From Zingiber officinale (lineage: Eukaryota > Streptophyta > Magnoliopsida > Zingiberales > Zingiberaceae), in assembly GCF_018446385.1 (NCBI RefSeq), contig NW_024589898.1, forward strand, positions 496,001-560,000: 64,000 nt of DNA, in the 5' to 3' direction. Both the position numbers and the translations under genes were made by a program. Positions 1 through 64,000 of this stretch are shown here, one piece after another. Numbering within the stretch: position 1 is the stretch's first letter; each line of letters begins with the position of its first letter. A model generated the notes under the pieces. That model had not been told where the DNA came from and ran no database searches. It was given only the letters and a program-made list of their open reading frames with translations.

Positions 1-309
1 ATTGTTCAAAATCATATGATCAATTAAGATACCACAAATGGAGGAGTTTATCAAAACAGTGCCTAACTTCGAGAAATAAGAAAGAATTCTTGAACAAGAT
101 AGTACTTATTCTCACAAACATCTCAAAGGAAGCAGTAGCAAGATAACAAAGGTCAGGAAAGAAGGTAAGTACAAATTTTTACAAAAATGCAAGTATTTAA
201 TTACAAGTCTTTTATGAATACATAATCATGCTTACTCAAAATTTCTTGCCAAGTTTTCGGACAATTCCTGATTAAGTCTGCGACGATTTATGAATAGAGA
301 GGAGGGTTC

Positions 310-1219
310 TCAAGATAGATAACCACCTTCCCTTAATTGTTGAATAACCCCTATCACGGAATGATTTAAAGTCCCTATTATACGACGGACATATTCATCA
401 TTAAACTTCGAAGACCTCAGATAGGCTAAACGCTTGTCCTCCCATCGGTCTTCCTCATGCTCCTTATAACTCTAAAATTCGGCTTGTAGTTTAGTATTTT
501 CATCTTTGAAAGTGTCTCTTTCCAATTTAAGTTGTTCTAGTTCTTTTTGGAGTGAGGATATTTCTGCATCCTGAGCCTTTCTTTGTTCTTGCTCTTGTAG
601 AAGAGCAAATTCTTTTGATGATAAATCTTGAACCTGCTCGGAAAGAAAAATATTGTGAAGCCTCTCTACTTTCTCTAAGACAATGTTTTTATGAGAAACA
701 TCTGAAATAGATGTGTCCTTCAAAGTAGTTTACACCTGGAGGCTGGAGTTTAACCGATCCACTTGTAACTCCAAGGTTTTCCTCTCAAGCTCTTTGTTTT
801 CTAATAATTGGTGTTGATGCTACAGTTCTTTCTTCAGAGCTTCCAATTGTTGATTCTGTAAGGCTATTTTTTTTTTTTAGCCCCCAGGGCGTAGCGCAGA
901 CGGTGGGCGCATGGTATCTCTGGCGTAATGGCCAGGGGTCGATTCTCAGGAACTGACGACCTGGGATTTACCCCGCCATGCGCCTATGGCCTGTGTACCT
1001 GCATGAACCTCCCTCCTTATCCGTGGGGCCGGCACTAGGGGGCCGCTAAGGTAGCGGATCTACCTTTTTGTAAGGCTATTTTTTTCTCGTAATTGAGGGA
1101 GATCATTGTGGGAAGGAGGAAGAATAGCTTTCAAAACTTCTATTTGGGCCCTTAATTTACTATTATCCCTTTCCAGAGCAATGAGAAGCTGGTCTAAATG
1201 AAGACTTGAGGTAAGGAAC
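310..1219 (-). pseudogene. Antisense coiled-coil ORF of a Tat-type gypsy element (broken)
   Basis: On the minus strand an exon begins after a plausible acceptor (TTTGTTTAG, near 1220) and can be followed to a TGA at 310-312. The translation is rich in Leu, Glu, Lys and Gln in heptad-like spacing (for example residues LQKELEQLKLERD), so it should form a long coiled coil. It ends in a compact tail that includes RWEDKRLAYLRSSKFNDEYV. It is interrupted by a SINE, by in-frame stops (a TAA, and a TAG just before 478) and by at least one frameshift. A likely donor upstream (near 1286) implies an intron. The downstream minisatellite and LTR run on the plus strand, so this frame is antisense to the element. 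Extra antisense ORFs between pol and the 3' LTR are known in plant Tat-clade elements; placing this frame there is inference. I do not recognise a function. Confidence 0.5.
874..1068 (+). mobile_element. tRNA-derived SINE with target-site duplication
   Basis: This roughly 195 bp insertion begins AGCCCCCAGGGCGTAGCGCA. It has an A-box-like stretch near 891-902 and a B-box-like GGGTCGATTCT near 937-947, the internal promoter of RNA polymerase III. It ends in a short T-rich tail (CTACCTTTT). A direct duplication TGTAAGGCTATTTTTTT flanks it (857-873 and 1069-1085). Plant SINEs with T-rich 3' ends are known. It sits inside the antisense coiled-coil frame and splits it. Confidence 0.8.
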
Positions 1220-1606
1220 TAAACAAAATAATAATGCGGTTAGAGGAAGTGATAAGAAGTTAATAACATATAATTAAAAACACTTACAACAACAGCTTGA
1301 CGACTGTGACTCCTCGTCGTGCGACAAATTGAATCATGTAAGGGTGGGTGACGCCTCGTCGTGCGCCTCCAACATTTTCTTACCGTCGAAAAACCAATCA
1401 TAATCAAGGAAGTTTTAGAAAAAATGCGCAGTTTACCAAGTGTAATAAAGAAATATGGGAGAAGAATAAGAAAAAAAAACTCATGTCTAGTCAGTCGGTT
1501 GACACCTCCTTCGACTAGACTTGGAGGGAAGGCTAGTGATATGGGTTAGGTTTAGTAGGTCCCTGGTGAAAAGAATAAAGGAGATAATAGAATCTAGGGG
1601 AGTAAG

Positions 1607-2215
1607 CCAGTATCGATCGGGATAATACTTTAAGAAAGATAGACCAATATTGGTCGGGATAATACCTTAATAAAGATAGACCAATAATGATCGGGATAAA
1701 GATAGGTCAATATTGATCGGTATAAAGATAGGTCAATATTGGTCGGGATAAAGATAGGCCAATATTGGTCGGGATAATACCTTAAGCAAGGTAGACCAAT
1801 ATTGGTCGGGATAATACCTTAAGAAAGATAGGCCAATATTGGTCGGGATAAAGATAGGCCAATATTGGTCGGGATAATACCTTAATAAAGATAGGTCAAT
1901 ATTGGTCGGGATAAAGATAAGCCAATATTGGTCGGGATAATACCTTAAGCAAGGTAGGCCAATATTGGTTGGGATAATACCTTAAGAAAGATAGGCCAAT
2001 ATTGGTCAGGAAAATACCTTAATAAAGATAGGTCAATATTAGTCGGGATAAAGATATGCCAATATTGGTCGGGATAAAGATAGGCCAATATTGGTCAGGA
2101 TAATACCTTAAGCAAGGTAGGTCAATATTGGTCGGGATAATACCTTAAGCAAGGTAGGTCAATATTGGTCGGGATAATACCTTAAGAAAGATAGGCCAAT
2201 ATCGGTCGGGTTTAC
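1607..2215. repeat. Minisatellite, unit around GCCAATATTGGTCGGGATAA
   Basis: About twenty tandem copies of a 20-35 bp unit. A core with the palindrome CCAATATTGG, followed by TCGGGATAA, alternates with AAGATAGG or TACCTTAAGAAAGATAGG spacers. Copies differ by a few bases. It lies between the antisense ORF and the LTR of the Tat-type element. Confidence 0.9.
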
Positions 2216-2229
2216 ACGTTTAAAATAGA

Positions 2230-3193
2230 TAAACCAGGATTGTTTGGGTTAGCACATCTAGGCATAGACTAGTATTAGTTGAGTGTATATGATCGCCCGG
2301 GTATGAAAAGATGCAGGACTTTATAGAATTTATAGTATATTATCGTGCGATTAGGATCTATATTGAACAATAGCAATAACCAGCCCGGACATAACTTAGG
2401 TTCAATCCTATTCAATATAAATCATAACATAATATCGGGTTGTCTGTAACATAATAATAACAAAGTAGGCAAATATGGACGATAAATATATCTCTATATA
2501 GCTTATAAGACAGGGCGAGAAAAAATATCTTAAGAATATTCATAAATAGCTTAATGAAGATATCGGTAGTATGTGATTGTATAACAGGTTTGCTAATTTA
2601 GCGGGAAGAATGCTTCTAGACTTTTCTACAGGCACTAGACGATAAAAAATGTACATCTGGGGTACAAAGAAGATTCCTTAAAAGCTATTCTGTGCAAGTA
2701 CATGGCTTACGTCATCTCATAACAAACTCTAACAAACCGGGGTCCACTTCATGACTACGGAGGTTATATGAAGTGGTATAAAAGGGGGAATCCTCTCCGT
2801 TGGCTAGGAAAGTTCACATCATTGCGCACATTCATAACCCTAATTTCTCAACTACTATTCATTTTTCTTCTTCCTTCTTCCACACCAAGAGATATCACTA
2901 ACTTGAGCGTCGGAGGGCCTAGCCAGGGATTCCCACCCCGGTCTTAGGTCACTGACGGTAGTGTTGGTTGGTCTCTTGTGCGCAGGAGGTCTTGGAAGAT
3001 CCGGATATGGTTTTCTCTTTGATTGGATCTCTCTCTCGTCATCGGGTCTTTGAGCAAGGAGGGCATTGGGTGATCCTATTCTTCCCGATCCGCTTTGGGT
3101 TTCTCGGATCGGCGTTCTCTAGGCTTTCTTCTCCATCAACAGTGGGTTTCTTCTTCCGGATCTCCGTCTTATCCAGCTTCTCAGACAGGATCA
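2230..3193 (+). mobile_element. LTR of a Tat-type Ty3/gypsy element (bounds approximate)
   Basis: The segment has a clear TATA box (TATAAAAG, 2777-2784). About 130 bp downstream is the stretch CTTGAGCGTCGGAGGG, which I recall as typical of Tat-clade LTR leaders, and it ends near ACAGGATCA (3186-3193), also typical of that clade. The left border is not resolved. The rest of the element would lie to the left of the window. Confidence 0.5.
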
Positions 3194-3194
3194 A

Positions 3195-3427
3195 TCAATA
3201 TACCCTTAACAGTAGAGTATTTTTTTCTTCCATGCATTATAGGCATCAAGATCATATTTATGCTATACCAGAGAACCATCTACAGGTTCTTCCATAAACT
3301 GATGAGCAATTTCTAGAACTTCTTATTCCTCAAGAATATATTATATCTCGAGGTACCAAATTTTATAGTTATCCCCATTAAGTTTCTCTCCCTTATTGAG
3401 TTCGGCTATGATATTTTTAGTTGTCAT
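3195..3427 (-). pseudogene. Ty1/copia gag N-terminal fragment
   Basis: On the minus strand an ATG at 3427 opens a frame of copia gag type, with the motif KLNGDNYKIWYLEI. Two in-frame stops follow (TAA about codon 37, then a TAG about codon 55), and a frameshift occurs near the run of A residues at about 3227. Homology fades at about 3170-3195, where it abuts the gypsy LTR. No copia LTR is visible nearby, so this is an isolated relic. Confidence 0.6.
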
Positions 3428-5569
3428 AATCTAATATAAATAATACATTATTTAGTAATTTAGTGTAATTTATATGCATACAATTGACGATTGACTCAAT
3501 ATTAATTTGAGTTGGTTTACAAAGTTAAGTGATAACTACGTTTCCACTCATCATTCGTATGATCCAATCAAATCAATATTGATCAATTCTGTTACACATA
3601 TTCCAATAAATGAATTAATCATGAAATAAACTAATTATTAAATTAAATTTGTTTGCTCATAACATAAATTTTCATAAAATAACTCTATTCATATATAACG
3701 AAAGAAATTATTACATAACTTATAAATTAAATGGACTAATACTATTCTTACATAACGACAGTAACAATAATAGAACTCTAATAAACTAGATTGGTCAACA
3801 CCATTCTCACTAGGATAAATACCAGTGTAGTGGTCAACTCAATTTCTTTTAACCTGGACTCATTTAGAGCAATATCAAATATACCAACTTCAAAATTTTC
3901 CATTTGGTCTAAAATTGAACCTTCTTCAGAATCCTTCTCGGATTCTTTAAGATCTTCATTTAGATCCTCCTCTGGTTCTTCAGGATCTTCCTCTAGTTCT
4001 TCATGATCCTCGTCTATATCCTCCTTAGATTTTTTAGGATCCTCCTTTGGATAGTCATGGTAGCTCCATACACAATTCTGCATATGAGATGCGCCCTTCA
4101 AAGCGCCCCCCTATAGTGTGTTACCACTTTAGGATACCCTGACATTGATTGAATCAAAGCTCAGATCCTATAATTATACAGAACTCTTCCTATTCAAGTT
4201 CCAGAATAACTGATTAAGCCATCCAATATGTCCTCTGACTCTAAAAATGGGGCATACTCGATCTCCTAAATCTCCTCCCGTAGCTCATTCCGTTGCACAT
4301 CACGACGAGTCATTGTGCATATCATTCGTGGCATCTGGAATTGAAAAATAATAATGTTAGTACAAAACTGGCAAACTAGTAATAAAACTGATTTATTTCA
4401 ATTCACACATATACATGGAAAAATATACAAAATCCATAAGCAAATAAGAAAAATTAATTTCCTTTATTTGAGGAGCTCCAATGGACTGACACACTGGATC
4501 AGTTGATTAGGAAATTAACCTTAAACTTAGTCCATTGTTCTGGATAGAACTAATCTAATTGGACAGGGATGTCTTATCTATGTTGTTCTTGTTTAAACCT
4601 AAGTCTATTTAATCAATTCTGATTTATTAGCCAATCTGACCCAATTTTGATTAAATCTAGCTTATTAGAATAAATCAGACCCATTTTGATTTAAGTTGAT
4701 AATGCCATAAGAGATTATCATTATAAGTTCTAGTTCAATAAAAAAAAAAATCAACAAATGAGAGTCTTCTTATATTTTAGATTGAAACAAGTTAAAACTT
4801 ATATGTGTTTCGTCACCCCTTTATTTATAACTATAAGTAAACTTAAAAAACTCTAGGTACATTATATATGAATTAAACTCATCTATAGTTCGAATTAGAT
4901 CGACTAAATCGGAAGACTCACTCATGACCAAATCTATTTCAATTGCAAATTTGACCTTCATATTTTCAATTAACACATTAAATATTTCTTAACATCGTTT
5001 TAGCATTAAATATTTCCTAACATGATTTTAGTCTTAACTCTTATAATTAAACTTTTATTTATAATATGATAAAAGATGATTTATTCGTACCAACGTCTCC
5101 GTTAATCCATCTCTAAATTAATACAGAAAAGATATATCATGAATAACTACTAATCACTAAATATAAAAAATGCATACTCAAATACATCAAATTTTAACAC
5201 TAAAACCTCACGTAAAAATATTTCATATCTTAATTATCATATCATCCCGAAAGGAGCCTTTTGCTATACACTGAATCGATAACATCTAGTGTCTTTTTTC
5301 TTACATAATCTCAACTTCATCCCATCATTAATTTATTGAACCATAACTTATTCTTTATTTTGACCAATCGTATAATAACACCAAAAGAAGGCACTTTCTC
5401 CTAATTTTTTACGCAAAATCGGCCATACTTTTGACCAGTTATAGTGATATAGATTTTGATCTGTCACATCATTTAAACTTAAACAAGTTTTAACAAATTG
5501 AATGGGAATCAACCAAACATATAGAATCGGATACTACATGGCAAACTATCATCCGGTGGGTCCCACAAT
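3428..5569. other. AT-rich intergenic region upstream of the glycosyltransferase gene
   Basis: No gene can be supported. One minus-strand frame at 3778-4101 (107 codons) is strongly acidic, with Glu/Asp-Pro repeats in its first half. It has no recognisable domain and probably reflects low-complexity sequence. A further minus-strand stretch at 4180-4335 reads open apart from two stops. The last few hundred bases hold poly-A and poly-T runs. Confidence 0.5.
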
Positions 5570-5577
5570 TATATATA
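5570..5577 (+). promoter_or_regulatory. Possible TATA box of the glycosyltransferase gene
   Basis: TATATATA lies about 310 bp upstream of the preferred start codon. It would imply a 5' leader of roughly 280 bases. The surroundings are AT-rich, so chance is a fair alternative. Confidence 0.3.
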
Positions 5578-5880
5578 GAAAGATAAATATTTTATCCCCT
5601 GCATGAAAAACGTCAGGAACCAAAAGTAATTTTATCTAGATTTTTTTAAAAAAGGCATTTTTTTTACTTTTATTATTGTAAAAAAAAAAACAATCTTGCA
5701 TTAAAAAAATATATCAAAAGTCACTTTATCTTATCTTTTAACTTTGAAAATATTTTGATATCCAATATTGTTAAAAAACATTAGAATTTAAGCTACTTTT
5801 AATAATAAAATATCAATTTTAATCTAATTTCCTTCTGTCGAATGCTCGCCAGTTCAGCAAGAAGTCCACCAGAGACAGAG

Positions 5881-7272
5881 ATGGCGGACGAGCGGCAAGT
5901 TCATCTCCTGTTGGTCCCGTTCCCGGCGGCGGGTCATATGCTGCCTCTTCTAGACCTCGCCCGCCTCCTCTCAGAAAGCTTCCACCCCGCTGTCATCGTC
6001 ACAGTCGCCGTCACACCCAAAAACGTCTCTCTCCTCGCCGCCCGCTGCCCCGCCGCCGCCCCCCTCGTCCTCCCCTTCCCCTCCGACCCAGCCATCCTTC
6101 CAGGCGTCGAGAACGCTCACGAAAATCTATCTACCGACATTCGCCTCCTTATGCGCGCCTTCGCCGGCCTCCATCTCCCCCTCCTCCGCTGGGGCCAGGA
6201 CCATCACCCCACCGCACTCCTCTCCGACTACTTCTGCGGCTGGACCAACAGCCTCGCCGCCGAGCTCGGCGTTCCTCACCTCGTATTCTTCCCCTCCGGC
6301 GCGCTCTGCCTCTCTCTTGTCCACTCGCTCTGGCGCCGGATGCCAAAGAGGAACAACCCTAAGGATCCCGTCGAGCCCATACTCTTCCCCGATCTACCTG
6401 GTTCGCCGCTCTACCCGTGGCGCCACCTCACCACCATCTACCGCCGGTACGTCGAGGGCGACTCTCTGTCGGAGTTCGCTAAGGAAATGTTCCTCGCCAA
6501 CGCCCGCAGCTGGGGCTGTGTCTTCAACACCTTCGCCGAGCTCGAGAGGACTTACCTCCAACACCTCCGGCGTGATCCAGGGCACGCCCGCGTCTGGGCT
6601 GTGGGACCCGTCGCCCTGCCTCCGGGGACCTCGGCCGGATTGGACGAGCGGCTGGCAGCTTGGCTTGGCAGATTCCCGGAGGGATCCGTCGTATACGTGG
6701 CCTTCGGGAGCGTGGTCAAGCTGTCGCCGGCGCAAGCGGAGGCGCTGGCTGCTGGGCTGGAGGGCAGCGGGGCTCGATTCGTGTGGGCGACCAGGGGGGC
6801 GGTGGCGATGCCGATGGGGTTCGAGGAGCGAGTGGCGGGGCGGGGCCTCGTGCTCACCGGGTGGGCGCCACAGGTGGCGATCCTGAACCACGCGGCGGTG
6901 GGGGCGTTCATCAGCCACTGCGGGTGGAACTCGGTACTGGAGGCTGTGGCGGCGGGGGTCTCGCTGCTGACGTGGCCGATGGCCGCCGACCAGTTCTTCA
7001 ACGCGAGGCTGCTGGAGGAGGAGATAGGCACGGCGGTGAGGGCGTGCGAGGGCGGCGAGGAAGCCGTGCCAGAACCGGAGGAGCTGGCGCGCCTGGTGGC
7101 GGAGGCGGTGGGCGAAGCGGGGAGGGCGCGGAGGCAGAAGGCGCGGGAGTTAGGGAGAAAGGCGGCAGAAGCGGTGTCGGAAGGCGGCAGCTCGGCCAGA
7201 GATTTGGCCGACCTTGTGGACGAGCTGTCGAAGGTTGCAATAGATCAAACAGTTGGAGAGCAGAGAGTCTGA
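5881..7272 (+). CDS. UDP-glycosyltransferase, UGT89 type (flavonoid/phenolic O-glucosyltransferase-like)
   Basis: A cytosolic family-1 glycosyltransferase that would move a sugar from a UDP-sugar, probably UDP-glucose, onto a small acceptor such as a flavonoid or phenolic. Starting at 5881 it has 463 residues, normal for the family. The catalytic His is H19 in FPAAGHMLPLLDLA and the partner Asp is probably D116 (LLSDYFCGW). The PSPG sugar-donor box spans residues 328-371, exactly 44 residues, from WAPQ through HCGWNS to a final DQ; that Gln favours glucose. The overall match to UGT89B1/UGT89A2 sequences as I remember them is strong (VENAHENL, LTWPMAADQ). An upstream in-frame ATG at 5842 would add 13 residues, but 5881 has the better start context (G at -3 and +4). 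There is a single exon, which is very GC-rich against AT-rich flanks. The acceptor cannot be deduced. Confidence 0.92.
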   Translation: MADERQVHLLLVPFPAAGHMLPLLDLARLLSESFHPAVIVTVAVTPKNVSLLAARCPAAAPLVLPFPSDPAILPGVENAHENLSTDIRLLMRAFAGLHLPLLRWGQDHHPTALLSDYFCGWTNSLAAELGVPHLVFFPSGALCLSLVHSLWRRMPKRNNPKDPVEPILFPDLPGSPLYPWRHLTTIYRRYVEGDSLSEFAKEMFLANARSWGCVFNTFAELERTYLQHLRRDPGHARVWAVGPVALPPGTSAGLDERLAAWLGRFPEGSVVYVAFGSVVKLSPAQAEALAAGLEGSGARFVWATRGAVAMPMGFEERVAGRGLVLTGWAPQVAILNHAAVGAFISHCGWNSVLEAVAAGVSLLTWPMAADQFFNARLLEEEIGTAVRACEGGEEAVPEPEELARLVAEAVGEAGRARRQKARELGRKAAEAVSEGGSSARDLADLVDELSKVAIDQTVGEQRV

Positions 7273-7947
7273 GAAGACAAATCTTCTGAAGAACCCTTTC
7301 CATTTAGCTCACAAGCTGTTTTACTCAGTCCTGTTGCATACTTTATCTACTTCTTCAACTGAACAATTGATGAAAGCACATCCCTCTTCGAGATTGAAAA
7401 TTAACCTCTAAGGAAAAACTCATGCAATAGAATGACATGCACACCAGTCTGATGATCGAGTAAATCATACTGACAATAATTAATAAACAATTATTTAAAA
7501 GATGGATTTGTGTGTGTGTGTGTGTGTTTTGCTATGGGAGTGAACCACTCGCAACACATTACTTTCCTTCCATCTGAATCCCAATTCTACAGAGTGTCAA
7601 CAGCATTATCTCTAACACAAGTTTCCTCCATAGTGCATAATGTTCAGGAGCAAAACATGAGCCTACTTTGTCCCACCCACATATAAAATATACAAGCCCA
7701 ATTCCTCAGCCAGGGTAAGAAGCACTACATCGGCATCATCATCACAATTCCCACTAAGAAAAAGATATCAATTCTTTTCTAGTCTTTTCTTCACCAAAGG
7801 CACGTGCAATGGCGGACAACTTGCCAATGGAATCTAAATGTAGATGTTTGTGTTCATTTTTCAAATTTACCTCTCAAGTTACAGTTGCTTATCAATCATA
7901 GCCATTGGGTTTGAAGTACGTTAAAGCTGCAAGGAAAAACAAAATCC
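7273..7947. other. 3' flank of the glycosyltransferase gene, no further gene
   Basis: Holds the 3' untranslated region and intergenic sequence. No canonical AATAAA is placed convincingly. A (TG)n microsatellite lies inside. Short open frames here show no domain. Confidence 0.5.
7509..7527. repeat. (TG)n microsatellite
   Basis: About nine TG dinucleotides in a row, downstream of the glycosyltransferase gene. Confidence 0.9.
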
Positions 7948-7951
7948 TTAA

Positions 7952-8689
7952 GAGCATCAAGCGGTTAGGGATATTCCTTCGATGATCTTCTATTCCTACA
8001 TCATTCTTTAAATATTTTAGTGTTAAGTATTTTAAATCTCACAATAATTTACTGTTAAATATTTTAAATCTCACAATAAATATTCCATCAATCAAATATT
8101 TATGGATCTCACTCAGCAAATATTCATTCTAAAATATTTTTAATTTCATAATTAAATATTTCACCAACCAAATATTTATAGGTCCCACGACCATTTTATT
8201 ATCTTACATTTAAGGAAGTTGAGGATTGAGAAAATTAGGACAAATTCGAGAACTTTTTTTATATTTGAAGAGTTAAATAAATCCCTAAAATAATGACCGA
8301 AAGTTTTATTCATTTCTTTCTAAATTTTCAGTATGCAATGAGTGCGGAATTAATAAAAATAGATGAAATGACAATGTACATATAGGGGGAAAACGAATGT
8401 TATTCAACGTTAAAAAAATGAACGTTAATTAACATTCAATTTTGATTTTTTTTTTCCGACGTTCAGTTTGATTTTTTTATCGCTAAAAAGGTCCAAAAAT
8501 ATTCATTATATTTTTAAAAATAAATAAAAGAAAAATATGGTAGCCCACCTTTTGATGGGCCCCACAAAAGAGAAATCACCAGGCATAATTTGTGTCTGAT
8601 AATTTCTAATCACCCCAAAAATATCCCCTCCAACGGGAGATGTTTGAGGGGGGGCATATTTGGAAAAATATTCCCCATTGGAGACGCTC
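7952..8689. mobile_element. MITE-like non-autonomous DNA transposon
   Basis: The left end GAGCATCAAGCGGTTAGGGA is an imperfect inverted match to the right end, which read in reverse is GAGCGTCTCCAATGGGGA. Both ends are flanked by TTAA (7948-7951 and 8690-8693). The interior is AT-rich and contains no coding frame. Ends starting GAGCATCTCC are common in plant MITEs. The superfamily is not settled, because the four-base flank fits none of the usual plant classes cleanly. Confidence 0.55.
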
Positions 8690-8843
8690 TTAAGATTGAC
8701 TGATATAGAGGTAGGGACGGATCCACGTGATCAAACCCTTAATCCAGTTAACATAGGTGACATGATTTGAAACTGGATCAATATAGACTATATGATATGT
8801 TAATTATCGAACCCACTTGCCTCTCGACTTTATGAGAAATATG
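8690..8843. other. Unassigned spacer
   Basis: A short stretch between the MITE-like element and the next LTR with no recognisable feature. Confidence 0.4.
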
Positions 8844-9924
8844 TGTTGGTGCAGCGAAGGCCGGTAAGAGGGGGATGAATTGCCTAAAAAATAAAAATTA
8901 TACCCTCCTCGTGCTTTCAACTCAAAAATGCAATAGCAATAATAAAATAACTGAAATAAAGAAACAGAAATAAAACAGAGACTCAGCAGTTAACCTGATT
9001 ACAACCAAGAAGGTTGTTAATCCAGAGCGAGGAAAAACGCACTAGCAAAAGTCTCCTTTACTGAAGGCGGAGAAGGTTTTTACATTCTAACAGCTCAGAA
9101 CTATTGCTAGGAATGAATACAGAGTTGATTGAACAATTGATGAATATTTCCTACCTCCAGGGGCCTTTAAATAGCTCTTGGAAATCCTATCTCGAAGGTC
9201 CAAGGCGGCTCCGACAAGGTTCAAGGCGCCTCTAACCAAGTCAAGCAGATAAAACTCTATCCGTGCTCAAACGGTCATCTTTGACCAGTCGGAGGCGCCT
9301 CAAACAAGATTGAAGGTGCCTCTAATGTGGAGGTGCCTCCAATGTTTGATTGAAGCGCCTCCAAGGTGGAGGCGCCTCCAATACTGGCTTGAGGCGCCTC
9401 CAATGTTTGATTGAATCGCCTCCAAGGCGGAGGCACCTCCAATACTGGCTTGCTTTCTCCTTGCTTTTGACTTCCGAAGCTTCATGAGTTTGAGTGATTC
9501 CGGCCAACCGAAATAGGGCTCATCCAAACCCAATTCCCGGCCTTCTCCTCGAGCAGTTTTCCGTCTCGGCTTTACGCCCCTCAAACACCACGTACGTTCT
9601 TCTCGCCCACCGGTGAGAAGAATAACCTTAACTTTGAACCCTTTGTCATTATCAAAACTCGGGTTCGATTGTCTGATGCTTCCCGCACTAACATCTCCTT
9701 CCAACCTTGTCGAAGAAGAAGTTTTGATAGTATGCTTCCCTCGTCTTGAATTAACAACCTCTTCGGTTGCAAACCAAGTAAATTTATTAGCCTCGTTTAT
9801 TCTTTTATGCAATTTATTTCTATTAATTAAGTGTTTGTCTAACTTAAGTTGAAAGAACGAAATGAGTATATTTATAATTTTAGGTCAATTCATCTCCCTC
9901 TTGTTGGTCACACCGGGACTAACA
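8844..9924 (-). mobile_element. Solo LTR of SIRE-like copia type
   Basis: Starts TGTTGGTGCAGC and ends GGGACTAACA on the plus strand, giving TG...CA ends. Read on the minus strand it has a TATA-like TATTTAAAGG (about 9165-9174) and ends in AATTCATCCCCCTCTTACCG, like other SIRE-type LTRs in this window. The outer 50 or so bases of both ends resemble each other inverted (AGAGGGGGATGAATTG and AGAGGGAGATGAATTG), which is unusual. A cluster of GAGGCGCCTCCA repeats lies at 9290-9440. No clean five-base target duplication is seen. Open frames at 9300-9812 come from the repeats. Confidence 0.55.
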
Positions 9925-10049
9925 ACCCCCTCATGTTTGGCTGCTTATTCCAACCAATAAGGCTTTGTATTCAACCTCATTATTAGAGGCTCGGAAGTTT
10001 AGCTGTATGAGCAACTACATGATGTCTTCTTGTGGGGAGATATGATAAG
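9925..10049 (-). pseudogene. RNase H remnant of a Tat-type gypsy element (3' piece)
   Basis: On the minus strand this encodes an RNase H segment with the motif LNFRASNNEVEYKALL, broken by stops. It continues the frame that ends at 36993 (YVDGFTTGEG). A SIRE-like LTR, later split by a copia element, separates the two halves. Short repeats at the junction (ATAAG at 10045-10049 and AGAAG at 36994-36998) look like a mutated five-base duplication. Confidence 0.65.
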
Positions 10050-11460
10050 TGCTGGTGCAGGGTGCACCAAAATTAAACTTGAGTTTTGATGTTGTCAAAG
10101 GTTCAAGTTAAGTCTTATTGTGGTCTAACATGTTAACTGAGTGTGTAGGATATTTATTCGACTGGAAAATTCTTAGCAGATTGTGAAGCCAGGCAGAAGC
10201 CTAAGTAGGTCGAGAGGACTCGACACTTGGTAAGGAAGCTCGATAGGTTTAGAGGACTGAAGATCAAGAGGAAGTTCTGGTGAGCCGATCTGATGTTAAG
10301 CGGCAAAGTCCAAATAGGTCTGGAGGACTAATATTTGGCAGGTAGGTTGAGGTAAGCAACTGAAGAGGAGTAAAGTGAGGTCGTGTTCCAGAAAGAAACA
10401 AACCCTAGGTCCTTAATCCAATTGAAGAAATTGGGAAGGTTTCTAAGTTGAGATCAAGATAGTTCTACTGTTATTTACTATTCATGCATCTTATATTACT
10501 GCCCTAACTTTATTTTACAGAAATATTTTATTTAACACTATTTTACAGGAACCGACCAAATTAGTCGACTAAACAGGGATCAATAGATCGAATAAGGTTG
10601 ATACAAAGCAGAGATCAACTCGAAAGTAAAGTTGGTAAGTTGACTGATCAATCAACCGAACTAGCAGATCGGTTGACTGAACCAAGTCAATGTTGCACAA
10701 ATCAGATCAATCAGAATCAAAGTTGGAAGTTAGTCGGATCGATCGACTGAACCCAAGGATCGATCAACTAAACATTAAATACAATTAAAGGCTAATTGAT
10801 GGAGAATCTTGGCGAACAGGAAAACTGCACTGATCGATCAACCGATCAAGGGGATCAGTCAACCGAATATTAATTGCTCATAAATGCGTGAAGATTAGAT
10901 CTCTATGAAGAAGGAAGCAAGCATTTCAGTCGACCGATAGAGGGTTTGGTTGACCGAACGAATCAATCGTCCGAAGGGCTTTTTGGTCGACCGAACCTAG
11001 CTTATAAAAAGACCTCGAGATCTAAGCCTACGGATAACTACTAAGGTGAAAATTCTCCAATCTACTTTGCTCGTGCTTCTGTCATTTACCACCTCAACTT
11101 CATGTGCAAACTACTACATCGAGAAATGTCGACGAACTTCAACATCTATTTCTATTGTCAGTATATTTTAGTTATGCTTGCATTATTACTTTCTAAAAGA
11201 TAGAAGTGTGTTACTATCTTTTCATCTGTATGAATTGCTTGTTTCTAAAAATTTCAAGAAGAAGAATTATAGTCAATTGCCTAACGGTGCGATCAAGGAT
11301 TGCGAGTCTTGGAGTATGAGTCAACATAGGCTCCGAACCAAATAACCACTTGAGTCTTCTTTTATTTTTCGCTGCTTTACTTTGATATGTTTATTTCGAT
11401 AAAAGAAAAAGTTTAATGAGTGATATTCACCCCTCCTCTATCACTTCTTTTCGATCCTTC
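10050..11460 (+). mobile_element. SIRE-like LTR inside the Tat gypsy RNase H
   Basis: Begins TGCTGGTGCAGGGTGCACC. It has U3-type repeats with 'aggtcgagaggactcg' and 'gactaaaca', and ends with ATATTCACCCCTCCTC and a few more bases, the SIRE-type LTR end. The copia element at 11461-36987 inserted almost at its last base; the final bases reappear after 36987. With no internal region on either side, it looks like a solo LTR. Confidence 0.6.
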
Positions 11461-13898
11461 TGTTGGTTAATACTAGGAAACCGTACCGGTTCCACTGTAT
11501 AAAATTTTTTTGTACAAGTGTCGAACCTTTCCTTAAATAACCTATTGTGTTCTTTAGAAGTTAAATTAAGAATCGCAGACGGAACTTAACATCATTGATT
11601 CCAAATTTAACTTATCTGTTCTTAATGGTTTATATTTGAATCGCAAGCGGAACTTACCACTATTGATTCAAATCCACCTATGTTATTAATTTCATTAAAT
11701 ATTAATTTCCAAAATTGGCTTCCAGGACTGCATGGCGAGGCACATGACCTTCTTGGATATGAGAGCAACCACCACCGTTTAGTCAAAGCCTTTTAAGGAA
11801 AGCTAATATTTAATTTCTTTAAATAACTCTAGGTTAACCAAAAAGAACAATCGAATCACAAATTCGAAAAAGAAGAAACACAAACTCGAAAAACTTATTC
11901 AAAAAACTAGATCTAATTGCCTCTTGTATTTAAAATTCTTACAAAGAAAATAACTAGTATGACGCGGAAGAAAATTACTAGTTATACCTTCTCTTTGTAA
12001 GCTAATGACCTCGATATCTTCTGTCGTATTCCTCGCCTTGCCTTGGACGTCGTGTGGACGACGATCCTCCAAGATGAACACCACCCAAAAGCTTCTTCCT
12101 CTTCTTCTAAAATCCGGCCACCACCACCACCAAGGAGAAGAGAGCAAAAGGGAAAAGAGAAGGGAGAGGGGCCGGCCACCAAGACATCTCCAAGCAAAAG
12201 AATAAGAGTTGTGTCTCATGAAGCCCCCTCACCCCTTCTTTTATATTACTTGCCCAAGGCAAATAAGGAAAAACTTTTTACAAAAAATAAAATCATCCAA
12301 GAGTTTTTCCTTTTCCCTTTTATTTTTCCTTTTCTTTCCTCTTGATTGAATCAATCACCAATTTTAATTTTGTGATGATTTTAATTAATTTTAATATGGC
12401 CGGCCACTTGCTTGGGCACCAAGCAAGGTGGCCGGCCACCTCATCAAGGGAAAAAGAAAATATATTTTTTTAATAAAATTTTACAAGAAAATCTCTTATA
12501 AAAGTTTACAAGCTCTCTTTCCTAAAGTAGGAGTTAAAAAAGGAAAGTTCTAAAAATTAAAACCATGTTTTAAAATTTAAAACTTCTCTTACAAAATTTC
12601 CTTTTTTAACATGATGATAGAAAATTTTAATTTTAAAACTTATCTCCCTTTTTTTTCTTAAACCATGAGGATGGTTAAAAAAGGAAAGTTTTAAAACTTT
12701 TAAAACTCTCTATTAAAACATGTGGCCAAATTCAAATAAGGAAAGTTTTAAAAATTAAAATCTCTCTTTTAAAACTTATAGTTTTCTACAAAAAGAAGAT
12801 TTTAAAAATTCAAAACACCCCTCTTATTTGAATTAATCTTGGCCGGCCCCTACATGCTTGGTCACCAAGCAATAGGGCCGACCCCTATAAAGAGGATGTG
12901 ACCGACCCTTGCTTGGTCACCAAGCATTGGACCGGCCCACTTCTTGGACACCAAGAAGAGCCTTACATTTGGATGGACTTGAGGCAATAATGAGACTATG
13001 ACTGGGACCTAGAGGAGAAATTGGTTTTGGCCTTCCGATGAGCTTGAGTATCCCATGTTTGCCCCGAACACACAACTCAAGTTCATCGATAATAACTCAT
13101 TCCACTAGAGAGTTATTATCGCACTACCGCACCAATCCCAAATTACATTATGGGCTCCTTCTTATCATGAGTGTGTTAGTCTTCCTGTGTTTAAGATTAT
13201 AAATGCCCACTAATTAAGTAAGTTACTGACAACTCACTTAATTAATATCTAGCTCCAAGAGTAGTACCACTCAACTTCATTGTCATGTCGGACTAAGTCC
13301 ACCTGCAGGGTTTAACATGACAATTCTTATGAGCTCCTCTTGGGGACATTCTCTACCTAGATAACTAGGACACAGATTCCTTCTATAATCAACAACACAC
13401 ACTATAAGTAATATTATTTCCCAACTTATCGGGCATATTGATTTATCGAGCTAAACCTCACCCTTCGATAAGTCAAAGAAATAAATATTAAATATATGTG
13501 CTTGTTATTATATTAGGATTAAGAGCACACACTTTCATAATAACTAAGGTTTAGTTCTTTTACTAGGTCAGTACAAAAAGAATTTACCTAAATGGTCCTA
13601 CTCAATACACTTAAAGTGTATCAGTGTAATTTATTAGTCAGTATAAACTAATACTTAATTACATTACGACTATTCTGATGGTTTGTTCCTTTCCATCTTA
13701 GTCGTGAGCAACTGTTTATAATTTATAGAGAACCAACAACATGATCTTCTGAGTGTGACACCACACTCCATGTTATCTACTATATAAATTAATTGAATAA
13801 TTACATTTAACAAATAAATGCACATATTGACCAATGTGATTCTTTTATTTTAAAAATAAATGTTTACAAAAGCTAAGCTTTTAGTATACACTCCAACA
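11461..13898 (-). repeat. 3' LTR of the copia element
   Basis: Plus-strand ends are TGTTGGTTAATACTAGG and TAGTATACACTCCAACA. It is almost collinear with the LTR at 34566-36987, apart from scattered substitutions and a short indel near 12180. Contains repeated GGCCGGCCAC motifs. Open frames at 11899-12345 recur in the other LTR copy and are not genes. Confidence 0.92.
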
Positions 13899-13920
13899 AT
13901 CTCCCAATTATACTAAAAGA

Positions 13921-14771
13921 CTAAGCTGCCATATCTGTTGCCATACATCTGATTCTCATCCCCTCCACATGTCGATCAAAAGTTTTCGCCAAAAGGGCCT
14001 TAGTGAAAGGATCTGCCAGGTTATCTGCTGATGTAATCTTGGCGACGACAACTTCTCCTCGCTTGACGATGTCTCGTATCAGGTGGTACTTGCGCTCTAT
14101 ATGTTTAATTGCCTTATGGGCTCGTGGTTCCTTCGAGTTTGCAACTGCACCGCTATTATCACAATAAATTGTGATGATCTTGGGCAAACTAGGAATCACA
14201 TCTAAGTCCATTAGAAAGTTTCTGAGCCACACAACTTCTTTGGCTGCCTCAGAAGCTGCCACATACTCAGCTTCCATGGTTGAGTCCGAGACGCATTTCT
14301 ACTTAACACTCCTCCATGCAATGGCTCCACCTCCTAGAGTAAACACATAACCTGATGTAGACTTACTGTTGTCCCTATCTGATTGGAAGTCCAAATCTGT
14401 GTAACCCACAGGGAGCAAATCATCTGCCTGGTAAACTAGCATGTAGTCTCTAGTCATTCTCAGGTACTTTAATATATGCTTTACCGTAGTCCAATGTCCT
14501 TGTCTAGGGTTACTCTGATATCTGCTAACCATGCCCACAGCAAAACAGATATCAGGTCTCGTACATAGCATTGCATACATAAGGCTTCCTACAGCCGAAA
14601 CATAAGGAACTGCCTTCATGTCCTCTATCTCCTATGATGTCTTCGGAGACATCTCTTTAGATAAGGCTACTCTATGCCTAAAAGGTAAGAAACCTTTCTT
14701 GGAGTTTTGCATGCTAAAACGAGCAAGGATCGTATCTATATATAAAGCTTGTGATAGGTACAACATTCTTT
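13921..14771 (-). pseudogene. Copia reverse transcriptase C-terminus and RNase H
   Basis: The minus-strand frames encode the end of the reverse transcriptase and the RNase H of a copia polyprotein. Recognisable motifs are PYVSAVGSLMYAM, TRPDI, GYTDLDFQSD and STMEAEYVAASEA. The last ends the RNase H core. In-frame stops lie near 14298 and 14620, so the frame is dead. Upstream it continues at 20039 after CACTA-1. Confidence 0.9.
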
Positions 14772-15234
14772 CACTACAACAAAAACCTTCTTAGACATCA
14801 GTGGAACAACAACGGTTTTAAGCAAAAACCGATGTCTTTGAGTATTTTACACTGGTTTTTCCAAAAACCGGTGTCTATGAGCGCAGATTTTCGCTCATAG
14901 ACATCGATTTTTTAGGCGATGTCTATGAGCATCCGTTTTTTCGTTAATAGACACCGATTTTAACATCGGTTTTTAAAATCTGATGTCTATGATAATTTTC
15001 CCACCAATACTTAGCTAAAATTTCAACTCTTCCCTCTAACCTAACCCTATATGATGCCGTCCACGGGAGGCAGAGAGAGAGAGCTGTCTTCGGGCGACTC
15101 ACCTTCTCCGCCTCTATCTTCTCCTCCCCTCCCATCGCCGACCCAATCTCGACCTCCTTTATTCTCCCAATTCGAAGCAGAGAGAAACAGAGATCGGAGA
15201 TCTGTGCTTCTGATTCACCGCTCGATCCGCCAAG

Positions 15235-17214
15235 ATGTAGATAGGTTCCGAGAAGGCGTCGTCCCTTGATCTCTTGTCGGTCGTCGTCGCCTCCCTCTCC
15301 AACGGATATGGGCTCGATTCCAGCACCGGGGATGCGTTCGTGGAGAACCGGCTGCTGATCGCCGTCCTGAGCATAGTCATCGTCGTGCTTGTCGGTTGCG
15401 TGGCAATCTTCTTCGTCCGGCGATCGAGCGGAAGGAAGCCCGCCGAGCCGCCGAAGCCGCTAGTGGTGAAGACCCAGATGGATACAGAGGAGGACCAAGG
15501 GAAGAAGAAGGTCACCGTCTTCTTCGGGACGCAGACCAGGACGGCTGAGGGGTTCGCGAAGGTTAGGGTTTTTATCCGAGTAGTTCATTTTTTGAATTTT
15601 TCTCCCATGATCTTAGATTTTCCCCCCTTCTAGGCGCTGGCTGAGGAGGCAAAAGCACGGTTCCCTAATGCCATATTTAAAGTCATGGATATCGTAAGAT
15701 TATCTTCCTTTTGTTTAAGATCATTGGAAATACTACTGATTAATTGACTGATCTGTAGTTAGTTTCCTCAATTATAGGACGAATATGCTACTGAGGATGA
15801 TGAGTACGAGGAGAACCTGAAAAAGGAGATCTTGGCTTTGTTCTTCTTGGCTACGTAAGTTGAAAGCCAGGAATTTTTTGTTTGTATAAACAATCAGCTT
15901 CCTCAAAGTTCGAGCTGATCCCTTTGTTTTCTTTAGGTATGGAGATGGTGAGCCTACTGATAATGCTGCCCGGTTCTACAAATGGTTTACAGAGGTTCTG
16001 GAAGCATGAACATTTAGTTAATCTATTCTACCAATAATCCTTTTGCCTTGATCGATTGCTGATTATTAGTTTTTTATAGGGGAAAGAGAGAGGAATCTGG
16101 TTGGAAAATCTTCAATTTGGTGTGTTTGGTTTGGGCAATCGGCAATATGAACATTTTAATAAGGTTTGGCATGATGAAATTGTCAGTATTCTTTTTGTGG
16201 GAATTGCTTGGCTGATATATTTGTGTATTGTGTCCTTGCAAAGGTTGCTGTGGTGGTCGATGAACTGCTTCATGAGCAAGGTATATACTCGATTTATTTA
16301 GTTTGTGATTTGACTAAGTCACATATGCTCCTTAAGCTGATTTTAAATCCTATCTTCAGTTGCAATCTCAAAGTTCATGCATTTCATTTTCCTAGAGAAT
16401 TTAACTTGTTTTGTAGACTAATTGTTACTCTGAAAACTTGTAAAGTCAACATGGTCTGAGGAGTTACTAAGAAACAGTTGAGTAGTCATGTTATCTGTGA
16501 GTTTCATAAATACAACTGTAATGTAGTAATCATGTGCAAGTTTGTAGATGTGTTTAATGAATTTAAGCATCATTCTTACTTGCATATTCTTCTATCTTTT
16601 TTTCCTCTGCATAGGCGCCAAGCACATTGTCCAAGTGGGGTTGGGAGATGATGATCAGTGTACTGAGGATGACTTCTCTGCATGGTATGTAGTATCGGCA
16701 AACTTTTATGCATGCCATCCAAATTCCAATGTCGGCTACAGTTATTTTTCAGTTTTCTGTTCTTTTTTCTCTTTTGCCCATCACTATCTCATTACTCCTT
16801 TGTGGAATATGAAATATCAACTGTACTTTCAGGAGGGAGCTTCTTTGGCCGGAGTTGGATAAGTTGCTTCAGGATGAAAATGAGACAGGTGCATCTACTC
16901 CTTATACAGCTGCCATTCCTGAATACCGGGTTGTATTTGTCAAGCCTGAAGAAGTTCCATATCTGGACAAAAGTTTGAGTTTTGCAAATGGCCATGCTAT
17001 TCATGACATACAACATCCATGCAGGTAGAGATGCTCTTTACAAAGACAATTTAAAAACAGTACTGGTTAGGATTTTCCAGTCCATGAAAAGCATATCTAA
17101 CACAACTTTTGTATCTTCAAGGGCTAATGTGGCTGTGAGACGAGAGCTTCATACTTCAGCTTCGGACCGGTCCTGCATCCATTTGGAGTTTGACATAGAT
17201 GGCACTGGCCTTAC
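15235..17214 (+). pseudogene. Captured 5' part of NADPH-cytochrome P450 reductase
   Basis: Nine exons can be read: 15235-15561, 15634-15693, 15778-15854, 15937-15994, 16080-16163, 16244-16280, 16615-16684, 16833-17024 and 17122-17214. All have GT/AG borders and the frame holds across the joins. They encode the N-terminal membrane anchor (LLIAVLSIVIVVLVGCVAIF), the FMN-binding motif [46 protein letters not shown] and the linker up to DIDGTGLTY. The FAD- and NADPH-binding domains are absent. The full protein, known from the family, supplies electrons to ER P450s. Codon 2 after the expected ATG is TAG, so the native start is dead; a GTQTG glycine is Arg. About 200 bp of 5' UTR-like sequence was captured too. 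Confidence 0.93.
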
Positions 17215-18464
17215 GTATGTGTATAAATTATATCATTCTGAAATCATGATTTCTTATTTATCTTTACAATGACAATCATTTTAAATTTCTTCTAGCAATG
17301 CTCCCCCATCAATGAATTTGGTTTTGAGTAAATAATAAAATATATTATGGAAGGAAATCTGTAATGCATGCAAAATGTGTTGAGGCCACTAATGTGCAAA
17401 TGCTAGCTAATTCTAAAGTTCAATCACATAATTCTGAATCTGATACATGTCATTATTAAAGAACAGCTGTTAGCCTAATCAAAGGCCATATATCTGATAC
17501 TATTGTAATTATAAATTTTAGAATGATGTTCTTGATTTTGCATACAACACTTCTACCAGACATCTAAACTCTGTTGGTCCCGGGGCTCGATAGTAGTGAA
17601 ACTTATCCTTCCTGAACTTTACTTATTGCATGGAACTTTTTTTTTAAATTTGTGAACCGCTTGTTGAATTACCATGGGACAGCCTTCCACGAGTAATAAT
17701 TTTGTGGACACATCTACCCTCTTGACACTCATTTAATCACAAATACTTATGTTTTCTTTAAGGAAATTTTGCATGGATAGTCTAGCAACCAGTCATGTTG
17801 AGTGAAATTCAGATTCTTTTTTTTTCATTGTTTATTACACATAATATTAAGCCCATTTTAGTGATTGTGTGGTTACGTCCTCTCATTTTATTTTCATCTT
17901 CACATTCATACTGCTTAAGATTAAGTTTTTCAATTTGTATGTTAATCATTATGGATCATTGTGATATTCTAAAAGTTGATATGTTCTGCATTCTTGCACT
18001 GGATTGCTTTTCCTTTTTTGCTCGCCTCTTGTTAACAAGTAGCCAAATTTTTGTGTCGTTTAGCATCTCATTAGTTTTTTTCCAAGTCTCAGGCAGCAGA
18101 GGAAGTTGATTTTTTTGGCAATGGGATTATAGATAAATTTACAAACAAAATTCTTTAATGGTATTAGATAAATTTACTGTGGTTGATATAGTAGGAATTC
18201 ACACAAAGTAATTAGCATACAAGCATCCTAATTGTAGTTGCTAAATGCAAATACCCTACTATGTTTAGCTAGTTCATTTAACTGTATTTATCTTAGTTTG
18301 TTTAGGTCAGTTTAATGGGGTGTTCATGGGGTAGTGAATTTTTTTTAATATATTTGTGTTCTAGCAGTGATGAGATAATTATTTGCTTGCCATGAAATTT
18401 ATCTTTGCTTGGCTGATTTATTTCAGTTTTAAATAACTATAGTTTTTACATGATTCTTGCTTTG

Positions 18465-18501
<37 letters not shown>

Positions 18502-19385
18502 GTTTTTAGATTTCCTTTTTGGATGATGATGCAGTTCTCCAATTTGCTGTTATTTTTTGTTCATTTCAGTATTTACCTAGTTGCATCACTCTTAACCATG
18601 TTTCTTTATAGCCCAGTTGTGCATGCAGTAGTGATTAGCATATCATGTCACATGGGAGATATACCTCATGTTATGATATTTTCTGTTGTCAAACTTTTTG
18701 TGAATGATTGGTATAGTGCATGATGATTTAAACTAGTCTTTTTTGACTTCAGAAGAACATGCTGAATTTTCCATGTATGCTGGCCTTTAATATAGAGGGC
18801 TACAAGAGGATTATATCTTAGGTCAAGACACTCCAAATTCATCATAAACCAAAGGGAAAATAGTTTCTACTTACTAGAGGATTGAATGGACCCAAAAGGA
18901 AGCTCTAACTTGCTGTTTTGGGTGTTGAACTAAAGCACAGCATTCTCATTGCTTCTTCTGGTTGGTAGCAGAAATCACAGAAAATAGGGGGCTTAGTGCA
19001 GGATATTCAGGATACCAAGATGGCATCAGAGGTAGTACAATAAATAGTATATCTCTTCATCAGAGGTAGATTTGTTCTTCTATGCTTCCTTCACTGGATT
19101 TGTTGTGTAGTCATATTTCTTTGTTCAACCATTATCATGCCTAGTAAGTTGTTGTATGATGCTGTCGGTTCTTATCAATCTGTACACTTGAATTAGAAGG
19201 AGCAAATTATCTATGTTATATTCTAAGCAGCATATACTAAGTGTCATATATGAAAGTTTTAGATTCTATGTTATATTCGTTATCTTCCACAGCATCCTTT
19301 AAAAACTCAGTATTCTATTTTATTTGATACATGTACACATTTGTTTTAGTTATTTGACATATGGTGGATTTATGTGTTTTTACAG
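17215..19385. other. CACTA-1 interior after the reductase exons
   Basis: No later reductase exon is seen. AT-rich, intron-like DNA with an (AT)n microsatellite at 18468-18499. A candidate exon at 18972-19031 (after GTAGCAG, before GTAGTA) encodes a 20-residue stretch ending QDIQDTKMASE; its source is unknown. It may join the shared terminal exon. Confidence 0.45.
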
Positions 19386-19466
19386 TTTACAAATCTCAAG
19401 TACTCCAGAGTTGAAATTGATGAAGTGCGGTTCGAGTGGGCTGAATGCATGCTAGATTACATTTGA
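19386..19466 (+). other. Shared terminal exon, copy in CACTA-1
   Basis: After the acceptor TTTTTACAG comes a frame of 26 codons containing VEIDEVRFEWAECMLDYI and a TGA stop. Nearly the same exon occurs in CACTA-2 (22736-22816) and a diverged one in CACTA-3 (50753-50839). It does not belong to P450 reductase. See findings. Confidence 0.7.
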
Positions 19467-20038
19467 AGTGCAGTTCTACCTTGATGTGTTAAAAGAATGT
19501 TCTACCTTGATTTTGATATCTATTAGCTAGCTTTTGATGTAAAAAGAATGTTTGAGTATTTTATGGATATTGTTGTAAGAAGATTATTTATATAATTTGT
19601 GAATATTTGTGTATTTTATGGATATTATTGAATGAAGAATATTTGTACAATTTGTGAATATTTGTGTATTTTTTTTTGTTATTGTCGGTTTTAAAATCAA
19701 ATCTGCGCTGTTAAAAAATATACATATTACATCGGTTTTCCACCGATGTAAAACCGGTGTTATAAAGTAATATTACATCGGTCATTTACCACTGCCAAAA
19801 CTGGTGTTATTAACATACAATATTACATCGATTTTACACCGTTGATTCAACGGTGTCGTTAAGTGATACTACACCGGTTAATAACCGATTTGAAGACCGG
19901 TGTCGTTAAGTGATACTACACCAGTTTTAACCCGATGTCTAAAGTGGCAGACTTTTAACATCGGCTTCATAGACATCGGTCGAAAATCAAATAGACACCG
20001 GTGGAAAACCGATGTCTATGAAGGTTTTTGTTGTAGTG

Positions 20039-22687
20039 TTTTCTTGCGATCCCTTATAACTTTGATCCCAAGAATGTGTGCACATTCTCCTAAATCCTTC
20101 ATATCAAATTATTTGGATAACCATACCCTTACGTCTGATAATACCTTGACATTGTTGCTAATTAACAAAATATCATCTACGTATAGTACAAGAAATATCA
20201 CCACGTTTTCGTTACACTTCTTGTATACATAAGACTCATCTGGACACTGAATAAATCCATAAGACTGGATTACTTCGTTAAACCAGATGTTCCAAGATCT
20301 TGAAGCTTGCTTCAGTCCATAAATGGACCGATTGAGCTTGCACACTAGATGCTCTTTGCCCTTTCCAATAAACCCTTCTGGTTGCTTCATATGGATGTTT
20401 TCTTCAAGACTTCCGTTAAGGAAAGCTGTCTTGACATCCATTTGCCAAATCTCATAATCCATATGAGCGGCAATGGATAAGAGTATCCGGATAGACTTAA
20501 GCATAGCTACCGGCGAAAAAGTCTCCTCATAATCGATTCCCTCTTTCTGAGTGTACCCTTTCGCAACAAGCCTTGCTTTGAAGGTTTCTACCTTCCCATC
20601 TGTCCCTCTTTTCCTTTTGTAGATCCACTTGCATCCAACGGCTTTTACACCATCAGGTGGTTCTACAAGCTCCCAGACCTTATTAGAATACATAGATTCT
20701 ATTTCGGAATTCATTGCCTTTTGCCAAGATACTACATCTATATCTTGGAGTGCTTCATCATATGTCCGGGGATCAGGTTCATGTTTATCCAGGATCAAGT
20801 CCGAAGACTCATCAAAAACATGAATCTCTCAGGCTGCCTTACAACCCTCCCACTACGACGAGGCACCGTCTGTGGTTATGTATCATGTGTGACACATGTT
20901 GCAGTCTCTTGTGGTACTTCATCTTGTACTATTGGTACTGAAGTAGACGTGTCTTCTCTAAGTTCTTCTAGAATAATTTTGCTACTGGGCTTGTGATCTA
21001 TTATATAGTCTTCTTCTAAAAACTGGGCATTGGTGCTAACAATGACCTTCTGGTCTTTAGGACTATAAAATAAACCACCTTTTATTCCTCTGGGATAACC
21101 CATAAACACATGAACTTCTGTATGAGATTCTAACTTATCAGCATCTGGTTTCAGCACATATACTGGACTACCCCAAATCCGAATGTGTTTTAGACTGGGC
21201 TTCCGCCCATTCCATAATTCTATGGGAGTAGAAGATACTGATTTAGAAGGTACTAAGTTCAGAATGTGCGATGTTGTTTCCAGAGCATATCCTCAAAACG
21301 AATTTGGTAATTCTGAATAACTCATCATCGATCTAACCATCTCCATAAGAGTTCTATTCCTTCGTTCTGCCACACCATTCTGTTGGGGTGTACCAGGTGC
21401 GGACAATTGGGATTGAATCCCGGCCTCTGATAAGTAATTCCTAAACTCTCCTAAGAGGTATTCGCTACCACGATCAGACCGTAGTGTCTTGATACTTTTA
21501 CCTAGATGTTTCTCCACATCAACCTTGTACTCTTTGAACTTATCAAAGCACTCAGACTTGCGGCGCATCAGGTAAATGTATTCATATCTTGAATAATCGT
21601 CTATAAAAGAGACAAAATATTCAAAACCACCTCTAGCCTGGATAGACATAGGACCACACAAATCAGAATGAACCGGTTCTAACGCTTCTTTGGCTCTATA
21701 CCCCTTGGCCTTAAAAGGTCTCTTGGTCATTTTACCTTCCAAGCAGGATTCACATGTTGGAAAGTTTTCCAACTCTAATGGACCCAAGAGTCCATCGGCT
21801 ATAAGTCTTTGAATCCTACTTAAGTTAATATGACCAAGCCTTAGATGCCAAAGATGCGTTTGGTTCATTTCCGAAGGTTCTTTTATCTTATTAGAGTTAG
21901 AAAATGTGTTATTAATTTCCATATTTTTCTTTGTGGGAGAAATTAGGTTTAAAGTATATAAATTGTCAATCAATGCACCAGAACAGATAATCACTTTATT
22001 TCTCTTTATAACCACATTGTTACTAAAGGAAACTGAATATCCATCCAAATATAGTTTAGAAATTGAAATTAAATTCTTTCTAAAACTGGGTACATAAAGA
22101 TAATTTCTTAAAACCAATTTCCTATTCCAATCAAATGATAAGTAGACGTCTCCCACTGCAACAGCCGCTATCTTAGTAGCATTGCCCATGTAGACAGTTA
22201 TCTCTCCATCAAATAGTCGTCGGGTTTCTTGGAACCCCTGCAAAGAATTGCAGACATGATCAGTGGCTCCCGTATCTACACACCAGGTGCTGGTAGATAA
22301 CACCGCTAAATATGTTTCAACTACTAGAGCATGAGATATACCTTTATTGTTCTGATTCCTACGAGGATAGTCTGCCTTCCAATGCCCTGTCTGCTTGTAG
22401 ATGAAGCACTTGCCCTTTGGCTTCTTCATTCCAGCTTTTTTTCCCTAAGGTTTATTCACTCTCTTTGCTGAAAGGACCTATTTCTTCTTCTTCTTGCCTT
22501 TCGGCTTAGAAGTAGAACCATTTTCAGCATAGTGAATCTGAGAACTTTGACGAAATATACCTTCTGCTGTCTGTAGTTCTGTCAGAAGTTCCGCCAACGT
22601 ATACTCTATTTTGTTCATGTTATAGTTCAGGCGGAACTGCTCAAAACTTCTTGGTAGCGTTTGGAGAATTATATCGACCTGGGTTTC
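20039..22687 (-). pseudogene. Copia gag C-terminus, protease, integrase and reverse transcriptase
   Basis: Read on the minus strand in order: gag end (LPRSFEQFRLNYNMN), zinc knuckle (CFIYKQTGHWKADYP, two of the metal-binding Cys changed to Tyr), protease (WCVDTGATDH), GAG-pre-integrase (HLWHLRLGHIN), integrase with its catalytic acids in HSDLCGP, TLRSDRGSEY and NGVAERRNR, and reverse transcriptase with LYVDDILLIS intact. Stops lie near 21290, 20880 and 22445 among others. The family makes a polyprotein that copies and inserts the element; this copy cannot. Confidence 0.92.
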
Positions 22688-22735
22688 TAATACATGCATC
22701 ATCCAAAGTTTTCAAAAATCAAATACCTTTCCTAC

Positions 22736-22816
22736 TCAAATGTAATCTAGCATGCATTCAGCCCACTCGAACCGCACTTCATCAATTTCAACTCTGAAGT
22801 ACTTGAGATTTGTAAA
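22736..22816 (-). other. Shared terminal exon, copy in CACTA-2
   Basis: On the minus strand, encodes VEIDEVRFEWAECMLDYI and a TGA. It differs from the CACTA-1 copy at only a few bases. The acceptor reads TTTTTACG instead of TTTTTACAG, so splicing into it may be lost. Confidence 0.7.
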
Positions 22817-22937
22817 TCGTAAAAACACATAAAAACATATATTGCAGTACTTTCATTTTGTGAATTTTTAAAAAAATAAAAGAGACATCATTGAGGAAAA
22901 TAAAAAAGTAAAAGGTGTTGATTACAAAGAAACTTAC

Positions 22938-24006
22938 TGAGACTTGTAAAATATCTTCACAAGCTAATGCAACATCCAATAGAAGAAGGCATACACGGAG
23001 AGTTATTTGCTGCATAGGAAAAATAGCAAGGCAGAATAAAAAGAATCATCTTATCAATAACTCATAAGATGATTAAATTAAGGCATACCTCTCTTCAATT
23101 GTCTCGATATTCTAGAATAGCTTTTTGAGAACAGATAATGACTATGCATACTCATGGATATGGTAGAGAATGATTGCCTGTGAAGAACCAAATTAACAAA
23201 AATACTAAGAAGAGAGCAATTTATTAACTCATTCACTAATTATGGAAAGAAAACTTTTGACAAAATGCGTTGAACTACATACAATATTCAGCATTGTTAC
23301 TGAAACATCAAACTCTTGGGCATGGACAACTCTACTGCTATTTATAGCAGCACTTTGATGCATTGAAGCACTATTAGCTTTAGACCCTGAAACCATATAG
23401 CCTAGGCAGCTATTCTCATAGTCAATCTGGTCCACAAAAGTATGCGCAAGCTCTTCACTCTGCTCCTATAATCAATATAGTTATAAATCAAAGAGTGCAC
23501 GTAAAATATCTTTTCAGTTGTAAGAACAATGCTAGTTTAAGAAATCATGGAATATTGACTGAATGGATAAACATGGATTAAATTATTTCCAACTTTGAAA
23601 AAAGGATAGAGAAAATGGTGAAATTACATGAAATAGATAATAAAATATTAGCAATATTCAAAATACCATGATTTGGAGAAGACATGATTCCCAAGGAACA
23701 TCAAACTTTTCTGCTATAGAAGAATGGATGATTCTAAAGATCATGTTTAACCTTATCATACAAGTTAAGTATAATCATGTCATATAATATCATATGTTTA
23801 ATATGATTATAGCTTTATTGTTTAATAATTTGGTTCCTCAAGAATGTCAGTATGAAGATGAGAAATTATCTTCATAAATTAATTCAAAAAACCAATTACC
23901 TGTGATTCAGTCAACTTACTTTAACCTTGTTTAATGCATCAAGGAGATTCCTAGGATCAGTGCAACCATCTCAAAAGTATTCTACAACAGCAATGTTATG
24001 AAGAAC
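22938..24006 (-). pseudogene. Captured fragment of CCR4-NOT subunit 10 (CNOT10) gene
   Basis: Three minus-strand exons with GT/AG borders: 24006-23920 (VLHNIAVVEYF then stop, DGCTDPRNLLDALNKVK), 23465-23283 (EQSEELAHTFVDQ through EFDVSVTMLNI) and 23009-22938 (LRVCLLLLDVALACEDIL). These match segments of the plant CNOT10-like protein, a TPR-repeat subunit of the CCR4-NOT mRNA deadenylase complex, as I recall it. TGA replaces an expected Arg codon in the first exon. The rest of the gene is absent. Exon order is kept, and the strand is the same as the TTL fragment upstream. Confidence 0.82.
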
Positions 24007-24211
24007 CTGAAATAAATAGAAAATGATTAAGGTTCACACAAACAAGAACTACACATAGTAAATAAACTTCTCTTCTTTTGTATGCAAGTCAACAATAAAT
24101 CATCATGTACTTTAAAAATGAGTAAGATATTAGTTAAAGTAGAAATAATTAGAGGAAAAAATAGACATGTTTCATATAGCAGCCAATTAATACATTTTGA
24201 CATGGAGAAAC

Positions 24212-25379
24212 TGTTGGTGCGGTTAGCACTAACGATTTAACCCAGGTTTTGATGAATGACAAATCAGGTTAAGTTAGTCTGTTGTTGTCTGACACTTTGA
24301 TAAAGTGTGCAGGAGAAGTCCAGACAGGTCGACGGGCCGACCAGATGTCTGGCACGAAGTCCAGCTAGGTCGACGGGCTGACCGGATAGCTGGCGAGAAG
24401 TCCAAGCGGGTCGACGGGCTGACCGGACGCTTAGTGAGAAGTCCAGCTAGGTCGACGGGCTGACCGGATAGCTGGCGAGAAGCCCAGGCGGGTCGACGGG
24501 CTGACCGGACGCTTGGCAAGAAGTCCAGACGGGTCGACGGGCTGACCGGACGTCTGGCAGGTAAGTGAGGTAAGTCACTGGAGGGGAGTGACTGCGAGGA
24601 CGCGTTCCCGGGAAGGGAACATTAGGCGTCGATCCGGCTTAGATCCATTTCGGATATCTAAGTCGAGATCGTGACTAGATTCCGGTCTCGGAAAGACGGA
24701 ATCTAAGTCATACTCTTGTTGTTAATTTTTATTACTTAGCGTATCTATAAAAATGTGCTTACAATCTGTGCTGCAGGGTTTTTATTTGCCTCGGACTAAC
24801 ACTGTTTTGCAGGTAGGAAACAGTGAGGGTCCGGGCGCCCGGGATGGTTCTGGGCGCCCGGAAGTCCGGGCGCCTGGAAGGTATCCAGGCGCCCGGAGGC
24901 AAGTTTTATCCCCAGGACGACGTTGACACTTGGAGCATGCTGGTTGGGAGTGTTACGTCACATTCCAGGCGCCCGGAAGGGATCCAGGCGCCCGGAGCAG
25001 CATATAAAAGAAGCCCCAGGCAGGAGCTTCAAGATATCTGTGTTCTGAGAACTCTGAGTTCAATCACTCTGCTACTCTGCGCTCCAACGACGTTCACAAA
25101 GCTCCGACGACTCACTCCGGTTTTCTTTTAATTCATTATTTGTCGGTATAGCTTTGTTTTTCTTTCATTAGCAATATTTGTACGTAAATTGTAATTATCC
25201 GAATTGCTAGTGAATTGCCCAACGAAAGTACTCAAGGAGTACGGGCCTTCGAGTAGACTTCGAACGAAGTAAAAATCAACCGTGTTCATCTCTTTACTTC
25301 CTTACTTTTCCGCTGCGTTTTAACTCGAGATTTTCGAATCGATATTCACCCCCCCTCTATCGAATCTAACGGTCTTACA
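24212..25379 (+). repeat. 5' LTR of the gag-only element
   Basis: Begins TGTTGGTGCGGTTAGCAC and ends AATCTAACGGTCTTACA. U3 (24317-24560) has six imperfect copies of a roughly 40 bp unit built on GGTCGACGGGCTGACCGG. Around 24830-24995 lies a cluster of GGCGCCCGG palindromes just before a TATA-like CATATAAAAG (25003-25012). Confidence 0.93.
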
Positions 25380-25381
25380 AG

Positions 25382-25393
25382 TGGTATCAGAGC
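25382..25393 (+). promoter_or_regulatory. Primer binding site (initiator Met tRNA)
   Basis: TGGTATCAGAGC lies two bases inside the 5' LTR and is complementary to the 3' end of plant initiator Met tRNA. Confidence 0.93.
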
Positions 25394-25605
25394 GAGGTTC
25401 CGCTCTGATTTGGTGCAACCACCAAACAGATAGGGGGTGAATTTTTTTTTAAAAACTGATATTATTATCTTTTTGGAAGATTTTTTTTGCATTTAAAATC
25501 TAAATTGGTGCAACACCAACTTAGAGTTTCTGTTTCTCCCGCACTGCTAATCCAAGACGAAGTCTTGGGATATTTTTCCAGTTAATTTCGTGTGTGTAGG
25601 TTATA

Positions 25606-27279
25606 ATGTCTCAACAAGAAGGCTTCAGCACAGTACGTCCTCCTCTATTCAACGGGGATGACTTTTCGTACTGGAAGAGGAGAATGGAGGTCTACATGAA
25701 GACAGACTACGACCAATGGATGAGCGTCACAAGGGCTTACAAAATTCCAGTAGACAACTCCGGGAACATACTAGACCCTGAAGACTGGACAAATGATGTG
25801 AAGAAAAAGGCATCAATTGAAAACAAAGCCATCAATACTCTACACTGCGGACTAACACGAGAAGAACTGAACCGGGTCGGACCGCATCAAAACGCTAAGG
25901 AGCTTTGGGATAAACTGATCGAGCTGCACGAAGGAACAAGCGATGCGAAGGTAACAAAGAGAGATTTGCTGTTAAATAGAATTTTTAATATAAAAATGCA
26001 GGAAGGAGAAACGGCAAGTCACCTCCACGCGAGGGTCAAAGATATCCTCAACGGTCTCCACACGATAGGCCACCAAATGGAGAACCGAGACTTAATCAGG
26101 TACGCGTTAAATGCTTTTCCGCGAAACAATTTGTGGGCATCAATCGTAGATGCCTACAAAATTTCAAAAAATTTATCTAAATTAAAATTGGACGAACTCT
26201 TTTGTGAATTAGAACTTCATGAGCAAACTAACGCCGGGGTCGAGAAAGGTGTAGCTTTATTTGCAGGTTCCTCTAAAGAAAAGAAGAACAAGCCCGAATC
26301 CGAAGAAGATTCCGATCAAGACTCTGAAGACGAAGAACACCTGGTGAACCTGGTAAGGAAAATGTTCACCAGGAAAAAGAGAAGCTTCAGCAAACAGGAT
26401 CTTCAGAAGATCAGTTCGCCAGCCGACTCAAGAAATGTCACATGTTTCGGATGTAACAAAAAGGGGCACTATAAGAACGAATGCCCAAGATTGAAACTTG
26501 ACAAACCAAAGTCAACAAAGAAGAAAGCCCTCAAAGCAACATGGGACGATTCCTCCTCAAACGAATCGGAAGGAGAAAAGCACCAAAGTCACCTCGCGCT
26601 GATGGCTCGCGAAGCTGAAACGGAAGACGAATCAGAGGAATCGGAAGACGGGTCCGAACCCGAATCGAGCCACGAGTCCGTACTCGTTTCCGAAGGTTCC
26701 AAAGAGGTATACCTAAACTTAAATCGTAAATTCTTTAGAATTATCTCGTGTTTAAATAAAAAATTAGTTAAATTGGAAAATAAAAATAAATCGCTTCTTG
26801 AGGAAAATCAAAACCTCAAGGAACAATTAAAAAATTCGAATCCAACTCAAGATCGAACACTTGAGGAGGAGAATTTATCATTAAAAAATGAACTTAATAA
26901 GTTAAAGGAAATGTTGGAAAAATTCACAACAAGATCTAAAAATTTAGATTTAATTCTAAATAACCAAAAGGCATGCTATAATAAAACCGGACTTGGATAT
27001 AAGTCAAACTCAAACAAAACCTTTAAATCATTATTAACCCAACACAAAGCAACTAAACAAGCTTGGGTCCCGAAAGCGTGCTTAACCACGCAAGTAGGAC
27101 TTAATCAATTCTATATACCTAAAGATAAAATACATTATATAAACTTGAAAAAATCAGATCAAAAACTAAAATATAAATCTAAATTAAAATCAAAATTCAA
27201 AACTCAACAAAATTTAGATTATCACCAAGTTGATTATAACTATAAAAAGAATCGATACAAGCCTAAAATTAAAACTTAA
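25606..27279 (+). CDS. Gag polyprotein of the gag-only SIRE-like element
   Basis: An uninterrupted frame of 557 codons. Residues about 10-220 are a copia gag (UBN2-type) domain (PPLFNGDDFSYWKRRMEVYM near the start). An intact CCHC zinc knuckle, CFGCNKKGHYKNEC, spans residues 280-293 and would bind nucleic acid. A Ser/Glu/Asp-rich stretch follows (about 315-360), then a coiled coil (about 370-450) and a Lys-rich tail. In complete SIRE elements the AWVPK motif near residue 490 leads towards the protease, but here the frame runs on in Lys/Asn-rich sequence and stops. The product should form virus-like particles. No stop or frameshift is seen, unlike almost every other element ORF in the window, so it may still be expressed. 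Confidence 0.9.
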   Translation: MSQQEGFSTVRPPLFNGDDFSYWKRRMEVYMKTDYDQWMSVTRAYKIPVDNSGNILDPEDWTNDVKKKASIENKAINTLHCGLTREELNRVGPHQNAKELWDKLIELHEGTSDAKVTKRDLLLNRIFNIKMQEGETASHLHARVKDILNGLHTIGHQMENRDLIRYALNAFPRNNLWASIVDAYKISKNLSKLKLDELFCELELHEQTNAGVEKGVALFAGSSKEKKNKPESEEDSDQDSEDEEHLVNLVRKMFTRKKRSFSKQDLQKISSPADSRNVTCFGCNKKGHYKNECPRLKLDKPKSTKKKALKATWDDSSSNESEGEKHQSHLALMAREAETEDESEESEDGSEPESSHESVLVSEGSKEVYLNLNRKFFRIISCLNKKLVKLENKNKSLLEENQNLKEQLKNSNPTQDRTLEEENLSLKNELNKLKEMLEKFTTRSKNLDLILNNQKACYNKTGLGYKSNSNKTFKSLLTQHKATKQAWVPKACLTTQVGLNQFYIPKDKIHYINLKKSDQKLKYKSKLKSKFKTQQNLDYHQVDYNYKKNRYKPKIKT

Positions 27280-27802
27280 ATTAATGGCCAATAATTCAGG
27301 GGGAGGCTCCAGAATAGCTGGCACCTCCAAAACTAACTTACCCGACAGGGTAACCCAAAACTAACAAACCCGGCAGGGCAATTAGAATTAGAGACCAAGT
27401 TTAACTTAAATCATGGTATTGGTGAAATTTTTGGATGATAGTACGTTAGGGAAACTTGGGCATCGCATGTCTAGAAAGATATGGTTTCGATCTGGTGCAT
27501 TTGGCCAAGTGGAACTGACCGAAGCTACCCTTAAACGAATCCTAACCAGTTAGACCAAGATTTAGTACTAAGTTTCGTGGATAGGACTATTCGGAAAACC
27601 TCGAAAGGTTGGTTACTTCTAATGATGTCATTGTGACTCACCAAGCTTAGAAGTTTATCCGAAGAATGCCTATTTGTGGAAACCAAAGCTAAGTCTGAAT
27701 CTAACACAAGTTAAAATAAAAGTCTGTAATCAAACCAATTTCATCTCACAAAATCATAGGATTCCCTGATTGATAATATAGTTCGGGTGAGATGAATAAG
27801 GC
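27280..27802 (+). other. Non-coding interior of the gag-only element
   Basis: Follows the gag stop. It has related GACAGGGTAACCCAAAACTAA and CGGCAGGGCAATTAG-like segments but no protease, integrase or reverse transcriptase motif in any frame. Confidence 0.55.
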
Positions 27803-28790
27803 TTTAAAAATTAATTTCAAAATTTTAATTTTAACTTAAAAATTAATTTTAATTTTAACTTAAAAATTAATTTCAAAATTTTAATTTTAATTTAAAAATT
27901 AATTTCAAAATTTTAATTTTAACAAAAAAATTAATTTCAAAATTTTAATTTTAATTTAAAAATTAATTTCAAAATTTTAATTTTAACTTAAAAATTAATT
28001 TCAAAATTTTAATTTTAATTTAAAAATTTAATTTCAAAATTTTAATTTTAAAAATTAATTTCAAAATTTTAATTTTAACATAAAAATTAAATTTCAAAAT
28101 TTTAATTTTAACTTAAAAATTAATTTTAAAATTTTAATTTTAACTTAAAAATTAATTTCAAAATTTTAATTTTAATTTAAAAATTAATTTCAAAATTTTA
28201 ATTTTAATTTAAAAATTAATTTCAAAATTTTAACTTAAAAATTAATTTCAAAATTTTAATTTTAACTTAAAAATTAATTTCAAAATTTTAATTTTAATTT
28301 AAAAATTAATTTCAAAATTTTAATTTTAACTTAAAAATTAATTTCAAAATTTTAACTTAAAAATTAATTTCAAAATTTTAATTTTAACTTAAAATTAAAA
28401 TTAAAATTTTAATTGTAACTTAAAAATTAATTTCAAAATTTTAATTTTAACTTAAAAATTAATTTCAAAATTTTAATTTTAACTTAAAAATTAACTTCAA
28501 AATTTTAATTTTAACTTAAAAATTAATTTCAAAATTTTAATTTTAACTTAAAAATTAATTTCAAAATTTTAATTTTAACTTAAAAATTAATTTCAAAATT
28601 TGTAATTTTAATTTAAAATTAATTTCAAAATTTTTAGTTTTAACTTTAAAAATTAATTTCAAAATTTTTAACTTTAAAAATTAATTTCAAAATTTTAATT
28701 TTAACTTAAAAATTAATTTCAAAATTTATAATTTTAATTTAAAAATTAATTTCAAAATTTTAATTTTAAACTTAATTTCAAAATTTTATT
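27803..28790. repeat. AT-rich minisatellite, about 32 bp unit
   Basis: About thirty copies built from AAAAATTAATTTC, AAAATTTTAATTTTAA and CTT. Copies vary in length through loss of the last part. The unit is almost self-complementary. It sits where pol would be in an autonomous relative. Confidence 0.93.
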
Positions 28791-29662
28791 CAAACTTAAA
28801 ACTTAAAACTTAAACTTCAAACCTAATTAAAAAAAAAAAAAACTAACTAAAGCGTTTTTTTAAATTTCTTTTGAAAATTCTACTCCAATTACTTTGAAAA
28901 TCTTATATTAAAAATTCTTAGCAAATATTTTCAAAAGCTTTATCTTAGATATCAGGTTCAGGGGGAGAAATTAATTAAAAGTTTGGAAGTTTAAAAATCC
29001 CACCTAATTTTTAAAATTGATTTTCAATTAAAAATTATTACATTTAAATTTAGTCAGTTTTGTAACATATGCTTGAAAATTAAACTTTCCAAACTTAGCA
29101 AATTTATTTTGACTAAAATTTTACTTGCTTTTGAAAAATTAAAAATGTTGCTTTGTTTTGAAAATATCAAAATTGAAAACTAAATTCAACTTAGTGTTTG
29201 AAAATTAGAATTTACCTTTTGAAAAGTAAATGTTACTTAAAATCTAATTTGAAAAACCTGATTTGAAAATTTTTACACTTTTGAAATGTTAAACTTGATT
29301 AACTTTAAACTTATACTTTTCAAAATTCAACTTGACTCCCCCAAGGCAACTTGCCTATCTTTTAATTTGGGCTTAAAGATTACACTTTTATCAGTATCTT
29401 TGAATTTTGAATCAAACGTAGAGATTTTCCAAAATAAGATGTTTCTTAAATTAATAACTTTCTACAGTAACTCCACACTATGCTTGTTTACTCTTGCTTA
29501 TTTTTTTTTGATGAATGCCAAAGGGGGAGAGTTAGGTGGTTAAGTTAGCTAAACCAGAATTGAAAATACAAACTAACTTAAAAACCCTTTAAATGCTTGT
29601 TTTTTCTTGCATATGTTTTCACTAACTTAACCAGGTTGTCATTCCATCAAAAAAGGGGAGAT
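28791..29662 (+). other. 3' untranslated part of the gag-only element with polypurine tract
   Basis: AT-rich, without a domain-bearing frame. ATGAATGCCAAAGGGGGAGA at 29512-29531 is a stretch I recall before the 3' LTR of SIRE-type elements. The polypurine tract is at 29649-29661. Confidence 0.55.
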
Positions 29663-30839
29663 TGTTGGTGCGGTTAGCACTAACGATTTAACCCAGGTTT
29701 TGATGAATGACAAATCAGGTTAAGTTAGTTTGTTGTTGTCTGACACTTTGATAAAGTGTGCAGGAGAAGTCCAGACAGGTCGACGGGCCGACCAGATGTC
29801 TGGCACGAAGTCCAGCTAGGTCGACGGGCTGACCGGATAGCTGGCGAGAAGTCCAAGCGGGTCGACGGGCTGACCGGACGCTTGGCGAGAAGTCCAGCTA
29901 GGTCGACGGGCTGACCGGATAGCTGGCGAGAAGCCCAGGCGGGTCGACGGGCTGACCGGACGCTTGGCAAGAAGTCCAAACGGGTCGACGGGCTGACCGG
30001 ACGCTTGGCAAGAAGTCCAAACGGGTCGACGGGCTGACCGGACGTCTGGCAGGTAAGTGAGGTAAGTCACTGGAGGGGAGTGACTGCGAGGACGCGTTCC
30101 CGGGAAGGGAACATTAGGCGTCGATCCGGCTTAGATCCATTTCGGATATCTAAGTCGAGATCGTGACTAGATTCCGGTCTCGGAAAGACGGAATCTAAGT
30201 CATACTCTTGTTATTGAATTTATAAAAATGTGCTTACACTTTGTTTGCAGGTTTTTATTTGCCTCGGACTAACCTTGTCTTGTAGGAGAAGGAGTCTCCG
30301 GAGAAAGGTGATTCAGGCGCCCGGAAGGTATCCGTGCACCCGGAGGCAATTTTATCCTGATGACGTCGTGACACTTGGAGCTCGCTGGTTGGAGTGTTAC
30401 GTCTCACCAGTGCGCCCGGAAGGGATCCAGGCCCCGAGCAAGATATAAAGAAGCCCCAGGCAGGAGCTTCAAGATATCTGTGTTCTGAGAACTCTGAGTT
30501 CAATCACTCTGCTACTCTGCGCTCCAACGACGTTCACAAAGCTCCGACGACTCACTCCGTTTTTCTTTTAATTCATTATTTGTCGGTATAGCTTTGTTTT
30601 TTTTTCATTAGCAATATTTGTACGTAAATTGTAATTATCCGAATTGCTAGTGAATTGCCCAACGAAAGTACTCAAGGAGTACGGGCCTTCGAGTAGGAGT
30701 CGTCACAGGCTCCGAACGAAGTAAAAATCAACCGTGTTCATCTCTTTACTTCCTTACTTTTCCGCTGCGTTTTAACTCGAGATTTTCGAATCGATATTCA
30801 CCCCCCCCCCCCCCCTCTATCGAATCTAACGGTCTTACA
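29663..30839 (+). repeat. 3' LTR of the gag-only element
   Basis: Same ends as the 5' LTR, but with one extra U3 repeat unit, a longer C run (about 17, against 7) and a middle part (about 30215-30450) that differs strongly from the 5' copy. Confidence 0.93.
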
Positions 30840-32111
30840 GAAACAACATCAAACCCTGAGTTACAACTATTAGGGAGACCTAAAGACAAACAGTGTAAAA
30901 GCCTTCTCACAAAAAGTAGTAGTGTGGATAGTAAATATGCAATTTCTTCTTTCATATCAAACCCGACAAAGAATCATTGGATCACTGTCATCTTTGGGAA
31001 GCAATGAGATTTCAATTAAAATAGAACAAATTTAAGGAATTTTATATTCTTGATTTGTATAATAACAGGTCAATTGATTTTCATATGGAGAAGAACCAAG
31101 TAAAATATAGTCAATGTAAAATCCTTAAGAGTTGAAGTCGAATTATATTTCAACTAAAATACAAATTAAATCAATGAAAAATGATAATCAAAGTGAAGAA
31201 ATAAACAAGTAGACAACATGTTCTATTATCACAACAGTTCACAGAACCTAAACATTCTAAAAACACTAAATCTAAGAATTTATTTGTGGTAAAGAATCTA
31301 AGCTTGCTACGCATGAAATCTAATGAATCTGGAATGCAAATGCTAAACACACTAGGAGTTGAAGTCTTATGAAAGGTTAGGTGCAAGAAAAGGTGAGGAG
31401 GGCCCCTTGAGGTTTAATCTTAACAACTTAGCATCTAATATTTGGACGCTAAAGTTAATGCATACTAATGACTTTGACTCTGAAATCTACAATATCCACA
31501 GTTCATACATGATTACAGTACACTCTTCTTCATAGCAAACAACACAGAGTAGGAATCTACAAGTTCTGTTATGTAAGGTTGACCATAGAGAAAGTTAATG
31601 CAGGCAGCGGCTGCGTTCGGGGATGATCGACTTCTAGACTCCATGTAAAAATATTTATAGGAAATAATCTGACAAATATTTTTTCAGAACAGATCTGTTT
31701 CGAAAAATAAGAATCCAAAAATAGAATAATTAATCCACGTAAATCAGAATCCATGGAGAAATAATTTGACAAATCTGTTTTAAAATTTTACTAATACAAA
31801 TCTCTAATTTTTCATAATGTTTTTTTAGTATTTTACCATTTAATTAGCTATTTTCTTTTTATTTTTTTAATTAAATTTAAAAATTACAGGAAATAACAAC
31901 TCCTTAATCTAGTAAACAAAAATGATAAAATTAACTCAGGGTAGTGTTTAAGGAAATTTATCAAACACATTGCATGCATCAATCAATTAATACTTGCAAT
32001 CAAGAGATCAAGAAGATGTAATTGTCGAGAGATCAAGAGATCTAGAAGAATTCAAATCTCAAATTAAAAGAATGATCTCTAAAATAAAGAGGGGAACATG
32101 ATCAGATCCAC
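30840..32111. other. CACTA-2 interior between the inserted retrotransposon and the TTL exons
   Basis: AT-rich, probably intron or intergenic sequence captured with the gene fragments. I see no exon that I can name. Confidence 0.4.
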
Positions 32112-32534
32112 CTGCAACGTGGTATCATTGACAATAGCCATTGTAGCAGATTGTTCTTCCTTGGACCACCTAATCCGGCCAAAAATAAAAAGTTAAAAGG
32201 ATTCCAGAATAGAAAAAGGAATGAGAGGGATTGGAAGAATCGTGACTGCGAGACGGAGGGAGAGATGGATCCGATCGGAGGGTGAGCCGCGAAGGCCTCG
32301 AGCCATCCGACAACGTCGATCTGAAGAATTAGAAGGTGAGGAAAGGGGTCGACGAGGGTGATCGAGAGTAGAGATGAGAGGTAAAGGTGCGACCTTGTTG
32401 AACCAGATCCCGTAGGCGGACTGGATTGCATGGTGGAGGTCGGAAAACGGCGAGGCGGAGGCGAGCTCCTTGGCGAAAAGCTTGCTGCCGCAGCACAGTA
32501 GCACATCCTCCTTCATCCACGAAAAAGACGCCAT
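32112..32534 (-). pseudogene. Captured 5' part of transthyretin-like/OHCU decarboxylase (allantoin synthase) gene
   Basis: Minus strand. Exon 1 runs 32534-32394 from ATG (MKEDVLLCCGSKLFAKELA, then IWFNK). Exon 2 starts at 32320 (DVVGWLEAFAAHPPIGSISP). Exon 3 is 32169-32112 (WSKEEQSATMAIVNDTTLQ). This matches the N-terminal decarboxylase domain of the plant bifunctional TTL protein, which turns the urate-oxidation product OHCU into allantoin, as I recall it. The family motif His-Pro-x-Ile-Gly is present (HPPIG). The rest of the decarboxylase domain and the whole transthyretin-like domain are missing. GT/AG borders are seen at the end of exon 1, the start of exon 2 and both ends of exon 3; the end of exon 2 is unclear. 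Confidence 0.85.
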
Positions 32535-32989
32535 CTTTTATAGATCTAGGAAGGGGAAGAGGGAGATGAGGCGAGGAGGAAAGTGGTGGCATCGCGATGG
32601 TATACGGTGGACGACGCGATATAGGTTTAGGTTTGGAGGGAAGTATGAAGTGTTGTAAATTTTGGCTAAGTGTTGGTGGAAAAATTAAATTATTTTATTT
32701 TGGTTCATTAACACCACTTTTAACAACGGTTTTTTACTATCCGATTTCGTAGATAGAACAAGGAAGCTATCATAGACACCGGGTTTTAAAAACCGTTGTT
32801 AAAATCGGTGTCTATTAACGAAAAAAAGCGCTCATAGACATCGGCTAAAAAAACCGATATCTATGAACGAAAATCTACGCTCATAGACACCGATTTTTAG
32901 AAAAACTGGTGTAAAATACTCAAAGACATCGGAATTTACTTAAAACCGTTGTTGTTCCACCGATGTCTATGAGAGTTTTTCTTGTAGTG

Positions 32990-33444
32990 TCCCCATCGAT
33001 TTCTCCAAGGACTTGTATTTCATTTAGATAAGCCATCATTTTGAGGATATGATCCCTTACGGGTGTCCCCTCAGACATGGTGGTTGTCATTAGCTTTCTC
33101 ATTGCCTCTTGCCTTGTAGTCCGACTCTGGTGCCCAAAGAGTTCTTTGAGATTGTTCATTATATCATAAGCTGTTGGTAAATCTTGATACTGATGTTGCA
33201 ATACATTTGACATTGATGCCAAAATGTAACATCGTGCCATCTCATCAGCTTTTACCCATTTCTTATGATACTCAATCTCTTCTGGGGTAGAGTCACCGTC
33301 AGGTGCATCAGGGCAAGCCTCAGTCAGTACAAACTTATAGCTTTCAGCAGTAAGGACAATGTCCAGGTTTCTTTTCCAATCTATGTAGTTGGGTCCAGTA
33401 AGTCTGTTCTCTTTCAGTATAATGGCCAGTGGGTTGAAAGTCAT
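32990..33444 (-). pseudogene. Copia gag N-terminal part
   Basis: The minus-strand ATG at 33444 opens gag: LKENRLTGPNYIDWKRNLD, then YKFVLTEACPDAP, LKELFGHQSRTTRQEAM and MSEGTPVRDHILKMMAYL. It runs open to the CACTA-2 insertion point at 32989. The frame resumes at 22687 with the expected next residues (ETQVDIILQTLP), which proves the insertion. Confidence 0.93.
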
Positions 33445-34550
33445 CCTAAGAATCACAAAAATAACTTTGGTCAGGACTCTAAATTTAGAATAATATTGAT
33501 TCCTCAAACAGTACTATTTTAAATTAACCAACACCTCAAAACACCGTGAATTTTGTATGTCATGATAGTGTGGACGTATACAAATTCAACATTTGTAAAA
33601 GGAGGGTGTAACCCATTAATTTTATTATCTTGTCAACCTAACTTTTTGACAAATAAAATTAATAGTTGGTTTCCTTTGGTCACACAAATAATAGCAGTGA
33701 CTCCGATGGGAAGGATACTATTAGACGTGCCTAAGTGAATACCATTACTTGACACTAAGTCCATTAATAAGATTGTGTCCCTTCCGATAGGGAAGATCAC
33801 ACGCTCTTAATTAATTTCCTATAGTCATCCGAAATGGAAGTTTGATCTAGTGATCCGCAAACAAACTCATCCGATATGGAGGAAGACACTCAGAGCCAAC
33901 GCGTAAGTTTGTTTGCATCACTTACAAATCAGTAATGGAGACCGTGGAATTTACTAAAATAAATCCCTCTCTCACTTAGTTATTTAAAGTGAGGAATTTT
34001 AAACTATCCCAGCATTCATCAAATGCATACACACACATCACAGTAAATAAAAACAATAAATATGAAAATTATTTTCCATCTATTATGGCCTTTTTCTATT
34101 ACTGTCTTCCATGTGTACCAACCCTAGCTGCTGCCATCTTTAGCCACCGCCATCGGGTCGAGTCGTTGCATCCATCTTGCCTCTTATTCCGCTGCACCTC
34201 TGGTGCTCCATAAGTACCACGCCTCGCAAGAATCCGATCTGCGACAAAAATAGAATTTTACATATATCGATCCTATATTCCACGAGGGAATGTACATGTA
34301 ATCTAGATCGAAAATAAAATTCTAAAATCCTAGGGCTAATACAACTCCTGCTGTATTAGTTACATACAATCATGCACACACAAAATATTACCCTTGACAT
34401 GTCCAAGGGTCCAATCACACACAACATCAATAAGCCATAATAGTTGGAGCTTACAACCAAAGAGTTAACACATCCTACTATTATCCTGCCTAAATTATGT
34501 ATGACATATGCATAACCTATTTGAATTCTAAACACACAGAGGCAAACCCT
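33445..34550 (-). other. 5' leader of the copia element
   Basis: Untranslated leader between the primer binding site and gag. The short open frames here have no domain. Confidence 0.6.
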
Positions 34551-34563
34551 AGCTCTGATACCA
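34551..34563 (-). promoter_or_regulatory. Primer binding site of the copia element
   Basis: TGGTATCAGAGCT on the minus strand, two bases from the LTR end, complementary to initiator Met tRNA. Confidence 0.93.
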
Positions 34564-34565
34564 AT

Positions 34566-36987
34566 TGTTGGTTAATCCTAGGAAAACATACCGGTTCCAC
34601 TGTACAAAATTTTTTTATACAAGTGTCAAACCTTTCCTTAAATAACCTATTGTGTTCTTTAGAAGTTAAATTAAGAATCGCAGACAGAACTTAACATCAT
34701 TGATTCCAAATTTAACTTATCTGTTCTTAATGGTTTAGATTAGAATCGCAAGAGGAACTTAACACTATTGATTCAAATCCACCTATGTTATTAATTCCAT
34801 TAAATATTAATTTCCAAAATTGGCTTCCAAGACTGCATGGCGAGGCACATGGCCTTCTTGGATACGGGAGCAACCACCACCGCCTAGTCAAAGCCTTTTA
34901 AGGAAAGCTAATATTTAATTTCCTTAAATAACTCTAGGTTAACCAAAAGGAACAATTGAATCACAAATTCGAAAAAGAAGAAACACAAACTTGAAAAACT
35001 TATTCGAAAAACTAGATCTAATTGCCTCTTGTATTTAGAATTCTTACAAAGAAAATAACTAGTATGACGCGGAAGAAAATTATTAGTTTTACCTTCTCTT
35101 TGTAAGCTAATGACCTCGAGATCTTCTGCCGTATTCCTCGCCTCGCCTTGGATGTCGTGTGGGCGACGATCCTCCAAGATGAACACCACCCAAAAGCTTC
35201 TTCCTCTTCTTTTGAAATCCGATCACCACCACCACCAAGGAGAAGAGAGCAAAAGGGAAAAGAGAAGGGAGAGGAGCCGGCCACCAAAAGAATAAAAGTT
35301 GTGTCTCATGAAGCCCCCTCACCCCTTCTTTTATATTACTTGCCCAAGGTAAATAAGGAAAAACATTTTACAAAAAATAAAATCATCCAAGAGTTTTTCC
35401 TTTCCCTTTTATTTTTCCTTTTCTTTCCTCTTGATTGAATCAATCACCAATTTTAATTTTGTGATGATTTTAATTAATTTTAATATGGCCGGCCACTTGC
35501 TTGGGCACCAAGCAAGGTGGCCGGCCACCTCATCAAGGGAAAAAGAAAATATATTTTTTTTATAAAATTTTACAAGAAAATATCTTATAAAATTTTATAA
35601 GCTCTCTTTCCTAAAGTAGGAGTTAAAAAAGGAAAGTTCTAAAAATTAAAAACATGTTTTAAAATTTAAAACTTCTCTTACAAAATTTCCTTTTTTAACA
35701 TGATGATAGAAAATTTTAATTTTAAAACTTATCTCCCTTTTTTTTCTTAAACCATGAGGATGGTTAAACAAGGAAAGTTTTAAGCCTTTTAAAACTCTCT
35801 ATTAAAACATGTGGCCAAATTCAAATAAGGAAAGTTTTAAAAATTAAAATATCTCTTTTAAAACTTATAGTTTTCTACAAAGAGAAGATTTTAAAAATTC
35901 AAAACACCCCTCTTATTTGAATTAATCTTGGCCGGCCCCTACATGCTTGGTCACCAAGCAATAGGGCCGACCCCTATAAAGAGGATTTGGCCGGCTCTTG
36001 CTTGGTCACCAAGCATTGGACCGGCCCACTTCTTGGACACCAAGAAGAGCCTTACATTTGGATGGACTTGAGGTAATAATGAGGCTACGACAGGGACCTA
36101 GAGGAGAAATTGGTTTTGGCCTTCCGATGAGCTTGAGTATCCTGTGTTCGCCCCAAACACACAACTCAAGTTCATCGATAATAACTCATTCCACTAGAGA
36201 GTTATTATCGCACTACCGCACCAATCCCAAATTACATTATGGGCTCCTTCTTATCATGAGTGTGTTAGTCTCCCTGTGTTTAAGATTACGAATGTCCACT
36301 AATTAAGTAAGTTACTGACAACTCACTTAATTAATATCTAGCTCCAAGAGTAGTACCACTCAACTTCATTGTCATATCGGACTAAGTCCACCTGCAGGGT
36401 TTAACATGACAATCCTTATGAGCTCCTCTTGGGGACATTCTCAACCTAGATAACTAGGACACAGATTCCTTCTATAATCAACAACACACACTATAAGTAA
36501 TATTATTTCCCAACTTATCGGGCATATTGATTTATCGAGCTAAACCTCACCCTTCGATAAGTCAAAGAAATAAATATTAAATATATGTGCTTGTTATTAT
36601 ATTATGATTAAGAGCACACACTTTCATAATAACTAAGGTTTAGTTCTTTTACTAGGTCAGTACAAAAAGAACTTACCTAAATGGTCCTACTCAATATACT
36701 TAAAGTGTATCAGTGTAATTTATTAGTAAAGATAAACTAATACTTAATTACATTATGACTATTCTGATGGTTTGTTCCTTTCCATCTTAGTCGTGAGTAA
36801 CTGTATATAATTTATAGAGAACCAACAACATGATCTTCTGAGTGTGACACCACACTCCATGTTATCTACTATATAAATTAATTGAACAATTACATTTAAC
36901 AAATAAATACACATATTGACCAATGTGATTCTTTTATTTCAAAAATAAATGTTTACAAAAGCTAGGCTTTTAGTATACACTCCAACA
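34566..36987 (-). repeat. 5' LTR of the copia element
   Basis: Collinear with 11461-13898. Plus-strand ends are TGTTGGTTAATCCTAGG and TATACACTCCAACA. The flank CCTTC matches the other end. Confidence 0.93.
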
Positions 36988-36992
36988 CCTTC

Positions 36993-39900
36993 AAGAAGAA
37001 CACCTACACAACTTCCTTCTCCAGTGGTAAACCCATCTACATAAATTTTTGATGGTCCCTCAAACTCAGGTTGATGGACCACTATTAAGAAATTTGTAAA
37101 GGCCTAGGCCTTGATTGCCGTCCAAGGCTGATAGTATATATCTTACTCGCTCAACTCAATAGTCCACTTAATGAGTTGGTCGACTGCTTCAAGGTTGGTG
37201 AGGACTCTTCCTAGCGAGCTATTGGTGAGTACTGTTACTGAGTGTGCAAGGAATTAAGTTTGCAAGTGGCGAATGACAAGGACTAACCTATAAGCCAACT
37301 TCTAGAACATGGTATAGTGGGACTCGGATCCTTTCAATAGATGACTGAAAAAATAGACTGGTCATTGTATATTATCATGCTCTTTGACTAAAGCTGCCCC
37401 AAGGCCTCTTGGGTGGCTGATAACTCCCATGATAGGCGTAAAGAGGGAAGGCAGGGCTTCCAAGTGCCACTTCAATTCTTCAAAGACCTTGTTACACTCT
37501 TCATTCCACTAGAACTTTGCTACTCAACGGAGTACTTTAAAGAACAAGAGAGCTTGGTCAGTTGATCGAGATATGAAGCTTGAGAGTACCGTGATCCAAT
37601 CTACTAGCTTTTGGGCCTCCTTGAGACTTCGCGGAGCTTGCTATCCCAAAGTACTTGTACCCTCTCTAGGTATACTTCAATACCCCTCTTGGTGTCCAGA
37701 TATCCTAGAAAATGTCCCCCTTTTGCTCCAAATATACACTTCAAGGGGTTTAGCTTCAACCTGTACTGTCGTAAGGTGCTGTAAGTCTCTTCCACATCCG
37801 CAATATGAACTACTGCATGAGCAGACTTGATGAGAATGCCATCTACGTAGACCTTGACATTCCTCCTGATTTATTTCCAAAAGAACTTATCCATCATCCG
37901 TTGATATGTTGCTCCTGTATTTCTTAGTCCAAATGACATAACTATATAACAGAAAGTACCATATATAGTGATGAAACTAACCTTCTCTTGATCCTCTGAG
38001 GCGAGAGAAATTTGATGGTATCCCTGATAAACATCTAGCATCTAGATTAGACCACACCCTGAAGTTGAAACAATCATATGGTTGATCTGTGGGAGCGGAT
38101 AACAATCTTTGAGACTCACCTTGTTGAGATCATGAAAGTTAATGCAGACTTGCCACTTGTTATTAGGTTTGGCTACCAGGATGACGTTGGTCAGTCAGGA
38201 AGGAAACTATATCTCTCGGGTGTGTCCTGCTTCAAGAAGCTAGTCCACCTTTGCTCGAATAATTTTATTCTGATCAATTGAGAAGTCTCTCTTCTTTTGC
38301 TTGACAGGCCGAGAGTTAGGCATAAGGTGGAGCTTGTGTTGTAATATCGCCGGGGCTACTCTTGATAATTCTTTAGGAGACTAGGCGAAAACATCCCAGT
38401 TTCGTGTTAGACAATCCACCAGGTTTTTCTTAGTCTTTGGTGGCAGGTCAGCTGTGGTCTTTGTAATACTCTCGAGTTGATTAGGGTACAACTGCACTTC
38501 CTTCTATTGAATTGGCTCCTCGGCTAGGGGTAGAGGCTCCTCCTGGATGGCGTGCACCCCTCCATCTTGGATTTTTTGAGCCTTACACGCTTCAATTTTT
38601 ACTATATCTACATAACACCTCCACATGGTCAGTTGCTCTCCCCTTACTTCGCCAACTTGGTTTTCCACTGAGAAGTTTATATTTTGGTGGAAAGTAGAAA
38701 TGGGCACCTATAATTCAAGCAGGGCGGGTCTTCCCAAGATAACGTTGTAAGAGAATGGAGAATCCTCCACAATGAAGGTGCTCCTCTGAATCCTTATTAG
38801 GGGTTCAGTTCCCAGGGAGACGACCAATTTGATAGGCACTATCAGTTGCACTTCATTCCCGGTGAACCCATACAGAGTGGTTGACACCGGTTGGAGCTCA
38901 CTGTATCAAGCTTCATATTATCGAACACATCTTTGAACAACACATTGATAGAGCTTTCAGTGTCAACAAAAACTCTGGCCACCCGACTATTGGCAATGAC
39001 TGCCTTGATGATGAGCGCATCATCATGGGGGAGCTCAACCCCTTCTAGATCTTGAGGCCCGAAGATGATTCGGCGCCCGACACTCATGTCTAGCTACAAC
39101 CAACTACATGGATCTCCAATTGACGTTTGTGAGCTTTTCTAGCTCTAGTAGAATCCCCATCAGTGGTGCCTCCAACAATCATGCCTATGTCTCATATGAC
39201 GGCATTTCCCTGGTTTTCTTCTTATCGGATTTCCATTGGTTCCTTTCCTTTGCCAGATAATTGACTATCTTGATTTTCTCTTCATTGAGGTAGGTTGGTT
39301 GGGCAGCCAGAAGTTGGTCGGGCAGCCAGGGGCACTGGATTTATTTGCCTGCTACCTCAGGAGTTGAGGCACGATTTGGGGTAGAGGCAAACCTAGTTCG
39401 GTTGCTCGACAGGCATCCCGAGCAAACTAGAAACAATTTCCTATATCGTATGGAACTAGTGGTAAGTGTAGTACTGGGGTTCCGACAAGGAAAGCTTGTT
39501 GGAAGAGGCCCAAACTACCTTGACTTGCTATGCTATTCTTGCTTCCCGAACCAATGGAGGATTAGGCCAGGGGTCTCTAGGGTGGATTGAGGGTGGTGGT
39601 GGTTTATGATTGGCTTGACCGGTTAGAGCGGGGGTCGTTGCTTCTTTCTTCTGGGTGGCCTAAGTTTCCTCCGCATTAATATATTTGGCCACTTTCCCCA
39701 ATAGGCTATTAGAGTCCTTGGCCAATTTCCTGATGAGGTCTCTTAAGAAATCACCATACAACATGCCTTGAGAGAAAGCACTCATTAATATATCTGAGGT
39801 GGTGGATGGGACGCCCAACGCCACTTGGTTGAAACAATTAATATACGCTTTCAAGAACTCCTTGGCTCCTTGTTTGAGCACGAATAAACTATGATTAGTA

Positions 39901-40137
39901 TTCTTCTACTGGTAAATTAGAACAGGAAAGCGTTTCTGAATTTTTGGAAATAAGTGATAGATTCGACCGGCAATCTATTGAACCATCTTTGTGTCGAGCT
40001 AGAAAGAGGGGTCAGAAACACTTGACATTTTATTACTTCACTATACTGGTGTAGCAAAGTGGCATTCTAGAATTTTTGGAGATAATTCTCCGGATCATTG
40101 TTGCCTCCGTATTCTACAATAGACTGGGGCTTAAAAC
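36993..40137 (-). pseudogene. Tat-type Ty3/gypsy gag-pol remnant
   Basis: Minus strand, in order: gag (QSIVEYGGNNDPENYL near 40110; KQGAKEFLKAYINCFNQVAL near 39860), protease (VARVFVDTESSINVLF near 38965; the usual DTGSS is DTESS), reverse transcriptase (DFHDLNKVSLKDCYPLPQI, LDVYQGYHQI, VYVDGILIKSA) and the start of RNase H (IYVDGFTTGEG). The catalytic YVDD is YVDG and many stops and frameshifts occur, so it is long dead. The RNase H continues at 10049 after the LTR and copia insertions. The upstream part beyond 40137 is cut off by SIRE-like LTRs. Confidence 0.88.
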
Positions 40138-40432
40138 TGTTGGTACGGTTTGCACTAACTGTCTAACTCGGATTTTGTTAAATGACAAATAAGTAAGTTA
40201 GGTTCTGTTGTGATCTAACCACATGATTAAGTGTGTAGTACGAAGTTTAGATAGGTCAATGGGCCGACCAGATATCTGGCAGGAACCCCAGCTAGGTCGA
40301 CAGGCCGACCGGATAGCTGGTACAAAGTCCAGATAGGTCGACGGGCTAATCAGATATCTGGCAAGAAATTTAGCTAATAGGTCGACCGGATAGCTGATGT
40401 GAAGACCAGATAGGTTGACGGGCTGATCGGAT
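40138..40432 (+). mobile_element. Truncated SIRE-like LTR
   Basis: Begins TGTTGGTACGGTTTGCAC and runs through U3 repeats with GGTCGAC and GACCGGATAGCTGG. It is cut off where a second LTR of the same family starts. Confidence 0.75.
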
Positions 40433-41516
40433 TGTTGGTGCGGTTAGCACTAAAGGTCTAACCCAGGTTTTGATGAATGACAAAATAGGTTAAGTTAGTT
40501 TTGTTGTTGATCTAACACTCTCATCGAGTGTGCAGGAGAAGCTCAGACAGGTCGACGGGCTGACCTGATGTTTGGCACGAAGCCCAGCTAGGTCGACGGG
40601 CCGACCGGATAGCTGGCACAAAGTCCAAACGGGTCGACGGGCTGACCGGACATTTGGCACGAAGTCCAGCTAGGTCGATGGGCTGACCGGATAGCTGGCA
40701 CGAAGTCCAGACGGGTCGAAGGGTTGACCTGACGTCTGGCAGGTAAGTAAAGGTAAGTCACTGGAGGGGAGTGACTGTGAGGACGCGTTCCGGAGAAGGG
40801 AACTTAGGCGTCGATCCGACTTAGAACCATTTCGGAACTCTAAGTCGAGATCCTGACTAGATTCCGGTCTCAAAGAGACGGAATCTAATTAACACTATTT
40901 CTGTTCATTATAACTGTGCTAATAATCTGTTTTGTAGGAGATATAAGTGCGCGTCGGACTAACATTTTCTTGCAGGAAGGATGTTGCTAGAAATCAATGT
41001 CCGAGCGCTCGGAAGGTACTCGGGCTCCCGGGAGGTACCTAGGCGCCCGAAGGCGAAAACTTATGTCCAACGTCGCTGTGCCATGTGGAGTTCACTGGTT
41101 GGCTCGGATACGTCATGGTCGATGCGCCCTGAAGGTTCCAGGCGCCCCGAACCTCCTATATAAGGAGGGTCAAGGCTGAAGCTCCAAAAACAACTCAGAA
41201 TCCGCTCTCCTGTGCTCCTGCAACGCTGCGAAGCTCCGACAACGTGCTGCTCTTTTAGTTTTCTTCCTTTGTCGGTATTATTTTAATTTTTCATTGGCAT
41301 TCCTGTACTTAGTTTGTAATAACTTCCGAATTGCTAGAGAATTGCCCAACGAAAGCACCCTTGTGTGCGGGCCTTGGAGTAGGAGTCGACAAAGGCTCCG
41401 AACCAAGTAAATCGACTTTGTTAGCCGTGCTCTCTCTTTTTATTTTCCGCTGCGTACTCGTACTTGAAAATTTTTATCGATATTCACCCCCCTCTATCGA
41501 AATTCACGATCCAACA
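40433..41516 (+). repeat. SIRE-like LTR with adjoining primer binding site
   Basis: Begins TGTTGGTGCGGTTAGCAC and ends AATTCACGATCCAACA. It has the same U3 unit repeats and GGCGCC-type motifs as the LTRs at 24212 and 29663, with more differences. AGTAGTATCAGAGC follows directly, a primer binding site with one change (TAGTATC for TGGTATC), so this is a 5' LTR. Confidence 0.85.
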
Positions 41517-41693
41517 AGTAGTATCAGAGCTTGGTACCGCTCTGATTTGGTGCAATCACCAATTAGACAGGGGGTGAAGCAATTTTTTTCTTCTTTTCTT
41601 TCCTTGTCGGCTTTCAATTTTTCATATTATTCCAAACTGGTATTATTACCTTTTTGGGAATTTTTTCCGTTGCATTTTATCTGAATTGGTAAC
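41517..41693 (+). other. Start of SIRE-like internal region, cut off
   Basis: A leader like the one after 25380 (GCTCTGATTTGGTGCAA). It ends at CTGCAG, where a Tekay-like LTR fragment takes over. No gag is present. Confidence 0.65.
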
Positions 41694-42110
41694 TCTGCAG
41701 ATACAGGAAAGGAAAAGTTTTAGCAAAGGAAGGCGACAAGGTGGCGCGGATGGTGTGTGATGCCAGGACTATGGGAGAGACTTGGGCATTTTTAAGTTTC
41801 CGCATTTTAGTGATTAATAAATATTTAAGATTGTATCTTACATCTCTTCTCATTGGAGATTATTCTGTTTTAGATTGTATGCTGAGAGGAGTTTGACACT
41901 TATTTAATTGTGTGAGTGTTGATATATATTCCAGCCGCCTGTGGCTGATGTATACTATATATGTACCTCAGTTTATGGTCACCGGTACAGGGGAGATGCT
42001 GCCGAAATTTTTCGGTAGAGACTCCTCGTGGTTTCGATCATATCGGTTAGGTAGAGTTAGTAGTTAAGTAACGGTCACCTTAGAGAGTAGTGAGAAGGGT
42101 GGTCGTTACA
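41694..42110 (+). repeat. 3' part of a Tekay-like gypsy 5' LTR
   Basis: Nearly identical to the last 410 bases of the LTR at 43076-46407 (from CTGCAGATACAGGAAAGG to GGTCGTTACA). About 2.9 kb of its 5' part is missing. Confidence 0.9.
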
Positions 42111-42112
42111 GT

Positions 42113-42124
42113 TGGTATCAGAGC
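42113..42124 (+). promoter_or_regulatory. Primer binding site of the Tekay-like element
   Basis: TGGTATCAGAGC, two bases after the LTR end; initiator Met tRNA type. Confidence 0.9.
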
Positions 42125-42339
42125 AGTTCCTATTCTCCAGCATCACACATCAGCACCAGCCTTGCCGTCTTCAAGTAAGAAAGTATTTAAATTTTATTTA
42201 AATTTTTAGTATGCTTTCTTTATTCTTTACAGTAAAGAGAAATCCTTAGAAGTATTAGATTATATGTACAGAATAGGGGAATGTTTAGAAGTGCATATAA
42301 AGTTAAGAATTCTGCTTAGTTTCTTTCTACATAACTAGA

Positions 42340-43065
42340 TGTCAAGAAGAGAACGTCCCCGTACATTCGTACTGAGGACCGAGCACAGAAGAACAAGCAA
42401 GACCCAAGCAGGAAAACGTTCGGGTAGTCTGTGAGTATCCAGAAGTATTTCCAAAAGAGTTACCTGAACTACCTCCCAACAGAGAAGTGGAGTTTGAAAT
42501 TGAATTGGTTCCTGACACCAGCCCAATTTCAAAAGCTCCGTACCGAATTTCTCTAGCAGAGCTAAAAGAGTTGTTCGTTAAAGAGAAAGACGGATCTATG
42601 CGGATGTGCATAGATTTTAGAGCGCTGAACAAAGTAACAGTTAAGGACAAGTACCCTCTTTCCAGAATAGATGATCTATTTGATCAGCTAAAGAGGGCAA
42701 TAGTGTTCTCTAAAACAGACTTGCGCTTTGCGTACCATCAGTTGGAAGTGAAAGGAAGTGATACACCCAGAACAGTTTCCAGGACCAGATATGAACACTA
42801 CGAATTTGTAGTCATGCCATTTGGTGTGACTAATGCACCTATGGTCTCTAGAGACTTTATAACAAGCCTTCCAAGGACCACTAATGGGTACGATGCGATA
42901 TGAATAATAGAGGACCGAGAAGTTAAGAGACTAAGGAACAAAGAGTACCATTAGTGAAAGTCATTTAGAACCAGAAGCACGAGGAAGTTACTTAGGAGCG
43001 TGAGGACAATATGAGACAGAGATATCCAAAATTATTCTAAGTTCGAGGACGAACTTTTTATAAGA
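42340..43065 (+). pseudogene. Internally deleted Ty3/gypsy (Tekay-like) pol
   Basis: What remains is a reverse transcriptase piece ([48 protein letters not shown]) with a TGA at 42901. A short C-terminal piece then leads to the end of the ORF (KHEEVTWERE and RQRYPKLF near 42970-43035). An in-frame deletion of some 25-35 codons removes the segment before the SMRMCID motif. Gag, protease, most of RT, RNase H and integrase are gone. Confidence 0.85.
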
Positions 43066-43075
43066 TAGGGAGAAT

Positions 43076-46000
43076 TGTAACGCCCCAAATTTCCTCAATT
43101 AGAGTTCTAAAAGTAATTTAAAAATATTTAAAAATGCTATAGAAATATTCTAGGGATTTTTAGAAATTTTTAGAGTATTTTTATGTAATTTTTGGAGGTC
43201 GTTTGGTATTTTTACTAAACGAAAGAAGTTTCGATAAAAAAATGTGTAAGCCGAGATTCGAACCGGAGACCTCCGGCCGAACCAACTCTTAAGCGAATCC
43301 GGCTAACCAAGTGTTACAACGAGCATTGCTAATTAAAGAAGGAGAAAAATTTATTTAAGCAGTGGTTAGTAAATAGGAATTAAATAGGAGAAAAAGGGTT
43401 CGGCTGAGGAATCGAACAGGCGACCTCTGACCTGGTCAAAGCGCGGCTGACCAAGAATCTAATCGGCCAAATCTGTTTAGAATAGATAACAAAATTATTT
43501 AAAACAGAAATACCAGCTTACAAAAGGGATAAGTTAGGAGAGAGTTTTAATTCCGTGACCTAAGGTTTCTCTTCGTCTCTCTCGCGCGACGTCGGGCTCT
43601 TCTCGGGCGAAACCGCAGCAGGAAGCTAGGGTGTCTCCGGCGGCCGGCGAGCACCTTCCTCCGTGAGGTCTTTACACCATCGTGATCCTCTCGTCGAGGG
43701 GAACTTGTTGGCGTAGAGAAGGGGCCGAGATTTCAAGTTTCTCCGAAGCCCTAGCTACCCCTCTTCGGCTGTGAGTCCAAGGAACCGTGGTAAGTTGCTA
43801 CTCACCTGTAGTAGGATAGCTCCGAGGTTTATTCCTTGTTCCTCTTCTTGTTTTCGAAGCATGTTATTAAGGAGGTTTTCTTTTCTTAAGTTGCTGCCGT
43901 GAGGAATTTTTGAATTGGCTAAGGATTTAGGTTTCCTTTATGGCTTTTAAAACATGCTGTTAAGAAGTGTGGTTGCTAGGGATAGAGTTTCTTTTGGTTT
44001 TCAGATTTCGCCGTAAAGAATTTTTGGATGTGCTAGGGATCTAATTTCTTCTGGTTTTTGAATTATGCTGTAAAAGTTATGGTTTAGGGCTTGCTGCCGT
44101 GAGTTTCAAAGGAAGTACATGAAAAGGATAAGTGTGTAGAGTATTTTGTTCCTTTGGTTTCTGCCGTGGCACTGAACAGGGGATGTTGAGGTTTCGGTTT
44201 CGGGTTGTTGCTAACAATGAGCATGAGGTGAGTGGATTTGGAGCATGTGTGTCATTTTCGGTGGGTTTATGAAGTTTGCTGCCATATTCAGAATTTATCA
44301 GATTTGGGTATGAACAGGTTTTAGTTTGAGAATTATGTGTAGCACTTTGGTTTGAATAGCTTTGTGTAGCATGAAGTATGGTTATACTTTGGGACTTTTT
44401 CCTTACCGTAGCATTGAGCATGAAGAATAGATGCCTTGGTTTTGGTTTCCAGTAGCATGCTGTGGTTTGTCTTTTGGCTTCCGGATTTTGTGGTAAAGGA
44501 TTGTGATTGTTAGGGATTTTTAGAATAGCCCCAAGATTTTGTTGTTTCCTTTGCAATTCTATTAAAGCATGGTTAAAAGATTACGGTTATCTTATAAAAG
44601 CTTAGCTGTGAATAAGTTTTATATAGGTATTGTTTTAGTTTTCCAGCAAGCTTTAATTGGTTGTAGCCTTGCAAATCTTGGTTTGTGGATTGAGATAGCA
44701 TGGATATCTGGAAGTGTTCGGATTGTAGTTTTGAGCCATTGTTTGTATAGTGAAGTTTCAATTTCAGAATTTGCTTATGTTAAATCTGAGCTTGAGGTTT
44801 AGATATGCTACTTTCATTGAAGTATACAGATTTGAGGTTCTTTATTCTAGCATGAGGTTTAGATATGTTTTCTAGTTATACTCATTCTAGGATACATATT
44901 TGAGTTTCTTTATTCTAGCGTGTGGTTTAGATATGCTTCTTTGCTACCATTCATTTAAGCATACAGATTTGAGTTTCCTTGTTACCTCAATATGCAGAAC
45001 TCCAATCTTAGAGCAGATTTTATTAAGCATTTCATATGCAAATTTTTAGTTAACATTCAAGTGTAGTTTTGTTAAGCTTATAGTGCAATTTTGTTAGCAC
45101 AGTATGCAGAGTATGCAGATTTCTGTTAGCTAAATATGCAGAATTTTGATTAGCATAATATGCAGTTTTATTGAGCATTTCAGTACAGTTTTATTAAGTA
45201 TTTTCATGCAATTCTGTTAAGCATTTTAGTACAGCTTTATTAAGTATTTCCATACAATTCTGTTAAGCATTTCAGTGCAATGTTAATAAGCATTTTAGTG
45301 CAGTTTTGTATGAGACATCCTCCTATTAGAGGTATTAACAAGTATAAGAAAGATAAAGAAAAGAAATAAAATGGCCAAGGCCTTAAGTAGATCCCAAAGT
45401 CAAGACTTTAGGGATTTTGGCACACAAGGTGCTAAAGAAAATGCCGAGGCATTATATATTAGAAGTAATAAAAGATAACAAATATTTTACTTTATTTAAG
45501 AGGCTAGTACCCGACTTCCGAGGTTGTCGTTAAACAAATCCAGGTGTCCAATTCCAAGGTCTTGGCCCTGGTAGACCGAGATATGCTCTTTTAGGATTGG
45601 TGGCTCGCTACCCCAACCTATTAGGGAACGCGCATAAGATGGTACTATGCCTGGGCCCAAGAAGAAAGTTTATTATTATTTTGAAGTATTAAAGTATAAG
45701 TTTTAAATAAGTGAAATAAAAAGAATAAGTTTTTAAGCAAGTGAAATAAGATTCAGAAGGTGTTTAAAATTCAGCAAGCTTTAGTTTTCCTTATGCTAGC
45801 ATGTTATTCTGATTAGCTTTACATGTTTAGCATTCCAGTATGCATTGTTCTTTTGCTATTAAATGAGCATGTGTAGTATTTTCTTTAGAGCTTTCAGTTC
45901 TTGGATTTCAGTATATTTACATGCATATTCGAGTTTTTGTGAGTTAGACAGCGCTTACTAAGCATTCGCTTATAGTTTGCATTTCCTCTTACTGCAGATA

Positions 46001-46407
46001 CAGGAAAGGAAAAGTTTTAGCAAAGGAAGACGATAAGGTGGCGCGGATGGTGTGTGATGCCAGGACTATGGGAGAGACTTGGGCATTTTTAAGTTTCCGC
46101 ATTTTAGTGATTAATAAATATTTAAGATTGTATCTTACATCTCTTGTCATTGGAGATTATTCTGTTTTAGATTGTATGCTGAGAGGAGTTTGACACTTAT
46201 TTAATTACGTGAGTGTTGATATATGTTCCAACCGCCTGTGACTGATGTATACTATATATGTACCTCAGTTTATGGTCACCGGTACAGGGGAGATGCTGCC
46301 GAAATTTTTCGGTAAAGACTCCTCGTGGTTTCGATCATACCGGTTAGGTAGAGTTAGTAGTTAAGTAACAGTCACCTTAGAGAGTAGTGAGAAGGGTGGT
46401 CGTTACA
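43076..46407 (+). repeat. 3' LTR of the Tekay-like gypsy element
   Basis: Begins TGTAACGCCCCAAATTTCC directly after the purine tract GATAGGGAGAA and ends GGTCGTTACA; about 3.3 kb, within the range of Tekay/Del LTRs. Contains two tRNA-like segments near 43250-43320 and 43395-43450 (GATTCGAACCGGAGACCTCC), and diffuse repeats of AAGCATTTCAGTGCAGTTTT type at 45000-45310. The short open frames at 44077-44802 are not convincing genes. Confidence 0.88.
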
Positions 46408-46830
46408 CTTACTAAGGCTCTTTCCGAGCTTTACCACGAGAGTGATCCAATTTAAAATTTTATTCTGCGGTTATAGTATGCTGGTGCGATTCAACCGAGG
46501 TCGTCATCTCTAAAAATTCTTGTCACGATGCCTCGGTAAAACCTTTACTCCTAAGTTTTTAAATATTTCATTGATTCGTGCCTATTATAGTTTCCTTTTA
46601 CTTATTATTGTAGAAAACGTTCTAGATCTTGTGCTGGGCCCTCGACTGCTAGTATAGACCTTAGGTTCCCCACTGACGAACTTAAGATTAAGTTTGAGTC
46701 AACCATTTATATAGCTATTAGGACTAAGTGTCTAGATAGAGAGTTCTTACGTTCTTGTGTTCCAGTTATAGAGGTTATTAGCCACTATAACTTACGGAAC
46801 CTTGTTTACTGTACCAATTCAGTAAACATA
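46408..46830 (+). other. Retroelement-like ORF fragment between gypsy LTR and CACTA
   Basis: A frame from about 46620 to 46830 is open for some 70 codons (ELKIKFESTIYIAIRTKCLD, then VISHYNLRNLVYCTN). It resembles ORF1 regions of Athila-type elements as I remember them, but this is weak. CACTA-4 inserted at its end. Confidence 0.3.
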
Positions 46831-46849
46831 CACTACAACAAAAGTGACT

Positions 46850-47330
46850 TTCTGCAGCGCATCATTAATGGCGTGCAATTAATTAAAGCACACCGTTAAT
46901 AATAGTTTTTATGATGCGCCTAATTATATGTGCTACGGATAGTATAATATTTATACAAATGACAACATGCAGAAAAAGTATGCTGTTAATTAACTTTTCT
47001 ACGGCGTGCAAAGTGCATTATTAAAACTTAATATTAACAGCGCGCTCCACGCGCTGTTAATAATTATTATATATATAAATAATAGCGTAAAAAAATGTAT
47101 GTTGTGAATAAATATTATAAATGACAGCGTTCAGAAAAAGTACGCTGTTAATAAACTTTTCTATGGCGTGCAAAGTGCGCTGTTAAAATTTAATATTAAC
47201 AGCGTGCGAAGCACGTTGTTAATAATTATTATATATATAAATAACGGCGTACAAAAATGTATGCTATGAATAAATATTATAAAATATTAGCAGCATGCAA
47301 TATGCATCGTTATTAATCTTCAAAATTTTC
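46850..47330. repeat. CACTA-4 left subterminal repeats
   Basis: Repeated GCGTGCAAAGTGC and CGCTGTTAATAATTATTA units, direct and inverted. They are likely binding sites for the small transposase protein, as known in En/Spm. Confidence 0.8.
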
Positions 47331-48588
47331 TAAATAGTTAGCCAAAAATTTTCACGCCGAAACAAACCTCCCGCGAATATTTTTCCGCGCATCCTCTTCT
47401 GCCCGCGAAACATATCCTCACGCCCGAAACATCTCCTCACGCCCAAACTGCCCACAAAACCTAAATTCGCCACCACCTCCTCACGCGTAACTCCTGTCTC
47501 CGGAACCTCCCTGTCGCAACACCTCTTCGCCAACATCTTCGCCCATCCTCTCTCCATTGAAGCCCTCTCCGGCTAAATCCTCTCCGGCGAAGCCCTCTCA
47601 GCCGAAGCCCTCCTCACGCGAACTCTCTCCACCGAAGCCCTCTCTACCGAAGTCCTCCTCACGCGAACTCCCTCCGCCAAAACCTCTCTACCGTAAACTC
47701 CTCTCTGCCGAACATCTCCGCCCATCCTCTCTTAGACGAAGAGGTCTCCGGTGAAGCCCTCTCATCCGAAGCCCTTTCGTTTGAAGCTCTCCACTGAATT
47801 GAACATCTTCGTCGATCCTTCCGTTTCTCAGGTTGAATTTTCTTTTTGTTTTTCTTGTATTATGTTGAACATCTTCAACTCTTTCTTGTATTTACTTTCC
47901 TTCCTCTTCCTGGCATTCTCCATCTTAGTAATCGGACCCTAATTGATTTAGTTGCATTGGCTTTCATTGGCTTTAGTTGTAGAAGATAAATAATTGTCTT
48001 CTTGTACTCTTTTGTTGAAGAAGCATGAACATGAAGTTTAAAGGTCTATTTTAGAATAGAATGAAGATGGATGTTTGTTGAAGTACTATTATTTAAGCTA
48101 GTCTATGCTATCATTAGGCTGAAATTACTGTTTGTTTTCTCCAAATAGTTGATAGTTGAATAGAATGAAATCTCTAGTTTCATGGAAGTTGTCGTTTAAG
48201 TGTTTCACAATGTTGTATAGATTTAAATCTCTTACTTGCCAAAATTCTTGTTCATTCATTTTAAATATCCTCTCACTTCTTTATTGTTGTTGAAACTACA
48301 TGTCATGTATCCAACTGTAGTTCTTATACCATAGTCTAACACCAAGAATGACAATATCCCAATAACTTCTATTGCATTAATAAACAATAAGATAATTCTT
48401 TTCTCCCCAAAGATCCCCCACAATAGTTGTTTATAAATTTTAGTATATTTTTAAATAAATAAAAATCCTATGCAAATCCTTTCTATATTTTCCATTATCA
48501 AATAAATAACAATTGTAGTTGATCTGTATTGCAAACTAACAAAGTTTTACCTTGGTGAATGATCCACTTAGTTGGTATATGTCTTACA
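47331..48588 (+). other. CACTA-4 leader with C-rich repeat
   Basis: At 47540-47800 imperfect repeats of CTCTCCGCCGAAGCCCTC occur; translated they give Lys-Pro-Ser repeats (frame 47557-47754). Probably a transcribed leader upstream of the transposase gene rather than a gene. From 47940 the sequence is AT-rich and intron-like. Confidence 0.45.
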
Positions 48589-50752
48589 TGTTGGTTGCTA
48601 CTCGAAATATCGTCCTAATTTCCCTGTACAAAAATTTGTACAAGCATAGAACTATCCTAGCTACCCATGTGTTCTGCTAAAGTTAAATTTGGATTGTAAA
48701 CAATGTTTAGCATTATTAATCCAAATTTTCCCTTTAGAAGTTAAACTTGAATTGGGAACGAAATTTAACATTCTTACTTCAAGTTCAACCGATGTGATTT
48801 TCCTAAGTTAAACCATATTACAGAAGTTGATCAAATATCTATTTCAAGGATCGGCTTCCAGGTCAAACGTGGTGAGGCACTAGGCCTTCTTGGGTATGAG
48901 ATCATCCACCACTGCCTAGATAAAGTCTTTCAAAGAAATCGGATATTTAAACTTCTCACAGTAAACAAGGTTTAACAATAGAGACCTCAATAGAAACACA
49001 TTATCGAAACATGAAATCAAAACGAAAATCGATAACCTCTTGTGTTTGGTTTTTCAAGATCTATACAAAAGATGAACTAGTTATGATGCAGAAACTAATA
49101 ACTAGTTATACCTCTTGTAACTTATAGATCTCTTGATCTTCTATTGTATTCCTCTTCTTATCTCGGACGTCGTGTGGGCGACGATCTACCAAGACGAGAA
49201 TCCACCCAAGCCTTCTTCTTCCTTTCAAGTTTCGGCCTCCAACCACTACAAGAAAAAAGACATACAACAACGGTTTTTCACCGTTGTCGTAGGCCATTTT
49301 TAACTGTTGTTAAAGGCTGTGTTGTTAAAAGGGGTGGCAAACGACAACAGTTTTTAACCGTTGTCTGTGAAGGCAAAGACAACATTTTAACAACGGTGAA
49401 AAACTGTTGTCTTTTCCTACAAAGACAACAGTTTTTCACCGTTGTCTTTGAGCATATGCCTAGGCTCTTCAACAACAGTTTTGAACTGTCTACGACAGCA
49501 GCTAAAAAGCGTTGTCTTTTTAGCCAATGACATCGGTTTGACAACGGTTAAAAATCGTTGTCTTTTTAGGCAACGATGTTAAATAACATCAGTTTGTCAC
49601 TATTGTCTTTTAACGCCATTGACAACAGTTTGACATATTTAAACTGATGTCTTTGGGTACAATATACAACATTTTGACAATAAATAAAAAACTTATTAAT
49701 CTTTTCCTACTCAATGGTTTATAAAAAACATCCAGTGCAAATTTCATTGATAAAAAACCTACATAATCAATATTTACAATGCAAATTTCATTAAAGTACC
49801 AAACATCATCATCCAAACATCATTAAAGTACCAAACATCAACATTCAAACATCACAAAAGTTTACACAGCCAAAAGTTTATATATATCACACATATAGTC
49901 CAAAATATCATGTTTTGTTGGAGCACGTCTTCTTTACCTTTGCATCTTCTAAACAGCCTGTGCATCTTCTAAACTGCAGCCTTTTCTGGTTTCTCCTCCC
50001 TCCTAGCTTCTCTTTTCTTCTTCTTTCATAGAAACGGGTCATTATCTTTTCCCTGAGGTAAATAGCATATGATTGCAAGTTAATTCATTTCCCAGGAGTA
50101 AATGGCATAAAAAATGGATCTCTTGGAAATTTCACACCTGACCTTATTACAGTTTTACAAAAACTCAGAGTAGTATGTCTTAAAAGACCAGCTATATGGC
50201 TTTACAAGTAACTCTTAAGTATGGTAAACTAAACCTATCAACTTTACATATATCAAAAAAAATTCTATCCAATTTGAAGTCTAGCGAAACTCCATCTACT
50301 ATGGGGTCAACTGCTTTGTTAGCGAGATAATCCGCCAGCAACTAAAAATTGAAATTTTTGGAGACATCTACATTATAAAATTGGGTTCAACTACTATGGG
50401 TTCAACTGCTTATACTTGCTGCAGTAACAAGATTATTACCCTTCTAAACAAAGACATCTACATTATAAAATTGAGAACCCCAGAAAGTTTGTTATGTAAA
50501 CCAAAATACAGTATAAATATTTGACAAAAGATTAAGGTTAATCATTTTTTATATTTGACAAAGGATTAAGTTATTGGTTTGTATTTGATGTTGGTGCATC
50601 AAGTGTGCAGTTTAGTCATGCCGATTGGATTTGGTAAATGGACTTAGAGACAGATATCTCCAAATCAAGTGCAATCAAGTATAAGCAGCATGTATTCAAT
50701 TTAACTGAATATTATTATTGTCAAATGCAATAAGATGAACTCATGTATATAC

Positions 50753-50839
50753 CTATTCATAGATATGATCTTGTATGCATTCGGCTATCTCAGAGCGCAC
50801 TTCATCAATTTCTTCTTGAGAGTACTCCGCTTTTGTGAA
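50753..50839 (-). other. Shared terminal exon, diverged copy in CACTA-3
   Basis: Minus strand, after the acceptor GTTCACAG: a frame with [20 protein letters not shown] and a TAG. It is clearly related to the exons at 19386 and 22736. Not part of a carboxypeptidase. Confidence 0.65.
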
Positions 50840-52053
50840 CTGTGAACACACATAAATTATATGATCTTAAAGAACAAAATATAATTAATTGGAAAAAAAT
50901 AATAACTAAATAACAATTCATGAAGTGATACCAAAGATCATTTTGAGAAATTCGTCCTAGTTGATCTACTAAGATTACCCCAAAGAAGTCATCTGATATG
51001 ATTCCCATGCTGTGAGCATAAGGTATTTTAGAATTGGTATCGACTTTTCCACCCGTGGATGGATTGCCAATCAAGTAACCCATGCCCATCAATTCAAGCA
51101 ATTTACCTGGAGGTTAAGTAATGGTTCTTTCCCTTCATCAATACCTGAATTACAGTAAATGAAAATGGCATGTAAATTAACACCCTCATCAATAGTTTAC
51201 ATTAAAAGTAGAGTTACCATCCAATATTCTTTTGGCCACCATAGGTACAATTTTTCCAGCATATGAATCCCCAGCAATGTAGAGGGGATTGGAGATGAAC
51301 TGTGGGTGCTCAACAAGCCACTGCAAAAGTGAAATATTACATCTTTAAGGCACTTACAGTAATTACATCAGGAATATATATGATCTTTCCCACCTGTAAA
51401 AGAAACTTAGAAGCCTATTCTGACCAAATAGTATCGTTGGCATCATACCCTTCATATTTTCTTGAGTATGAGAATCCAGAACCCAACGGGGAATCTACAA
51501 AGATAATGTTGGCTACCTGCACAAATGTTTTCACGCAGACAGAACAAAAGCATGTATCATATTGCTTCCTCAATTACTGATCAAGAAGAAGAAATTACCT
51601 TGGTCCAGGAATAAGGATGGTAGACCAAGCTTGGCAAGCTCCCGTTGTACTCGGCTGTCACAAATTTCAGGGGCCTGCGAATGGATTTCTACTATGAAAC
51701 GAGAGTAGCTAATCATAGCAAACATGGAAATTTCACCCACCGATTTCGAAGACTAATCCACTGAAGGCAGAGCACCTGGGCCCGCCGGTCACAATGGCGG
51801 AGCCAGGAATTTAATTCAACCCGGGCTAGAAAATTTTAATCAAAAATAACAATAAGAGTTGAAGCCTTTAACATTTGAGACACCTAGCAGAATGACCTCT
51901 AATAATTCTCTAATACTCTTGACATAAACAAACTTGGAGTTTCTGTTAATATATAGAGAAACCTATACACGAGAAGCATAGAGAAACCTATAGTTAAATT
52001 CTCAAAAGCACTTTTAAAACGTTGCAGTAGAAATCATATTTCATTTTCCTCAC

Positions 52054-52583
52054 CTCCATAAAAGGCAATTGACTCAGCATTTTCACGAACTCTCATGAGT
52101 CCATATTGGAAATCTGCTTCTTTCTTCTCTTGTATGAAATTCAAAGTGACTATGCCCTAAGTAGAAATGGCAGTGTGTGTTAGGAGAACATAGTGTATAC
52201 AATAAAAGTGCAAAGTGTCAAAGCAAACATAGGAAGCAACCGAGAAAATTTAATTACCTTACCAAGAACACTTAAAAGTTGTACTGCCAAGAGAGTAAAC
52301 AATAAGTACACCAAATAATGGTGGATAAATTCCATATAGAATGTTGTTGAATGATATGAGGTCAATGGTTGCATTGAACGGAGTCAAAGAAAATGAAAGA
52401 GCAGTCCCAGTAAAAGAACTTAGATCAGCTACAATCTGTTGGTTTGAATTATAAATAATTGATTGAGATTGGATCTTGTAGAATGTTTGGTTATTAAAAT
52501 AGTGTTGCATGTAATAACTTGTCATCCAAGATCTCCATCTCAAAGAAAGGATTTCTCTCGCATACTCTCTTACAACAAAAAAA
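52054..52583 (-). pseudogene. Captured exons of an ABCD2-type (chloroplast) ABC transporter gene
   Basis: Two minus-strand exons with GT/AG borders: 52583-52258 (VVREYAREILSLRWRSWMTS, FYKIQSQSII, DLSSFTGTALSFSL, ILYGIYPPLFGVLIVYSLG) and 52156-52054 (NFIQEKKEADFQYGLMRVRE, then NAESIAFYGGE). These correspond to the transmembrane domain of plant peroxisomal-type ABC half-transporters of subfamily D, member 2, as I recall it. A frameshift lies near the end of the first exon (about 52270). The ATP-binding domain is absent. Confidence 0.88.
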
Positions 52584-53571
52584 CTACAACATACCAAAGA
52601 AATGCATAAAAAATACTCATAATCAAGAGTATGGAACATGATTTTACATTAGCAACATAGAAAAATTATACAAATTTACTTGAATGCATAGTAAGATAGT
52701 TTGAGAAGTCTTACTCATGCAAAGAGAACATCTTAAATAACTAAAGTTGATAATGAGTGAGTGAATTATCTTGAAACCAGAAACTTACACAAGCATCATC
52801 AAATATTTATGATGATCTTACTACAAAATTCATACTAGGCATTAGGGAAAAAATTAATAAATTCATCTTAATTTAAAAATTACATTAATCATGATATCAT
52901 GGCAAAATCTTATTTGCAGCTAAGAGTCACAAATTATGCATTTCCTGGATAGTGAAGTCCTCAATATAATACTTCTCAATGAGAATACAAATCTTATCAA
53001 TGTCGAACCTTTTAAAATTATCTTTTAGATCCAAAGTAGAACTAAGTATAAAAAGTTCTACTATCTTATTACTGAATCTAGAGTTTAACTCTATCAACTG
53101 AAAATCTATTACAACATTAAATCTAAATTTCTGCTACACATTAATTGCATATGTGTTGCTGCTTTCTCCAAACCAATGCATTTAATTTAATAAGTTTGAC
53201 AATATTCTTATTAAGTGGTATCATGAAGACTTGCAAATCCTCCTGAATTACAAGTGATATGTTTCCCTCTTAATTGTTTGCTTTTATCTTGTTGTGGCTC
53301 AAAAGTTAAATTGATTTATTGTGACATTTAGGCATTCAGCATGTAGGCCATTAAGTTGATCAAAAACTTACGGACTAAAATTTCTTCAATTCAATTTATT
53401 GTATAGAAAAGGCTAATGAGAACCTAAACAATATCTAGACGATATAACTTGCAGATATATGTAGAAAGCCAAGCTATTTATTTTGTTGATAAAATAGACA
53501 GTAGGGCACCCGATGTAAATATAATAAACAGATCAAAGAACAAAAAGAGCTACCTTGAAAATGTCAAACCA

Positions 53572-53760
53572 AAATGTGTGCTTAACTGGATACAATATCC
53601 TAAGTCCAGAAAGGAGGGCACTCTGTAGAACAACAACCCTTAACTTCTGAAGATCGGAAGCCAAATCAAGAGTTGGACCGTAAGCCGTTGCCCTAGCTCG
53701 GAGAATTAATCTGGTGAAGTCGATCCGCAGGAGGACTGGAGGAGGACGAGGAAAAAGAGA
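53572..53760 (-). pseudogene. Possible further captured exon in the hAT-like element
   Basis: Minus strand: an open stretch (LDLASDLQKLRVVVLQSALL, then LRILYPVKHTFWFDIFK) ends at a GT donor (CAAGGTAGC). It could be a 5' exon of the same ABC transporter or of another gene. I do not recognise it. Confidence 0.35.
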
Positions 53761-54394
53761 TCTTCCGAAGGCTGCGACTAGAGGTGGGTAGCTCCAAAAC
53801 TTGATGTTCGGCGTTCAAGCCCTGTCAGGGATGATAGATATGGGAGATTTAGGGATAGCTCTTTCAGTCCCCGGGCTAAGTATTAAAAAATAATGGACCC
53901 TGGGCTACGATTTAAAAGAGCTAATAAAGTTTTGACCAAATGGACCCCGGGCTACAGCCCTGATAAGGTTGAATGTGGCTCCGCCCTCCCCCGGTCAGCC
54001 AGAGGAGCAGGGGGTCCTCTGCCGGATTGTTCTCCGACTCGATGAAGTAGTAGAAAAACTCACCGTCGTGGTCCTGGTCTACCTCCACGTACCTGCACCA
54101 ACGAGAGCAGAGGTTCATGGGGGTCAGAGCAAAGTTAAGGTTGGGGGAAACAACATCCGGACCCTGTCTCTAAGTAGAAGGGAAGGGGGCCTTGGAATCC
54201 AGGTAAATAGGTGACCACAGAAGATGAGAGAGCAGAGGAAAAGAAGCAGAGAAAGATCAGTGAGACAATCAGGAGAGGGATTTCCATCTTCCTCCTCCTC
54301 CTTCCTTCTTCTTCCTTCTTGTGTTGGAACTGGCTGAAAGTCGAGGCGACGAGGAGGCGGTGAAGATGGCTGAAAGTAGAGGCCGTGAGGAGGA

Positions 54395-54570
54395 GGTGGC
54401 GAGGCCGAAAGTTGAGGCGACGAAGAGGGCGGTGAGGAAGGAGGCGGCGAAGAGGGCGGTGAGGAGGGAGGCGGCGAAGAGGGCGGTGAGGAGGGAGGCG
54501 GCGAGGGAGGCGGCGAAGAGGGTGGTGAGGAGGGAGGCGACGAAGAGGGTGTTGAGGAGGAGGCGGCGAA
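54395..54570. repeat. GC-rich minisatellite, unit near GAGGCGGCGAAGAGGGCGGT
   Basis: Tandem units of 21-24 bp just upstream (on the minus strand) of the captured carboxypeptidase start. Frames through it give Pro/Ser or Arg/Ala repeats on both strands and are not genes. Confidence 0.85.
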
Positions 54571-56844
54571 GAGTAGGGTTTTGGGAAAAAGACAGAAAAA
54601 AACAAAGCGTAAAACAGACAAATGACGAAGGAGAAAAAGTGGCGAAAGAAAAACAATCGCATTCAACAACACTTAATAGACAACGGTTTTTAAAAACTGT
54701 TATCGTAATCCCAAAAAAGCGCACATAGACAACAGTTTTAAAAAACTGTTGTCGTTCACTTTAAAAACCGTTGTCGTATCCTCAAAAAAACATAAATTGA
54801 CAACGGTTTTTAAAAACCGTTGTCATAGGCCAAAAAAATTACTAAAAGACAACAGTTTTTGTTAAAACTGTTGTTAAAAGGCAAAAAGACAACGGTTTGG
54901 TATAAAACCGTTGTCGTTTGAGTGTTGTTGAATGACGTTTTTCTTGTAGTGAACTTTCTCCAAGAGATGATGAAATTCGGCCACCAACTTTCCTCCAAGG
55001 GATGCTAGACAAGAGAACCTCCTTCTCTTCTTCTTCTCCTTCAAGCAACCGGCCATCAATGGATCTCCACACCAATATGCTGCCGGACACCAAGAGGGAA
55101 AACAAAGGAGAAGAGAGAAAGAGTAAGGGACGACCACCACTAAGGAAGAGAGGAGAGGAATAGAAGATGTATTGTTGTGAGGTGAGACACCTCTACCCTC
55201 TCTTTTATATTCCTTGGTCTTGGTAAATAAGAAAAGTTTTAAACATAATTAAAACTTCCTTATATTCATTGCCAATGACAAAAAATTAAAACTTCCTTTT
55301 CTTCTCGTCATGTCCGGCTACATGCTTGTTCTCCAAGCAAGGAAAGATTTTAAACAAAAATTAAGATATCTCTTTTAAAAATCCCTTTTGTGAATAGTTC
55401 TAAAAGGAATATTTTATAAATTAAAATCTCTCTCTTTTAGATATCTATAAAAGATAAGTTTTAAAATAAAACATGGTTTCAAGAAAGGAAAGTTTTATCA
55501 AAAAATTAAAATCTTTCTTTCACATTATAGATAACTATAAATAAGGAAAGATTTCAAATCTCTCTTTTATTCCTTTGTAGAAAGCTATAAAAGGAAAGAT
55601 TTTAAAATTTTAAAACTCTCTTTTAAAACTAACATAAAAGGAAAGTTTTCAACAAAATAAAAACTTCCTTTTATTTCCTTTTATGACCAATCTAAAAAAA
55701 GAAAGTTTTATATTAAAATTATTCTTTTAAATTCTTTTAATGGATTTCTATAAAAGGAAAGATTTTACAAAATAAAACTTCCTTTTGAATTCAATGTGGT
55801 TGACCACCCTTGCTTGGGCTCCAAGCTAGGGCCGGCCACAACTTGAACCCATCTAACCTTGGTTTGGCCAGCCCTAGCTTGGGCTTCAAGCTTGGCTTGG
55901 CCGGCCACCTTAAGGTGGGTAAGAAGTTGGGTTTGGGTGGATATAAGACTTTATAAATAAGAGGCTACAATAGAGACCGAGAGGAGGAATTGGTTTTGGT
56001 CTCCCGATGAGTTTGAGCTTCCCGTGTTCGCCCCGAACACCCAACTCAAGTTCATCAATAATATCTCATTCCACTAAAGAGTTATTATTGAACTACCGCA
56101 CCAATCCCATATTACTATATGAGCTCCTTCTTATCATGAGTGTGTTAGTCTCCTTGTGCTTAAGATATTAAATGTCCACTAATTAAATGAGTTACTGATA
56201 ACTTAGTTAATTAATATCTAGCTCCAAGAGTAGTACCACTCAACCTTATCATCATGTCGGACTAAGTCCACCTGCAGGGTTTACATGAAAATCCTTATGA
56301 GCTCCTCAAGGGGACATCATCAACCTAGATTACTAGGACACAGTTTCATTCTATAATCAACAACACACCATATAAATAATATCATTTCCCAACTTGTCGG
56401 GCCTATTGATTTAACGAGCTAAATCACACCCTTTGATAAATCAAAGAAATAAATACTAAGTATATGTGCTTATTATTTAAGAGTACACACTTCCATAATA
56501 ACAGAGGTATTATTCTTTTATATAGTCAGTATAAAAAGATACTACCTCAATTGGTCATGCTCAATACACTCACAGTGTACTAGTGTAATTTATTAGTGAA
56601 GATAAACTAATACCTAATTACACTACAACCACTCCAATGGTTTGTCCCATTCCATCTTGGTTGTGAGAAACTGTTTATAATTTATAATGATATGATAGCA
56701 TGATCTTCTGTGTGTCTCCTCACACCATGTTATCTACAATATAAATTAAATGGACAACTACACTTAGCATAAATGTAGGCATTTGATCAATGTGATTCTT
56801 ATATATTTATACAAAAAACTAGACTTTTAGTATACACTCTAACA

Positions 56845-57025
56845 TTACCTTGGCGAATGCCCCACTTAATATGCCATATTTCACCTTCAATATTGCAATT
56901 TGCACTCTCCCCATTTTGTTTTCTTTCGACTTTCATTTTCTTTTATGTATATTAAATAAATATATAAATCTTATTTTGTATTAAACATAAAATATCTGTA
57001 TGTTAGGGTTTGGGTCATTAACAAA
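56845..57025 (+). other. CACTA-4 intron-like sequence before the transposase start
   Basis: Continues the element after the solo LTR. No feature other than the start context of the transposase. Confidence 0.4.
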
Positions 57026-60000
57026 ATGGATAAGGAATGGATACATTTACCTTCAAGGCTTGTACCTGAGTATGAAGAAGGTGTACAAAAATTTATTGCA
57101 CAAGCTAAGAACTATGTCAAAACACGTGAAGTAATCTTATGCCCTTGCAAGCATTGTAAAAACAAAAAGTATATGAAATTTGACCAAGTGTACGATCACT
57201 TAATTATTAAGGGGTTTGATCCTTCTTACACTATTTGGGTCTTCCATGGAGAAACTTATAACCCACAATATCAAGGTGAAGGTAGTTCAGGAGAATTTCA
57301 AAAAGATGATGAAAGTAGAGAGGCATATCACTTATATAAGGATGTCTTTGTGCCAGAAGAAGAGGTTGGATACGCTATGTCTGAGGCAAAAGATAACGAC
57401 TTTGCTAGTTTATTAGAAGATGCAGAAACTCCTCTCTTCCCTAGTTGCACAGCTTATACAAAGTTATTAGCAGTTGCCACATTATACAATTACAAGTCTA
57501 CTAATGGTTACACAGACAATAGTTTCAATGAGCTCCTTAAGATCTTAATTAGGTGACATGCTTCAAAAAAAAAAACACACTTCCAGAAACTATTTACTCG
57601 ATGAGAAAATTATTAAAACCATTTGATTTAGGATATGAGAAGATTCATGCTTGCTCAAATGATTGTTGTCTATTTTTAAAGGAGCTTAAAAATCTAGATA
57701 TGTGTCCAAAGTGTGGTTCATCAAGATGGAAGGTGGACAAAGTCACCACCAAAGTTTTTAAAGGGGTTCCTGAAAAGGTGCTACGGTATTTTTCGGCGAA
57801 ACTAAGATTTAAAAGGATGTTTAAATCAAAAGAAAAAGCTGAAGAGTTGATTTGGCAGTCCAACCACAAAAGTCAAGATCACATGACGTGTCATCCAGTT
57901 GATTCAGTAGCTTGGGATACAATAAATCATAAATGGCCAGATTTTGCATCAAATCCTAGAAATCTGCGCCTTGGACTTACAACCGATGGATTCAACCCTT
58001 TTGGCGACCTTAGTTCTAGATATAGTTGTTGGCCCATTATTTTAGTAAATTATAACCTTCCTCCATTGATGTGCATGATGAAAGAAAATCTTATGTTGAC
58101 ATTACTAATTCCAGGTCTGAAGCAACCAGGAAATGATATAGATGTATACTTGGAACCCCTTATCGAGGATTTAAAGGAGTTGTGGGACACAGGTGTAGAG
58201 GCATATGATGCATTCAGTAAGTCAATGTTCAATCTAAAGGCTATTTTGATGTGGGCAATCAATGATTTTCCAGCTTATGGAAACCTAGCTGGATGTGCCA
58301 CAAAAGGGAAACTTGGTTGCCCAATATGTAGGGAAGACGTATGTTCTATGTGGCTTAAGTATAGCAGAAAGTTTTCATATATGGGCCATAGAAGATCTTT
58401 TTCTCCTAATCACCCATTTCGTCAGAAAAAGAAGTGGTTTAATGGAAAAAAGAAAGAAAGAAAAGGGAAACCTAGACCTTTGAATGGGTTAGAAATTCTC
58501 AATGCAATGATAGATATTGAAAATGACTGGGGTAAAAAGAAAAAGGATGTGAATGTCAATACTTCAGGGAAAAAGAGGAAGAAACAAGATAGTTCAAAAG
58601 AAATGCAAAAATTTGTTCAACAGTGGAAGAAAAAGTCAATCTTTTTCAATTTGATATATTGGAGTGTAAGTTATTTTGCACTCTATTCATTAGTTTTTGT
58701 CCACAAATTGTTTTAAATTTCCATAACTAACATTATGAAACATGTTAATGGTTACTTGTAGGGGCTCTTGTTACGTCATAACTTAGATGTGATGCATGTT
58801 GAAAAGAACGTTTCCGAGAATATCATAGGCACATTATTAAACCTAAAGAAAAAAAAAATTCAAAGATGGTGTGAATGCTCGCAAAGATTTGATGCACTTA
58901 AACATTAGAAAAGAATTACATCCTCAAGAAAAAGGAGAAAATAAATATCACTTGCCTGCTGCACCGTACATGTTGTCTAAAAAAGAAATGGATGTATTTT
59001 GCTCTAGGTTGAAGAAAATAAAGTTACCCGATGGCTATAGCTCAAATATTGGTAACTGTATTTCTTTAGAAGAGCGTAAGCTTAATGGGCTGAAATCTTA
59101 TGATTGTCATGTTCTAATGCAACAATTGCTATCAGTAGCATTGAGAAATATTCTACCGAAAGGTCCACGTAATGCTATATTTCTGCTTGGTTCATTTTTC
59201 AATGAATTATGTCGAAGAGTGTTAGACAGGAATCGTTTAGAAGCACTAGAGGAGAATATTGCTAAAACTTTATGCATGTTGGAAAGATATTTTCCACCTG
59301 TCTTCTTTACTATCTCGGTTCATTTGACAATTCATTTAGCAAGAGTGGCTCGTTTGTGTGGGCCAGTCCAATTCCGTTGGATGTATCCATTTGAAAGGTA
59401 ATAAATAATAATTTAGTTTTGCTATCAATGGTTCTTTCATGTAATTTTTTTTTTATGATTTAGATTTATGAAAACACTAAAAGGGTATGTGAAGAATCGA
59501 GCAAGGCCAGAAGGTTGCATAGCTGAGTGTTCCTCGTAGAAGAACGAATGATATTTTGTAGTGCTTATATAAAAAAGGCTTCTAATATTGATGTCCGTTC
59601 AAATTGGAATGATGATTTGAAAAATGGATTAGTGGAGGATCGTCCAATTTCTCAAGGAAAAGAAAAGATTTTACAAGATGACATGTTGCAAATCGCACAT
59701 CGATATGTGTTGTTTAATACTGCAGAAGTTGAACCTTACTTAGAGTGAGTGTAATTAATTGCATACTATATTAGTCTTGATGTATTACATATCTTGTATA
59801 TTCTAATATCTACATTCAATGATTTTCAATAGGATGCACATCGAGGAGCTTAAACAAACAGATAGTCACCTCTTAAGTAATGAAACATTGTTACAAAAGC
59901 AACATATGGAAACATTTGCTGAATGATTATCAAAACATGTTCCTTTTAACTCTTTAGGCCAAATTCAATGGCTAGCATATGGTCCAAGAAAGCATGTTAC

Positions 60001-60543
60001 ATCTTATACTGATTATATTATAAATGGACATCGGTTCCACACAATTGATGTTGGAAGGTCGACACAAGATAGTGGAGTTTCGATTGAAGCCGATACTGTT
60101 TGTCAATCTAATACTAATGATTATTCACATACAGTAGAAAGACTATCATACTATGGATTTATATGGGACATTATTTTACTAGACTACTATTCTTTCAAAG
60201 TACCTATTTTTAGGTGTGATTGGGTCAATCATGGAAATGGTATCAAAATGAAGGATGACTTTACACTGGTTAACTTACACCAAGGACTAAAAACTTTTGA
60301 AAATGATCCTTTCATTTTAGCATCACAAGCCAAGCAAGTATTTTATTCTAGGGACAATGATGAATCAAATTGGTATGTGTTGCTAAAAGCACCGCCTCGG
60401 GGTATTCATAACATGAATGTGCTTGAAGCGGATGCCCATACATCATCAACACCTCTTGACGTGTCCCAACTTGAAATTAACATTACCGAGAAGGAACCAT
60501 ATGCAAGGAATGAGTGTGAGAGAATTGATGTGACTGAGACATG
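57026..60543 (+). pseudogene. TNP2-type CACTA transposase, four exons, broken
   Basis: Exons: 57026-58665, 58762-59397, 59464-59744 and 59833-60543, with GT/AG borders. The start has the transposase-associated domain (DKEWIHLPSRLVPEYEEGVQ; a Cys/His motif CPCKHC about residues 39-44). The large TNP2 core follows (ETIYSMRKLLKPFDLGYEKI, LGLTTDGFNPFGDLSSRYSC, DINDW-like and NLDVMHVEKNV), then the two C-terminal conserved regions (FFNELCRRVLDR; FKVPIFRCDW). The family cuts and pastes CACTA elements. Damage: a stop and frameshift around 57554 beside a run of 11 A, a frameshift at the A run near 58850, one near 59528, and TGA for Trp near 59926. Some sit at homopolymers, so sequencing error is possible, but the TGA is a plain substitution. 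Confidence 0.93.
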
Positions 60544-60721
60544 ACTGAAATTTTGAGATGTAGATTTTATAGTTATTTATTTCAATTGATAAATGTTCTT
60601 CTCAAGTTATATAACTCTATATTATTGTTGCAATATATTTGTCTACATAATTACTTTGTTTGTTTATATTCATTATGTCATATTATATGTTTGATCAATT
60701 CATTACATAGCATTCAAAAAG

Positions 60722-63612
60722 ATGGGCAAAAAGAGCAAAAAACATAGCTTAGCATCTCCAAATGAAATTCAGGTGATATTTTACTCTTTCAAAAATCTTA
60801 GTTTTAGTAAATAAACTACACTTGTACATTTCAATATATATTTTTGTTATTTTACAGGAAACTATAGCATCACATGATGTGCATGATAAAAAACAATTTA
60901 ATGATGACAAAACTCATAAGAAAAAGGGAAGGGGTGCGTCCAAACTGAAAATGGTTAATGGCCAAGATAAGTGCAAAGAGCTGGAGCGTAATGAGTTAGG
61001 ACAACCGATTGGAGATAATTCGATAAAGTATGCTTCTTTTCTAGGGTGCATGATAAAGGAATTTGTTCCATATACATTAGATGGATGGTATGAAATAGGT
61101 GAAGAAGTAAAGGATAGGATGTGGAGTTGTCTTCAGGTAATATCTTCAGACACTACATTTTTCATTTCCATTTCTATAACAAAATGTATATATATTTTCA
61201 TGTTTATTAATGTACAGCTGAGTTATAAAGTTGAAGATTGGGAAAAGAAAGTAATTTTTCAAAAGTTAGCTAAATTGTGGCGTGATAGAAAATCCAAATT
61301 GCAAATACTTATACGAGAAGTTAATATAGGTCGAGTGACTTCATGAGATCTCAATCTTTTGAAGCCTGAATTTATGGAGCAAAATTAATGGGACTTGTTC
61401 GTGAAGAAGACACTAACACCTACCTTTCAAGTAAGTATTTATTCACTTTAGTTGTCCAAGACACTTTTAGTTGATGGGCATTAGATTCTTTAGTCCAACT
61501 TATCTAGTTTTATTTCTCAAGTTATTTTTTTTCACTATATGAATCTCACGGAGATTAAACATGTCATCTACTTGTTAACATTTCTTTTGTGTGGGAGTAG
61601 AACATGTCATCTGCTGGTGGCTGTGAGAATTTCTCACTTAACTGAAATTGTAAAAAAACACAAATATCAAGCAGTGTATTGGATTGACAATAGACATGTT
61701 TGAGTAGGTGCTTGCTACTTGAATACAAAAATTGTAGGACAGACTTTGAGTTTGGCATTCCAACAACATCCTGACCAGATTTTGGATTTTGAAACCTTTA
61801 AATATACCAATATGGCAATATCCGTTACTAAAATGCCTGCCAAGGCACAAGGATAAATGAATGCTACACCAATGTGATCCCAGCATAGGCAGTGAACAAT
61901 TTGGCCATCTACAAAGCTGGAAAGAGGTTTAATCTATGTTAATTCCTATAATCCTATTCCAATGAAGAATTAACTGTAATCAAAAAATATTTTCTACAGG
62001 TCAATAATCGAAAGCCATGACTCATTGCTTTATATTTGTTATTTTATATTGCTCCCTTGAAAGTATAGGAAATAGTATCCAAATTATTTTTTCATCAGCA
62101 CTTCAATTAGTGCAAATTCCATATCTTGACTTGTTGCATTGGAAGAATCTAACAATTTACCAAATTATAGAACATTTGTGAAGCTATTTAGCTACCTCTT
62201 GAGTATTAACTGAGAAGAAAATTGTGATGGCTTAGCTTGATGTTGTTTGTTGCATTACATATGAGAAGCTCAACTTCAAGATTGTCACAACATGAAAATA
62301 AGCACAGTAGCATGTTGGAACATCATATTCTGGTGGTGTTTTAGATGTTGTATGTCTTGCTCTTGAATTATGTGTCACTTCTTCTATATTGTGATCGTTC
62401 AATGTTTGGTAAATCTCAGGAAAAGAGTGCGAGATTTAGAGTAATGAGAGAAAAACAAGACCACATTCACACGATGAGCCGGAGAGGTTATGCTCGTTTG
62501 GCTCACATTATGGTAAATATTATTTCTTATATTTCTAAATTAATTATTGAATATTGTTTCTAACTATTTTTTTCTAATATTTTTATATCTAAGGAAAAAA
62601 CAATTCTCCCATATACACAAATTACAATATCATAAGTTTGGATTGAAGGTCACAAGAAAAAAAATAGGGAACCTAGTACTCAATTAGTTGGAGAGAAAAT
62701 GATAATAAAATTATGTCTTTTTTATTTGAAGAAGCTCATAAGAAAAAAATTAGATAACTTAAATTTGTTATTTTCTTAGAAATTAACTTTTTTATTTGTA
62801 AAAAGAAATACAAGAATGTGTAACAGAATCTCAAAAGACTACTAACATTGTTGATGATGCAATTAGCATTGTGTTTGGCAAGGAAACAAGGGGTAGAGTG
62901 TGTGGATTGGGTTTTGGAGTTACACCATCAAAAGTTGGAGCTTCTGTGCAACAAAATCAAACTGTTAAACAACTTCAAGCTATGATACATAACCTTCAAC
63001 AAGAAATGCAAGAAATGAAGTCCATGTTTTTACAAAGTATGAGGCAATAGAATCAACAAGAACAGGTTAGTAATTAAACAACATACATAAAATAAGTTAA
63101 TTTGGAATCTACACTTATATGTTGACATTGTTTGACACAATTTATTTGTAAAATTAGATTGGCAGTGGTGGCATTGGTAGTGGTATTGGGAACGAAGTTG
63201 GTAGCAATTGTGATATCAATGATGTTGCAAAAAAAAGTGGTGATTTTCATAATGTTAATAAACATTTAGCTACTGCTCAGGTAAATATCTTCACAATATG
63301 CATTTTTAAACCACAAAATTATTACAAAAATTGGCATGATAGAATTAATAACTTTGTATTGTTTATTTACAGTCAAATTTGAAGAATGTGAGTCGTGGAG
63401 ATATCCGTGCTAATACTAAATGTAAATTGTTTCATTGGTGTGTTGATGGATTATTTGTTGCAGAAGGTCAAATTGCGTCCACAGATCCAAACACAAAAAT
63501 GCATCATGTTGTTCTTGGTGGATCTTGTTGGAAAATTTGGGTTGACAAGATTTTGGTGGAGAAGATGGAATTCGACCAAATGAGGAAATGCAGTTTCTCG
63601 ATGATGCAATAG
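60722..63612 (+). pseudogene. Second CACTA gene, plant transposase of Ptta/En-Spm type, broken
   Basis: Seven exons can be read: 60722-60772, 60858-61136, 61218-61430, 62420-62512, 62806-63065, 63158-63280 and 63373-63612. They give a Lys-rich start, a conserved ELERNELGQPIGDNSIKYA block, VEDWEKKVIFQKLAKLWRD, the signature SARFRVMREKQDHIHTMSRR, a Gln-rich coiled coil (LQAMIHNLQQEMQEMKSMF), a Gly-rich linker and a C-terminal module (CKLFHWCVDGLFVAEGQIAS). In En/Spm the second protein binds the subterminal repeats; I infer that role. Stops: TGA and TAA in exon 3 and TAG in exon 5. Intron 3 is about 1 kb. Confidence 0.85.
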
Positions 63613-64000
63613 GAAGTACAATCGCATGATTATCTAAATTTATAGTCTTGTGTGATTGATATAGATTCTACTTAATTGTGGATTGAAAGTTTTTAGCTAG
63701 TTTGTAAGAGATTATGCATCTTGTTTTTGTATTGAATCTTTCTATTTGGATGATAAAAACTAGTGACTTTTATTCTGTTTTGTCTTTAGCCATTTATTTC
63801 TGTTTAGTTTTATTTTTTAATTTCATATTTTGGGTTTGGATTTATTTTGTTGAAGTATTTGTTAAATTTGAATTCAAGATTGTTTGAGAATTATGGAGTT
63901 GTAATTGAATGTTTCAACAGCGTGCAACGCATATTGTTGATGATTGTTTTCGCGGCGTGCATTGCACACTGTGGATACTTGTTTCAACATCATGCATTAA
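63613..64000 (+). other. CACTA-4 3' flank with right subterminal repeats
   Basis: AT-rich 3' untranslated sequence. From 63915 the units CAACAGCGTGCAACGCATAT and GCGGCGTGCATTGCACACTG resemble the left subterminal units. The terminal TAGTG is not reached. Confidence 0.75.

Follow-up and report, generated by a model that had tools for sequence, protein, structure and literature searches.

The window, a stretch of 64,000 nucleotides of the Zingiber officinale (ginger) contig NW_024589898.1, includes three putatively non-autonomous CACTA elements (Table 1); the inspection for a transposase gene covered the gene-strand ORF lists, read by eye. The two ends of CACTA-1 and of CACTA-3 bear CACTA terminal inverted repeats, and both elements have 3-bp target site duplications (TTT and AAC, respectively), whereas CACTA-2 has no 3' terminus and is flanked only by TCT/TCC. 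The initial annotation had put the three elements in three places, but CACTA-1 and CACTA-2 are both inside one LTR element and are therefore not fully separate. The outer retroelement sequence adjoining CACTA-2 could be read up to position 22687, a boundary set by the retroelement reading frame, and this host retroelement was read as resuming about 47 bp past the CACTA-2 terminal exon. The 5' ends of CACTA-1 and CACTA-2 share 88% identity over 224 bp. In all three elements the captured exons are in sense orientation, run in the same direction and start just inside the same 5' end, as had been claimed for them, the distance from the 5' end to the start codon being 463 bp in CACTA-1, 455 bp in CACTA-2 and 664 bp in CACTA-3.

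Table 1. Features of the three CACTA elements (positions are those of the window).
Feature	Position	Strand	Remarks
CACTA-1	14772..20038	+	intact ends (CACTACAACAAAAACCTTC at both ends), TSD TTT/TTT
CACTA-1 5' end region	14772..15032	+	common to CACTA-2; to CACTA-3 in part, more weakly
NADPH-cytochrome P450 reductase, 5' half, captured in CACTA-1	15223..17214	+	nine exons with introns
CACTA-1 terminal exon	19386..19466	+	FTNLKYSRVEIDEVRFEWAECMLDYI followed by a stop; acceptor TTTTTACAG
CACTA-2	22689..32989	-	3' CACTA terminus gone; nested LTR retrotransposon inside
CACTA-2 terminal exon	22736..22816	-	acceptor destroyed: ACGA for ACAG, i.e. GA not AG
Exons attributed to CNOT10 in CACTA-2	22950..24020	-	ORF pieces; a stop in frame, seen by eye
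LTR retrotransposon nested in CACTA-2	24212..30839	+	LTR repeats; TSD GAAAC; ends and duplication read from sequence
TTL first coding exon (OHCU decarboxylase domain), captured in CACTA-2	32394..32534	-	
CACTA-3	49244..54951	-	both ends intact, TSD AAC/AAC
CACTA-3 terminal exon	50753..50839	-	28 residues, in frame with captured exon
Intron from last captured exon to CACTA-3 terminal exon	50840..50978	-	139 nt, GT-AG
Serine carboxypeptidase-like 5' exons in CACTA-3	50979..54287	-	other transposable element inside, about 51794-53993 (by eye)

The presence of host gene fragments inside the elements was supported by PDB matches for the reductase, TTL and the serine carboxypeptidase-like gene, all named in the initial annotation. 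The reductase of CACTA-1 matched PDB 7sux (E 7e-135); its exons have nine GT donors and eight AG acceptors, and the reading frame is open except for a stop codon directly after the start codon. The TTL piece of CACTA-2 is the N-terminus of an OHCU decarboxylase (transthyretin-like; PDB 2q37, E 4.5e-12 with the pieces joined), and the same 47-aa piece opens the ginger chimera P0152 (81%). The joined serine carboxypeptidase-like pieces of CACTA-3 gave a best PDB match with E 1.4e-29. The other CACTA-2 exons, tentatively attributed to CNOT10, had no match in PDB.

A terminal exon lies behind the captured exons of every element, at the coordinates originally given for it. The copies of CACTA-1 and CACTA-2 have the same base at 80 of 81 positions, within a 98-bp block at 97% identity, and between CACTA-1 and CACTA-3 the exon is 61.5% identical over 26 aa (tblastn within the window, E 3e-7). 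The best chance matches in the window had E values of 3.8 (CACTA-1 query) and 0.30 (CACTA-3 query), and chance similarity of the terminal exons was rejected on these values. Apart from the end sequences, the terminal-exon block is all that CACTA-1 has in common with either of the other two elements. CACTA-2 and CACTA-3 show an extra weak match of 51 bp (E 0.003), in which the intron next to the CACTA-3 exon pairs with the nested retrotransposon of CACTA-2. The Pfam scan of the bare terminal exons produced no match, the queries of 26-28 aa being too short.

All three copies of the terminal exon include stops in all three frames. The splice acceptor is intact in CACTA-1 and CACTA-3 but not in CACTA-2, whose terminal exon could not, as it stands, work as a splice partner. 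As CACTA-2 is without acceptor and 3' end and the CACTA-1 reductase has a stop after its start codon, two of the three copies in the window are damaged, which weighs against the explanation favoured below. The reading of the exon in the EIDEVR frame suits CACTA-3, in which the frame continues from the last captured exon across the intron into the terminal exon, but exon 9 of the CACTA-1 reductase would join the exon in another frame, ending in LQISSTPELKLMKCGSSGLNAC and a stop.

The exon might be a passive residue, remaining only because it adjoins 3' sequences needed for transposition and rarely or never spliced, in which case the fusions would be products of gene prediction. The acceptor of CACTA-2, showing no upkeep, agrees with such a residue, but the intact acceptors of CACTA-1 and CACTA-3 and the sense orientation of the captured exons in three elements out of three do not. 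Also the change between CACTA-1 and CACTA-2, smaller in the exon than in the common 5' end (1/81 against 26/224, Fisher p 0.003, from one pair of copies), argues against it, and we regard a passive residue as unlikely, though worth weighing.

Judged by similarity to protein sequences, the terminal exon codes for the tail with which the Ulp1/C48 peptidase of CACTA-type transposon proteins ends. The closest tail was that of P0082 from Henckelia pumila, in which 24 of the 28 residues of the CACTA-3 terminal exon recur. This protein matches Transpos_assoc (E 2e-20) and Peptidase_C48 (E 1e-8) above the cut-off, and its Transposase_24 match, with 25.3 bits, is below the 28.7 bits required. The tail motif IDE(V/M)R was present in 12 of the 18 proteins found with the C48 part of P0082 and missing in six; in P0133 it lies 49 residues before the end, and P0124 is cut within the tail. 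The Pfam match of P0127 to C48 takes in the tail as well (665-795 of 796). The terminal exon aligns just to the tail beyond QCGYY, of which QCG presumably includes the catalytic Gln and Cys of the C48 peptidase; the catalytic residues are thus absent and the exon is not a peptidase.

The match to Ulp1 tails and the roughly 48 Pfam families behind which the exon is found (see below) led us to reject an origin of the exon in any of the captured genes, in line with the initial annotation. It probably came with the element end from the transposon's own gene for an Ulp1-type peptidase, of which it would be the last exon, and the tail would then have been a separate last exon also in the parent gene. 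No ginger protein with both a C48 domain and the terminal-exon tail was among the matches listed in three length-limited searches. A normal host-gene exon that an ancestor captured on one occasion and then passed on is an extremely improbable source. A review does describe the Ulp1 domains of MULEs as transduplicated host domains (PMC13317346), but P0082, the protein with the closest tail, has matches to Transpos_assoc and Transposase_24 too, and P0127 and P0129 join Transposase_24 to the C48 domain, although P0134, with B3 domains, fits this counter-evidence less neatly.

The protein database search with the terminal exon found 213 candidates, 143 of them with E up to 10, and the best 120 were listed. 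All but one of these 120 listed matches, namely 119, are annotated proteins of Zingiber officinale with the terminal exon at their end. Their upstream parts were divided into 15 BLAST components and 57 junction classes; since one component includes 89 of the 119 listed proteins, the classes do not represent 57 independent captures, and alleles may count twice in the diploid assembly. The upstream parts matched about 48 non-TE Pfam families (precomputed matches, with hand-typed accessions merged by judgement and PF27087 of P0113 excluded), and two or more families were combined in 33 of the 119 listed proteins. By hand count, these proteins are spread over contigs of 22 different large lengths and two small scaffolds, which fits all 22 pseudochromosomes. 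The second-frame peptide of the exon was found at the end of 23 further ginger proteins, 20 of which stop exactly there, and one of these, P0144, has the junction predicted for CACTA-1 (GTGLT-LQISS). Altogether the two frames gave at least 142 distinct ginger chimera sequences (119 and 23). A constant first exon was rejected, as the 142 proteins do not share their first 12 residues, the most frequent start occurring five times. CACTA-3-type tails were not returned from other ginger chimeras by a search that also missed P0082 and is thus unreliable.

The initial annotation had taken the layout for a reusable trap and not for chance. The exon indeed follows a wide range of captured genes, far more than three chance events would account for, but its inheritance by descent would explain the reusability and a special trapping module is needless. 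The tail is letter-identical to the CACTA-1 exon peptide in 70 of the 119 listed frame-one proteins, which could suggest selection for the peptide as such, as a C-terminal tag with an effect on the fused proteins. However, the second frame annotated in 23 proteins is similarly constant, so that young DNA is reason enough and peptide selection is not needed; a required EIDEVR tag is weakened by this and selection of the tail peptide is highly improbable.

The ginger gene models were produced with Augustus using transcript and protein hints, and models without start or stop were dropped, according to PMC8342452. The predictor may therefore pick the terminal exon because the exon supplies a stop. 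Every fusion is a gene model from this pipeline and odd donors are apparently used in some models (P0092, P0116), both of which are in favour of a passive residue.

The anatomy of the elements, the homology of the exon to Ulp1 tails, its place behind many unrelated captured genes in annotated ginger proteins and its two reading frames in gene models make it probable that these are Pack-CACTA-type elements retaining their parent's last exon behind captured host genes. Their ancestors would have been autonomous CACTA elements, the second gene of which ended in an Ulp1 (C48) peptidase domain. Capture, perhaps by aberrant excision of neighbouring elements, would swap the element interior for host DNA and retain both ends, and with the 3' end the parent gene's last exon, complete with acceptor and stop. 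As the own 5' exons of the host fragments adjoin the element 5' end in sense orientation and the last exon is kept, a transcript beginning in the captured leader or the element 5' end could splice into that exon; there it would meet a stop whatever its frame, and its 3' end would probably lie at the poly(A) site of the element itself. By keeping the parent's last exon, captured 5' gene ends would gain an acceptor, an all-frame stop and probably a 3' end. Transcription, splicing into the terminal exon and 3'-end formation are thus predicted for fusions that are known here from gene models. It seems quite unlikely that the exon is, moreover, kept by selection as a frame-blind 3' exon that makes a properly spliced and terminated transcript of any captured 5' gene fragment, with gene-carrying copies thereby escaping aberrant-RNA silencing and the family spreading new chimeric genes over all ginger chromosomes.

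Pack-CACTA or Pack-TYPE elements are similar in their CACTA ends, target site duplications, internal host gene pieces and several sources per element, and their capture has been explained by aberrant excision of neighbours with complementary terminal deletions, but a constant element-derived terminal coding exon is unmentioned in the available parts of these descriptions (PMC8903248, PMC13317346). Also the Tpn1 family of Ipomoea nil consists of non-autonomous CACTA elements with the interior replaced by captured host sequence and the terminal regions retained, and it forms chimeric transcripts with the disrupted gene; the terminal inverted repeats and subterminal repeats are retained, whereas the accessible text does not mention a last exon in common (PMC5105172). 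Tgm-Express1 of soybean is likewise a CACTA element with gene fragments, the exons of which are spliced into chimeric transcripts according to RT-PCR cDNAs, but they join exons of the host gene hit, and an exon of the element's own gene is unmentioned in the part of the paper available (PMC1947982). In CACTA elements of Chenopodium and other angiosperms, the parent type, ORF2 has Transposase_24 followed by Peptidase_C48, with the peptidase domain within the coding sequence (PMC8978399), while in the ginger elements just the last exon is left, behind foreign genes. The constant-terminal-exon layout was not met in the open-access literature searched, mostly at listing level; Kawasaki and Nitasaka 2004 (Tpn1) and Catoni 2019 (Pack-CACTA), known from citing papers, bear on it.

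Man-made gene-trap and poly(A)-trap vectors work by a similar combination of acceptor, stop and probable 3' end. Unlike these vectors, the ginger elements are natural and would act on host exons that they have captured themselves instead of those of the gene at the insertion site. From the element's own last exon each captured piece would obtain a set splice partner as well as a stop and, if the exon is used in RNA, the birth of chimeric genes would become repeatable. The 81-bp exon is also a tag by which captures can be counted. The chimeras matter to any user of the annotation, as they are present in the public ginger gene list; the 142 sequences listed have no source tags other than ncbi, uniref and nr, and they are named there as ordinary or hypothetical proteins.

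The protein search with the terminal exon peptides as the scored region gave 213 candidates, 143 of them with E up to 10, and the best 120 of these 143 were analysed. All but one of the 120 were annotated Zingiber officinale proteins, the remaining one being P0082, a CACTA-type protein of Henckelia pumila. Among the matches listed, the peptide of frame one (the EIDEVR frame) or a variant of it ended all 119 ginger proteins, and it was identical in 70. The upstream parts fell into 15 BLAST components (89, 7, 4, 3, 3, 2, 2 and 2 members and seven singles), and the residues ahead of the junction divided the proteins into 57 classes, which are not all separate captures because the component of 89 is formed by pieces common to the chimeras. 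Counted from hand-typed accessions merged where they belonged to one host protein, there were about 48 non-transposon Pfam families, with at least one family in 94 proteins and two or more in 33. The 119 matches were spread over 22 large contigs and two small scaffolds of a diploid assembly, so that alleles were possibly counted twice. The large contigs range from 88.69 to 194.39 Mb, as reported for the ginger pseudochromosomes (PMC8342452), and the models are for this reason taken to be of that assembly.

Of the 24 candidates in the third protein search, 23 had an E of at most 1, all of them ginger proteins. Each of the 23 had the second-frame peptide, LQISSTPELKLMKCGSSGLNAC or a variant of it, at its end or close to it, and 20 stopped exactly there. 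In one ginger chimera, P0144, the junction was that predicted for CACTA-1 from the splice phase alone, with 85% identity over 352 aa, and another, P0152, had at its N-terminus the piece of TTL present in CACTA-2 (81% of 47 aa). The last captured exon of CACTA-3 joins the terminal exon in frame one, with a predicted 139-nt GT-AG intron between them. According to the published description, ginger gene models were made by running Augustus on the masked sequence, guided by transcript and protein hints, and those lacking a start or stop were dropped (PMC8342452); models ending in a stop-bearing exon are therefore favoured and the frame counts biased. Altogether, 142 ginger transposon chimeras annotated as ordinary or hypothetical proteins were present among the matches listed (P0001-P0120 less P0082, and P0138-P0160), their source tags being ncbi, uniref and nr only. 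Several of them join pieces from two or more host genes. The identity of the exon peptides and the closeness of such chimeras suggest that the window itself is ginger DNA.

P0082 contains Transpos_assoc and Peptidase_C48 above the cut-off and Transposase_24 below it, and its C-terminal tail shares 24 of 28 residues with the CACTA-3 exon. A search with its C48 part gave 18 proteins, P0082 among them; those with a species name belong to Henckelia, Primulina, Phlomoides, Perilla and Salvia. The tail motif IDE(V/M)R was found in 12 of the 18, in 10 of these within 20 residues of the full tail end; the relative P0124 has the motif with the tail cut short, and in P0133 the motif lies 49 residues from the end. 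The C48 match of a further relative, P0127, extends to residue 795 of 796. Because of the P0082 tail match, the motif in these relatives and the extent of the P0127 match, the terminal exon is, as read from the sequences, the C-terminal end of the Ulp1-type peptidase of the transposon, and in the parent gene the tail probably had a last exon of its own. For CACTA ORF2, Transposase_24 followed by a C48 domain is already reported (PMC8978399). Two Henckelia Ulp1 relatives without the motif, P0128 and P0135, have LMKC/NAYK strings resembling the tail in another frame, and a different frame of the tail is also read in some ginger chimeras. The Salvia protein P0134 combines B3 DNA-binding domains with this Ulp1 peptidase and its tail.

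In the Pack-CACTA capture model, neighbouring insertions with complementary terminal deletions are described as moving as one element (PMC13317346, PMC8903248). Here, most probably, the end kept from one parent would have brought along the final exon of that parent's second gene, and later captures would each inherit the acceptor and stop, perhaps also a poly(A) site. The accounts seen of Tgm-Express1 have captured gene pieces spliced with exons of the gene hit, and those of Tpn1 and Pack-CACTA have them between kept ends; a constant last exon supplied by the peptidase gene of the element itself did not turn up in the open-access literature searched.

Compared element against element, CACTA-1 and CACTA-2 had in common their end sequences and one 98-bp block, composed of 17 bp of intron end and the 81-bp exon, while the CACTA-1 and CACTA-3 blocks showed 75% identity over 95 bp. 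The related terminal exon that the initial annotation saw in all three elements is thus upheld. Between CACTA-1 and CACTA-2, 1 of 81 bases differed in the exon, against 26 of 224 in the 5' end that they share (Fisher p 0.003; one pair only), suggesting for this one pair either slower change or recent exchange of the exon. CACTA-2 and CACTA-3 had one more weak match of 51 bp, between the retrotransposon nested in the former and the intron beside the exon of the latter. In CACTA-2 the acceptor reads ACGA, in the other two elements ACAG. Each of the three copies has a stop in every frame, as would, by a rough estimate, about half of random exons this long. Possible poly(A) motifs such as TTGTAA and AATGAA, of a kind common in AT-rich DNA, lie behind the CACTA-1 exon.

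CACTA-1 carries nine exons of an NADPH-cytochrome P450 reductase gene together with introns; there are nine GT donors and eight AG acceptors, and the frame is open apart from a stop codon immediately behind the start codon. Its best PDB match, 7sux (E 7e-135), extends as far as residue 339 of 706. CACTA-2 includes the beginning of a gene for an OHCU decarboxylase (transthyretin-like, TTL; PDB 2q37, E 4.5e-12), and CACTA-3 has 5' exons of a serine-carboxypeptidase-like (SCPL) gene, with E 1.4e-29 for the best PDB match. The PDB search agreed with these three earlier identifications, but gave no match for the further CACTA-2 exons, which we presume to be CNOT10. The distance from the 5' end to the start codon is 463 bp in CACTA-1, 455 bp in CACTA-2 and 664 bp in CACTA-3, and in each element the captured exons run, as had been proposed, in one direction from just inside the same end towards the terminal exon.

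The initial annotation put the elements in three places, but those of CACTA-1 and CACTA-2 are not fully separate, since both elements are housed by one LTR element with LTRs 96.0% identical over 2438 bp. The LTR fragment around CACTA-3 is related to it (84% over 853 bp). The 3' terminus of CACTA-2 is taken to be gone because the host retroelement, followed by eye via its coding frame, resumes at 22687, about 47 bp past the terminal exon. The break was placed, also by eye, within about a base of the expected insertion point, with flanks TCT and TCC. The 47 bp behind the exon (22687-22736) had no clear match to the sequence behind the CACTA-1 exon. Lying beside CACTA-1 and having lost this terminus, CACTA-2 looks like an end-deleted copy of the sort required by the capture model, but the two are in opposite, not the same, orientation.

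Positions of the CACTA elements, their terminal exons and associated repeats
Feature	Position	Strand	Remarks
CACTA-1	14772-20038	+	CACTACAACAAAAACCTTC at either end; TTT duplication
CACTA-1 terminal exon	19386-19466	+	
CACTA-2	5' end at 32989	-	5' end good
CACTA-2 terminal exon	22736-22816	-	
LTR retrotransposon nested in CACTA-2	24212-30839		gag-like ORF; GAAAC duplication
Long AT-rich tandem region of the nested retrotransposon	near 27763-28800		
CACTA-3	49244-54951	-	AAC duplication
CACTA-3 terminal exon	50753-50839	-	
Transposable element splitting the captured carboxypeptidase exon of CACTA-3	about 51794-53993		GGCGGAGCC-type ends; by eye
Short tandem repeat in the CACTA-3 leader	54389-54574		GGCGGCGAAGAGGGCGGTGAGGAG-type

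CACTA-3 and its LTR also lie inside an apparent larger CACTA element of another subfamily, which seems to start at 46831 and to reach beyond 63900. It includes a transposase-like gene from 57028, presumably TNP2.
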